From Phallus indusiatus (taxonomy: Eukaryota; Basidiomycota; Agaricomycetes; Phallales; Phallaceae): a stretch of 64,000 nt of DNA. The notes under the pieces were generated by a model that was given only the letters and a program-made list of their open reading frames with translations, had not been told where the DNA came from and did not search any database. Below are positions 1 to 64,000 of this stretch, one piece after another. The DNA lies in contig JAQFWX010000038.1 in NCBI GenBank assembly GCA_027605045.1, forward strand, positions 1 through 64,000. Reading direction: 5' to 3'. How positions within the stretch are numbered: position 1 is the stretch's first letter; every line of letters begins with the position of its first letter. The translations under genes and the position numbers were made by a program.

Positions 1-1457
1 TCCTCAAGTCTTTCTAATCCCATCGGACACACGGTTGGAACTAGTCATCGGAGCAGCCACTCGATTGGAAGCTCCGCTGGTTTCCATTCGCAGCGCTCAA
101 GTCCGTATCCTAGTCCGCATGCAAGCCCGAACATCAGAGGGTCGACGCTCTCGAACGATGTGGATGCATTTGGAGGCGGCGCTGGTGGTGGCGGCTACAC
201 AGGTGGAATGAGCTATCCGGGTGGACTGTTGAGCGTTCCTGGTGCTCCTCCGTATATTGGAGGTGGAACCCCTGGAGGTCCACAATCCGGAATGGGAATT
301 GGGTTAGCCAGTTTGAGTATCAGTGGTGGTGGTGGTAATAATAATGGTAATAATAACAATGTGATGGGAGGACCTGGTGCGGAGCCTGTGCTCAATCCGC
401 CGAAGAAGTTGGTTACGACTAAAGCGACACACGATGCGAGTACTGCGCGGAGGAAGAACGATGCGGCTTTTATATGTCCTGTACCGGGATGTGGGAGTAC
501 TTTTACTAGGAGTTTCAATTTGAAAGGTGAGCTGGGGAAGATTGTTAGGCTGCTTTTACTTAAATCGTGTTTTAAGGTCATTTGCGTTCGCATAACGAGG
601 AGAGACCGTTCAAATGCAAATGGCCGGGCTGTGAAAAGGGCTTTGCAAGGCAACATGACTGCAAACGTCACGAAGCTTTACATCTCAACATCCGACCATA
701 TACGTGTACTGGCTGTAAGAAGACATTCGCTCGCATGGACGCTCTTAACCGACATCGTGAGTTCTGTCCTGATTGATCGCCCTCTCTCGCCCCTTCCTTT
801 GCTCTCTCCTTTCTTTTATTTTATTTTATTTTTTCTCCTCTCTGGACATGTTTGTTTTCTCATTTTCCTTTTAATTTATTCACTTCGAGCTATTTTTTTG
901 TTTTCGTGAGATCGTGCCCATGTATACATTTCAAGAAGGGAAGAGAGGAGGTGGGTTCCTACGAACACGCCGCCTTCTTCTCCTTTTATCTACACTAAGA
1001 GATGAAAAAAATACCATTCTTTTCTTTAATTATTATTTATTCACTCCCACCCCATTTTTCTCTTTCTCTTTCAACCGACTTATCGCAAAACCCTCTACTT
1101 ACCTCAGTTCGCTCTGAAGGCGGTGCCGAGTGTCTAGGACACGATCCAGGAGCGGCAAATAATCTCAGTCCGAACGCTGCAAATTCAACAACGCCGTCGC
1201 CGATGCTTGGGATGTCGCCTTATGCGGAAGACAAGGAGTTGAAGTTTGATCCTGATTATGGCCCGACGAGGTCTGGCGGCGGCGGTGTTGGTGGTGGTAG
1301 TAATGGTGGCGGGAGAGGTACGAACGGGATGCACCAAAATGGTGGTGGTGGTGGTGGTCATGGCAGAAATGATGATGGTATGATCACACGAGGACGATCG
1401 CATCATCATAGTGCGGGGCAAGCTCAAGGGCAGGAGATGGACGGTTTAATTATGTAG
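1..1457 (+). CDS. C2H2 zinc-finger transcription factor, 5' end outside window
   Basis: Nuclear DNA-binding regulator by family. Exons are <1-526, 577-756 and 1108-1457; the introns (50 and 351 nt) have GT-AG ends. The reading frame is open from base 1 (Ser/Pro/Gly-rich), so the N-terminus is missing. Three fingers lie across the two introns: CPVPGC...HLRSH, CKWPGC...HEALH, and a third that begins CTGC and ends MDALNRHLRSEGGAEC, a C2H-C variant typical of basidiomycete factors. The C-terminal 115 residues are low complexity (Gly/Asn/His). An apparent stop after FCPD (near 775) lies inside the second intron: the GTGAGT donor at 757 restores the conserved HLRSEGGAEC. Target genes cannot be inferred. 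Confidence 0.88.
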
Positions 1458-4400
1458 TCAGGGTGCAGACGAAGGCCGGCTCCGGGGGGATATGACCTTG
1501 ATTCCTATTCCTCATTCTTCTTCTCCCCTATACTTTCGAAACAACAATTTGGTCTTGGTCTATTTTCTAAGTGGTGGTTTGTTCATCGCCCACTTACTGC
1601 TATCCCCGTCATTGCCGTATATCCTCTCCGACTCGGAACCCGAACCCCAGCAACAACCACGACAAACAGGCTGGCCTTCGTACCCTGACGAATCATCCAA
1701 CGTAACGCACGTAACGACTAGGGCTCTTACAACACTTTGCCTTTCTAACGAATGATGCCAGTCGTATGCACCAACACGACACGAACTTCATATACATACA
1801 TACATTGGTGCACCCCATCCCTTATTTACCGCCACCATCAATTACCCTCCGATTCTATCTATCTATCCCTGCCTACACCAACGGTCATCACACACCCGTG
1901 ATTGATATATCTAAACCATAACCTACATAGCCCTTGCCCGCTCGCCTCTCCACGCCTTGTTCTCATGGAGCACCCCTCGGGCTTCTCGCTCTGCTCGCCC
2001 TTCTCGCTTCAAACCAACACCAGCCCACATACTTCTCATAACCTCTTCAACCCACTATAATACATAGTGATCCCCTTTAGACATCCGTCCGTCCGATCTC
2101 CGTGTACATCCGTGTACCTATTGTTTATATCCACCCATCCCTTTCTATAATGTGCCGTTGCTCTGCCTCCGTCTCCATCTCCATTCCCATCTCCGTGCCA
2201 TCTGCTGCCACCCGGTTCTCGCACTCGCAGTTTACATTTCGAATCTGTACATATTCCTTCGGGATGAGACAGGTTCTCTCGCCCATTTATCGCTCTCGTC
2301 GTTTGCCTTTTGCTTTCTACTCTTTTCCTTCATTTGTGGTACCCTTTTCTCCCTCTCCTTCGGCCGTTTTACTCTCCCTTCCTTCCTTCCTTCCTCTGCT
2401 ATCCGTTCTGCTTTATGGAGGCTTATCTTTATAATGGGTCGCATCTTGCGTTTATATTGGTATTAGTCGTCTTTATTCGACCTCTTCGGCTGTTTTTTTT
2501 CACGCGTAACTGGACAAAAGTATACTTGCGCGCGTGGCGATCTCCGGTTTTTTTATTATCGTTTTGTCTTATGTCTCAATTACATAGTAAATTCTGTTTA
2601 CTTTTTCTTTTCTCCGTTCCAGAGTTTCCAAATGTTGTTTCTATATATATATATATATATTATATAAATACGTATTTTTTGTCCCCCGCGCTAGTACATA
2701 CATATACATACATCTCGAGTCTGCGGACTAAATATATACTCTATATACCTATCTCTTCTTTTTGATAAATGGTTTGACTTATCACTTGACTCTTTTGCAC
2801 TTTCTGTTCTGTTAATATATAAAAGGATTTCGTGTATCGGTTGTACAATTCTCCAGTTTATTGACGTGGATGATAATGTGACTGGTAACTACCACATGGG
2901 TGAATCGGCCACCTGAAGTAAGTATTCAATATTTCACTTGTACTGTCCATCCCGCGCAAACTCACATATTCTCATCAACTCTCATCCGGTCCGAGTTTAT
3001 TTTTCCAATAATAGACTTGTCCATTCCTAATCTTTTCCATCTGATTTGTTTTAAATTTCTTTTTTGAATGATGAGGTCTCATCTCGGCTCATGTTTTCCG
3101 AGTTGTTCCTCTACTTAATTGGCTCAAAAAAGAACAATCGTTATTATTTGGATCTTTTTTGTTCTTTCTTATTTTCGACTTGATTGAGTTTGCTGGTTTT
3201 CTGGCTTGCCCACATCCATTGCCAATGGCTTGTAATGTACATGATAGCCTCCTGCGCGATCGCGTGAGAAATAATACATGAACACCGCTTTCCTGTGCAC
3301 TCATCCGCATGCACATTTGCCAGTTACTGCGATAATATATCAATGACTCGGTACAAGAGAATTCTGATTTGATTCCGGAAGAGCGGCGAATTTTAACTCG
3401 CGCTCAGGAATTTTGATAATATCACACTTTGTAAAAAGATGAGGTTAAGGATCGCTGTATCTTTTTAACTTATCCGATCCTCCAGCTTAAAACCTCCACT
3501 GATATACTCTGATATACCGCCTCTCCCACGTATGTTTGTGCTTTTGATTGATTCAATTAAGGATTTTTGAGAGTCTGATTTCTAACAGATACTAACAGAT
3601 CTTCGATGAGCGCACAATCTGTCATAATACGCCATTTTGATTAAAATAAAAATGTTACAAAATAACTGACTGGCTAGGAATTAACATGAGATGACACAGC
3701 CTTCATAGGTTGATAATGATAGCGCCAGGAAATAATGACACAATGACGTGCCAGATTGATTGGGAAACGAATAGGATCCTGATTTCCTGTTGTTGGCCAT
3801 GTTTCAGTGACTCAGTTGCTTGTTCTTAAACTATCTAGATGATTTAGCAACGTCGACGTCTGGTATCTCTATTCAAACGAGATAAGCCTGAGGCCTGTGG
3901 TTTTTACGCGCCAGTCATGATGATGATTGATGATCAGTCACCAAATGAGGTAGAAAGCACGAAGTTTTGAATGGAATGATCCGTTTTTTTCTTTAGTAAA
4001 TGAAATTTATCAAAAGTTTCACTGAGCTTACAAAAATATGAAGAATGGTACAGACGAGAGAAGAGTCCACAGTTGCAAAGCAACGTTGGGAAAAAATTGA
4101 GTAATGAAACACGTAGCAGACTGAGAGTAGTCTGAATTGAGTTTCCATATACACATATGTGTAATATGTGCCGCAAATTGCACTCCAGAACGAAGGACGA
4201 TACATCATCAGGTTCCCGACTGCTTGCAACTCCTCGTGCGTCCTTCCTCTGGTCTGGTCGATTATCGAACTGTGCACAACAAATGAGAAGGCATAAGCGA
4301 CTAATCCGGGACTGCGTCCGTGAAATCGACCTCCTTTCGACGAGAGTGTTACGGAGATGTATACGCCATTCCGAGTCGTCGGCGATTAAAGCACGTCCCC

Positions 4401-7400
4401 TTGCCTTTGGGCCAGACCATTGGCAGCCTTTTTACCCTCTATCACCATAAAGGTTGAAGGAGAATTGGCTCTATACAAATCGATAGCGCAGCCGATTTGC
4501 AGCAACGAAAAAAAATCGTCGCGTGGACGTCGATAGAGTTTCCTGAGTATCATAAAACCCAGAGCGAAGCAGTCGAGATCCCGATAAGATGTAAGAAAAG
4601 TCTTCGTCCGATCTCCGCGATGTTTTCCCAAAACAACATGTTAGCTCGTAATCATCCTCATTTCATGAATTGAAAATCAACGGATGGCTTTTTGAAAGCG
4701 AAAACTAGCCGTTGCGTCATTTCTGGTGCATCGCTTGATTAAATTGTTATCAGATCCAGCGAGGATCGGTCTACCAAAGGGAGATTATAATACTCAGACC
4801 TTACCCACTCGTTATGATAGATGAACATATGACACGTCATCCTTGTGCTGAACGAGTGTTGCGGCCTTCAATCTGCTACGTGCTGGTGTAAAGGAGAGAA
4901 ACTAGACGCCCGGCGACGGAACTATTTAAACTGTCTCACTATCGGTGAAACTTCGGGTGCAGGTTAAAGAGGTGGCGGCACTTGGCGATAATAAACAGAC
5001 TCAACACTTTCACGAGATTCAAGAGAAAAAGAAATATAAAGGCGGTTTTTTTGAAATCAAGATCCACGAAGTGGAAGGTTCAGACAGCGTTTTCAATTCT
5101 CCAAACTTCCATTTTCGAATTCTTGTTCGTTGCTTCTGGTCTCCAGAGAAATTATTCATTAATTCAGCTGTATATGAACCAAAACGATATCTTACATTCA
5201 AATAATACATGTAGTCTTATTCATGCACATAACTATCAATTTCCGATCAGAAGCTTTTCAGATGTTTCATTCAGAAAACATTGACGATATCTTGTGTGAA
5301 TTTAAACTTTAACTTCACAAAGTTTGGGCCATGCACATATGTTACTTTGACCCTTCATGACCAGCCAATTTCTTACCTCTTTCATGGTTACTTCGACCAC
5401 TTCCAGGCGCTCCGGAAGTTCAACTTGCTCAACGACAGCTTGGTACTATGCAGCGATGCTTCATTATCTCGCCAATAAAATTGACTCACGCACGGAACAT
5501 CAAAGCCCCTATGAACATACGACTGATCCATGTCAAATGGAGGGCGAGAATCCAGTAACACAGCGGCAGTTATAAATGTCGTCGTCGACTCGACCCGCCG
5601 GAGACGATAATTGCACCCGAAAGTGTTCACTTGATTGCTGATCGGGTCGCGATGTACAAAATACTCACCGATAGTCACCTGAGTTACTATTTATCGCAAC
5701 CCCGCCCACCTATAGATTGTTTATATTGACCTGTCTGACCTTCGCCGTTGTGCAGGTTCCTTTCAAAACGGGCTTCTTGCATTTCGTACCTAGGTCGAAC
5801 CGTGAGCTTTCTTCCCTGCATTGGCTGAGCGGGAATCAGGATCGTCCAAGATCGTTTACCATCTGCGTCTTCTACACCTGCTCCACGATATCAGTGTCGG
5901 TTGTATTTTGCGTCATACCACGATCGATTTAGTCCGATTTCATGATCAAGTAGGGACAGCGTGACCGTGCTGTCCTTTTCTGAGTCCAGGGTCGAAAACA
6001 TACGAGGAGGAAACTTGACCTGCCATGGTATGAACATGCAGTGGTGCATACTAGTAAAGGCACAGATGCATCTTGCCATGGATACAGCATCATATATCCT
6101 TAGTAGGCTAAAGAGTTTGAGTGTCATGTCATGGCCATCATTGTTATGTGGTCGCAAATTGCCGCGACCAATGTTCGGCAGACCATTATCCAAAGGTCTC
6201 CTTCCAATTAGGAGAGAGAAGCACATATATAGAATTTGAGCATTGTAAGAAATGAGAAACCTACTAGCAGTGTTGTAGCCTGACCGCATATATATGCGAA
6301 TCATTGTCGCGATGGCGCCTAGTACGTTTTTTGACGACGCAGCATCAGACAAAACTAGGTTCAGGTCTAGAAGTCGGAATAAATGGAAAAGAAGAAGCCA
6401 CTGAAGCAAGGAGATCCCGCGCGTGGAAGCACTCACGTTCAATTGCAAAGGCGGCTCGTCGGACTCGGAGAACAATGTTTTTGTTTTTGGGAAAAGCGAG
6501 ATAAAAAAAGAAGCTGAGAAGGAGGAATAGCCTGTCCAGACTTTCTTTGTCGAATTTCGGCTGACACCTGAACAATAGGGGGAGCGAGGGCTAGCGAGGG
6601 AGGGAGGGAGGAAGGAAGGTTCTTGATTTTGCAATTGATAACGAGTATCAATTTCGCTTGCTCAGATCAGGCCAGCATCGCGGCGTTGTTATGAAAGGGG
6701 GAATTTCCGCCGTCGAGTATTATTATATCTCCAAGGTTACATAACAAAAGGAATCCATTGAATTTCTTCCGTTTCAATTTCATTTATGTATCGTGTGTGT
6801 TGTGAGCATATGTATATATGTATGCGCTTAGAGAGTGCCAGGTCACTCATCCATCCAACCGGCTTGTCGCCGTTCGCTGTTTACCGTGATGTGAGACGTG
6901 CAGGACCAGATGAAGCTTTTGTTTCTTTTTCTTCATTTGAACAGTTCTTAAAGTTGTCTTGGCACATGACTTTCAAAGCAGAACACCGGCTTCATGAATT
7001 CTCGACAGAAGCTTCTCTTCTCGTTTCTTCTTGCGGGGGGCTTCAGGCTGAAGGTTTCCAAATCAAATGTGGCAAAAAAACATAAGAAAAAGGTCCGGAC
7101 GAGCGGACGGCGCAGTTGTATAGAATTGAACTCCACCTTGATAGAACAAAATGTCCTATTATACTTCGAGATAAAAAAAAAACCCGTTTGTTGGAAGTAA
7201 TGATCCAGTTGGCTCGTTACATGCGTTTTAAAATATCCGTTAATATCATCAAAACGTACACCACCACTCGGTACTTGTCACAGTAACCACACACACCGTT
7301 TATAGAGATTCATGCTGCAGCAAACCAATCATAATATCATTATTAAACTACAATGCCCCCCAATTTCCGTGGCGGAATGGATACAGGAGGAGAGCCATGG

Positions 7401-10400
7401 CTCAGGCTAGCCTAAAGCCAGACAACACCCTCACTTTGAATCACTCAAAACTCGTTTGTCCTGCGTTCTATTCATTCATGAAGTAATTATAATACTAATA
7501 ATTAGCAGACTCCTCCAGAATAAGTGCAAACCACACACACACTGTCGGCACTTTCATGAGAAGCTTCGAAAATTCTTTATAAAGCTCTCGTTTTGCCCCT
7601 CCTTTTCTGAGTCACCGAATTTCAATTATGATTATAAAGTTAGATAAAATGAAATGAAATGAAAGGAGGACTTCCTAATATGCGAGCTATTATGTATGCA
7701 TCATGGTGCATGTGTTTTTCTTCTGGCTTCTGGATCTTGTATTGGTGCCAATGGCTATAGGCTAGTACATAGGCTACTAAGGCAGTAAAAAGCGCCTTCA
7801 GAATACCTGTTTTGCTCTTTTGGAATTTGTCCGTCCTAAGTAGACTTGGTGAAGCTCGGTGATCATAGATATATAGTATGGTATTGGTCAAAGGGTCTAA
7901 CATTATATATAAATGCTTACGGAACGGGATCAGCGAACCAAGACTTTGTTCATTAGGTAGTACGGGGGCGGTATTTTTTTGCTCCTATCTCTATATCCAA
8001 TACTTTCACGCAAGTCCCAATTGGGGTCTTGTCAGGTGCTTCCCCCTACCCAATCCCGGTGGTAGTCTGGAAGTGAAAAACCGCCGGTTTCAAAAGTCCC
8101 CAGAAAACCCGACTGCCGTTGACTGACCTGATCAGGATAAATCGCGATCTGAAACATGCAACAACACAAGAGTGAGGGTGAGGTAATACACTTGGAGAAC
8201 TTGGAGAGAAAAATGACCAGAGTGTTACCACATGCTACACGTTCGTTGGATTTCAAAACCCCAAGAAAATTATAATTTAAATAAGTAAGGGTGGACGAAC
8301 GAGAAAAACAAGAAAAACATGCATGCATGAACCTTCTTTCGCTTACACGTCGTGTGGTTCTATTTCCGAGCTTTTTTTAATGTGAATTAAAACGAGAGAG
8401 AACTCTGGGATTTCCGAAACGCTGTGGTTACATACATACGTACATATGTAGTACATCATGATGAGTACGCACCCGAATTTATTATGACATTAAATTACTG
8501 CGCGCGGGAGTTTGTGTGCATGCGCGTCACGGTACATATGTATGTTTCAAGTTCAGCTCAAATATGTATGTATGCGGTGTGCGCGTGAGAGAGAGTCTAA
8601 AGAATTGGGAGAGGTCAGAAATTAAAAAAAGGCCTTGTGCTTCCCGTGGTCCGTGGTCCGCGGTCCGTGTGTATGCATGCCAAAAGCGCCGTGGTTTGAA
8701 TGTGGGTATTGACAGGTACGAGACATTGGTATATAATACCAATACTATACCATTCTGTATGTCGAAAAGAATAGGTTTCTTGATAGTGGATGGGTTCTTG
8801 AAAGAATCTAGACGTTTCTGTTTTTCTACAGCCTTTTTGATTGCCGGTGAATGTAACTTGGTTTTTCTTCTTCCCCTGAGTACGGACCTTGCTGACAGCA
8901 GGCAATTTTTGCTTTAAATGGAAGGACACAGTAACTGAATTGGGGAGGAAGGTGATTGATAGTGGTTCGTGGAAAGAATACTACAATATAAAAGACGGCT
9001 TTTTCTCGCTCAATTGAGATTTCTCGTGCCAAATTGCAAATTGAGTTATGATGACTGTACATACATTTGCTATCTAGCCATGGCCCACGATGCAGCTTTG
9101 TGGCATTGGGAGAACGAACATTTTAAGATATAATTGAAACCTGCCGGCGCCACGAGGATCGCGGAGTGTGTTTGCATGCATGCGGGTTGCAATATCATAT
9201 CTGTCACGGCAAAGCAGGCTTGATCAAGTTGAAGTAAAGTTTATCTAGAACCCTTTGAGAAAAAAAAACAGTTTTTCTTTCTCAAAATCCGGTAGATAAG
9301 AGAGAAAATGTCAGACCTGTCAGCGGTTCAGCAAGTCCCGAAGGTGCGAAGTTGAGCCCAGTCTCGACAATCTTTTCGTTGTGCTATAATTTTACTTACA
9401 ACCTCCGTGATGAATGGCGTGATTTTCAATAGCGAGTACAAATGCCGAACTTCTATAACAGAATAAAAATGACGTAACTTTTAATCTTCTGTCCGCTCGG
9501 TTAAATTATTAATGATTATGTATGTATGTATGCTTCATGGAATAGAATAGAAAATGAACATCTATCTGGAAATTATTGCATAAATTTTTAACCGCTCTTG
9601 CACAGTCCTGGTATGTACTAGTGTGAAATCACATCTATTAGCCTTGTTCCCCTCCAACGCCATTCGATCAGTGCATTAATTGCCGTTCGCGCGCGCGTTT
9701 CCTAGCCTTTTCTTTCATATTTGTTATGTAGTAGTAGTAGTGGGATTGGACAGATTCGGAGTATACCGGGGGACTGAAAGAAATACGCACGCACTTTATT
9801 TGGCACGATCCGTAATTTCTTGTTCAGCCACTTTTTCAATGTTCGATACCTTAGTTATACGGGAAAAAAGTGATATGAGATACTTGTAATTACGAATCTT
9901 GACGGGGAAAGGGTCCTGACTTGGAAGGTATCCGGCGGCAACGGCGAGCGTATACATTCTTCCCATCGTCGCTGTGTATATACTTGCTATCGAGATTGCT
10001 ATGTACTACCCCCGCTTCCGAGACGAGATTTACCAAATTGACCTTTCGCCCGCGATTCAAACGAGCTAAAAATCGCACCTTAAAAAAAAAAAGGCGGCGT
10101 GTCCGATCGAACGTCACTCTGGGGTATATCGGTCAGGGACTAGCAGCGACAAAGGTATGATGGCAATTCTTGGCTCGTATAAGAATCATCGTAAATGTGT
10201 AATGTGGCTTCAATGTGTGTATGTATGGTGATGAGTTCTGATTCGACAATACCGCTGTAAGAATTAAAAAAAAAAAAGGTTACCTTGCCCCCGTAATTCA
10301 ATAACGAGAATGGTTTCTGGTAATGATTTTCAAACAAATCGTGCAGGAAAAAACACCAAGAATACAAGGATGAGACTGACGATTAAAAGCGAAATTTGGC

Positions 10401-11690
10401 AAAGCAAAGGGATGTGACGAATGTAATTGATTAGAGGTGATCACGACGATGATGCATGCAGGATTGATCAGATCGATTATCAGGCTAAACCATATATGGC
10501 ACAATAGGAAAAAAAGGGATCTGGCTTTTACTTGTGCAGCGAATCTGCTGTATTTTAAATTCAGACCCACATACACATACAAACTGGGTTAGTACTCACA
10601 TCAATCGGGCACGAATCGCGGCCATGCACATATCGATGTCGAGATCTGTATGTGCGAGTTATGTAAGTGCTACCAGATATTGTGTCACCTTGTAAAAGTA
10701 AGTACCACGGAGGATGAAATGACACACAGCCCACCGCACCGTTACGGGACATCCCCTAGCCTGAGGGGGACGAGAACACCTTCATTTTAAAAATATTTCC
10801 TTTCGATTCGGAAAGAAGAAAAGGAACACGCAATTTATTTTATTTTCTAACGCCACTTGCTTTTTCTTTTTCTTTTTTTTTCTTTTTTTTTGGAGATCCG
10901 GGATAATGCATCAAAAAAAGGAAAAACGGGGCAGGTTTTCTTCCTATTAGAGGGGCTGGTAGGGCGGGTGAGAATAAAGAGAACACGCAGTAAATTGTCC
11001 GTCGCCACGCCACATGTTTCGGGAAACCCAAGCTCAATCACCCATCTCCATCATGGCAAAATGCAAAACTTGGCGTGTTTTGCGTTGTCCAGACTCAGAA
11101 GAGAAGGTGCCTTGTCATGTGACTGTGTGACATGCCGCATGCCACTTGTCACGCCCCTTTCTTTCTGTCTGGAGTGAAATGACAAGTAGAGAGATGAATT
11201 ACAAGTAATGTTAGAGAGAAAAGAAAAAGAAAATAAGAGAAAAGTGAGATGTCAGAGTTGAATGAAAATTAAATTCCTTGACAGCAGCGCCCATATTTCA
11301 TAGTAGTCTCAATGATATAATTTTACTTGTATTGCAATTATTAGTCATCCGTGGGAACCAAGGCACCATCCTGTCGGGTAAATATTTGGCTCCGCGCACT
11401 CAATTTCGCTAATCTCGCCTCCTCCATTAGCTAAGACAAGACAGAGTACTTTAGATCCTTTTCTTGCTTCGTCGTCCTCTTTTTCCCTCCTGCCCTCTCA
11501 TCGTCGTCTTGGGGAATCAAGCATACCTCACAAAGGTTTTATTTACTCCCGACAACGACACCGACAGCGACCGTGCATCTATTTCGGTGCGACAAAATTA
11601 GCTTGGTGGCTCCTAAAAGTCAACTGCACGCTTTTTTTATCCTCCCTTCGCACTCCCATTCGGCCTCGTTGGTTTTTTCCTCCTTCTCAT
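1458..11690. other. About 10 kb with no convincing gene
   Basis: It begins with the pyrimidine-rich 3' flank of the zinc-finger gene and ends at the promoter of the GATA gene. I see no spliceable protein with recognisable domains on either strand, no tRNA and no transposon ends. Short simple repeats such as TATG tracts occur. It may hold long untranslated leaders, regulatory DNA or decayed genes. Confidence 0.5.
2642..2666. repeat. TA dinucleotide microsatellite
   Basis: An almost pure TA run in the 3' flank of the zinc-finger gene. Confidence 0.85.
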
Positions 11691-11691
11691 C

Positions 11692-11698
11692 TATATAA
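11692..11698 (+). promoter_or_regulatory. TATA box of the GATA-factor gene
   Basis: TATATAA lies 234 bp before the ATG, in a CT-rich stretch of the kind seen upstream of fungal transcription starts. The placement is inferred from sequence alone. Confidence 0.45.
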
Positions 11699-11931
11699 GT
11701 TCACAATCACAGTGCGGTATTTCATCCCTACGCTCTAAAAAGTCTTCATTCACGCATTTTTTTCTTTTGTCGTCCAGAACCGAATTGGCTGATTGGCCCT
11801 TTCCCCCAAAGCTTTTCCAGCTTTCAGCTCTTCTTCTTCATTTGCATTTTTTCGAGCCCCAATCACTCGCAAAGCCAAGAGTCGACAACAAAAGAAAGTC
11901 CCTGCGGACGAATTAAAAAGGACACATCGAA

Positions 11932-14900
11932 ATGGCCCATAACTATTCTACTCCAGACCCTCTTCGCCTGCCCAGCATACGGAGTCTCGAGATTGGCGTA
12001 TACTCTGCGAGCAATACGAACAATAATAGTAATGGCAACACACCCGTAGACTACGTTCAGCAACAACAACAGCAGCAACAGCAACAACAGCAACAGTATC
12101 TGCGTTATTCAGAGGAGTACTATTCACACAACAACAGTAGAGAGATGGGTTACTACGGGCATGGTGCGTCTCATATATACAACCCAAATCCTACACCGCT
12201 TCGTATCTCATCGACTTTCTTTTCTTTCTAAAGATCCGTCTAACACCCAAACTGCCGCGACAACCACCACCACCTCGACTCTGACCAGTGGCCCGTCAAT
12301 TTCCCAAGCGCATTCTCATAATAATAATAATAATAATAGCGCCCCTTCAGCAGCCGGATCAGGGCCAAACGTCTCCCCGTATCGTCGACCGCGGACAATC
12401 TCATCGAATCTCAGTAATCAGATTGACAACAATAATGCCAAGTATCGCGATCCGCATATTCATCACACTTCATCTTCCGCCGCATCCAACAACTCGGGGT
12501 CATCTTCTATCCACGGTGCAAATTCAGGGTCTCTTGGCGCATCCGGTACTGCCGGAGGTGCCCCTGCGACTGCGACTGCAGCTCCTGCTAATGCTTCATC
12601 TCAAACAATTGGAAATCAGAATCAAAGATCCTCTTCGTCTTCTTACCCACCTTCAACCACGTATCAGGGGCACTTGGCGTACCCTGATTACTATAGTCAG
12701 AGAAGTGGTGGTGGTGGTGCAGGGGGCGGAAGCGGAGGAGCAGGCGGGGCGACGACCGTGAGCACTACCACCACGACGGCGACTACTGCGGCCAATCCCA
12801 CAGGCTGGTACTATGCCAGTCACACAAGTCAAAATTCGCCTTCGCACTCGGCGTCTCCTCCCGTTGTCGCGACGCAACAGAAATCGCAATCACAGCCACA
12901 ACAACAGCAACAACACCAATACTCTCACGGAACTTCCCCGTTACAATCACCTGTATCTGTACCATCACAGCAATCCCAACAACAGCAATATTACTCGCAG
13001 GCTGACAGTATGAGTCCGTATTCTCAGCAACAAGGCTCGATGCAATCACAGCGTACTACACCGCGTTCTCAACCCATGCATCCGCCAACGTCGTCATCGT
13101 CGTCGTCGCTTCATTCTTCAGGAGGTCTTTACACAGGCACAACAAACAGTGGTGCGACATCGCATCGGGGGCACGGTCATCATATGACAGTTCCGTCGAT
13201 CAATACTTCAAGTAGTAGCTTGGCAGGTGGGAACGGCAGCGCCTCAACTGCCGTGCCTGCTTCGTCTGCCGCACCTCCTTCGACCAATGGTAAGTCTCTT
13301 CAAGGGAATTTGAGTATATTTTTGTAAATTGACTTTTTTGTAGCTTTAATTCAGAACCTTGAAGAAGATGCGAGTCGTGCAGCAGCCGAAGGAGCACATC
13401 TCGCAAAGGTAATGAAACATTATAATATAGTTCTATTTATCTGAATACTAAGAAACAAGTTTTATGCTTTTCTTTGCTCGCTTATACACCAGATCATCGA
13501 ACACTGTCAAGCAATTACCAAATTCGCAGACCACTACGCTTCTCAAAACACGAACTCTAATGCGACGCCTTCTCCCACGACAACTACAAGTTCCGGTATT
13601 GGCGGTTCAGCCACAGCTGCTAATGGTGCTGGTAGTGGTGGTAGTGCCGGTGGCGGTGGTGGTCCTACGTCCCCTGAATATACTGAGATGGCCACACGTG
13701 CGGATATTGTACTCAAGTTGGTTTATCAGTTGCGTAAAGAGGCCGGCGCTGCTTTTGGTATTACTGGGTTTTCGGGTTCGAGTGCTGCTGCTGGACTTGG
13801 AGGTATGATTACGGATGAGTTGTATAAGAAAAAGAGAAGTTGGGATGACGATGATATGGGATTGAATGGTGAAGCCGATGTGAGTTTGGTTTGGCTTTTT
13901 CCTCCTATTTCCTTGTTTTTTTTTCTTCTCTTTTTCTTTCTTTCCTTTTTTTTTTCGTTTTCGTTTTCTTTTCTTTCTGGCTCGGAACCGAATCGCTCTC
14001 TTCTTTCCGGAGCATCCTTACCTCCCCCCTCACGCCCGCGCACGGATCCACGAACGGACGGAGAATTTCGGCAAATCAGAGAAACGCAAAATTGTGGCAC
14101 CCGAATCAGACAATACCATACCACCCATTCATCATTGGAAAATCATCATTTATCATCATCATCATCGTTCATCGTCACGCATAATAATAATCAAATTCAA
14201 GATCTATTTTTAAGAATTATCTCCCGATTTTGCCAAATCGTGTCAAATCAAGCTCAGCTATCCATCTACTACAACAACACATACACCCCTTCAATATCTC
14301 TCCCCTCATCTCATTTCATCTCATATCGGGCTCAATGGCCGTTTTCTGTATCTATCTCCCCCGTATTCATGCGATGATACTCCGTGTAACGGGGACGAGA
14401 TGGAACCCTTCCCTCGACGACCTTCAATACACAAGGAGAACATTGCAAAGACGACGCGCGCGCTCACGCAACACACCACATTACACCACACGACATCACA
14501 CTCCCGTCCCGATTTTCCGATGTCCGGACTCGCATTTGCTCCTCAAAAAAATTTCTGTTTTTGCAAATTCCCAGATGCGACAATGCGAGATGCGGGGTTG
14601 GGCGATAAGCCGCAAAAGACTAGATGGGGTAAAGAAGCGGGCTTTCGATGGGATCGATCTCATGATACCAATGATAATGAATGATGGGTGATGGTGACTT
14701 CAGACCTCAGTTCTCTGTCTGTTTCTGCAGCGTCTCTCCGCCAGGTTTTCTCACGTGGTTTTTTGTGATGATTGGTTGGTTGTGGGATGGTGCCGTCATT
14801 GGGTTGAAGTTTCTTTTAAGACCTTTCTTTTCCTTTTTCCTTTTTCTTTTTTCTTTTTATTTCTTTTCTTTTCTTTTATTCTTTTTATTGGTGTTTCGTT

Positions 14901-16113
14901 CCTTGTTATACAAATGACTAACCCTTCGTTCTTTCTTAACTCAGGCTCTCGCGCATCAAGACATGGCTCTGATACGAAGTAAACGTGCTCAAGGTGGAGC
15001 TGCAGGTTCTGTACCTGGAAACAGCGCGAAATCCAAATACAAGAAGCGGAGTGTGCGTACGGTACTTATAAAATTTCACTTCTTTTGATAAGTCACAATT
15101 AACGGCCCTTTTTCATATCCCCTCGATTCTTTTCCTTTCTGCTTTTCCTTCCTTCCTTGTCTTCTTCTGCTTCCTCAAATTTTAGCGCGCATGTCCGCCT
15201 GGAAAATGCCATTCATGTAATACTCGAGAAACTCCCGAGTGGCGACGCGGTCCAGATGGCGCACGGACACTTTGCAATGCATGTGGATTGCGTGAGTAAT
15301 CTCATATTTCCAGAAGCGTTTTTTTTTTCCTTAATATCTTTTTTCCTTTCTTCTTCTCATTTCGCAGACTATGCCAAGCTGATGCGGAAACGGGACAAAA
15401 ATCCTGGGGCTGTAGACCCTATAAGTGTTGAAATGCTTCGAGCTTCGACGAGAGCAGATTCGGCCAAACATCTCGCAGATATTGGAGGCTCGATCGCGCT
15501 TTCCGGGGTTGAACTGGGATCGGGGGTGTCTTCTGGTAATAGCGGGGGTAGTGGCAATGGTTCAACAACTTCTGGACCCTCGGGATCGTCCGCTCCTGTT
15601 GGATCAGGGTCTTCTGACATGGCGGAAATTACTTTACAACCTGTTGGTGGTGCGCCTTCATCTACGTCAAACAGTGTGACGCTTTCTCCTATTACGAATA
15701 ACGGGTCGTTGACTGGTCCAGGGAGAGGTATCGGTAGTAGTAGTGGCGGTAGTGTTCTACCCGTCCCATGGATGCCACCCTCACAACACGCGTATCGATA
15801 CACCGGTCCTGATTCAACTTCATCCGCTTCGCATAATCATAGCAACAACGGGGCGGGATCATCGTATCATTCGCATTCACATTCACACTCGCACTCGCAT
15901 TCTTCCCATTCTTCCCACTCGACACATTCGCACTCTTCCGGGACACCTTCGTATACTACACTGCCTCCGCCACCACATCACCACGCACTCCACTTACCGC
16001 ACCCTTTACAACGCGGTAGTAATAATGGCTACAGCGATGGCTACCCGGCTAGTCTGACGAGGAGTTCTGCTTCCGTTGGGGGAGGAGATGGAAGAGGAAG
16101 TCCTGATATTTGA
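11932..16113 (+). CDS. GATA-type zinc-finger transcription factor, 899 aa
   Basis: Seven exons join in frame: 11932-12163, 12234-13289, 13344-13408, 13493-13879, 14945-15052, 15186-15291 and 15368-16113. The single GATA finger is split between the last two exons: CHSC, an 18-residue loop containing [18 protein letters not shown], then [13 protein letters not shown]. The 18-residue loop places it with the WC-2/plant-like class rather than the 17-residue AreA class. The finger is near residue 620; the rest is low complexity, with polyQ near residue 45, Asn/Ser/Thr-rich stretches and a His-Ser repeat near residue 810. No PAS domain is visible, so it is not WC-1 or WC-2 itself. The role may be nitrogen, iron, light or development. 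Confidence 0.9.
13880..14944 (+). other. 1,065-nt intron of the GATA gene
   Basis: GTGAGT donor and TAACTCAG acceptor, both in phase 0. It is ten times longer than the other introns of this gene (54-133 nt) and contains CT-rich and ATCATC tracts. It separates the low-complexity N-terminus from the exons encoding the GATA finger. Confidence 0.75.
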
Positions 16114-17499
16114 TATGTGTTGTTGTCCTTTTTTAAAATTAGTTTTGAGGGGTGTGTTTCATCCGTTAAATCCACTGGTTTCTGCCCTGCCTGCCTGTCT
16201 ACATGCCCTACATGCGTAATGGTTCGAACATCATCGTCATCATCATCACCGTTCTCTTCCCCTCATCTTCTTTTCTTCCGTCGTGCGAATTCGGGCTTAT
16301 TCTGTTATTGGTATCCCATTTTTATCCCTCACTGTATATTTGTTTCCTTTCCTTTATCTCTGTTGTCGTCGTTCAATTCCTCGACAGGGCTTCCTATCCT
16401 TTCTGTAGCATGTCTTTCTTGGACAATTCTCATCCGTCTGATTTCATCACCATCATGCACTCTTTCCTTTTCTGTCGTCCTTTATCCACTTCATCTATGG
16501 CTTTACTCACTTTCCTTTCTCGAAAAAAAAAACTTCTAATTCTCTGACTTGCCCAAGTCCTCATTGTGTTGTGTTCCATCTATATATAAATAAGGCTATA
16601 TAATAATACCCCTTTAATCTCTGTTGTTTCCTCTCACCCTTTTCCTTCTCTCCTTTCCATGGGTTTGATTTTGGGTAGTTGGTTTGGTTCTTTGCATTCC
16701 GAGTCTTCGGGGTTTCATTCAAAAATTTCGCTTTGCAATTGGGATGCGCTGAATTGTTTTCAGCGTTCATCTCAAGCTCATTATTATATTTAATTCATTT
16801 GTACATGTAGTTTTAATAATCTGAAATTCATCAACAAATTCTCATAAAAAAAACAACGTCGCTCCTTTTCGTTCTTATCGCATGTACGGAATTATAGGAA
16901 TCGTGCCCTACCCGGACCCACATACATATATGCTTATATATGCATCCTTGCGTCCCTTGATTGGTCCCTCTATTTATTTTGCTAATTATTGTCGGTCGTC
17001 TATTGACAGTGGTATTAATACATGCAAAATCAAAAAAAAATAAGTCCATGGGTCCTTCTACAAACAAAACACCGAGCCCTAAACTGCACTAAAGCCTCTT
17101 TTCTTTTGGCAATAGAACACGTCGATTGTTCCTGGATGAAATTCGTGATCGTAAACAGCCTTCGTGTGTTTGGCTTTCTCGTCACCATTAAGGAGTTAAT
17201 AACCTAATCAATCTCTCACCTCCCTCTCAGGCTGTCGTCAATTTGAAAACCTGTTTCAACGTAATTCAAATTCTGGACCAGAAACCTGTTCCGATTCTAT
17301 TCGAATGCTAATTGTCATTCGATTGATTAGCGTGGCTATAAGGCTTGATTTTGCAAATATCGTAAGTGCCTGGGTAAGATCATCATTGTAATTACTACTT
17401 GCCATAATGTTGGACTAAAATATATGCAATCGAGATGATCAATTTTAACGTTGGACGCGGAGCCGAAATATTATGACACATACAGGGCGTTCATCCATT
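16114..17499. other. Convergent intergenic region
   Basis: Pyrimidine-rich 3' flank of the GATA gene, then AT-rich sequence up to the 3' end of the opposing DUF6533 gene. No other gene seen. Confidence 0.5.
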
Positions 17500-19430
17500 T
17501 TAGCTGCCACTAAAATATTTGATAAATATAATCAAGCCTCCTGGTGGACGGTGTTGACATACCGGCGCAAAGATAACCATGAATAACCAAACACATATAG
17601 AAGAAGAAATAACGCTACGCAAAGGTCACTATGAATTCAAACAGTCTAAGACCAGACAGATTCCTTACAAAAAGTACATGGCACCATCTCGGGCTAATTT
17701 CCGGAATAGTCCCAATCGCGGTGTGGACTCCAAACGGCGCTGCTCCTCCATATCAGGTGATGGCGTCTCTCTTATGAGCGGTGATTCGAAAGCCGATATT
17801 GGAGAAGAGGAACAAGAAGGAATAGGAGAATTGAGGGCTTGATGACTGGTCGGGGATAGATGGTCAAGATCTAAAGAATGGGATGGGAGAAGCCTCAGAG
17901 GAAAATTGGAACTGCCAGCGAATCCATTTGACATGTGAGGATTTTCCGGATCATCGCCATGAGTATCATCGGATGGACATCCATCTGATTGTATCGAAAT
18001 TTTGGGTTTCGGTTTGAATATTCTTCGAATACGATTGTAGAGCCTGCTTTTAAAACGATTGAAGATTTTTAAAGAGGTACAATCTCCTGTCGTGGACTGG
18101 AGGGTCTTGATCATTGTTAAGCTGAATACCGACAGGTCAAAGAAAAGATTTCCTCCTAGATACGCTACGGCACGCGAACCCCTAAAAGGTAGATAAAAAT
18201 TGCGAACGGCCTCGCAACAAGCGAGTGACTTACAAATGAATTGAAGGGAGAAACGAGCATCCTGCATACATTTAACCTGAGATTGGGTCAAGAAATATGT
18301 GATTGAGTTTACCTCGGAGTTCTTCGATCTGTTGTAGATGCAGGTGTAATGCTAAATAAAGGGTTCACCTGTGTTACATTGAGGTAGAAACGTCACCTAC
18401 ATCCTCCACCCGGATAGGATACTTCCCATATGCCGATGCAAATTGTTCCGACAAGAACTGAACCCAGATACAATGCTATATACTTGTTCCGGTTGTATAG
18501 TGCATAGACTCTAGGTGTCTTTCCGATGAGATGAACCAGTCCTGATTGGTTAACCGATCACTCACCGTAGAGTTAACAAGATACCGGGTATAATGAATAG
18601 CGGTATAGCGATGCCCCATTTTTCGAATGATACAAAACGAACACATCTAATGATATAAAGGTAGATAATCATATAGATAGGGAGAATGAAAGCATTTCTT
18701 ACGCCTAAAGTGAGACGAAGTTAATGAAGAAGAAATTAGAAGCAAAGAAGAACATTACCTCGTGCCCACGGCTGAAACAAAATGTCAAAAGTGAATGGAT
18801 ATTCGGCAGTTTTAACTACGAAGCTGACGATACCTTCCAAAAAACACCGTGATGACACCAATTAAAGTATAATATCTATTCTTGACAAATCGATCCGAGT
18901 CGCAAAAGGATCAGAGAAAAAGCCATTTGCTATAATTAAGGGGGCTCACTATTATAAACAAGCAGGAAACTTGCGAGTTCAATTGATTTGCAAGTTGACT
19001 AGATGATCCTCGTCCCTTACCTATGCTTCGTAACCGCTTCCAGATATGCTCAACCTATAATAATGATATTGAGAATTTCACTCTTTTCAAGAAGGTGTAA
19101 TACTTTCACCTCGTCAGCAAATGTCAATATATGATCATAGACAAGCATAGTAACCGCGGCACATAAATAATGCTAATTGATGGATGCATATCACTTGCTT
19201 TCAGAGTTCTTCCAGAAGCTCACCTTGGAGACCGCCCTGGAAATATCGAATATTCAAATGAAATTGTAAAATGAAACCAAATACGAAAATAAAGCTCACA
19301 GTCTAGCTGCGCTAAGTGCAACCATATGCTTATGATGATAGAACAACATAGTAGAATTCCCAAAGGTAGCTGAATCCAAGGCTGCGCCCGTCATAATATC
19401 CAAACTGTTGGCGTCACTGAGGAGAGGCAT
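17500..19430 (-). CDS. DUF6533-family integral membrane protein
   Basis: Multi-pass membrane protein family of unknown function, expanded in mushrooms. The ATG is at 19430. Exons recognised: 19300-19430, 19224-19236 (only 13 nt), 19110-19172, 19021-19054, 18566-18646, 18397-18510, 18313-18328, 18234-18276, 17669-18164 and 17500-17614. Family landmarks: MLVYDHILTFADEVEHIWKR at the N-terminus, the segment ending LLTLRVYALYNRNKY, then FFDLSVFSLT, a cytoplasmic loop of about 130 residues, and RDGAMYF before the last membrane helix. The part between 18647 and 19020 is unresolved: it shows family-like RYYTLIGVITVFFG, but the natural reading meets TGA at 18911-18913. Either unusual small exons or an inactivating change is present. 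Confidence 0.75.
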
Positions 19431-20580
19431 TGATTGCCTGATCTGGTCTGATCCGACCTCGCAATGCTTTGGAGAGTTTCAGCTCGTATAAATCGTCAGG
19501 CTGCGTCAGGAGGGAGGGGGGAACAGGTTGCGAGAAGAAAAAAAAAGACAGTAGTTAAAGGATAAACAAGTGCTGGCAATACACAGCCCCACTCCCAAAT
19601 TAGATTGGAACGATTAAGTTTCTCAGAAAAGCTTGGTATGGTGGTGGATTTTTCATAAAAGGGGGTCAGTGAGGGGACAATGATTGAACCGACATTGATA
19701 AGAATTAAATTAAAATCTTCAATGAAGTAGCCGGCCCGTTCTTGCATTGTCAACGATCAGATGAAACGCTCAAGCTTTCGGCGTTCCGTTTAATCAATGA
19801 CCTGCATTTGAATAGACGGAGGCCCGCTACGAAGAGCGTTCCGAGGATTTCTATACTTACTGCTTACGCGTTTGCAAAGAATGTCAAGTCTGGCTGTAAT
19901 TTTATGCTATGAATGGAGATTGCATTGTCTGTCCGAAGGCACAAACGAGTGCCGCCGCCACAGTTCCTGAAGTAAAATTAGCAGAGAATTAAGGAAATTG
20001 AGTATACATGGAAATATTAATCGAAGCGTACCTACACCCTTCACCTTCGAGTCCAGAGAGATACCTAAGTCTTCAGGACTCTTCAACGTATGTTTGCAGA
20101 AGAAGTCGAGCTGACCTTCAGATACGCCATTCATGTCATTAAAAATGAATGAACGATATGTATGAACGATATGCATGTCATGTCTTACTTAGTCTTTAAA
20201 TAAAATAGCCAATATCTCACAGCCTCGCTAAAGCGGTCATTCATGACCCAGAAGCGTTTGAATAGTTCTTTCTGAAGGGAGTTCAAATTTCGAAGTGCAC
20301 CGCAAAGACCTAAAGAAATAAAAATAAATCTCCGGTTAAAACGAGGTTCGGACTTCACACAGTATATTTAGATCCTATTCTGTCCTATTGACTCTCCCTC
20401 GTTCGATACCTATTGAGAGATAGAATGCAAAAAAATGATATATATAAAAAAGCGACATAACAAAGAATAACCCATGACATAAGTAAAACGAAGTCGAAAT
20501 TTTGGATAGGCGCTTGTCAGTAGTGGCTGTTTCTCTCAAAACCCGCCTAGCCGTACAACAACCTTCCGAGTTTTTTGTTC
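19431..20580 (-). other. Intergenic, possible small gene fragment
   Basis: Between the DUF6533 and MOB genes. On the minus strand a stretch beginning near 20309 after an acceptor-like TTTAG reads as a plausible exon (GLCGALRNLNSLQKELFKRF), and another open stretch lies at about 20040-20130. No start, full splice chain or known domain could be assembled. It may be a decayed gene or chance. Confidence 0.25.
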
Positions 20581-23159
20581 TCAATGTTCGCTTGCTTTTG
20601 TCTCCGACGACAAAGAGTCTACAGGTGACGATATTTCGGGTTCTTCTTCCACCTTCTTTTCTCCATTTGTCGGAGGGTTCAAATCGGATGAAGTATAGTC
20701 CGACGAAGCAGTAGTTGCGGGTGATGGCGATTCATTCTCTGAAGGCTCTGTAGTATTCGAAGCGGATCCGTCTGTTGACGCCGATTGGGATTGGGTAGCT
20801 TCCGGGGAAATAGATGACCCGTTTGACACAGGCTCTGCATCTAACTGTTCAGATCCTTCCACGCTAGCTTTAGGTTTGACATCGGCGGCAGTCTGTGCAG
20901 CTAAAGAAGCTTCGAAGCTCTCAGCGGACGTTTCACCTTCATTATCTCGATTTTGGATATCGGTAGTATCCGTATCGAAACTTGTATTTGTATCAGTGGT
21001 CTCAGCATGTGATATAGCAGGTGCTTTATCTTGAGATGCCTGGAGTTCATCAACTTTCGATTCGGAGAGATGTTCTGTAGACGCGCCCTCCAATATAGAC
21101 GTTGATGAAGAAGAATCCAATTCCAATTTGTTAGCATGTTCAGACTCGACTTCTTTTTCCTCCTGTTGGTATTCAGGCTCGACTTCTTCCACCTGTTTAC
21201 GCTCAGGTTTAGCTTCTTCCTCCTGCTTGTGTTCATGATCAACCTCTTCCTCCAATTTATGTTCAGGTTCGACTTCTCCCTCCTGCTCCTGCTCCTGCCC
21301 CGGTTCCGGTTCCGGCGCAATCTCCTCAAATCGAACTTCGATAGCAGACGCAGACGCGATATCACTTTCAGGTAACTCTATACCCACGTTGCTGTTGCCT
21401 TCCTCCTCTCCTTCTTCTTCTTCTTCATCATCACCATCATCATCGTCATCATCATCATTTTCCAACGCGTGTTCTAGATCGTCAACATCCGGATTTTCTT
21501 CGTCTTCGTCTTCAGCAGAGACTTCAGTTATCGTATGCGCATGAGGGACAGATTCATTTGGGAACGAGGATGCGATGTCATCACCATCTCCAGCGCGGCT
21601 GATCCCGCCTTCCGGTGCATTGACAACAATAGGTGGGATAACCATGTGAGTAGTGGATGGAACCGAAATTGTCGTTGTTGTAACAACATCAGGATCTAAC
21701 CCAATCGTAGTTGGTATTTCAGTGGCAGCAGGTGTCGTTAGTTCAGGTATCGGTTGGGACAGAATCGAACCCTCGAGAGCGAAGTCCCGGATAAGGATTT
21801 GTGATGGAGCATTAGAGGTAATGATAGGCACAGTTGGTGGGGTAACGAGTGTAGCTTGTTCAGGATATGTCTCGTTCATATCGGTAATGGTTCCATCAGG
21901 ACCTGCATTGCTACTTTGAGCTATGCTCTGAGCTAAAGCAGCTTTTTCATCCTCTTCTTCTTGACTGGCGAGGGTCGCAGCCAAAGGACTGGAAACACGT
22001 CTGGTCTCAATGTCTCCTGCACCGCCTGCGTTAGCGCCTGCAAAACCTGAGTTAACCTCATGGAAGGTTCCGCTTAGGTACATAGTATCGGTTCGCGGTC
22101 TGTTCCGCGGTGAGCGTGATTGAGAGGTAGAAGAGGCAGGAGAATGGCCACCGGCATTCGCATGGTTTGAAATAGCATTAGCATCCTCGCTCGGCCGTGA
22201 AAGAATAGTGATATTGGGGGCATCCGGAGAAACAGATACAGATTGTGGAGGTTGCCGGTCGTGTCCATTCTCGACTACATTTGAATTGGTGCTGTCGGCG
22301 TGCTCCTCTTGGGGTAACGGGATAACAAGGAACTCGGGAGGGACCAATTCAAACCGTTTACACAACGCGAGAAAGCGCGCGTATAAAGAATTTTGGGCTT
22401 CCGCTGCTGCGAATCCTTCTCGGTGGTGGAAGTAGGCGTGTGCAAAGATTCGTCCGAGACGACGTGCCAGACTTGGGAAATGTCGACGTGATGGAGCTGG
22501 AATGGATAGACTATAAATCAAGTTTAGTTCCAGTGTCGTTCTGCAGATTGATTGGCAAAGTTACTACATACCGAGAAGGGAAGGCTTTTGGCGAGTTGAG
22601 CAGCGCTGTTGCACTGTCGATAGTGTGTACAATGTAATCTATTGCACAACATTGCTTTAAAAGAGCAAAATTAGTATTATTATCAAAGGAAGGACGATAC
22701 AAAGCTTACCTCCATAGCACCAGAAGGACCATGAGCAACACAAAGATACAACCACTCCCCAGCTTTCATCTCGGGACAAGTCCGTCTATTACAAGTGTTT
22801 TGTAGCATGTCAACAAGGGGGTATGTCAAGTCCAACGCAAGCCGTCTTGAATACGAAAGAAAAGGATAAGCAAAGGTCTATGTTACAGAAGAAAAAGTCT
22901 ACCTTAGCTGCTCGTAAATCCAACATGCTTCATCAATCTCCACATCGTCCCTTTCCTTGTCCCTCTCATCTTTTGACGGTAGTTTGACAATTCTTTCAAC
23001 ATCGTGCGGATCAGCACGAACTAAAGCACTGATATACTCCTGTAATTGAAATGCCGAATCAAGGGAAGAAGGTATCTGTCCGTCTACTGCTTTCATCGAA
23101 GATGAATCGAGCTCAGAGTAGAATTCGTCCAACCGAGAACCGCGGGTAGGTCGGCCCAT
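20581..23159 (-). CDS. mob3: MOB kinase-activator/phocein (MOB3-like) with long acidic tail, 801 aa
   Basis: Adaptor of the STRIPAK complex by family; the fungal MOB3 branch acts in hyphal fusion and development. Exons: 22903-23159, 22710-22845, 22572-22654 and 20581-22510, all joining in frame. The phocein domain occupies about residues 30-240: LQEYISALVRADPHDVERI, the zinc ligands CNRRTCPEMKAGEWLYLCVA, then CCAIDYIVHTIDSATALL and RRLGRIFAHAYFHHREGF with the zinc-binding His. It ends at FLVIP. The remaining 550 residues are disordered, Ser/Thr/Glu-rich, with an Asp/Glu run near residue 480 and Glu-Lys-Glu heptad-like repeats. Phocein itself is about 225 residues, so this tail is an addition. 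It ends 157 bp from the alpha-galactosidase on the same strand. Confidence 0.9.
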
Positions 23160-23316
23160 TTTCTGCTGCCTTGAATATTAACAAAAATGACGGAAAAGAA
23201 GACAATTTTTGAAGGAAGAGGGGGACCGTAAAAGTTCAGCTAGCGCAAAGCTAGCTAGCAGACGCGTACAGAAGCTGAGTTTCAAACTCGAGATCACTGT
23301 CACGCTAAATGTATCA

Positions 23317-25244
23317 TCACAACTCGTGTCTGCTACTCTTTACAGGAATAAACCTCATAACTTTTACTCCATGTTCCTTAATTTTAATTCTAGGAAGACT
23401 ATGTTCCCTAATACCCAGGCTTTTCCCCCATTTACCAGCCGAATTCTTCTCCCATAGGTCGAAAATTTCGAATGCACTTTTTTGGGTATCCCGACTCTGG
23501 TTTACAGGAACAATTAGAATAAATTTTGGTTTAAAATAAAATACATCGTACCTTATCAACGAAGGCATCTTTAAAGACAATGTCCATTATCTGGTCTTGA
23601 GGACTGGTATTCAAAAGCGCGACAACAAATTGCCTATCACAATTCACAATCTCACCCTGAACATCGTAGAAAGAAGAAAAAAGTTCATACGCACCCCTTA
23701 TCCAAACTTCCCTGCCATAATGACACCTGACCTTCACTTCCAACGACTTCTTTTTTCCAGATCCGATTGGCGACAGAACCGGCAGCATCCTGGTTTATAG
23801 CAATTATAGCATCATTCGTAATAATGGATAGCGTTTCTTCGTCCTGTGTATTGGTATTAGGCAATGGAATGATCATTTTTCAAGAATTAGAACTAACCAT
23901 ATGTTCTATATCGTTTCCTAATATAAGAGGGCTCTTCAGTATCGCCCACATGGAGAAATGCGTAACTGAGCTCATCGTGTAAGCAAAAAAGAAATCATTG
24001 TTTGTGGTTATCTCTCTCACCGTATTCGCGGAATGTCATTCCACCATTTCCGACTTCCAACATATCGAGATCGTTCCATTGACCCGGGCCTGCTTTCTGA
24101 CTAAGGGGCGGAACATATTCTATGATACGGGTCACCGAACAATCTTTAAAAGGGAAAAGTTACAGTGAATTCTAAAAGTAGCGTTCACGCTTACAATATC
24201 CTGGTAGCTTACAGTCCAACATTGACGTACAAGGACATCGGTCGTCCGCTCTATCGAAATTCTAAGAGAACCAAACATGAGCGTTTCAAGCACAACGTAG
24301 GAAGCCACTAACATCGATAATATCTCCGGATATTCTCCAGCTGTTAGCAATGGTCTAAAGAGACACGATTAGAAGTATTCAGGATCCTGTCAAACCAGTC
24401 CTAACAGGAGCAAAGTTCCATGGACCATCCTCTCCCCAATTGCACATGGCATATAAGATAGGCCGTCCGGTCGCGTTCAATGCATAGGACATATTGGCAT
24501 ATCGCTGAAACGAGATATGTGGGGTGCCAGCGCGACCTTCGTTTGCACAGTTGTCGTACTCTAAGCAGGACAAATCTTGAGTTGTTATTCTGACAGAGTG
24601 CCACCCATGCACACACTTAAATAGTCAATATCCCACTCTGCGTATGTTTGTGCATCTATTTCTTCGAAGTCCAGTGAACCAAAGCGACCAGCGCAAGTAT
24701 ACCGTCCAGCGGAACTGTAAATGCCAAGCTAGAAGGCGAACCCAACGGGCGTCGCATCAGAGCGATGGAAACCGGCCTATAGAGTACGGAATACATACTT
24801 TCAGTCCAAGATCATGAACCTTGTCAGCAAGGTATTTTATCCCATTGGGGAACCTTTCGCTGTCTGCACGTGGAGCGTTCGTGACTGGATCTCGCGTGGC
24901 TGCATGCCAGCCTAGAACATCATGACGTTACTATAGAAGCGACAACGATATTAATGGTTCTCACAATCATCCATAATAACATCTAATAACAGTAGTAAGT
25001 CGTGAAATATTCATGAATTATGATGTAAAACCATACATTCATAGCCAAATGACTTTAGTCCGCTTTGCACGATAGCACGCGCCGAATTGAGAATGAGATC
25101 CTCGCTTATCGAGCATCCAAAATGGTTCCAGGTATTCCAGCCCATCGGAGGGGTTCTCGCCAGGCCATTTTGAAGACAGAAAGAAAGAGATACCAAGGAC
25201 GGAAGATAAATGAAGAAGAATTGTCGTGCGCTATGAAGTCGCAT
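23317..25244 (-). CDS. Secreted GH27 alpha-galactosidase, 438 aa
   Basis: Hydrolyses terminal alpha-galactosides outside the cell. Twelve exons: 25037-25244, 24965-24982 (18 nt), 24799-24911, 24617-24728, 24406-24560, 24313-24354, 24195-24261, 24021-24143, 23898-23965, 23695-23843, 23552-23633 and 23317-23496. A signal peptide (hydrophobic [15 protein letters not shown]) precedes [19 protein letters not shown], the N-terminal family signature. YVIMDDCW follows, then the nucleophile in DIDYLKYDNC, the acid/base Asp in SWRISGDI, and [19 protein letters not shown]. The C-terminal beta-domain ends near MRFIPV. All motifs are present, so the enzyme should be active. Its 5' end faces the dioxygenase gene across 441 bp. 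Confidence 0.92.
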
Positions 25245-25685
25245 CCGGGAAGGTTATCCTTATGTAAGACGCACGTGAGTTCGTAGGCGCTTCGCGGAAG
25301 TAAACCCAGCTCCGAACGTTTTCCGAAGTCCCGTGTCTGGCATCTGTCTAACATACAGATACTATGCGATAAATTCAAAATACTTTGGCCGAATTCGCTG
25401 TCCTGTCAAGCAACAAATAGCTGGGAAAGAATTACCCATACCACATCTTGAGATTACACACATTCGCTCACACCGACTCCATGCACGTGAAAGAAATTGC
25501 GCAATTTGGCCCCATGCTTCGTATTCATTGGATTCATGAATGGCAGCGGATACCTAATCAAGCCCGTCTGCCTACATGCAATAAAGACCTAGGATGGCGC
25601 AATCGTAGATCCACCCCTTAAATGAATTATACCGTGGTTGATATGTCTCATTAGGCACATCCTCCCGAAACTTTCAAGTTATTCA
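25245..25685. promoter_or_regulatory. Divergent promoter region
   Basis: The 441 bp separating the start codons of the alpha-galactosidase (minus) and the dioxygenase (plus) must hold both promoters. No specific operator was identified. Confidence 0.5.
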
Positions 25686-27345
25686 ATGGCTCCTGTCGCA
25701 ACCACGCCATCCGTTTCTGATCAAGCTGAAACAAAGCAAATCAACAGACGTGCTATTTCTCAATTAGCCAATCCATTTTACAGTCCAGCAGGAGAAGAAG
25801 ACAAAGACGAGTCCTATAAATACGTCAACTATAAGGTCTGGAAAACTTATCTTCTCGTGCAACATCAGATACGGATACTAATTTTTTTTTCAGCCATTTT
25901 TTCCCAAAGTAGATTGGGAGCCTTTAAAGGAATTTCCTGTCATAGATCGGGGACTCTCCGCTGACCCAGAGAAAAAAGCTTTACTTGGGGCTGCGACAAA
26001 AGTGATTACACTGACACCCAATATCGGCACCGTACTTGAGGGGATTGATTTGAGACAATTGTCCAACGCTCAGAAAGATGAACTGTAGGCTACACATAAA
26101 GTTTTGTGACCGTCCCGTATACTCATTGTGTTATTCTAGAGCTTTGCTCGCGGCTGAGCGAGGAGTAGTTTGTGGGTGTTATCCTTTCTAACAACTCCCC
26201 TGGATCACCTATCGTCCCTTTAGTTTTCCGAAAACAAGCGATAAACGTTCATGAGCAACTAGATTTGGCACGTCACTTCGGGCCTTTGCACAAACATCCC
26301 ACCACACCCGTGCCGAGAGAACCCGGCCTGGAAGAAGTCCATAGTAAATAAAATACGATCGCCATATATTCACTCCGCCGATTCTCATACTTTATAGTCG
26401 TTTACTATGATACTGCCAGCAAAAGACCCGACACTACTGCATACTCGAAGATAGAGCTCTTCCATAGCGACGTCACCTTCGAACTTCAACCACCAAGTAC
26501 GACATCACTCAAACTCATAGTCTCGCCAGAGTCTGGTGGAGACACTATTTGGAGCTCTGGGTAGGTGTTTTGATATTTCCTAAACTCTACTAATTTATCG
26601 CTATAGATACGCCCTTTATTCGTCTCTTTCTCCCGGATATCAAAAGTATCTGGAAGGGTTGTACGCGGTCCATAGCGCCGTTGCTCAAGCAGATGGTGCT
26701 CGTGCAGCTGGCATTCATGTCCGCCGTCCGCCAATAGAGACGGTTCATCCTGGTAAGCATTATTTTGATGATTTCCCCATGTGCCTTGCGTTAACATATC
26801 GCGTGAAAGTCGTGCGAGTCCATCCAGTAACTGGCTGGAAAAGTGTCTACGTCAATCCTGGTGAGCTTGAGAATTGAATGTTGTTCCTTCGCAAAAAGCC
26901 GACCACTGAACCGGGTTCCTTTTGAAGGATTCACACGTCGGATTCTAGGGGTTCCAAAAGCTGAATCTGACAACGTTCTTCAGTTCCTGTTTGCGCAAAT
27001 CAGTGAAAACCCCGATTTTCAAGTAAGATATAAATGGGAGACAGACGACATAGCGTTTTGGGACAACAGAGTATGTGATTGTTGGAGGAACGAATAAACC
27101 CGATCACTTAATTTCAATTTTTTCTACAGATCGTTACGCATTCTGCTATATTCGATTTCTGGCCAGAGCGTCGACACGCTTTACGTGCCACACCGCATGG
27201 TGAAAGACCTTTGTCTGTCGAAGAATATGAACTTCAGATCGGGAAACAAGCTAAGGATAGGCAGATTGAATTGTGGAGACAAAAAGGAGTGGAAATTCCT
27301 GAGATTTCTGCCACTATTAGTGGCCCAAAGGGATATAATGATTGA
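25686..27345 (+). CDS. TauD/TfdA alpha-ketoglutarate-dependent dioxygenase, 403 aa
   Basis: Fe(II)/2-oxoglutarate oxygenase; fungal relatives act on taurine or other sulfonates, but the substrate cannot be fixed from sequence. Nine exons: 25686-25835, 25894-26084, 26140-26171, 26224-26343, 26398-26560, 26607-26752, 26810-26860, 26928-27070 and 27130-27345. Iron ligands are the His and Asp of FHSDVTFE and the distal His of NRIVTHSAIFDFWP; the Arg of RHALRATPHGERP binds 2-oxoglutarate. GVVFFRKQ and FGPLHKHP are further family landmarks. The length fits the fungal family. The first 30 residues are variable. Confidence 0.92.
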
Positions 27346-28107
27346 ACGACACAATTTAATCCTTTTGTATAAAAGGGGAACAGATATAGATCTATGAACA
27401 CATGCATACACGGTTGTAACACCGGAACTATAAGATAGCTCGCGATTTTTGGTCCCGTGCATTGACTCTTGACGAAATTTACTGATCAATCTCAGTCGAT
27501 CTGAGAGAAAGCGCTTCGTTTGTCGTCGAGATGATCTGGTCCTGCGAACGTTTATCTCGAAATGAAATCAATCAAGAGCTTTAGAAACCGTCGCGAAGAG
27601 TGTTCTCGATAAGATATGCAAAATCCTCAAATGACGACATTTGGATACGGCGTGCATTATTATTATCACTGACGACGTCGCGCCCGTAAGTACAGAGGCA
27701 AAGTACAGAGGCTAGAGCCAGGTCAAAGTGATCCTCAAACAACGTACATCCTGAAGTATGTAGTTACGACTTATTTCATTAACAAAAAAAAAGGAATTAC
27801 TAGTTTTTGTTATCTGGGTGTCCAGAGTGGAGTATTGATTGGACTACGCCGTTGCTAGTTACAGTCCCATAGTGACAAGGTCCTGGTCACACGCGTGACC
27901 TTTTGACATGTAACGTACGGTGATAGACCACCAACCTCAATATAACTTGCTCTTGACTTGCTCCACCATTCCCGTGCAGGCCACTATAACTTTCCCTTCC
28001 CTTTCTTTGTCTCGTTCATTAGGCTCCTTTTATTTGACTTCTTCTCTTTCGTATCTTTTGTCTCTTTCGTATCTTTTGTCTCTTTTGTCTTTTTTGTCTC
28101 TTTCATT
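27346..28107. other. Intergenic region and leader of the NADPH oxidase gene
   Basis: No gene seen. At about 28036-28105, just before the noxA ATG, lies an imperfect pyrimidine repeat of TCTCTTTCGTATCTTTTG units, on the non-template strand of the presumed 5' leader. Confidence 0.55.
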
Positions 28108-30285
28108 ATGGTTAACGACTTCATTCGTCGTGAAATCCTCACTTTCAGGAAGCTTGCTTTCAATGTCATCTGGCATGGTTTACATGTAATGTTTTTCGCA
28201 ATCGGCTGGTATCTCCAGGTCAGTTTTTAATTGTTTATCGAACAACGTTTATGTCATATTCACCCTCATTTGAAAAGGCAACAAACAAAAGACTTTCCGG
28301 CTTGAACACGCTCGGTTTTTCAGTATGGACGTCCCGTGGAGCTGGGCTGGTCCTAGCAGTCGACGGAACGTTGATCTTACTTCCCATGCTACGTAATATA
28401 CTCCGGCTTGTTAGACCGCGCTTGACATGGCTTTTCCCCGCCGATGAAAACATCTGGTTCCATAGACAAGTGGCCTACCAAATTGCATTTTGGGCTATGG
28501 TGAGTCGTTTCATTCTCAGTCCTAAAAACCACAATAAATAACTCTGAAAAGGTACACACTACTGCACATTATGTTAACTTCATCATGGTTGAACGCACTC
28601 GTACGTTCACTTCTGGGCAAAAACTGTCTATTGTTCTAACGCAACCCCTGCTGCAGAAATCCGTCCAGAGACTGCCATAGACATCCACTACCATCAGCCC
28701 GGAGGAATAACAGGACACTTTATGTTACTGATCATGGTATTGATGTACACAACGGCACACCAGAAGATTCGCACCCAATGTTTCGAGGCATTCTGGTATA
28801 CCCATCACCTGGCGTTTTTCTTCATGCTCGGACTTTATACTCACGCCACTGGATGTTTCGTGCGAGACTCAGCTAACCCTGATTTCACTCGCACATTCCC
28901 ATTCTACTCTACCAAACACTGTCTCGGATACGAGAGCTGGAGATGGACCATTTGGCCTGGTATACTCTACGTCGGAGAGCGTGTCTACCGGGAGGTCAGA
29001 GCTCGTCGCTCAACTCGACTCTCCAAGATTTTGGTTCACCCTAGCGGTACGTTCACTACCGTCACCATCAACAGCCCTTTCATCGCCCGACACTGACGCG
29101 ATCTCATCTCCATTCATTTTGTTTGTTAGGCGCCATGGAACTCCGTATTATTAAGCCAAGCTTCAAATATACGCCTGGCCAATGGCTGTTCATCCAAGTT
29201 CCCGAGATCTCTCAATTCCAGTGGCACCCCGTAAGTGACCTCGCATTTCTTATCATTTCAGGAACAATCAGTCAATTAAACACCACCCTGTGTAGTTCAC
29301 TATCACCTCAGCCCCTAATGACCCATATGTTTCCGTCCATATTCGTCAAGTCGGTGATTGGACTCAGGCATTGGGTGAACGAATCGGTGCAGGTCCATCT
29401 GTAGTTGCTGCGTTGACCAAGGATGCCATGAAAGGAACTGAGAAGGCGGGTAGCGTATCCGCGATTCGAGGAGATTTCGTCGAGGTTGAGCAAACTGTAT
29501 CTCTCCCGCAAGTTAGAATTGATGGTCCGTATGGTGCACCAGCGGAAGATGTGTTTGGTTCAGAAATTGCTGTTCTCGTTGGTGCTGGTATTGGTGAGAA
29601 GGCTTTCTTTTCTTTTTCTTTTCACCGCAAAATTTCTGGGTTGTTAACCGTTGCATGTAGGGGTCACGCCTTTTGCCTCAATTCTGAAACATATATGGTA
29701 TCAACAACGCAAGGGCTCGATTGGAATTTTACGCCGTGTAGAATTCTTTTGGATTTGTCGTGATGCCCCATCTTTTGGTTGGTTCCAAGATCTCCTTCAA
29801 GAAATTGAAGCCTCTCAGACAGATCGTAAGTGGAAATCAGTTAATTTCCTGATTATAACTCATCGTCATTTTTGTTTGACTAAACAGCCAACTTTTTGCG
29901 CATCAATATTTATCTTACGCAAAAACTGTCTGATGATATGATTTGGAATGTCGTTATCAATGACACCGGAGTTGATTACGATCCCTTGACGCTCTTGCGC
30001 AGTAAGACGATCTACGGACGACCAAACTGGTCAAGCATTTACGGTCGTCTCCGGACTGCTATCGAGGTCGGAAACTATTTACCAGGTCATAATTCAGCGC
30101 TTAGAACCCGAGTTGCTACGTACTTCTGCGGAGTGAGCAAAAGATACTTTTCGCGTCGTTGTTGGGTAATGTGCTGATATAATCTTATTTTTCAGCCTAG
30201 TGCATTGGGAAAGGCCGTTCAAGAAGCCTCCAAAGCAGCAAACTCTGCCACCGTCAAGTTCACTTTTGCGAAGGAACATTTCTGA
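28108..30285 (+). CDS. noxA: NADPH oxidase catalytic subunit (NoxA type), 556 aa
   Basis: Membrane flavocytochrome that passes electrons from NADPH through FAD and two haems to oxygen, producing superoxide; in fungi it controls hyphal differentiation and fruiting. Nine exons: 28108-28218, 28278-28499, 28552-28600, 28657-29046, 29130-29230, 29296-29593, 29661-29825, 29888-30132 and 30196-30285. Haem-ligand His pairs fall in WFHRQVAYQ/VHTTAHYV and FWYTHHLAFF/YTHATG. The FAD site is HPFTITSAPNDPYVSVHIR; the NADPH sites are GPYGAP and VGAGIGVTPFASIL. The C-terminus ends FAKEHF as in other gp91phox-like proteins. There is no N-terminal EF-hand, so it is not a NoxC/Nox5 type. Confidence 0.94.
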
Positions 30286-30810
30286 AAAAGTGCGAAGGCA
30301 TAACAAGATATATGTGCATTCAAGTAATTATTAAATGTATCTATAGGTACCGTTAGTTGCCATTACCACCACTCAATATGTAGATGTCATGTAGATGTTA
30401 CATACACATCGATTGCATAGTTTACCTGTTTTTTTAAATCGGCGTGATTGTTGAGTTTTCACAAGAACTTATCGTTGTGAATTGTTCTTGATGGGAATTT
30501 CCGGTCACAGTTGTCACCGCTCGGCAACAAACTTCCTACTTTACTCTTGGGAATATTCCTAATCCCATTGCATGACCTGATGATTCAAACCGAGGCTGTT
30601 ATGGTCATACACGACGTTTCTCGACCATGGAAATTGTTTTTCTAACTATCTGAATTACTCCTGCTTAGTCGCTCCTTGCTGCTCTTTTGGTCATCGCTCA
30701 CCGTGTTTCACACCATTCGACATTACATAAATGATGTAACTCGGAGTCGAAGCGTTTTTACTCTTAAAGTTGTCTTCTAGGGCCCCACGTTTGAAAGAAC
30801 AACTTGTACA
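30286..30810. other. Intergenic region
   Basis: 3' flank of noxA and 5' flank of the dehydrogenase pseudogene; no gene seen. Confidence 0.5.
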
Positions 30811-32212
30811 ATGGGCAAGTTTGACAGGATACAGTACATCAAAGATCAGTGCTTCTCAAAGCCACCGGCTATATCTTCTTTCGCTCAGGATCTTTCCGGT
30901 AGAACGATCGTTATAATCGGGGCCAATGTAGGCTTAGGATACGAGACTGCCAAACATTTTGTGTCATTGAAACCAGCTCGAGTCATCTTGGGTTGTCGGA
31001 CTAAGGAGAAGACCGAAACAGCTGCCAAGGGTCAGCACTTGTTTTCCTGTCACGACCTTGATTGAAGAATGTTGGTCTAATCACTATCGATTTTTTTGTC
31101 AGAGATTCAAGAATTTGCTTCTTCTGGAACTGTTGTAGAACCTTGGATTGTTGACTTGACAGACTTCAAGACTGTTTCGGATTTCGCGAATAGATATGAG
31201 AAAGAGGGTAATGGTCGACTGGATATTCTTATTATGAACGCTGGTGTCAACGTGGCCGGAAAATACTCGAAAGACGAATCGAGATGGGAAAAATCGTACG
31301 CTCAAGTCTTATTGTCTGCTTATTGTAGTCCCGAGTAAACTAGTAACCCGTGTCTTTCAGTATCAAAGTGAACCACCTCAGCACGTAGCTGTTTACACTT
31401 CTTCTGCTTTCATATGTCAAAAAGACACCGTTCTCCCGTCCAACACCTTGCATTGTTATCATAGGCAGTGAGACACATTTATTTCGTCACACTCTCAAAG
31501 CAAGCTTGGAAGTCGAATATCTGGAAGCGCTGAACGAGGACAGCTCGAGCGGGTAAGTTGCGTGAACAAAAAACGAAGCTTGGTTTGTTGTATCTCATGT
31601 ACTTGCAGAACCATGTCGCAGCGGTATTTCCACACAAAATGTAATCGATTTCACTCATACAAAGATTTAACCGCTAAAACATCAACACTTCAGTATTTAA
31701 TCTTCTCTTCGCGCGTGCTCTAGCCGCACGTTTACCTTCTCCTTCTCCAAAGAGCCGTAACCCGGTTGTTACGGTCGTAAACCCGGGGTGGTGCAAAACG
31801 CAGTTGACTCGGGATCAGACGTTTGTTACGAAGGTAATCTTTTTGTCATAAACCTTTTGCAATAACTCAATTTGATATACTCAATGCGTGAAAAGTGTTT
31901 GTTGGGGATGGCTAGCATTCTTAGGCGGTCTGCCGAAGAAGGAATCGGATGATAGTATGGTTCGCTCTTTCCCACTCGGATAACACGTTGCATGGGCGTT
32001 ATACTAATAACTATCGTGTTGATGAAGAAAGCGATTATTCGTTAAGCCCTGAGGGTAAAGAAGTGGAGGGTCGCATCTGGGTATGTTGGCCAATGTCGGA
32101 GGTCATCGCTGATGCAAACGGTTTCTTATCTTAGAACGAAACAATTGCAATATTGGAAAAGGTTGATACTCGGGTGACGAAAATAGTCGAGGAAGAGTTG
32201 GCTAATCATTGA
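30811..32212 (+). pseudogene. Short-chain dehydrogenase/reductase with a nonsense codon and a frameshift
   Basis: NAD(P)-dependent oxidoreductase of the retinol-dehydrogenase-like branch. Exon-like segments: 30811-31030, 31103-31295, 31361-31552, 31609-31640, 31694-31833, 31896-32080 and 32135-32212. Motifs present: the cofactor fold IVIIGANVGLGYETAKHF, LDILIMNAGVN, the catalytic Ser region VIIGSETH and the Tyr-Lys pair in YFHTK. Two lesions: an in-frame TAG at 31386-31388 in the helix after KVNHLST, and loss of frame near 31945, where LRRSAEEG and the following MIVWFAL are in different frames. The flanking exons still splice well, so inactivation is recent or the sequence contains errors. 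Confidence 0.75.
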
Positions 32213-33834
32213 GAAAGAATAGGTCTGTGGGTATGCATTTCTTGTTCATGTTTAATTCAAGCAGACTGTTTCGTGCCGCTAGGGAACATCATTCTTATTT
32301 TATGCATGCCATTTTATGTTGTCATTTCAAAAAAAAGATTTATATATATTGGAACTACCACGGTGAACCACAAACCATGACGTTTCTTTCTTCTACGCGA
32401 CCCCATCCCCCATTAGTCTCAAAACCTTTGAGCAATCAATCAATGGTTGTTATACTCTTTCTCGAATTTGAAACGATGCAAGGGCAAAATACCAATGCAT
32501 CAACGTCAGTTTGTGATCCATACTGTGACGTGTGTGTGGCTGTCCTCCATTTAGACAATGCTTAAAGTTAAGGTTCAAGATTTTTTTTGCACACTGTCCG
32601 GTCTCAGCCGCAAGCAGATAAAGCTTTGGGAAAAACCTGCTCTTCAAATATCTTGGTATTTCCTTGATAACTGTCAAACAAAATGAAGAAGCTCTATTTG
32701 CCGTTAGAGCTTTTGAAGAAGCGTGGCCATCAAATAGCTAAGGACTCGGGCCGAAGAAGTATCAAGACAGCTGAAAGGTCCTTGCACAATGAATGCTTGA
32801 GTTTGCCGTGATACGCGGATGTGGTTCCGGGCAGAAAATTGACGCACATGGAGACGTCAACGCGGTGGCTTGATCAAATATCTATATTAAACACAGTGCA
32901 AAAACGAGGCACACACTCGGATTGGATTTAAAGACGAGAGGGTGCTAGCTCAAATTGTACGTTGGGCACATGCTTCCAAGCATCGGTATCATAATGTACT
33001 GAATTTCACAGAACTGAACCAAGTTCGAAGCGGAGACACCTTCATAGACACAATGGCAGGGAAGTCTCGGACGAATTTAGATGATATAATTTCATTCGAG
33101 GGAAAACCAGCAAAGAAAACTTGAGGCTCGCTTGACATAAAGGGTTCCTGTCTGCATGGGGAAACCGGCTCTTGAAGGAGGAGGTTAGTCGGGGACGTAT
33201 ATGCGACGGTACGACTGCATCGTGACCACACCGCCACTCGGTGGAATGTATCAGTAGCCCCGTATCTGATCTTCTGATATCCTCACTTGATGCCTTTTTT
33301 TGTATGTCGATGGTCTAATTATATAACAAGTGATTTTCTTCAAGTCACGCACGTTTTCCTGGTGTCGCGGTTGGGGAGTGAGGAACTCAAAGGGAGGTTC
33401 TATCCCATTGATCTCGCAAAAAAAAACGTTAAAAGTGAAATTTTCTCTTAATGGAGGTTCATGAATCATTGATGGGCTCATCAGGACAACAAAGTTGCAT
33501 CAATGGCATCCGGACTCCGGACTTAACATTATTGCGAGGCTCGCTCCGCCCACATGCATTCCCTTTTGGGCTTTATTGCAAAAGATGTCGATTGAGTTAA
33601 TACTGCATCAATGTTCGCCCGTCCAATTGAACGTGTACAAAGCTTTTATCATAGAAGTGCTCAAGCCCCAACTCGCTTGATGCACAGATATCATGTTCGC
33701 TCATGGCGTAGGGCCGGTGATGCCGGATGGTAACGTTGTACTCCACCTTCATCAAGACTCGATATGGTTTTACCGAGTATATAATTATGGACGTTCATTT
33801 GGGGCTTCAAATCCAAATCGTGTTCTCATCTAAG
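32213..33834. other. Intergenic region
   Basis: 1.6 kb between the dehydrogenase pseudogene and the synthase gene. Only short open frames without recognisable domains were seen. Confidence 0.45.
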
Positions 33835-35916
33835 ATGAATAGCATCTATTCAACGCAGCTTCTTCCTACGGCTGAGACTCACCAGTCGTCTTTAACGGGT
33901 TATCTCGATGGAATATGGAACGCAGTATCAGAGAAAATGACAAACGTCGCATCGTATTCTTTTCCCAACTTGGCCCAGTCCATTATTCTTCAGTATTAAC
34001 ATTAACTTTCATTGTCTCATAAATATAACTAATGACGCTTCTTCCAAAAGGTCATTGAAGGGTCTGAAGATCGGTGAACTTAGAATTGTCACATCAGCTC
34101 AGGATGTTTTTACATTTGGAGACGCGGGGCACGGCTCTCCCCTCAAGGCCGAACTGCGAATAAAGCGTCAATCATTTTGGACAAGAATATTGTTATCAGA
34201 TGATCTTGGGTTTTCTGAAGCATATATGTGTGGAGATGGTGGGATCATTCGCTTTGTTTCTATCTAAACTCTAAGAGCCCTTTTCATTAGTTGACTGCGA
34301 CGATGTTTCGACCTTTCTCAAGGTATGTAAACGACCGAAAAAATGCGCATTGAATGGTTATAACCTGAGCGTGTAGATTATAATACTGAATGGGCAGCAT
34401 ATAAAATCACGATCGGGAGCTAGCTCGCTTCTCGCCATCCCACGACTCCTCACTGTGGCCCGCTTTACAGATGACCCCTTGACTGCAAGAGCGAATATTT
34501 CGGCACACTACGATATTGATAATGAAATGTGAAGCTCTTTTCATTACTTTAAATTCGATTCAATTTTAACAATTAAAACAGGTTTTCTGCTTTCCTTAGC
34601 CCGGACATGAATTATTCCAGCGCTATATTTCGAGATTATAATGAAGATCTTCGAGATGACAATTCGTACAAGTTGGAGACTCTAGAGGAAGGGCAGATCA
34701 GAAAAATGAAGTATGATTGATTAAACTTATCCGCTTTCCTTTCTAGATAAAACATTGAATTCACAGGAACATAATATACCAAGCGCGCATACAAGCTGGT
34801 GATCGAGTGTTAGAGATAGGTCAGACATACTGTTGCTGTAAAACGTTAATTTTCTCAGAATTATCCAGGGACTGGTTGGGGATCCTTTGCCATATTAGCT
34901 GTTCAGATAACAGGTTGCACAATCCAAACTTTGACGCTGTCGTCCGAACAAAAGGCATTGGCTGAAGAGCATATCAAAGCGGCTGGATTGTCAGATAAGA
35001 TAACAGTGCATTTGATGGACTACAGAGATTTGAGAAGACGTATTGAATGGAAAAATTATTTTGATCGATTTATTAGCATCGAAATGATGGAGCACGTGGG
35101 AAAGTCTTTCTTTCAGACATATTGGGAAATTGTAGATTGGGCGTTGAAAGAAGATGTCGGGATTGGATGTGTCCAAGTTACTACGCTGCCTGAAGCAAGT
35201 ACGTCATCCGTTATCAAGGTTATCATTTACGTGCTTAAGGCCTGACTATTATTAAGGAGTTGACAGGTATGATCGTGGGGTTGACTTCATACGGAAATGG
35301 GTACGTGTGAATTGTTCACTGTACTACTAGTATTAGCTCACCTTCATGGTGCATCTCGCCTTGATCATCAGAGTATGTATTTCCAGTCTTAAGTATCAAC
35401 TTTTCATAATAATAAACTATTTTACAGTATTCCCCGGATGTTATATTCCCAACTTGACGCACTTAATCTCGACGATGACGTTGGGTACGCAAGGCAGGCT
35501 TACAACCGATTCCGTTTGGAATATTAGCTCTCATTATTCGCGCACATTACGAGAATGGAGGCGCAATTTTTTGTCTAACTTTGAAAGGATAATTGCTCCA
35601 GCATTAAGAGCTCGTTATAATCTTTCGGATTATGACCTTGAGATATTTCGCAGAAAATGGTGTTGTGAGTCGTTCCGTCTTTGTGTTAAATGGCGTCTCT
35701 TACTTTACCGAGAACAGATTATTTGTAGGTCATCGCGTTTATTTGATATTAAATATGGGCGTGATCTGGGTTTACAGCGAGTACTCGGAAGCCGGGTTTT
35801 CGACGAGAAGGCTCGGTGCTCATATTATCTTGTTCACACGGGAAGGAAATCCAACTTTCGAATGTACCTGGAATGACTACAAAAAGATTGATGGGATTGG
35901 AAGTGATGAAGAGTAG
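33835..35916 (+). CDS. Cyclopropane-fatty-acyl-phospholipid synthase-like methyltransferase, 490 aa
   Basis: SAM-dependent enzyme of the CFA/mycolic-acid-modifying family; it would methylate or cyclopropanate unsaturated acyl chains of phospholipids. Eleven exons: 33835-33992, 34051-34238, 34291-34322, 34377-34528, 34582-34710, 34767-34819, 34869-35198, 35257-35304, 35428-35664, 35718-35724 and 35778-35916. Landmarks: ANISAHYDIDNEMFSAFLSP, the SAM loop RVLEIGTGWGSFAI, SIEMMEHVGK, VDFIRKW, FPGCYIPN and the C-terminal YYFEYSEAGFSTR. The 7-nt exon 10 supplies YY and part of F in that last motif. The start at 33835 matches the ATG of the broken paralogue at 36710; an upstream in-frame ATG at 33787 is less likely. 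Confidence 0.87.
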
Positions 35917-36709
35917 TTTATAATACCCACAGGACATAATGACTTCCTTCTTTCGTTTCTGGTCCAAATGAACTTCCCATTTCTGACTCAGACGAAACTC
36001 GTCTGGTCATTTTGGAGGGAGAAGCATTTATGAATATAATTTTCTTTGTATAAATACAGCATATACGAGTATGTAATGGCACACCTTGACTGTTTTTTTT
36101 TTTTTGGTGGAGCTTCGGACTGTCAGGTTTGGCGAGAATCAGCCATGTCCTGTCAGTCTAACCAAATGCAAGGCCGAGGGCCTTGCGTTTTAATGGGAAT
36201 CATAGGCATAATACATAGGATCATAAAAGGTACCGCATGTTTTCTCACCGAGAAGAAATGCTTTACGCACACCTTTAAAGGTAGTGTGGGACTCATCCGG
36301 CCGGGCACACCTTGACTGGGTGAAAGTCGTTTTCAGACTGAATCCTAGCGATCTCCTGGAAAGAATAATTTCAACGCCTGGAATCCATTGCCATTTGAAG
36401 GAATAACAGTTAGGGCCAGTTGGTGACTTCAGTTCAGAAATGCGAAAGACCCGGCATATATGGACGTACAAGGAGCTCGTGTACTTGCACAGAGATATAT
36501 AGTGGAATAGCTGGAATAGCCAACATTTATGAATAGAATTATGAGATACACTATGAAATAACGTACGAACAAGATAACTTGTGCTTGAAGTGGAATAAGG
36601 CATCGACGGAATACAGCTCATTGACAATAATAATACGTAACATTCATATCCAAACTACTGAATTTATATATAACTCGCACCGTTGTGGGTTGAGATGACC
36701 ACTTTTGTA
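35917..36709. other. Intergenic region
   Basis: Spacer between the intact synthase gene and its broken copy; no gene seen. Confidence 0.5.
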
Positions 36710-37221
36710 ATGAGTAATATCTGCTCAATCCAATTTTTTCCTACCGCTGCAACACACGATCCATCTTTCACTAACCATCTGGATGACTTGTGGAATGAAA
36801 CGTCCGAGAAGTCGACGGGCGTTCCTTCTTATCTCTTCTCTAAATTAGGGTTATTCATAGTTCTTAGGTGTGAAGTTTTGTCTGAAGAACATGACCGATA
36901 ATCATGCCCCATATCCGCGTTTTCTTTAGGGCTATAGAGGGCCTATAATTTGGGGAACTCCGCATCATCACACCAGAGGAGGAAGAGTTGACATTCGGCA
37001 GCGCCGATAAAAACATTTTTTTGCCTTTGAAAGCTGAACTTCGAATAAATCGCGTTTTATTCTGGACCAGAGTGCTCCTGTTCACAGATCTCGGCTTTGA
37101 GGAAGCATATATGCACGGTGATGGTGTGTTTTCATACACTCAACTTCCGAAGTCAATTATCCTGAATCACTGCCCGATGCCATGATAGTAGACTGAGACG
37201 ATATTTCAACGTTTCTTAATG
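36710..37221 (+). pseudogene. N-terminal part of a second CFA-synthase-like gene
   Basis: Tandem degenerate paralogue of the gene at 33835-35916. It keeps the start (MSNICSIQFFPTAATHD against MNSIYSTQLLPTAETHQ), the first intron position, and the stretch PLKAELRI...FWTR...DLGFEEAYMHGD. An in-frame TAA at 36946-36948 replaces the conserved Lys-Ile. Homology continues through the third exon and stops at the 25-kb insertion; the bases 37214-37221 are the left copy of its target-site duplication. Confidence 0.82.
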
Positions 37222-37315
37222 CACTTCAGGTGACCTACACAATACCCAAAAGCATAAACATGGTAAGGTGATAGTCGTACCTAAATGGTACGGACAATAG
37301 ATGACTGTCCGTGGC
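37222..37315 (+). repeat. Left terminal inverted repeat of the 25-kb element
   Basis: Matches the reverse complement of 62386-62482 with roughly 85% identity by eye. Shared blocks include TACCCAAAAGCATAAACATG, ATAGTCGTACCTAA and CGGACAATAGATGAC. Confidence 0.85.
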
Positions 37316-37560
37316 ATTTTAAGGTAGTGCCCAGCGCCCCAGGACACTATGTATATACTGAAAAAAATAAATTTTATTCCCAATGCCCGGAGGGCACTAT
37401 TAGTGTGTAAACAGCGCCCTAATCTAAATATAGTGCCCTTGAATGTAAGCCGGACGATGTGTATCGCCCTAGGCATCATAGCACGTCCTGGTACTGCCCG
37501 GCGTGTATAGATAGTGTCCGCTTCTGAGAATGACTTTCAGATATTGCCCTATACATATGT
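37316..37560. repeat. Left subterminal motif zone
   Basis: Contains many copies of TAGTGCCC, TAGTGTCC and their complements at irregular spacing. This mirrors the zone at the other end of the element and suggests clustered transposase-binding sites. Confidence 0.55.
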
Positions 37561-37752
37561 GTACCTATTAACTTGATATTTTTTCTAACCTTTGTATAAT
37601 TTAATCAATGTAATATAATTATGATGGCCTTGAATAGAATATAATGGCATTCGAGTTGTCTAAGGCCTTATCACTCAAGTAAGAACAATGCACGAACTAA
37701 ATCAATTGAATGTACTTGGATAGTTTGTATATAAAATATGCTACTAAGTAAT

Positions 37753-38303
37753 TTACATACTCCGGAGCCGCTTTGTTATATGATTGTCTTCAAAGCTATT
37801 GTCTTGATCAGCAGCTTCTAATCTCCCAAACTCAATGCTTTGCCCTGACTCCATGATCTCAATAGCCTCTACTAGCCCCTCGTCCTCCATAAACTCAAGT
37901 TCAGTACCTTCATTACTATCAATTTCATCATCCTGATTATTCCTTAAACTATCCCACGTTGGTTCAATTTCAGATGGCTGTCTAGCTAGCACTTCCTCCC
38001 CATTCGAGTCGAACAGATGAGCCTGGTTTCCCCATGTTTCCATGGGTACTATAGCAGCAGTGTCAATACTCCAAATTGTTTTCAAATCCAAAATTTCAGA
38101 TCGTCGTTGTTTAATACAATAAACGATTCCTTCTGATTCTGTGTAATTTTGAATAAATAACAAAAGAAAAGATTAAAGCAATATACCTTTATATTTCTTG
38201 AGGACACAATTTAAAACTTCTAGCTCTTCACGGACCCAGGTTTTCAGGTTACAGAGTTCACGCTCGACCCTAGTCTTCTCTTCTTCTGCTCTGCCTCTGT
38301 TTA
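37753..38303 (-). CDS. C-terminal fragment of an unknown acidic protein
   Basis: Two minus-strand exons, 38188-38303 (open at its 5' end) and 37753-38138, separated by a GTATAT...ACAG intron. The first encodes a basic/acidic helix (EEEKTRVERELCNLKTWVRE), the second an Asp/Glu-rich tail ending RLRSM. The upstream part is cut off by an inverted-repeat sequence beginning at 38304. Its position some 500 bp inside the left end makes it a candidate remnant of the 25-kb element's own protein. No domain is recognised. Confidence 0.45.
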
Positions 38304-38460
38304 CAGCCGTTTGCAGACTAGTTTGCACTCCGACAAGTCGCGTGTCGGATGCTCAAAAAATAGGGTCGAAAGACCGGGTTTTCCTGGCTGAACTGCTGAT
38401 TGTAAATTAGGAGTATATTAGTAGAAAATGTTTCTAAGATGTATTTCGATTTTTTGAATA
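38304..38460 (+). repeat. Diverged copy of the Tc1-like element's terminal repeat
   Basis: Starts after a TA dinucleotide with CAGCCGTTTGCAGACTAG and follows the inverted repeat at 53204-53433 (CAGCAGTTTGCAGACTCG) through the TAGGG(T)TCGAAAGACCGGG block, then diverges. It is an older relative inserted into the gene at 37753-38303. No matching right end is found nearby. Confidence 0.6.
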
Positions 38461-38625
38461 CAAAAAATTATGATATTTGAGTGATCTGAAAAAAACCGGG
38501 TTCTCTGACTTTATGAGCTTTTTGGGACTGAAGGTACTAGGTGGGAAAATTGAGCCGTTGTTTCCGAGTTCTTTATGGCTCAGCGGTTAAATTGCTGCTT
38601 CACTCGATTATTGTTTGGTTGTGGG

Positions 38626-38936
38626 AAACGGAGAGTGAAAGTAAAATATGGAAATGATAAATAAAATAGAAACGAAATGATGCCGATGATAATAAATAAG
38701 AAAATGAGAGATGGCGGTAGCGTACCCTGACACCAGGCGCCCAAACCGAACCTAAGCGACGTGATGTCACGGGCATCACGCCGGGTACGAGCGCGCGAGC
38801 AGAGAAAGTGAAATAGAGACAGAACAAGGAAACGGAGAGTGAAGGTAAAATATGGAAATGATAAATAAAATAGAAACGAAACGATGCCGATGATAATAAA
38901 TAAGAAAATGAGAGACGGTGGTAGCGTACCCTGACA
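38626..38936 (-). repeat. Truncated, partly duplicated LTR-like repeat
   Basis: Two overlapping pieces of the 400-bp family also seen at 42219-42617, both in minus orientation and each ending ACCCTGACA (near 38733 and at 38936). The TGTTAGGG end is missing. Probably the product of recombination between nested copies. Confidence 0.65.
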
Positions 38937-39070
38937 ACCTCGGGATCTGATTTTGAAGCGACACATGCTCAAAATAAGGCCAAGGTTCTGAAACAAAGTC
39001 AACGTATGTGGTCCAATATCGGTACTGAGGAGGAGATTGAAGAACAGGACCTAGCTGAATATGAGGCGGA

Positions 39071-39470
39071 TGTCAGGGTACGCTACCACGTCCCCTCATT
39101 TTTCCTCATTTATTATCATCGGTATATATTCCCCTCTACTTTATTTATATTTCCCATATATTATCTCCACCCTCCGTTTGCTCCCTCTGTCTCTATTCCA
39201 CTTTCTCTACTTGCGCGCGTCGCGCGCTCGTACCCGGCGTGACGCCGTAGGTGTCACGTCGCTTATGTTCGGTTTGGGCGTCTGGCACTTAGCTGTGTCA
39301 GGGCCGCACGCCGCGCTATCGTTTTTCATGTATATAGTCGCTATCCCTAGAGTGAGGGTCCCTAAGCTTGTTCTCTTAGGATCCCCTCCCTCTAGGTGAG
39401 TAGTTAGTTCTCCCCCAATATAATTACCTTAGGATCCCCTCCCTCTAGTCTGAGCTGAGTAGCCCTAACA
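39071..39470 (+). repeat. LTR-like insertion A (400 bp)
   Basis: Runs from TGTCAGGGTACGCTAC to GAGTAGCCCTAACA with 5-bp duplications GCGGA on both sides. It interrupts an exon whose frame is restored on removal. TG...CA ends plus a 5-bp duplication indicate a solo LTR. Confidence 0.85.
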
Positions 39471-41618
39471 GCGGACGTAGTTGAAGAAGGCCCTGCAAAG
39501 CGTCGCACTACTACCATTTCCACATACAAATCTAAAGGATCTCTGCAAAATAAAGTTGTTCAAGGCGATGCCAATCAACAGCCGCGGAGCGAGAAGTTTA
39601 AATCGGGACCACTAACTGCAGAGGAAAGTGCTCAGCTACGCGAAATCATTGAGCAACAGGACAAGAACATCGCTGACTTCGCTCGCTCGATCAACTGTGA
39701 TCCTCGAACTATCTTCAACAAAGTTTCCGGCAAAGAGATGTTGAAACGGACGAATCGAAAGAGTCCTTGGAACTCCTTCTTGCAGCTCAAAAGAATTGAG
39801 AAAACAAAGGAAGGTGTTCACCTTTCCCACGCACAGTTTCTGGAGCAAGCACAAAGAGAATACCGGGAATTAATAGCCACAGCAGGGTCTAATCGAGAGA
39901 GTCACACACCTGACGCTGATCCCGAAAACGGTGACAATGTACAGAGCAGAGCAGAGGATGATGTAAACTTGTTACTAGAGGAGTTAACGGCCAAGGGCGA
40001 GACAATCGACGAACTTTTGGCACAAAGTGTGCGTCGTGAAGGAAATATTAGTTTGATAATGCAGTGCTATGCTAACAAGCTTATGAAACAAGTGAGTCAC
40101 ATTCTCCATCAATTTTATTTCAATGTGATCTAATGTACATCTGATAAGTTTGCTGATATTGATCGACGATTTGGAATCAAATGCATTGCACTGATTACTA
40201 CGTTAATTGATGCTGATCGTCAAGCTACAGCCAGCAGTACATTCGCGACAAGCAACAGTGTGATTGATGGCCTTCTCAAGTCAAAGGATGTAAACGTAGA
40301 ACAATGTATTAAGACGATGAAGACATTGATCAAGTAAGTCAAGTTTGCTGTCATCCTGAGTTATAACTGCGTCACTTACCGATTACTTTTACAGTGCAGT
40401 GGAACTCAGTCACATGAATGAAGGAAACCCAAGTACAGAGAATGAATCAATTGATGTCTCTGTTACTTTGAAGAAGGCAAAAGGAAAGTCCAAAAAGGCG
40501 ATCAATGCTGGCTCTCCCAAGGAAAAAAGTGCAACAGAACTACGAGATGATAAACGTAAAGATATCAGGGCAGCGTTTCTTGAGTGGTTGGGTTAGTATT
40601 AACTATTGATCATATAAGTCATCCTGACATTTTTTATTAGCTAAAGCTGGTGTGCCTGCCTTAGTGACAAATAAGGAACGATTTAGGTGGTCTAACCTTC
40701 TCAACATTATGTTTGAAAATCGTATCTGTTTAGTTGGTTGGCCCAGCGGGATCAAACACCCTGTAGAAGGTTATCTGGGCAATAACTGGACCCCACGATT
40801 ATTGAGCAACGAGCAGCTTGATGCGCTCCACCAGTGCATCAAAGAGACACCGGACGAGGCACCGTATTTTCGTCAATGGGATGAAAGTAAGTTCTTAAAA
40901 GTTATATTATGATTTCTGCTGATGTCGCTTGAAGAATACATGTCACAAACATTAGACGAACTAGGTGACATGCCAATGATATATTCTTCCAAGTGCAAAG
41001 CACTTCGAACTCTTTCCGAGTGTCCTGCATGGTGCAAATTAAGAAACAAAGCTATACCTGTGAATCGTGCTACTTCTAAGCCCAAGCAATTTTCGCAGTA
41101 CTCATCTGATGTAGAGGTCATAAACATTCCTAGCTCGAATGACATAGAGGAAACAGCCAAGCATGCTACTAAAAGTCCAGCTGATCATGAGCTAGACGAT
41201 TTTGACTTTCCTCCTACAAGACTTAAAATCCCTACATCACCTCCATCATCCCATCACATTCAGCAAACTCCTGGTGAGAGCCGCAAACGGAAACTCCCAA
41301 TTCTGGACGAAGAAGAGGAGATCGAGCAAAGACCACAGAAGACTGCAAGGACTGTACCAGAATTGACTGCGCCATCTACATCGAAAGCTACATGTGATGA
41401 TCAGGCGAATAAAAATTATTCCTCAATGGGTGGGCGGCCTACTGGTAAGACATTCACCAATCTCCAACAACGACTGCTGAGCAGAGTACAAGGAGGTCCA
41501 CCGCCTATACCACATTCTTCAAGACCTACCTCAACTACCATGAAATACAGTCAACTGCCTCCTCCAGTTCCTCCACGCCCTAGTTCCTCTGTCGCTGAAC
41601 AATCTGAACTGAGGACAC

Positions 41619-42641
41619 TGTCACGACCCTCGTGCCACCCGATCCTAATCCGGACCTCTCTGAGGTCCGGCACCCAATCCCCGTCCATATTTAGTATATC
41701 CGCCATGTCCGAGCGTCAGTACTTGCCCAACAGTGCGTAGTCCGTTATTCTGTACATGTCCGGTAAGTCCGAGGTCCGGACTTCGTCCGGACTAGGACAT
41801 TTCCTTATGGGGACATTCTGTCCGGAGCATTAGAAAGCAAGTGCCAGATATGTTTCTGGTGCTGTGCAACTAGTCTCCTTTTAGTTATATCTCCTTTAGT
41901 TCTAGTAGTCTAGCTTTTTGTATTTAAAGCCCCCAGACTTCGTCTGGGGCTCCCCAGTCTGAATATCAAGTCGTATTCAAGTCTATTTTAAGTCTAGCCC
42001 AGTTAAACTCTTTATAATCAAATCTTCTCTTATCTATCTCATCTAAAGTCCGCTCCCAGTACTTGTCCGGACCTGCCCGGACTACGTCCGGGCTGTCTCG
42101 GACTTTTAGTCCGAAATTAAGGGATATCCAGGGTCGATTGAGCCGGCGCAGCACATAAGCTGAAGCCAAGCCCCTTCTGTTCCGTAGTCCGGACTCCCCG
42201 GACTTCCGCCCAGACGCCTGTTAGGGCTACTCAGCTCAGGCTAGAGGGAGGGGATCCTAAGGAAATATATTGAAGGAAAGACTAACTACTCACCTAGAGG
42301 GAGGGGATCCTAAGAGAACAAGCTTAGGGACCCTCACTCTAGGGATAGCGACTATATACATGAAAAACGATAACGCGGCGTGCGGCCCTGACACAGCTAA
42401 GTGCTAGGCGCCCGAACCGAGCCTAAGCGACGTGATGTCACGGGCATCACGCCGGGTACGAGCGCGCGACGCGCGCGAGCAGAGAAAGTGAAATAGGGAC
42501 AGAACAAGGAAACGGAAAGTGAAAGTAATGGACGGGAAATGTAAATGGAATAGAAATAAATATATACCGATGATAATAAATGAGGAAAATGAGGGGACGC
42601 GGTAGCGTACCCTGACAACGCCCGGAACACGGCGCGTGACA
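41619..42641. repeat. Solo LTR L (about 620 bp), itself interrupted by insertion B
   Basis: TGTCACGACCC...GCGCGTGACA with GACAC duplicated at 41614-41618 and 42642-42646. Rich in TCCGGAC motifs that form short hairpins. Insertion B lies inside it. Confidence 0.78.
42219..42617 (-). repeat. LTR-like insertion B (399 bp)
   Basis: Same family as A, opposite orientation, TGTTAGGG...CCCTGACA, flanked by ACGCC on both sides. It lies within solo LTR L, so it is younger. Confidence 0.85.
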
Positions 42642-42649
42642 GACACAAC

Positions 42650-43045
42650 TGTTAGGGCACGACCGTTCAGCGATAAGACTTAAGGATCGGACTGCTACTA
42701 TAACCCAGTAACTCAGTCTATAATAGCGCAAGGAACTACTCATGCACGCACAGTTGTATATATACATGATTACACTATCTCTAACCAATAGCTATCAGGT
42801 GCTTTATCTACCAATAGGAAGGTCGGTAGCCAAGGACAATACGGATGACATAGAGAAAGAGGGAGATAGGGCAGAATGGAGTGAACGGAGAAACGGGGAG
42901 AGTTCGGGAGAATACGCGAGGGGTAAGTACGGACCGGTATACCGGGTACCGTATGACCGACGTAGAGCGCGTAGGCATCTAAGTAGGTTATACTATACTA
43001 CGCTAATATACTAGAATGACCGTTAACCAGAGACGTACCCTGACA
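42650..43045 (-). repeat. LTR-like insertion K1 (396 bp)
   Basis: TGTTAGGGCACGACC...ACGTACCCTGACA with ACAAC duplicated on both sides. Near-identical to the copy at 54534-54929; a second family sharing only the ends with A and B. Confidence 0.85.
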
Positions 43046-43130
43046 ACAACCAGCCAATACAAGAATTTCCAGTCACTGGAGACATTGTAAGGTTTGATTA
43101 AAAAAAGGACCCTAAGAAAATTATGGTTCG

Positions 43131-43774
43131 TGTCAAGATCCGAGACCGTTCGAGATCGCGAGATCGAGGGATCGAGAATCGAGAGATCGGAGGATGAGGA
43201 ACTTGGCTTCAACTTATGTGTTGCGCCCGCTCCAAAGGCCTGAGAGTATTCCTCAATTTGGATCGTGACGAATCAGCACTCACAACGAAGAACAATCCGG
43301 AGATAACGAAGACTTTGGCGACTCCGTCGCCAAAGGCGAGAGATCGAGAGAATCGAGAAAAATCGGGTTTCGAGATAAAGAGACGAGTTGTAATTCAAAG
43401 AGGTTTGAAATAAAATGAAATATATTTGAATCGAATCAGAGTTCGATTTCAAGACGACTTTGTATGGTATTTACAGCGAGTTTAAATACTACAAAGTGAT
43501 GCAGGGTCGAGTACAAAGAAAGTACTAATTCGGAAAGTACATAATAGTACTCGAGGAAGTCGTGAGGTTCGTTAGAATCATAAAGAAAGAAATAGAAAGT
43601 ATTCTATTTATATCATGGAACCTCACCGATCGTCAAAGTGAATAAATCGGTAATCGGTGTTCGAGAGATCGTATAGAGTGCGATCTCTATAAGGTTCGTT
43701 CGTTCGAGTTTGAAAAGAATGTGAAATCGAATTAAATCGTTAAATCGATGTCACGAGAAAATCGGCTCGTGACA
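43131..43774 (-). repeat. 3' LTR of the Gypsy element
   Basis: TGTCAAG...CGTGACA as read on the plus strand; matches the LTR at 51308-51951 throughout the compared stretches. GATCGAGA-type short repeats near its end. Confidence 0.92.
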
Positions 43775-43778
43775 GTAC

Positions 43779-43789
43779 TCCCTCCTTAA
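43779..43789 (-). promoter_or_regulatory. Polypurine tract
   Basis: Read on the minus strand, AAGGAGGGA lies just before the 3' LTR, the usual place for plus-strand priming of reverse transcription. Confidence 0.6.
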
Positions 43790-44048
43790 GATCGAGCCCT
43801 CGAGATCTCCGTGTCCAAAAATCCAAGTGAAACTATTACGTTTCTGTCTGAAACGCAGTGAAAAGTTTCGAAAAATCAAGAAAAGAAGCGTAACCCATGA
43901 AACGCGCGAATTTTCTTCACTGAAAATAAAGAAGTTCCAGTGAAACGTGTCGGATCAGAAAAAAAATGTCCGCTCTGTCGGTTAAAATTCATCAAACGAC
44001 GGCGTTATCCAAAAAAGGATTCGGCGGGGCATGCATGAGCGGAACCAG

Positions 44049-44100
44049 TCACGTGATGAATCTGAGTTTGAAAATTCTGAAACGCGTCAACTTGTATAAA
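44049..44100 (+). promoter_or_regulatory. Promoter of the antisense gene
   Basis: TATAAA at 44095-44100 lies 65 bp before the ATG at 44165, with a palindromic TCACGTGA (CACGTG box) about 40 bp upstream. Inferred from motif and spacing. Confidence 0.5.
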
Positions 44101-44164
44101 GTCAGTTGGGTTTTTCGTCTTCGGCATTACTCAATTGCCCTTCAATCGGTACAAAATTCGCTCT

Positions 44165-45471
44165 ATGTCTTCTTCATCCTCTACTTCTCTCTCTACTTTT
44201 GACGCTCGTGCCAAGTGGGCGATCGAAAATCGCAAGATCTATTTGTTGCCAGCTCTCGAAGGCGTCGAAATCATCCCTCGCAAGATCGACGATGATTTCG
44301 ATGATGAAGATTTCGTTAACGCCCAACGTCATTACGAAAAGAAATATTTCGAAGCGAAGAAGAAAATCGATGAGGAGAAGGCAAAAGAGGAGGCGCGTCG
44401 GAAGGAAGAGGAGAGGAAGAGATTGGAAGAGGAGGAGAAGAAGCAGGAGGAGGAGAGGAAGCGTAAGGAAGAGGAGGGGCGAAAGAAAATGGAGGAGCTG
44501 TTAGAACAGTATCCCGAGTTGAGACCGGTGCGTGATCTTTTTTCTTTTCGGTTCGATTTCTGACTTGTAATTTTCTAGGCGAAGCCGAAAAAAATGGTCG
44601 TTGAGTTGCCAAAACTCAATCCACAACCAGTCGCGGGTCCATCGAAAAGGGCCCGATTACAAGTCGAAAGTGAAGATTCGCCACCACCACCAAAACGCGT
44701 TCGAATGACCGATCTCGAACCAAGCGAAGGGGGTGCTCTATACCCCAAATCGTGCGATCAATGCGAGAAAGAAGGTTACGAATGTCGAAAACAAGTTCCG
44801 GCAAAAACAATCTGTGTTCGCTGTCGCGAACAAAAACGCAAATGTTCGCATAATCCTCGTCCAAAGTTCGGTCGAGGTCAAAATCGCGGTAAAGTGGTCC
44901 AAAAGACCACAAAACAATACGTATACGACGACGAGGACGAGATCATTTCGTTGGAAGAAGAGCCCTCCCGACCCGCTCCACCGATCGAAAACTTCGCGAC
45001 GCGGGACGACATTAGAATGCTGACCGAGGCCGTTCGGGCCATGCACCGAACGTGTGAAATGGGCTTCAACAAGCTCGTTCAGCTGGCCATGACTCAAGAT
45101 CGGACCGATCCTTCGGCATTGGCCATTCGTCAGAGTGTTGCCAACACTCCAACCAATGGTCGTCGGGGTTTGCCTGCGTCGTTGCAAGAGCCATTGGTCA
45201 AGGCTCCGCTACCTCGGTACGCAAGAGAGGAAGATTCGGGGACGAGTTAGTAAGTATCGGAGCTAACTTGTCTCCATCTAGTCGCGAGTACGGTGAAAAG
45301 GGCGAGGAGTTCTGGTTCGGAAGATCGGACGAAATCGTTGAGGAGAACGCGGGGAGGAAGGACAAAGGAAAAGGCAAGGATAAGGAACAGGGTTCGGAGG
45401 AGATCGCAGGGGAGATCGAGGAGAACGAAGGAGAAGGAGAAAAGGGGAAGATACAGCAGAAGGAAGTGTAG
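44165..45471 (+). CDS. Antisense accessory protein with coiled coil and Zn2Cys6-type cluster, 407 aa
   Basis: Encoded inside the Gypsy element on the strand opposite gag-pol. Exons: 44165-44527, 44579-45249 and 45282-45471. Residues 50-115 form a charged coiled coil of KEEERKR type. The next exon holds six Cys in CDQCEKEGYEC and CVRCREQKRKC, spaced C-x2-C-x6-C-x9-C-x2-C-x6-C, which fits the fungal binuclear zinc-cluster DNA-binding motif. The tail is Glu/Lys/Gly-rich. Intron 1 (51 nt) has good signals; intron 2 is only 32 nt (GTAAGT, CTAAC, TAG), and without its removal the protein stops at 45250 (344 aa). It may be a captured host gene or a regulator of the element. Confidence 0.7.
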
Positions 45472-45791
45472 AAGGGGAAAACGAAGGAAATGACAAAATT
45501 GTGGAGGGGACTGTGAACGAAAACGAAGCTCCGGCCCCAACGTTACAATAGTGTAATCTAACTACTAATTTTGTACTACTATAATGTTTTCTTTTGTTTA
45601 TCTTTGTATCTTATAGAATTTTCTTCAAGTTAAAATCGTGTGAAATCGGAAAAGAAATCGTAAGAGATCGAAAAAGGAAGAGATTGAAACAGAACGAAAG
45701 AAAATCGTTACATGTAATTCTACCTTAAGTCAATCAAGAGATCGAAAGAATCGAAAATAAAATCGAAAGGAAAACGATACGTCAAAACATT
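45472..45791. other. Non-coding spacer between antisense gene and pol
   Basis: The 3' ends of the antisense gene and of pol converge here; AT-rich, no gene seen. Confidence 0.5.
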
Positions 45792-48700
45792 TTATTTTTT
45801 AACCAAGTGACGCCAGTTGGGACCGGGTTTGTCTGGATAAGACTTGTGAAAGTCTTCGACAAGTTCTTTCGCGTGCTCTAATTCGGTGGCGATCAGCCAA
45901 GAGGATTCTTCATCAGTACCGTCATAACCAAGCCATTTAACCAAATACAACAGCGGGCAAGCGCGCCTTTTGTCGATCTTGGAATCGAGGATCGCTTCCA
46001 CTTCGTATTCGATTTCACCTTCGATTTCAACAGACGGAGGTGGTTCCTGAACACGATTGGGAATCGAATTATCAGTAGCTGGTTCAAGCATAGAAACATG
46101 AAACACAGGATGAACGGTACGAAAGTTTTCAGGTAATCGAAGCGTTCGCGTAACCTTATTAGGGATAGCAATTACTTCGAACGGACCAAGGTACTTGTCA
46201 GACAGCTTTCGCGAAGGTCTTGTAGTTGAAAAGAAATCGCCTTTCACGAAGACCTTTGACCCAATCGGGAAATCGGGAGATCGCGAACGTTTCTTGTCTG
46301 CTGGGGCTTGGTACCGTTTCTGAGAGAGTTCGATCTGAAACTTGAGTTCGGAGTGAATTTCATCTAATCGAGAGACGAAATCGAGAGCGCGAGAAGAAGT
46401 GAGGGGAAGATCGTGGTTGACTGAAAGACGAGGGTGATATCCTTTGTTCGCAAAGAAAGGGGTAACACCTGTAGTAGCACTTTCAGCATTATTGAACGCA
46501 AACTCTGCAAGAGGCAACAAATCCGCCCAATTATCTTGCTGATAATTGCAATAGATACGAATGTACTGCTCTAGAGTCTGATTAGTTCGTTCGGTCTGAC
46601 CATCGCCCTCAGGGTGGTAGCCCGAAGTGAAATGAAGTTCCATTTCGAGAGCTTTACCCAAAGATCGAAAGAAATGAGAGACGAATTCTGTACCACGGTC
46701 TGACGTGACGTGAGATGGAATGCCATGTTTCGAGAAAACATGTAAAACGAAGAGCTGAGCAAGATCAGCTGACGAAATCGTATCGAAAGTTGGAATGAAA
46801 AGAGCGTATTTCGTAAGTCGTTCTACAATAACGAGAACAGAGGTGAAACCATTCGAGGGAGGCAGGTGTTCGATGAAATCCATGGAAATCGAATCCCAAG
46901 GACGAATCGGAATCGGGAGTTGTTGCAAGAAACCGTAAGGTTTATGTCGCTGAGACTTACCACGCATACAAGGGATGCATGACTTGCAAAATTCTCGGAT
47001 CATCGTGCGCATACTTGGCCAAACATATTCGCGTCGAATCAGCGAAAGTGTCTTGTTCTGGCCGAAGTGGCCAGACAAAGGGTGGTCGTGCTTGTACTGC
47101 ATAACGCGCAATCGTAAATCGAGAAGATCGGGGACGTAAATCCTGCCATCACAACGAAGGAAACCTTTGGAATCGACAGTCCAACGAGGATTGGAACTGC
47201 GGGGAAGATGACGTTTAGCAAATTCGTCGTCTTTCAAAACAGATAGGATATCGAAATGAAGCTTATCAACATCCATAACCACGGCAACACGAGCGAAGAT
47301 GGGGTGCAAAATCATAGCATTGATACACGCCTTGAGTTGCTCGGAGGTAAAAATCGACTTTTCGTTGATCGGATTAACGGACGCATAGTCGTTTACTCCC
47401 TCCTTAGCGTAGACGTCCCATCGTCTAGTCAAAGAGTCAGGTTTCGTGCCGAGTTTGCCGGGTCTGAAATTAATCGAAAGGTTAAACTGAGACAAGTATT
47501 CAGACCATCTGGCCTGACGACGAGTCAAAACCTTAGTCGTCGTAAAATAGACCAAGTTCTTGTGATCGGTGTAGACATCGATAGGGAAAACGGAACCTTC
47601 GAGATAGTGTCTCCATCGCTTGAACGCCTCAAAAATCGCAAGGAGTTCTTTGTCGTGCACATCGTAGTTCAGTTCGGGACCTGTAAAGGTTCGAGAGTGA
47701 AAAGCGATCGGATGGAGTTCGTCGTTCTCGTCGAATTGTGATAAAATCGCGGCGAGAGCATAGTCAGACGCGTCCGTCTCGACTATGATTGGCTTGTCGG
47801 GCACCCAGTGTACCAACACAGGGGCAGTCGTAAAGCTTTCTTCAACGTGTCGAAAGCCTGTTGACACTCATCAGTCCAGTTCCACACAATACCTTTCTTG
47901 GTAAGACGCGTCAGTGGAACGGTAATTCGAGAGTATTCATCAATAAAACGACGATAGAAATTGGCAAATCCAAGGAAAGACTGAACGTCTTTGACCTTAC
48001 GAGGGGGTGGCCAAAGTTGAATATCCTTGACTTTAGCAGGGTCCATGGCGAGACCTTGCGGGCCTAGAACGAATCCGAGAAATTCGACGCGATCTCTGGA
48101 GAATTCGCATTTCTTCAGAGAAGCAAAGAGACCATTCGCACGAAGTCTTGCAAGGACTTCTCGAACGTGTTCGCGATGAATTTCGGGGGAATCGGAGTAA
48201 ATCAAAATATCGTCAAGATAAATAACGACATACGAATCGAGTAGATCACCAAAGATTTCGTTCATAAATCGCTGAAAAGCCGCAGGCGCATTCGAAAGAC
48301 CAAATGGCATAACGAGCCATTCGAAAGAGCCATATCGCGTACGAAAAGCAGTCTTCCATTCGTCGCCTTCAGCTATTCGAACGAGGTGATAAGCATGCTT
48401 CAAATCGATTTTGGTGTAAATTCGAGCTTTGCCAGGAGCGTCAAGAAGATCAGAAATCAAGGGAAGTGGATACTTGTCTTTCTTTGTGAGTCTATTAAGA
48501 CCACGAAAATCGACACAAAGACGAAGTGATCCATCTTTCTTCTTAACGAAAAGAACAGGTGCTCCATGAGGTGAATTCGAATGTCGAATGAAACCATTGG
48601 CGAGATTTTCATCCAAGAATTCGCGCAAAGCTTGAAGCTCAATCGGAGAGAGGGAATAGATAGGACCTAAGGGAGGAGTGGTCCCATCTTCTAACTCGAT

Positions 48701-49500
48701 CTTTAAGTCGTATGGTCGATGAGGAGCTAGTATGTCGGCTTTTTCAGAACTGAAAACGTCAGCGAAATCACGATATTCCGCAGGAATCGAGTTCAAAAAA
48801 TCGCTGTCTCCAGTCGTGGAGGCCTTGCGAATATCCATACCAGCCGCGTTAATCCTCAAAGAGTAAGCGCGAGCACCTTCTTCTTTGCAGATTCGATAAA
48901 ACGAGGCTGTGTCAACCAGAGAAATCGAAGGTTTCTCGCGAAGAGGTTGAGTAAGGGGAGGGGAAGGTTGCTCTGACTCGGTCTGAGTCATCGGGAGTGT
49001 CGAGTTCGGAGGATTCGAAGAATCCTTTTCGGTCAAGCCATCGGGTTCGACAGGAATAGACTTTACGGTGTCCGGGAACGTAAGACGGTTCAGTACCCAG
49101 TCAATCGACGGATTGTAGTGGGTGAGCCAATCAAATCCTAGAACAGCGTCATAGTCAGTACCCATCATTTCGGTTACATGAAATTTAATCGGAATAGTAA
49201 CACTATCAGGAAAAGAAATCGGTAACAAAACTGTTTCTCTTATGTAAGAAGTTAAAGACCCGTCAAAAACATACAAAGGGATCGGGTCGATTGGAACCGT
49301 TTTTAGACCATATCTATCTACCAGAGATTTACTTAAAAAGAACTTGTAGCGCCAGAATCTAGAAGCGCTTTAAATACATTCGGAGAAAAATAAGAAGAAA
49401 AAGAAACAATCATAGAGTCCTTATCGTTATTTACAACTGACAAAACCAAACGAGGAAAAGCGACTGGTGGGATCTCAGAAGAGTCCTAACGACAGTCAGC
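45792..49500 (-). pseudogene. pol: pol: protease, reverse transcriptase, RNase H, integrase, chromodomain
   Basis: Polyprotein that copies and integrates the element. In order from 49500: a protease with the DSGA motif, reverse transcriptase with VIYLDDILIYS, RNase H (VETDASDYALAAILS), integrase zinc finger (HPLSGHFGQ...CKSCIPC) and core residues in MDFIEHLP, TSDRGTEF and DGQTERTNQTLEQY, then a C-terminal chromodomain (YLVKWLGYDGTDEESSWL). Frame breaks: one T short in the T-run at 49335-49339 just after the protease motif, and one at 47832-47834 between reverse transcriptase and RNase H. gag and the start of pol share a frame, separated by TAA (49501-49503) and a TAG five codons later. Confidence 0.9.
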
Positions 49501-51271
49501 TTAATTCTTAGCATTCGAAGATTCTGCAGCTGAATTCTCCGCTACCTTCTTATCGTTCGCGTTCGCCGAATTAGACGACTTGTTCGTACGGGCCTTCGTC
49601 GATTTCTTCTTGTCGGAATTCGAAGAGTTCGAACTGTTGTTGTTGTTGCTAGAACCCGACGTAGAGGCCTTCTTCGGACAATCGCGACTCAAGTGACCCT
49701 TCACCCCACAATTAAAACATATACCTTCAGCCAAACGACGCTGACGCTCCTCAGCAGAGAGCGTGTTCGAGCGATTTCCAGTGGAGTTCGATCCACTGTT
49801 GTTGGATGACGAATTCGACGATTTGTTGTTCGATCGGTTCTTGTTCGATTTCTTGTTGGAATTCGAAGAAGACGAAGTCGTGTTCTGCTGCGAGGTTGCT
49901 GGCTTCTTCTGTGAAGACGAGGAGGAGCCTGGATTCTCGCGTTGACGACGCTTCTTTCGTGCTTCGTTCTCCCAATGAAGGGCGTCGAGGGTAAGCACGG
50001 TGTTTCGGAGAGACTGGTAGGTGTCCCAAGGTCGATCCGAATTGTAGAGCCGATCGATAAGGCGGTTCGGGAGCTTGTCCAAAACCATTCGTCGTAAGGC
50101 AGCGCTGTTGTATGCGGTGCGAATCGCATATTTCGTGAAGTTGATAAAAAATGTAGCTGCCTTTGTCGAATCCGAAAAGGTAAGAGCCGAAAGGGAAGTT
50201 TCCGCGTCGTCGAGAGGAGAGGTCTGTCCAAAAACGTTAGCGAGTAGTTGGATAAACGTTTCCCAGGAAGTGAGAAAATCGAAATCATCCTGATCGAGAT
50301 CATCTTGGATGTATGGCGAGAAGAATTCGGCAGCGCTTCCACGAAGAAACATAAGCGCATAGTCGATCTTCTGCCAATCTTCCTGGTACTGAGAGGGACG
50401 AGCGCGAAAACAGTCGACACTGAACAAGAAACGGTGGAAGTTTCTCAGGATTGGAACCGTCAAAAGTTTCAGGATCCTTCACTGGAGCCTTCGTCGTACG
50501 AGTCGGGTCCATAACTTGTTGAAGGAATTGCTGGGTTAGTTCGAAAGCGGATGCAATACGATTCATCGAATCCGCGAGTTGTCGCTGGGTAACAGGGGTG
50601 TCGGTTTCATCGTCAGAATCATCATCATCGTCGCTGGGATCTCCAGGAGGATCGCCACCAGGAGGACCACCAGCGCCACCAACACCACCACCACCAGCAT
50701 ATCCAGCACCAGGCGTCGGCGTCTGAGGGGGTTGAGGAGGTTGAGGGGGGGGAGTGTTCGGACCACCACCACTACCATTACCATCATCACCACCACCGCC
50801 ACCACCAGGCGCACCACCAGCAGCAGGAGTTCGAGACGGTCCAGCAGAGCGAGTTGTAACAGGGGGTGTGTTCGGTAAAACAGTACCAAACTCGTCAACT
50901 TCTTCGATCTTAGCGAAAGGTTCGAATCGAGGAATTCGAGTTTGAGAAGAAGTCGTAGGTTCGGCAGTTTGTGAGCGTTCTCGGGCAGCTGTGAGAGGTC
51001 GATTTTCGAAGCCGTCGTGAGAGAACGATCGATCGATTGGAGTTCCAAAGCTACGAGGAGGAGTTGTCGGCAGAAAAATCTGAGCTCGCTCCAACAAATC
51101 TTGGACTTCCAAAGGGGGTTGAACACCACCATGACGCCTGTTAGCTCTAGCATCACGCTCAGCGTTAGCACGGACTTTTTCGGGGTCAGAGGAGGAAGGA
51201 ACTAAGAAAGCAGGGACTCCGGGGTTGAAAGCACGGGTTCGTCCAGAACGGGATTTAGTCTTTGTCGCCAT
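49501..51271 (-). pseudogene. gag: gag with CCHC zinc knuckle, one frameshift
   Basis: Capsid protein. ATG at 51271 (MATKTKSRSGRTRAFNPG). The first 200 residues are disordered and Gly/Pro/Asp-rich. The capsid homology follows (FDGSNPEKL, then DYALMFLRGSAAEFF after a change of frame in the T-run at 50407-50410). The C-terminus carries CFNCGVKGHLSRDC and a long Ser/Asn/Lys tail. Apart from that break both halves are open to the stop at 49501. Confidence 0.88.
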
Positions 51272-51307
51272 TCTGCAAGCCTAAGGAAACGAGAGGTCTT
51301 GAAATAC

Positions 51308-51951
51308 TGTCAAGATCCGAGACCGTTCGAGATCGCGAGATCGAGGGATCGAGAATCGAGAGATCGGAGGATGAGGAACTTGGCTTCAACTTATGTGTTG
51401 CGCCCGCTCCAAAGGCCTGAGAGTATTCCTCAATTTGGATCGTGACGAATCAGCACTCACAACGAAGAACAATCCGGAGATAACGAAGACTTTGGCGACT
51501 CCGTCGCCAAAGGCGAGAGATCGAGAGAATCGAGAAAAATCGGGTTTCGAGATAAAGAGACGAGTTGTAATTCAAAGAGGTTTGAAATAAAATGAAATAT
51601 ATTTGAATCGAATCAGAGTTCGATTTCAAGACGACTTTGTATGGTATTTACAGCGAGTTTAAATACTACAAAGTGATGCAGGGTCGAGTACAAAGAAAGT
51701 ACTAATTCGGAAAGTACATAATAGTACTCGAGGAAGTCGTGAGGTTCGTTAGAATCATAAAGAAAGAAATAGAAAGTATTCTATTTATATCATGGAACCT
51801 CACCGATCGTCAAAGTGAATAAATCGGTAATCGGTGTTCGAGAGATCGTATAGAGTGCGATCTCTATAAGGTTCGTTCGTTCGAGTTTGAAAAGAATGTG
51901 AAATCGAATTAAATCGTTAAATCGATGTCACGAGAAAATCGGCTCGTGACA
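51308..51951 (-). repeat. 5' LTR of the Gypsy element
   Basis: Direct copy of 43131-43774. It holds the promoter of the gag-pol transcript by position. Confidence 0.92.
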
Positions 51952-51956
51952 GTTCG

Positions 51957-52200
51957 AGGTATAGCCATATGACAATTCACTAACTTGTAATATCATATTA
52001 TAACTAATACTCAGATTAAAGGATTCTGATGTGAAAAATTGTCAGTATGTTGCTATTTTTATCTTAGTTAAATCATGTAAGAATTTTTACTTATATAACA
52101 CTAGCAATAACTTTTTCTATTCAATGAAACGGTATACAAAGTAAAACATATATTATTATTAATCATAGCAGAGAATTATATAATGAAGTTAATATAATTA
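51957..52200 (+). repeat. Left inverted arm (with 43051-43130)
   Basis: Together with 43051-43130, from which the Gypsy insertion separates it, this sequence is roughly 75-80% similar by eye to the reverse complement of 60240-60448. Shared blocks: CACTGGAGACATTGTA, AAAATTATGGTTC and TATTATAACTAATACTCAG. Confidence 0.7.
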
Positions 52201-52205
52201 CTTAT

Positions 52206-53071
52206 TGTCATGATCCGATTCATGACATCACTTCCGGTAACGTTACGTAATCCATATCCGATCATTTACCGTTCATCTCCGTAATCTTATCTCGCTTACG
52301 TCACTCACGATAAGACCATCGCGTTCAGTCATCCCAATCAACCTTACAACTCGAATAGAGACGCACCCGTCTCTCTTAACTCCTGGAACATCCGCGGAAA
52401 GGCCTTTCTAGAATATTCCACGCACGTTCCGGTTATGAGATCATAGATGACGAACGTAGGTCCATGTATGCACAGCTCTTATCCCTGCACACCTCATGTT
52501 CATCACATGAGACATCATACCCTGCATATATTGATATTACTTACGAATCTCACGACTTGTTTACATTTCTCAAGTTCGGAATCTATTTCGAACTGAGCTA
52601 GAATTATTTATCTGATGTGTATATAAACCCTAGCATACACGTAGATAGTTCTTCAGACTTAATATCGAACGTAGTTCGATATCTCTATAACAACTCTCCT
52701 TCTCTATTCTATTCATCATTGAACGTCGAGATCGTTCTTCGAGACTTGCAGCGACGGAAGCCATCTGTCGTTGCCGAGAGTTACATCTCAAAGCTTTCTT
52801 CATTATCGTTGAGCTTGATATCATTCAGTACGAGATACAGCTCGCGGTTCTCGAAGCTCGGAACGCACATATCAGAAGCGTCCTTGACGAACTCGACGCT
52901 CGTGACGAACGTCAGGACAAATCCTGAAGAAGACTGTCGCGGCACAACCTCTTATAGGTTGAGGCCAAGTCCTGACTGTCGTCAACCAACGGTGACAGTT
53001 ATTGGTGTTATATTCAGCGACTAAAATATATTACAGTATCTATTACCGTTCCCGGATATCGGTACTTGACA
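52206..53071. repeat. Solo LTR M (866 bp)
   Basis: TGTCATGATCCG...GGTACTTGACA, flanked by CTTAT on the left and GTTAT on the right (4 of 5 match). It interrupts the left inverted arm. No internal retroelement genes remain. Confidence 0.6.
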
Positions 53072-53203
53072 GTTATCAATACAATTTTTTATCATAATTT
53101 TGAGGGAGTGAGAAATACTGAGTTTCTATGTAATTATAACTTGAGGTCACAATATGTGACATTAGAGTTTTCTCAAGATTTTCTAGGAATCCCTGTATTA
53201 TTA

Positions 53204-53433
53204 CAGCAGTTTGCAGACTCGTTTGCACTCCGACGAGTCGCGAGTTCGCGTGCTGAAAAATAGGGTTCGAAAGACCGGGTTTTTTCAGCTCAACGGCTGA
53301 TTGTAAACTTGGACTTATTTAGTAAAATTTACTCTCATCTCATGTATCTATTTTATAGTAACTTAAAAATATTAAAAATACGAAGTTTGAAAATTAACTC
53401 GGTCTTTCAGCGGATGCGATTCGTGTGACATGC
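53204..53433 (+). repeat. Left terminal inverted repeat of the Tc1-like element
   Basis: Matches the reverse complement of 59807-60036 with only a handful of differences, all near the inner end. Confidence 0.92.
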
Positions 53434-53441
53434 TGTAACGG

Positions 53442-53752
53442 ATCCACCGCATGCGGTGGATTGAGTATATGCCACTTAGGCATATGCAGAGGGCGAAGCC
53501 CTCTGCAGTAATTACTATTATTACTTCTAATAATAGAGGCGCTTAACGCCTCTGGCTCGCCGTGACGCGGCGAGCCATTATGTAATAACTGTACATTAGT
53601 AGTAGTTACGCGCGTGCTGATTCAGCACATGCAACTTGTTTTACTCCACAAAAAAATACAGCACTTTGGTCTGTTACTTGTGGCGTGAAACTACAGCGTG
53701 ATATAAACTGTGTACCGCAAGTGGTACACTATAAAAAGTAACGAAATGTTAC
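53442..53752. repeat. Array of consecutive perfect hairpins
   Basis: Directly inside the left inverted repeat. Stems: 53442-53461 (20-bp perfect palindrome), 53467-53485 (7-bp stem), 53485-53507 (10-bp stem, GAA loop), 53515-53536 (9-bp), 53535-53553 (7-bp), 53553-53577 (10-bp), 53614-53628 (7-bp), 53710-53729 (7-bp) and 53738-53752 (5-bp). Each stem has its own sequence. Between 53467 and 53577 they abut or share a base. Confidence 0.85.
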
Positions 53753-54533
53753 ACATGCAGTCACCTTTCGTGTTGCCGCCCACACGTTTTCTTCACTCTT
53801 CTCATGACCAAACCGACAGGGAATCCTCCCGGTTGTCCAAGAAAAAAAAGACCACATGAATCCTCAACATCATCTACTGCAGCTGCTTCCCAACCTCCAA
53901 TTCGCTCAACAAGATTAGCACAGAAGCAAGCCTTGGTGGCTGCATCATCGGATGCCCAAGGAATAGCACATGCATCGCAAGATTCTGGAAGAGGCAACTT
54001 GGATGGCAGTTTGGAAAATGAGCTGGATGATGAGAGGGAACCAGATGAAGAAGATGAAGAAGATGAGGAAAGGGAGGAGGAGGAGGAGGAGGAAGAGGAG
54101 GAGGAAGAGGAGGCGGTGGTCCCAGTGGAGGAACCAGGTATGTTATTCATCTAGTTCTGGTTACTCTTTGTGGCTGACAAGCAAAGTATGGGATGTACCC
54201 TTTCAGGTTCCAATTCGATCTGATGCTGTTGACATCGAATATTTCTCGACAGACTCTGGAATGGCATCCTTCATGGTTCGGATTTCAAAAGTGATGCAGA
54301 CACCATGGGATCAGTTACATTTGACATACAAACTATCGTCAGATTCGAAAGATGCATTGCCACGTGTCCTCTCCACTACGATGAACTGGATTACTTTGAT
54401 GAAGCGTGCTAAGCAGGAGTTATGTAGGCTTGATGATCGTAGACGTCTTGTGAAAGGGAGAGTGCCCTTGAAGGATCATTTTGAGGTTTTCTTGTTTGAT
54501 GGTCAGAGTGCGGATATTGTGAAAGGAGCAACT

Positions 54534-54929
54534 TGTTAGGGCACGATCGTTCAGTGGTTAGACTTAAGGATCAGACTGCTACTATAACCCAGTAACCCAG
54601 TCTATAATAGCGCAAGGAGCTACTCATGCGCGCACAGTTGTATATATACATGATTACGCTATCTCTAACCAATAGCTATCAGGTGCATTATCTACCAATA
54701 GGAGGAGCGGTAGCCGAGGACAATACGGATGACATAGAGAAAGAGGGAGATAGGGCAGAATGGAGCGAACGGAGAAACGGGGAGAGTTCGGGAGAATACG
54801 CGGGGGATAAGTACGGACCGGTATACCGGGTACCGTATGACCGACGTAGAGCGCGTAGGCATCTAAGTAGGTTATACTATACTACGCTAATATACTAGAG
54901 TGACCGTTAACCCGGGACGTACCCTGACA
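54534..54929 (-). repeat. LTR-like insertion K2 (396 bp)
   Basis: Second copy of the K1 family, flanked by CAACT on both sides (54529-54533, 54930-54934). Confidence 0.86.
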
Positions 54930-55136
54930 CAACTGATTCGAGTGACACGGTTTCGAAGGGAAAGAAAAAAGCGAGCAAAGTCCCAGCAACCAAAGCAACC
55001 ACAGTAGATCTTGCAGCTGACAGAACAACAAACTGGGTCAAAAACCTCCAAGCAAAATACGAGTGTGAAGCCCATAATAAAGACTTGTGCTATGTGTCTT
55101 CAAATGGTGTGCATCTGAAAATCACAATGGCTAATC

Positions 55137-55536
55137 TGTTAGGGCTACTCAGCTCACACTAGAGGGAGGGGATCCTAAGGTAAATATATTGGGGGAGAAC
55201 TAACTACTCACCTAGAGGGAGGGGATCCTAAGAGAACAAGCTTAGGGACCCTCACTCTAGGGACAGCGACTATATACATGAAAAACGATAGCGCGGCGTG
55301 CGGCCCTGACACAGCTAAGTGCCAGACACCCAAACCGAACATAAGCGACGTGATGCCTACGGCGTCACACCGGGTACGAGCGCGCGACGCGCGCAAGTAG
55401 AGAAAGTGGAATAGAGACAGAGGGAGCAAACGGAGGGTGAAGATAATATATGGGAAATATAAATAAAGTAGAGGGAAATATATACCGATGATAATAAATG
55501 AGGAAAAATGAGGGGACGCGGTAGCGTACCCTGACA
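55137..55536 (-). repeat. LTR-like insertion C (400 bp)
   Basis: Family of A in minus orientation. Its flanks share ten bases, ATGGCTAATC (55127-55136 and 55537-55546), instead of the usual five. Confidence 0.84.
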
Positions 55537-55912
55537 ATGGCTAATCTTAGCCTCTGGGGTATTCTTATTGTAGGTTCACTTTTATTTGTCAATTGCTATC
55601 TAACCTGAATCTGAACAGGAAAATGGACATGCAGATATTGATGAACTTCCGAAGGAATTGGGTCAATTACAGGCTCGAGAAGTTGCACGTGGCAAAACAG
55701 GATCATCTGCTCCATCTGCATCCATGCCAACATCCACGCTTCATCCAGCTCCCACACCCAATCCAGCTTCTATACCTCATTTGGCCCCTACATCCCATCC
55801 GGCACCTACACCCAATCCGGCTTCCACACCTTATCCAGCTCCCGCACCCTATCCAGCTCCCACACCCTATCCAGCTCCCACTCTCCACGCACCATCTCAA
55901 TTACCTCCCTTC

Positions 55913-56309
55913 TGTCAGGGTACGCTACCGCGTCCCCTCATTTTTCCTTATTTATTATCATCGGTATATATCTATTTCTATCTTATTTATATTTCCCATG
56001 CATTACCTCTACCATCCGTTTATTCTCTCCGTCCATATTTCACCTTCTCTACTCGCGCGCGTTGCGCGCTCGTACCCGGCATGATGCCCGTGACATCACG
56101 TCGCTTAGGCTCGGCTTGGGCGCCTGGCACTTAGCTGTGCCAGGGCCGCACGCCGCGTCGTCGTTTTATGTATATAGTAGCTGTACCTAGAGTGAGGGCC
56201 CCTAAGCTTGTTCTCTTAGGATCCCCTCCCTCTAGGTGAGTAGTATAGTTACCTTCCAATATATTACTTAGGATCCCCTCCCTCTAGTGTGAGCTGAGTA
56301 GCCCTAACA
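55913..56309 (+). repeat. LTR-like insertion D (397 bp)
   Basis: Family of A, plus orientation, CCTTC duplicated on both sides (55908-55912, 56310-56314). Confidence 0.86.
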
Positions 56310-56322
56310 CCTTCTATCCTGG

Positions 56323-56674
56323 TGTCACGGTACGCTAGCACCTTTTCCGATTATTCAATTCCTTCGATTTCTTTCGGTTTCATTTCGTGTTACGATTTCC
56401 TTCATTTCCCGTACTCTGCCATTTCCATTAGTTCCATCATTTTCTCGATTTTTCAATCTCTTCGATTTTCCTCGATTTCTGTCTGTATCTCCTCGGATCC
56501 CATGGGGATCAGTCGAGCGCTTCGTGTCCTGTACTTATATGCGTTTTCCCTAGAGAGGGATACCTAAGCTTGTTCTCTTAGGTTTTCCCTCCTCTAGGTG
56601 AGTAGTTAGTCGCTGCCCCTCAATAGATCTTAGGTTTTCCCTCCTCTAGGTGTGTGCCCTGAGTCGCCCTAACA
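56323..56674 (+). repeat. LTR-like insertion H (352 bp)
   Basis: TGTCACGGTACGCTAGC...GAGTCGCCCTAACA with CCTGG on both sides. Third family; related to the LTR at 57073-57370. Confidence 0.84.
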
Positions 56675-57072
56675 CCTGGTGCACCTATGGGAAACCCATA
56701 TATGTATCCACCATATCCGCCTGTACCTTATCCACCTCCGCCAGCACATATGCATCTGTGGCCGCCAGTGCATACTGGAAGATCAAGTCGGCATTCTCAC
56801 GGTGGTAGTTCTCCACCCCACCGATCTGATCCTTCCGAAGATGAATTTGACGATCCTACAAAGTTTCCAGATATTGAAACTTGGTTTACACAGCATGACC
56901 AACGGTTTGCCGGCAAAAGCAGCACCCACATATTACTCCCCTATATTGATTCATTTATTTCTCAGAAATTTTTGCGTATATCACAATTGGCAAATCTGTC
57001 CGACAGTCAGGAGCTTGTACGCATTTGTCCGGACATGCCCGAAGGAACGGCACAGTACTTACACATGCAGGT

Positions 57073-58287
57073 TGTTACGGTACGCGAGCGCCTCGCCGAT
57101 TATTCGATCTTTTCGATTTCTTTCGGTTTCATTTCGTATTACGATTTCCTTCATTTCCCGTACTTGCCGTTTCCATTAGTTCCCTCGTTTTCTCGTTTTC
57201 TCGATCTCCTCGATTTCTTTCGATTCCTGTTTGTATCTCCTCGGATCCCATGGAGATCAGTCGGGCGCCTCATATTCGGTACTTATATGCGTTTTCCCTA
57301 GAGGGGGATACCTAAGCTTGTTCTCTTAGGTTTTCCCTCCTCTAGGTGTGTGCCCTGAGTCGCCCTAACAGTAGAACAAGCTTCTACCTTTCGGACTGGT
57401 TGTTTTTATCGTCGTTTTCTTTCGGAAACTCTTCGTCAGCAGTGTCTCAGACGTTCCCAACGCTTTTGCCCATAAAACGACCCCTCCGTCCTTCGTTCTT
57501 CGATTTCTTTCGTCATGGATCTAGAAGAGAGTGACCCTACTACTGAAAGTCGCCTCTCTGCGATTGAACAAAGAATAGAAGAGCTCGTGACTCATCTCGA
57601 CCGACTCTTCACCCCTCAGGCTCCCGCTGCCGATCCCTCTAATCCGACAAACCCCAATCCCAGAGCCTCGGCTCCAAATCCCCAAAACGAGGCGAGATCA
57701 TCTCGAAACACTCGCCCTGCTGTACCTCTCGCCTATGATGGGGATTGTTAGGGCGACTCAGGGCACACACCTAGAGGGCAGGAAACTTAAGATCTATTGA
57801 TGAACGACGACTAACTACTCACCTAGAGGGCAGGAAACCTAAGAGAACAAGCTTAGGGATCCCCCTCTAGGGCTATGCTACATATACTACGTGGAAGCGC
57901 TCGGGGACAATAGATGAGTATCGCCGCGGGATCCGAGGCGATAAAAAGGAGTTCGAAGAGGTTCGGAGAATTCGATCGGAGTTCGAATTCGAAGAGATCG
58001 AAAGGAATAGATAATAGAGAACGAGAAATGACCGAACTATAGTTTGAGTTCTCGGAACCCAAACTCGAAGTCTCGGAAAGGAATCAGAAGGGAGAAAAGA
58101 ACATCGGAACACAAGGAAATGAAGAAATAATGACACGGAAGACATGAAGCTAGTGTACCCTGACAGGGATCGCAAAAACGGCCGTACCTTCTGGAACTCT
58201 GTCGATCTTTACATGAGCGTATGCGGTGGCGATTTCCCGAATCTCAGTACCAAAATCATCTGGGTACTTTCTTACATGAATAGTGGA
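57073..58287 (+). mobile_element. Truncated retrotransposon: 5' LTR and start of gag
   Basis: The LTR at 57073-57370 (TGTTACGGTACGC...CGCCCTAACA) resembles H but lacks one internal module. After a leader, gag starts at 57515 (MDLEESDPTTESRLSAIEQR), has a coiled coil and Pro/Asn-rich linker, then VPLAYDGD; after insertion J it continues RKNGRTFWNSVDLYM and SYMNSG, the typical capsid start. It ends abruptly at insertion E (58288). No pol and no second LTR. It explains why this LTR has no target duplication of its own. Confidence 0.75.
57746..58165 (-). repeat. LTR-like insertion J (420 bp)
   Basis: TGTTAGGGCGACTCAGG...GTACCCTGACA with GGGAT duplicated on both sides; sits inside the truncated gag. 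Confidence 0.85.
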
Positions 58288-58676
58288 TGTTAGGGCTACT
58301 CAGCTCACACTAGAGGGAGGGGATCCTAAGTAAAATATATTGAGAGAACTATACTACTCACCTAGAGGGAGGGGATCCTAAGAGAACAAGCTTAGGGACC
58401 CTCACTCTAGGGGCAGCGACTATATACATGAAAAACGATAACGCGGCGTGCAGCCCTGACACAGCTAAGTGCTAGGCGCCCGAACCGAGCCTAAGCGACG
58501 TGATGTCACGGGCATCACGCCGGGTACGAGCGCGCGAGCAGAGAAAGTGAAATAGAGACGGAACAAGGAAACGGAAAGTGAAAGTAATGAACGGGAAATG
58601 TAAATGGAATAGAAATAAATATATACCGATGATAATAAATAAGGAAAATGAGGGGACGCAGTAGCGTACCCTGACA
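58288..58676 (-). repeat. LTR-like insertion E (389 bp) at a rearrangement junction
   Basis: Family of A, but the flanks differ (GTGGA and GGAAG). The left neighbour is truncated gag and the right neighbour is truncated transposase, so E probably marks recombination between two copies. Confidence 0.75.
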
Positions 58677-59780
58677 GGAAGGATTGAATACCTAAAGACT
58701 GTTAGTAATGATTTGAAAAAAGATGTCACTCTCACCTTTTTCCCCGCACGAACCTCGTGCTACGAAATGCCCGTCATCCACAAACAGACCAAGCCTTGTT
58801 CCTATATGTTGTCCGAAGATCTACCGCACTTTCGTCAACAAATACAAGCTGTTCCGGTGTGTAATTTCCGATGCGCATGATATAGTCTGCCCTTTTTGTT
58901 GTGGATCGTTCCACAGCTACTTTCGAAGCCTAATACAATCAATAAACTATTCATAAAAAGGAAAACTAGTTCTTACCTTCTTCAAGCTCATTCCGGAAGC
59001 TTTCAGAGTGCGCCAGATTGTCGAGGTTGAGACATCGACCCCATGGTGTTGACAAAGGCCTCTTGTTAGGGCTACTCAGCTCAGACTAGAGGGAGGGGAT
59101 CCTAAGTAATATATTGGAAGATAACTATACTACTCACCTAGAGGGAGGGGATCCTAAGAGAACAAGCTTAGGGACCCTCACTCTAGGTACAGCTACTATA
59201 TACATAAAACGACGACGCGGCGTGCGGCCCTGACACAGCTAAGTGCCAGGCGCCCAAGCCGAGCCTAAGCGACGTGATGTCACGGGCATCACACCGTGTA
59301 CGAGCACGCAACGCGCGCGAGTAGAGAAGGTGAAATATGGACGGAGAGAATAAACGGATGGTAGAGGTAATGCACGGGAAATATAAATAAGATAGAAATA
59401 GATATATACCGATGATAATAAATAAGGAAAAATGAGGGGATGCGGTAGCGTACCCTGACACCTCTATGGAGTTCTTTGAGTGATAAATCCGGAGTATGTG
59501 CCAGGGCACCAAGTAAATACTATCAAATGTAAGAACGGAAACGCTAAAATGCCAGAAACAAAGGACCTACATTGATTTCAGAGGTTCCAAGCCTGCGACG
59601 CTGATGACGTGTCTTTGGGACATGGCTGACAGTTCCTGACTTCTGGAATTGGGATTTTATCGATTTTATTTTGCGCACACTGACGCCAGTAAGTGCTGAA
59701 ATATAGACAACATCGAAAATAGAGAGAAGACGGATAATGACAGAGAGGAGATCCTGAGATATAGTGGCACGATGAGCCAT
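58677..59780 (-). pseudogene. Tc1/IS630-type DDE transposase, truncated and interrupted
   Basis: Starts MAHRATISQDLL at 59780. Helix-turn-helix near residues 25-45 (LTGVSVRKIKSIKSQFQKSG), then LLGALAHTPDLSLKELH, WRTLKASGMSLKK, and the catalytic second Asp in PEQLVFVDESAVDLRTTYRN, ahead of FRSTRFVRGKR. Introns follow the exon ending EIN (near 59572), the exon ending MSLKK (near 58974) and GKR. Insertion F splits it at 59064-59460 with the frame restored on removal. An in-frame TGA at 58774-58776 stands where CGA is likely. The C-terminal part with the third acidic residue is lost at insertion E. Confidence 0.82.
59064..59460 (-). repeat. LTR-like insertion F (397 bp)
   Basis: Family of A in minus orientation, CCTCT duplicated on both sides (59059-59063, 59461-59465). 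Confidence 0.86.
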
Positions 59781-59806
59781 CGATGGTTGTCACAATGAGA
59801 GTGACT

Positions 59807-60036
59807 GCATGTCACACGAATCGCGTCTGCTGAAAGACTGAGTTAATTTTCAAACTTCATATTTTTAATATTTTTAAGTTACTATAAAATAGATACATGA
59901 GATGAGAGTAAATTTTACTAAATAAGTCCAAGTTTACAATCAGCCGTTGAGCTGAAAAAACCCGGTCTTTCGAACCCTATTTTTCAGCACGCGAACTCGC
60001 GACTCGTCGGAGTGCAAACGAGTCTGCAAACTGCTG
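59807..60036 (-). repeat. Right terminal inverted repeat of the Tc1-like element
   Basis: Inverse of 53204-53433; ends CTGCTG next to TA. Confidence 0.92.
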
Positions 60037-60239
60037 TAAGGTTTTCCCAGGAAAACTCTGATATTACACAGTGTAATCTCATGCTTAAAATTAAGGTTTT
60101 TCCATGCATCTAAATTATAATAGAAATATATCTTCACAATAAATATAAAAAAGATTTTGAGAACATTCTTCAATATGAATGATGATAATGTAAGTTTCAT
60201 TCTATTCATTATTTTACTGAATGGATAATATTAATCATA

Positions 60240-60429
60240 GGCTTATATGATAAAGAATTAGTACATAATTTGACTAAGATAATTATAGCAGTATAGTGAC
60301 AATTTTACAAGCCAGAATCCCTTGACCTGAGTATTAGTTATAATATAATTTTGCAATTTGGTAAATTGTCAATAGCCTATGCCTTGAACCATAATTTTGT
60401 TAGGATCCTTTTTTTGGCTAAACCCTACA
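60240..60429 (-). repeat. Right inverted arm outside the Tc1-like element
   Basis: Reverse complement is homologous to 43051-43130 plus 51957-52200. The similarity weakens but can be followed towards the Tc1-like ends on both sides. It extends into the first codons of the gene at 60430. Confidence 0.68.
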
Positions 60430-60758
60430 ATGTCTCCAGTGAGTTTATCAATTCGCGAACCCCCACCTCCAGGCATCAGTAATCATCAACTTGCTACGGC
60501 TCGTTTTTACGGTGAGAAAGCTGGAATTCCCCCTGGCAAGGTAAGATTTATGTTCAGGAGAAATTAATTTATTATTAAAATATTTCACAGGACTTACCGC
60601 CATTGTTTTATGATATGCCACCATTTCCTTACTCGCAAGCAATGTATGATCGGTATATCAGTCCATTTATGAACAGATGTGGGTTTTCGGAGGCTCAGAC
60701 AGTTACTACAGATCTCAACAACGTTGAAGTTGAGGAAGTTGATGGTCCACTTTTCTAA
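60430..60758 (+). CDS. Small protein of 92 aa, unknown function
   Basis: Two exons, 60430-60540 and 60591-60758, with a GTAAGA...TTTCACAG intron of 50 nt in phase 0. The protein begins MSPVSLSIREPPPPGISNHQ, has a Pro/Tyr-rich middle (DLPPLFYDMPPFPYSQAMYD) and an acidic end. No domain is recognised. Its promoter side is the inverted arm, which has a diverged copy at 43 kb. The intact splice and uninterrupted frame suggest it may be one of the older genes of the 25-kb element. Confidence 0.55.
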
Positions 60759-61357
60759 ATTTGTAATATTGTATATACTCTATAATATATAGGCAACATT
60801 ATATATGTATAGCATTCATTGTTCAAGGGGCAAAAATTACACGAATCAGAGTTTATTTAGACTATATACGAACCAGCTAATATCCATTCAGATAGACCAG
60901 TGGGGTTCCCGGCAGAGTGTTTCTTAGCTTAACCCGAGGCCTCTGGTTCAATTCTGACTCAGGCCGTGTTTTTCATGTGCAAGCGGGATTGTTGGGATTT
61001 TGGCAACGATGTTAATGCAGTAAACGCTGTCCGTTACGATTAACACTGAAATTGTTTCGATCAAGCTGCCGTGTCCGGCGCAATCGGTGAGATTGGGTTT
61101 AGTCCTTGCCCAGTCTTAGTCTATGACTACTTTTTGCAAACTTAAATGTTGTTTAGCGTAGCTATATGTCATTGTAGTAATAAGAGCAAGAGTTTACCTT
61201 CTTACTGAGAACTCACACTAATTTTTAAGTGCTACATACCGATGTATGTTCTCTTCAAGTTCCTTTGTGTATTCATTTCATTTCATTTATTGATCTCATT
61301 TTTATTTACACATTTAAACATTGGAATGACACCAGCAGAGAGTTTTGAGTACTTTAC
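60759..61357. other. Non-coding part of the 25-kb element
   Basis: AT-rich; no gene recognised. A short GGTTCAATTC stretch near 60945 resembles a tRNA B box, but no cloverleaf can be built. Confidence 0.45.
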
Positions 61358-61753
61358 TGTCAGGGTACGCTACCGCCGTCTCTCATTTTCTTATTTATTA
61401 TCATCGGCATCATTTCTTTTCTATTTTATTTATCATTTCCATATTTTACTTTTACTCTCCGTTTCCTTGTTCTGTCTCTATTTCACTTTCTCTACTTGCG
61501 CGCGTCGCGCGCTCGTACCCGGCGTGATGCCCGTGACATCATGTCGCTTAGGTTCGGCTTGGGCGCCTGGCACTTAGCTGTGTCAGGGCCGCACGCCGCG
61601 TCGTCGTTTTATGTATATAGTAGCTGTACCTAGAGTGAGGGTCCCTAAGCTTGTTCTCTTAGGATCCCCTCCCTCTAGGTGAGTAGTTAGTTTCCCTTCC
61701 AATATATCGCCTTAGGATCCCCTCCCTCTAGTGTGAGCTGAGTAGCCCTAACA
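61358..61753 (+). repeat. LTR-like insertion G (396 bp)
   Basis: Family of A, plus orientation, TTTAC duplicated on both sides (61353-61357, 61754-61758). Confidence 0.87.
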
Positions 61754-61758
61754 TTTAC

Positions 61759-62385
61759 TTTACAAGCGAAGCGCAGGAACTTGAATGCATCCAGAAACAG
61801 CGGATGCTAGTATGTTTGTCTATGACGGTAAATACTTGGTGAGATAGCATCCAAAACACTACACAATCCGGCGGGCCATATTCTATATTGATGTGTCGTT
61901 CTGGGACACTATTAGCGTTCGGGACACTACACAATCCGGCGGGCCGTATTCTATATTGATATGCCGTTCTAGGACACTATTCTCACTGGTGAATAAGGAA
62001 CGGGTCGTATATACTTTCAATGGACGGTCCCGGGACACTATTCCGACTCAGTGCATAAGGTAACGGGCAGTATATTTATGCACGGACACTCCTACATTCT
62101 GGGGCATTAATTACATATTCATATAGTGTGTCCCGGATATTACGGAATTACACGGACAGTATAGGATAGGTGTGGGACATTCCAAGACAGTCTCAGAAAT
62201 GATGGGCGGTAAGTACCGGACACTACAGGATTTCGTGGACGGTATAGCACCGGTGTAGGACGTTCCATATAGATACAGGACAGTCTACAAAATGATACAC
62301 GGTAAGTATGAGCGAAGGACGTAACATGGTAAAAAACAGGCAGCATATACATAGTGTCCTAGAGGCACTATGCACAGTCCCAAAA
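61759..62385. repeat. Right subterminal motif zone
   Basis: About a dozen GGGACACTA/TAGTGTCC-type motifs in both orientations. Two near-identical units of about 65 bp, starting near 61855 and 61923, share ACACTACACAATCCGGCGGG. Mirrors the zone at 37316-37560. Confidence 0.65.
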
Positions 62386-62482
62386 GCCACGGACGGTCAT
62401 CTATTGTCCGCACCAGTTAGGTACGACTATTATCTTACCATGTTTATGCTTTTGGGTACTATGTAGGGGGGTGCCTGAAGTG
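62386..62482 (-). repeat. Right terminal inverted repeat of the 25-kb element
   Basis: Inverse of 37222-37315; ends CCTGAAGTG directly before the second TCTTAATG. Confidence 0.85.
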
Positions 62483-62610
62483 TCTTAATGCTTCATTAGC
62501 GGATTGGGACGTTTTGCTTAACAGGTTATAACATCCAACTTCTTATGTTATTGAACGAAAGATTAGCTGAAGAGTGTCAAAAGCGGTCGGTTTGACAGAC
62601 AAGAATTCCC
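62483..62610 (+). pseudogene. Continuation of the broken CFA-synthase paralogue
   Basis: After the target duplication, the stretch up to about 62605 aligns with 34875-35000 of the intact gene: GATTAGCTGAAGAG corresponds to GCATTGGCTGAAGAG, and GACAGACAAGA to the Ser-Asp-Lys codons. The frame is lost. The paralogue lacks about 550 bp between its two parts, so it was already deleted before or during insertion. Confidence 0.6.
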
Positions 62611-62831
62611 AGCATGGACATCCTTATTATTTAATGTCTATTCCTTAGTTCGGTAATTGAAATTGACAGATCTGTAAAATAAAAATATGAATATGTTGCC
62701 TTCAAGCTTCAAGCCTCAAGTGAGAGACTGTCGGCTAAAGCCGAAAACAAATCGTTGGTCACGCGATCACGTGGAATCACGAGATGTCACGGTTTTTGAC
62801 GCGCCCGAACACGACTTTTCTTGCTTGGACC

Positions 62832-64000
62832 ATGTCGACACCCGGAGACGTTATCTTGATTCGTTCTGATTCAGAAGAGGATGAACTCTACATGCCCCCG
62901 AACGGCAAATATATTCTTCCTAAAAAACCCGTTTCAGATGAAATAGTTCCTGACTCAGAAGGCGAACAAGAATCTTTGCCACTCATTTCTCGTACTCCGC
63001 CCCGACCGCGACAACAACAACAACAACCGCAGCATAACGATGCGCATTCATCTCCTTTATCACCCGTTCACAAGCGAAAGAAAAAGACGAAGACTAGCGA
63101 TACTGCGCAAGGAGAGCCGAAGGCGAAGAAGATGAAGGCAGCAAAAGTCAGTCTCTAATTGACTCTTCGACTAACTTGTTTATACAATGACTTCAAATAG
63201 GCGGTGACCTCGTCTCAAGAGGATAGTGACAAGCATAATACGAATAGCGAAGAACCTCGGTCTTCTTCACAACCTGGATCCCTTTCAACTAAACCGCGAC
63301 CTAAACCTAAACCGAGACTCAAAGCCAAAGCGAAAAAGCCGATAGAAGACATCGAAACTACATCAACTGCGCACGAAGTTGCTGTTGAATCCTTTCAACC
63401 TCAGCCAGACCCTCAATTCCAAATCCAACCTCAAATTCAGCAAGAACCACCCCGACCGTTACCCAATGACCAGCTATCGCTTGAAACAAGACCTCAACCA
63501 CTTCCGGCGAAACCATTCGTCCAAATCACGAAATTAAAACCCAAAGAAAGAGAAAAAGGAAAGGGAAAAGAAAAGGATCACGAAAAGGAAAACCCGCCTT
63601 CGCCAACCAAAGATACGCCACAACGACAACCAGTGACACCTGCCTCAGCCGCTCCTTCTCAAACGAACGCCACCGACACTCTGCGAACCGACAAGAAGAG
63701 TCGAAACCGACCTCTCACAGACATTCTTCGAGAACTCAACAAAATTGGCACGCCTCGTTCACCCGCGGTCTCCCGGGGGTTTTTGGCCCGTATTGCACCG
63801 CTGCACCCCAATCGGCGCGAACCTCCACCACCACCACCGCGTATTATGCCCAAGAAGACTAAAAAAGAAATTCAAATGGAAGAACGGTGGGAAGAAGAAC
63901 TACAAGATAGCATATCCAATTGGTGTGAGTTGACGGAAGAAGAACGAACGCAATATAGGAAACAAAAGCGAGATTGGGAGCTTGGGTTGTATGAAGATTG
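62832..64000 (+). CDS. Conserved basic fungal protein of unknown function, 3' end outside window
   Basis: Exon 1 is 62832-63146 and exon 2 starts at 63201 (54-nt intron, GTCAGT...AAATAG, phase 0); the frame is open to the window end. Begins MSTPGDVILIRSDSEEDELY; an in-frame ATG at 62784 is an alternative. The N-terminal 330 residues are Lys/Pro/Gln-rich with nuclear-localisation-like KRKKKTK. A conserved-looking block follows: RPLTDILRELNKIG, then VSRGFLARIAPLHPNRR, a proline run, KKTKKEIQMEERWEEEL and ISNWCELTEEERTQYRKQKR. I recall similar blocks in mushroom proteins but no named function. Probably nuclear. Confidence 0.72.

Follow-up and report, generated by a model that had tools for sequence, protein, structure and literature searches.

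The window analysed here is a 64,000-nucleotide stretch of the Phallus indusiatus genome on contig C138. An element of 25,261 bp occupies positions 37222-62482, with the tips CACTTCAGG (left) and CCTGAAGTG (right), and exact copies of TCTTAATG lie directly outside both tips as an 8-bp target site duplication (TSD). A first-pass annotation of this DNA had proposed transposon ends with an 8-bp target duplication, and the tips, the duplication and their coordinates proved exact. The inverted repeat, which had been put at about 95 bp, is present but longer: the two ends align in inverted orientation over 128 bp at 85% identity (E 1.9e-37).

With segment limits set by us, the element core comes to about 5.1 kb, and 20.2 kb of the block (about 80%) is other DNA (Table 1). 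The ends and the insertion of what had been called a 25-kb transposon-like block are therefore real, but a "25-kb element" overstates the likely mobile unit, since about 80% of it consists of nested insertions. Among these is a Ty3/gypsy-type retrotransposon with reverse transcriptase, RNase H, integrase and chromodomain. Solo-LTR-like units of about 300-420 bp number 12, some of them within other fillers; nine have an exact 5-bp TSD, one has a 10-bp TSD and two have none. A repeat with inverted ends has been split by the gypsy, LTR-like and terminal inverted repeat (TIR) insertions, and its pieces other than the right one (Table 1) were found at about 43100-43130, 51952-52205 and 53072-53203.

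Table 1. Features of the inserted block and its borders, in window coordinates.
Feature	Coordinates	Strand	Remarks
Left TSD, TCTTAATG	37214..37221	.	Single copy at empty site C78:540137-540144
Left terminal inverted repeat (CACTTCAGG...)	37222..37360	.	128 bp, 85% vs right end
Small ORF (accessory gene)	37753..38172	-	Common to window and C78 copies; 74% aa identity
Putative transposase stub	38209..38303 (right limit approximate)	-	tblastn E 4e-10; DNA 76% over 89 bp
TA-flanked TIR element remnant	38304..38625	.	Ends related to 53204-60036
Partial solo-LTR-like units	38626..38936	.	At deletion junction
Forward accessory gene	38937..41618	+	Several exons by translation; homologous to C78 copy
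Solo-LTR-like unit, TSD GCGGA	39071..39470	.	Interrupts forward accessory gene
1,023-bp solo-LTR-like unit, TSD GACAC	41619..42641	.	Contains nested unit 42219-42617
Nested solo-LTR-like unit, TSD ACGCC	42219..42617	.	Inside 41619-42641
Solo-LTR-like unit, TSD ACAAC	42650..43045	.	
Ty3/gypsy-type retrotransposon, TSD GTTCG	43131..51951	-	Identical 644-bp LTRs
866-bp LTR-like unit	52206..53071	.	No exact 5-bp TSD
6,833-bp TIR element, TA duplication	53204..60036	.	Further solo-LTR-like units nested inside
Solo-LTR-like unit, TSD CCTGG	56323-56674		Start shifted one base to read TSD
Right piece of repeat with inverted ends	60037..60412	.	Limits set by us
3' part of forward gene and downstream core	60413..61357	+	Homology to C78 copy
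Solo-LTR-like unit, TSD TTTAC	61358..61753	.	
Right subterminal region and right terminal inverted repeat (...CCTGAAGTG)	61754..62482	.	End alignment
Right TSD, TCTTAATG	62483..62490	.	Exact copy of left TSD

An empty target site on a matching contig

A matching contig of the same genome, C78, carries the target without the element. The left flank (36323-37221) corresponds to C78:541045-540137 at 97% identity and the right flank (62483-63800) to C78:540144-538813 at 95%; on C78 exactly 8 bp, 540137-540144, are common to both matches, and TCTTAATG is present there once. When the flanks were joined, 769 of 817 positions were identical to the C78 empty site. The empty site with a single TCTTAATG that had been predicted thus exists within this genome, and the exact TSD, the inverted ends and this site together bear out the single insertion event proposed earlier. 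Window positions 27199-36092 are also collinear with C78, at 96.6% identity. Some 77 kb further right, at 139-140 kb on C138, we found both flanks of an element carried by C78 (described below) in the expected orientation and with that element absent, at a counterpart site too diverged for a clean single target to be read. From the parts of the stretch that were compared, C78 and C138 look like two haplotypes.

The insertion had also been described as splitting a CFA-synthase pseudogene, with synthase homology on both outer sides. On the left, similarity to an upstream neighbour gene (about 33.7-35.9 kb) is indeed present: pieces of 36674-37182 match the part of it that immediately precedes the CMAS domain (98 bp at 70%, E 5e-6; a 62-bp piece, E 0.029), and this flank is consistent with a truncated duplicate of that gene. 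On the right, the homology to the neighbour gene is marginal (56 bp only, 77%, E 8e-5), and a CMAS family search listed nothing at the right flank, nor at the empty site. Across the synthase-like stretch, the empty site shows 94% identity and an equally decayed fragment, so no working gene was split; the fragment was probably already a relic before the insertion. A landing in an existing relic is thus probable; synthase homology on the right-hand side is weakly supported.

A sister copy encodes a KDZ transposase domain

Genome searches with the two element ends returned 8 and 6 matches, including those of the window itself. A second copy, with both ends as in the window copy, lies at C78:476982-492448 (15,467 bp). 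Its terminal inverted repeats span 137 bp at 85% identity, and its TSD is AAGTTTT, 7 bp in register; to reach 8 bp, the initial C of the end would have to be taken as target. A 4,639-bp, largely palindromic insertion takes up element positions 975-5613; it is absent from C187 and C132, and without it the copy measures 10,828 bp. In the C78 copy, the KDZ transposase domain PF18758 was detected at E 2.9e-54 (184.5 bits, cut-off 26.6), and N-terminal to it lies a CxC1 cluster that scored barely above its cut-off (E 5.1e-6, 27.0 against 26.9 bits); CxC1 was the best-scoring cluster, and CxC2 was weak (E 0.0076). The checks suggested in the first-pass annotation, one for an empty site and one for further copies of the ends and a relative with a transposase, thus both gave a positive result in this genome.

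For the KDZ piece of the C78 copy, 874 candidates yielded 518 relatives at E <= 0.001. Of the 120 relatives listed, 11 carry the name KDZ transposase in a source, and no solved structure matched the piece at E <= 1. Genome-wide, the KDZ domain gave 13 matches at 8 places, C78 included. Contigs C187 and C132 have one element end each within a common flank, and C178 and C67 one diverged end each within another common flank. In the C187 and C132 copies the same left 1 kb is joined directly to the 3' part of the gene homologous to the window stub, presumably the transposase gene, and this layout is therefore ancestral or at least shared.

The KDZ group was reportedly defined in a 2014 paper. From the 8-bp TSD, the first-pass annotation had left the element between hAT and Zisupton/KDZ. 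Since the C78 copy with the same ends encodes PF18758 and CxC1, we favour the latter half of that assignment: judged by the sister copy's domain, the element is a KDZ DNA transposon and not a hAT. The TSDs are of the 7-8-bp KDZ type (8 bp in the window, 7 bp in C78), and TIRs, which are reported for most KDZ members but not for Laccaria Kyakuja, are present in both copies. A hAT element that has lost its transposase is very improbable. The 8-bp TSD and the short inverted tips would fit such an element, but the sister copy with the same ends has the KDZ and CxC1 domains, the window stub is homologous to that copy's transposase region, and no hAT domain was detected in the 12 of 37 window-element ORFs scanned (at least 110 aa) or in 15 pieces of the C78 copy. 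We therefore dropped hAT membership on the strength of the sister copy's KDZ domain.

The window copy as a deletion derivative

The window and C78 copies align in seven main blocks (4,625 aligned positions, 78.7% identical) and appear to represent related, not identical, families. Between 38303 and 38937, the C78 segment with almost the whole transposase region is missing from the window. The earlier statement that no such transposase remains has to be corrected, as a minus-strand stub of about 30-40 codons is kept (Table 1), whose homologue in the C78 copy is the ORF located after the KDZ domain. That ORF is itself without a Pfam match, and from strand and place we infer that the stub is the transposase C-terminus. 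No match in the window at E <= 0.1 was obtained for eight further C78 pieces, of which five came from the transposase region. Since the transposase region is absent save for the stub, we regard the window copy as a non-autonomous deletion derivative. The breakpoints of the window deletion are covered by nested units.

Very probably, then, the locus is a KDZ insertion at TCTTAATG that has lost its transposase save for a stub and has been filled by nested elements, while the matching contig keeps the empty target. Around the directly observed ends, TSD, empty site, sister KDZ domain, stub and nested units with their own TSDs, the history very probably runs as follows. A KDZ-superfamily transposon inserted at the target, duplicating 8 bp, and an internal deletion, before or after landing, removed all of the transposase gene but the stub. 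Movement would then be possible only through a relative's transposase acting on the inverted ends. Nested retroelements and TIR elements filled the element, enlarging about 5 kb derived from it to the present 25 kb. The cut-and-paste mechanism and the mobilisation in trans are what knowledge of such families would lead one to expect, and the order of deletion, landing and nesting is the one that we presume.

Several other readings of the locus were weighed. Pairs of a 9-bp inverted tip and an identical outer 8-mer, 2-40 kb apart, occurred four times in the window (the element and three others) and twice across 20 first-order Markov simulations. Such pairs are thus not very rare, so that tips and TSD alone are indecisive and could reflect a coincidence in a repeat-rich island; the probability of this is negligible, because the insertion is settled by the inverted repeat with its E of 1.9e-37, the empty site and the second copy with the same ends, and we discarded coincidence as refuted by the empty site. 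The assembly ploidy is not given and C78 and C138 were compared over parts only, which would leave room for a segmental duplication with a paralogous empty site. We consider this unlikely, since homology in the expected orientation is found at both ends of a long stretch (C138 at about 27-36, 62-64 and 139-140 kb corresponds to C78 at about 551-541, 540-539 and 476 kb) and other sequences likewise occur in like-scoring two-contig sets (C187/C132, C178/C67, C7/C37 and C16/C89). The C16/C89 set has a third like-scoring member on C58. Haplotype or duplication, the C78 site is a valid empty target either way, and it may also have arisen by precise excision on C78 rather than insertion on C138. Movement of the whole 25-kb block, passengers included, is fairly unlikely: the identical gypsy LTRs mark only that passenger as recent, but no passenger matched in a 28-kb stretch of C78 around the sister copy, and no second loaded copy was seen among the 8 and 6 end matches. 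We therefore retain a KDZ insertion that was filled by nested elements, and the element is ordinary in kind and unusually well delimited.

Accessory genes shared by the two copies

Both accessory genes, the forward gene and the small minus-strand ORF, which is Glu/Asp-rich and next to the left end, are retained in the window copy despite the loss of the transposase, and the copies differ at about 21% of DNA positions. Comparison of window and C78 by NG86 gave dN/dS ratios of 0.22 (219 codons, dS 0.90) and 0.19 (205 codons, dS 1.46) for exons of the forward gene and 0.31 (128 codons, dS 0.52) for the small ORF, all of them point estimates with approximate exon limits and with high dS for both forward-gene exons. 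These values suggest that the accessory proteins have been under selection for most of the period since the two copies diverged.

The small ORF had no Pfam match at E <= 1, and none of the accessory exons scanned gave a Pfam match above the cut-off. The forward protein is possibly DNA-binding through a helix-turn-helix, going by an HTH_38 match that falls far below the cut-off (E 0.41). For one exon of the forward gene, 7,985 candidates were scored and none was a relative at E <= 0.001, and a second exon likewise gave no relatives (one candidate); in the genome, the gene was found in the C78 and C138 copies only. Structure prediction for two of its exons gave unusable models (mean pLDDT 60.5 and 39.6). 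The C78 copy has a third gene, which the window lacks. Ten weak relatives of it occur at other places in the genome (29-41% identity, E values from 6.8e-9 to 2.5e-4), so not all of the cargo is unique to the family. A TET/JBP gene was also considered as cargo and dropped: the PF12851 model, which could miss very divergent (PE-type) dioxygenases, gave only two weak matches below the cut-off genome-wide, on C113 and C162, and none in either copy. A literature search found no paper on accessory genes of this KDZ family, which leaves their absence from the literature unproven. It is possible, though doubtful, that the family carries an undescribed accessory module made up of two proteins, both apparently under purifying selection: a forward, multi-exon one that may bind DNA and a small one rich in Glu and Asp.

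Comparison with known elements

In the excerpted description of Cryptococcus neoformans KDZ1-3, these active elements of about 9-11 kb encode KDZ and CxC1 and have TIRs of 241, 139 and 169 bp, with TSDs of 8 bp (KDZ1) or 4-8 bp (KDZ2 and KDZ3) (PMC12810828). By that description, the elements studied here are similar in KDZ and CxC1, TIRs and an 8-bp TSD, and also in size (about 9.2-11 kb there, 10.8 kb for the C78 copy without its insertion), whereas the window copy, without transposase and filled with nested elements, differs from those mobile, full-length elements (PMC12810828). Laccaria Kyakuja, as excerpted from Kojima (2025), has 7-bp TSDs, no TIRs, a TET/JBP gene and CA..TG tips (PMC12730594). 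The elements studied here share the KDZ group and the CA..TG tips with it but differ in having TIRs, a TSD of 8 bp (7 in C78) and no TET/JBP match in either copy. The Kyakuja description thus appears to fit less well than that of the Cryptococcus KDZ elements, although the C78 TSD is 7 bp; the pairing of a 7-bp TSD with no TIRs given for the Kyakuja sub-lineage is seen in neither copy, since both have TIRs and the window TSD is 8 bp. TIRs with 8-bp TSDs are shared with Zisupton, as far as its excerpted description goes (PMC12730594). The KDZ transposases of Pleurotus ostreatus are likewise preceded by a cysteine cluster, given in the excerpt as CxC2, whereas CxC1 scored best here (PMC7641404). 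Non-autonomous derivatives in Marasmius oreades also combine an internal deletion with retained ends, and a relative's transposase is thought to be used there; unlike the window copy, they are described in the excerpt as hAT elements of about 0.6 kb with new insertions observed (PMC9674265).

The locus provides a checkable fungal KDZ case, with exact ends, an exact empty target and a relative with a transposase domain, and it shows how such an element decays through deletion and nested insertion. With ends of this kind, the remaining members of the family can be delimited. As to KDZ cargo besides the transposase, the conserved accessory genes offer a lead; if the proposed module is real, it may aid the element's movement or its escape from silencing, and would occupy the position of TET/JBP in other KDZ elements.

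Insertions nested in the two KDZ copies

A duplication of 5 bp is present at nine of the 12 solo-LTR-like units (~300-420 bp) nested in the window block, the KDZ transposon copy at 37222-62482; the unit at 55137-55536 has a 10-bp repeat, ATGGCTAATC, at its flanks rather than a 5-bp duplication. Several of these units lie, together with low-complexity reading frames, inside a TIR element of the same block (see table), and a Pfam scan of three of this element's ORFs detected no transposase.

The sister KDZ copy on contig C78 (476982-492448) holds a 4.6-kb TG..CA insertion at positions 975-5613 of the copy, within the sub-range L016 (C78:482001-492000). This insertion is largely palindromic, is flanked by ACGG at either end, and carries a similar reading frame of ~250-260 amino acids in each arm.

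Features of the KDZ copies
Feature	Location	Strand	Remark
Third gene of the C78 KDZ copy	L016:491-1396	minus	absent from window
TIR element, 6.8 kb	window 53204-60036		TA duplication

Related sequences elsewhere in the genome

Weak relatives of the third gene of the C78 copy number ten elsewhere in the genome, some of them near two further KDZ end copies (C187:53297 and C132:415750). These two ends have a flank in common, and directly adjoin a repeat that is also present at 60120-60442 in the window block. TET/JBP gave two equal weak matches, C113:3973-4332 and C162:1992421-1992780, both below the curated cut-off and on contigs different from those of the KDZ copies.

In the left flank of the window, ~230 bp (36093-36322) have no counterpart on C78. 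Nearly all of this stretch (36100-36305) finds matches at dozens of places in the genome and is probably a small repeat.
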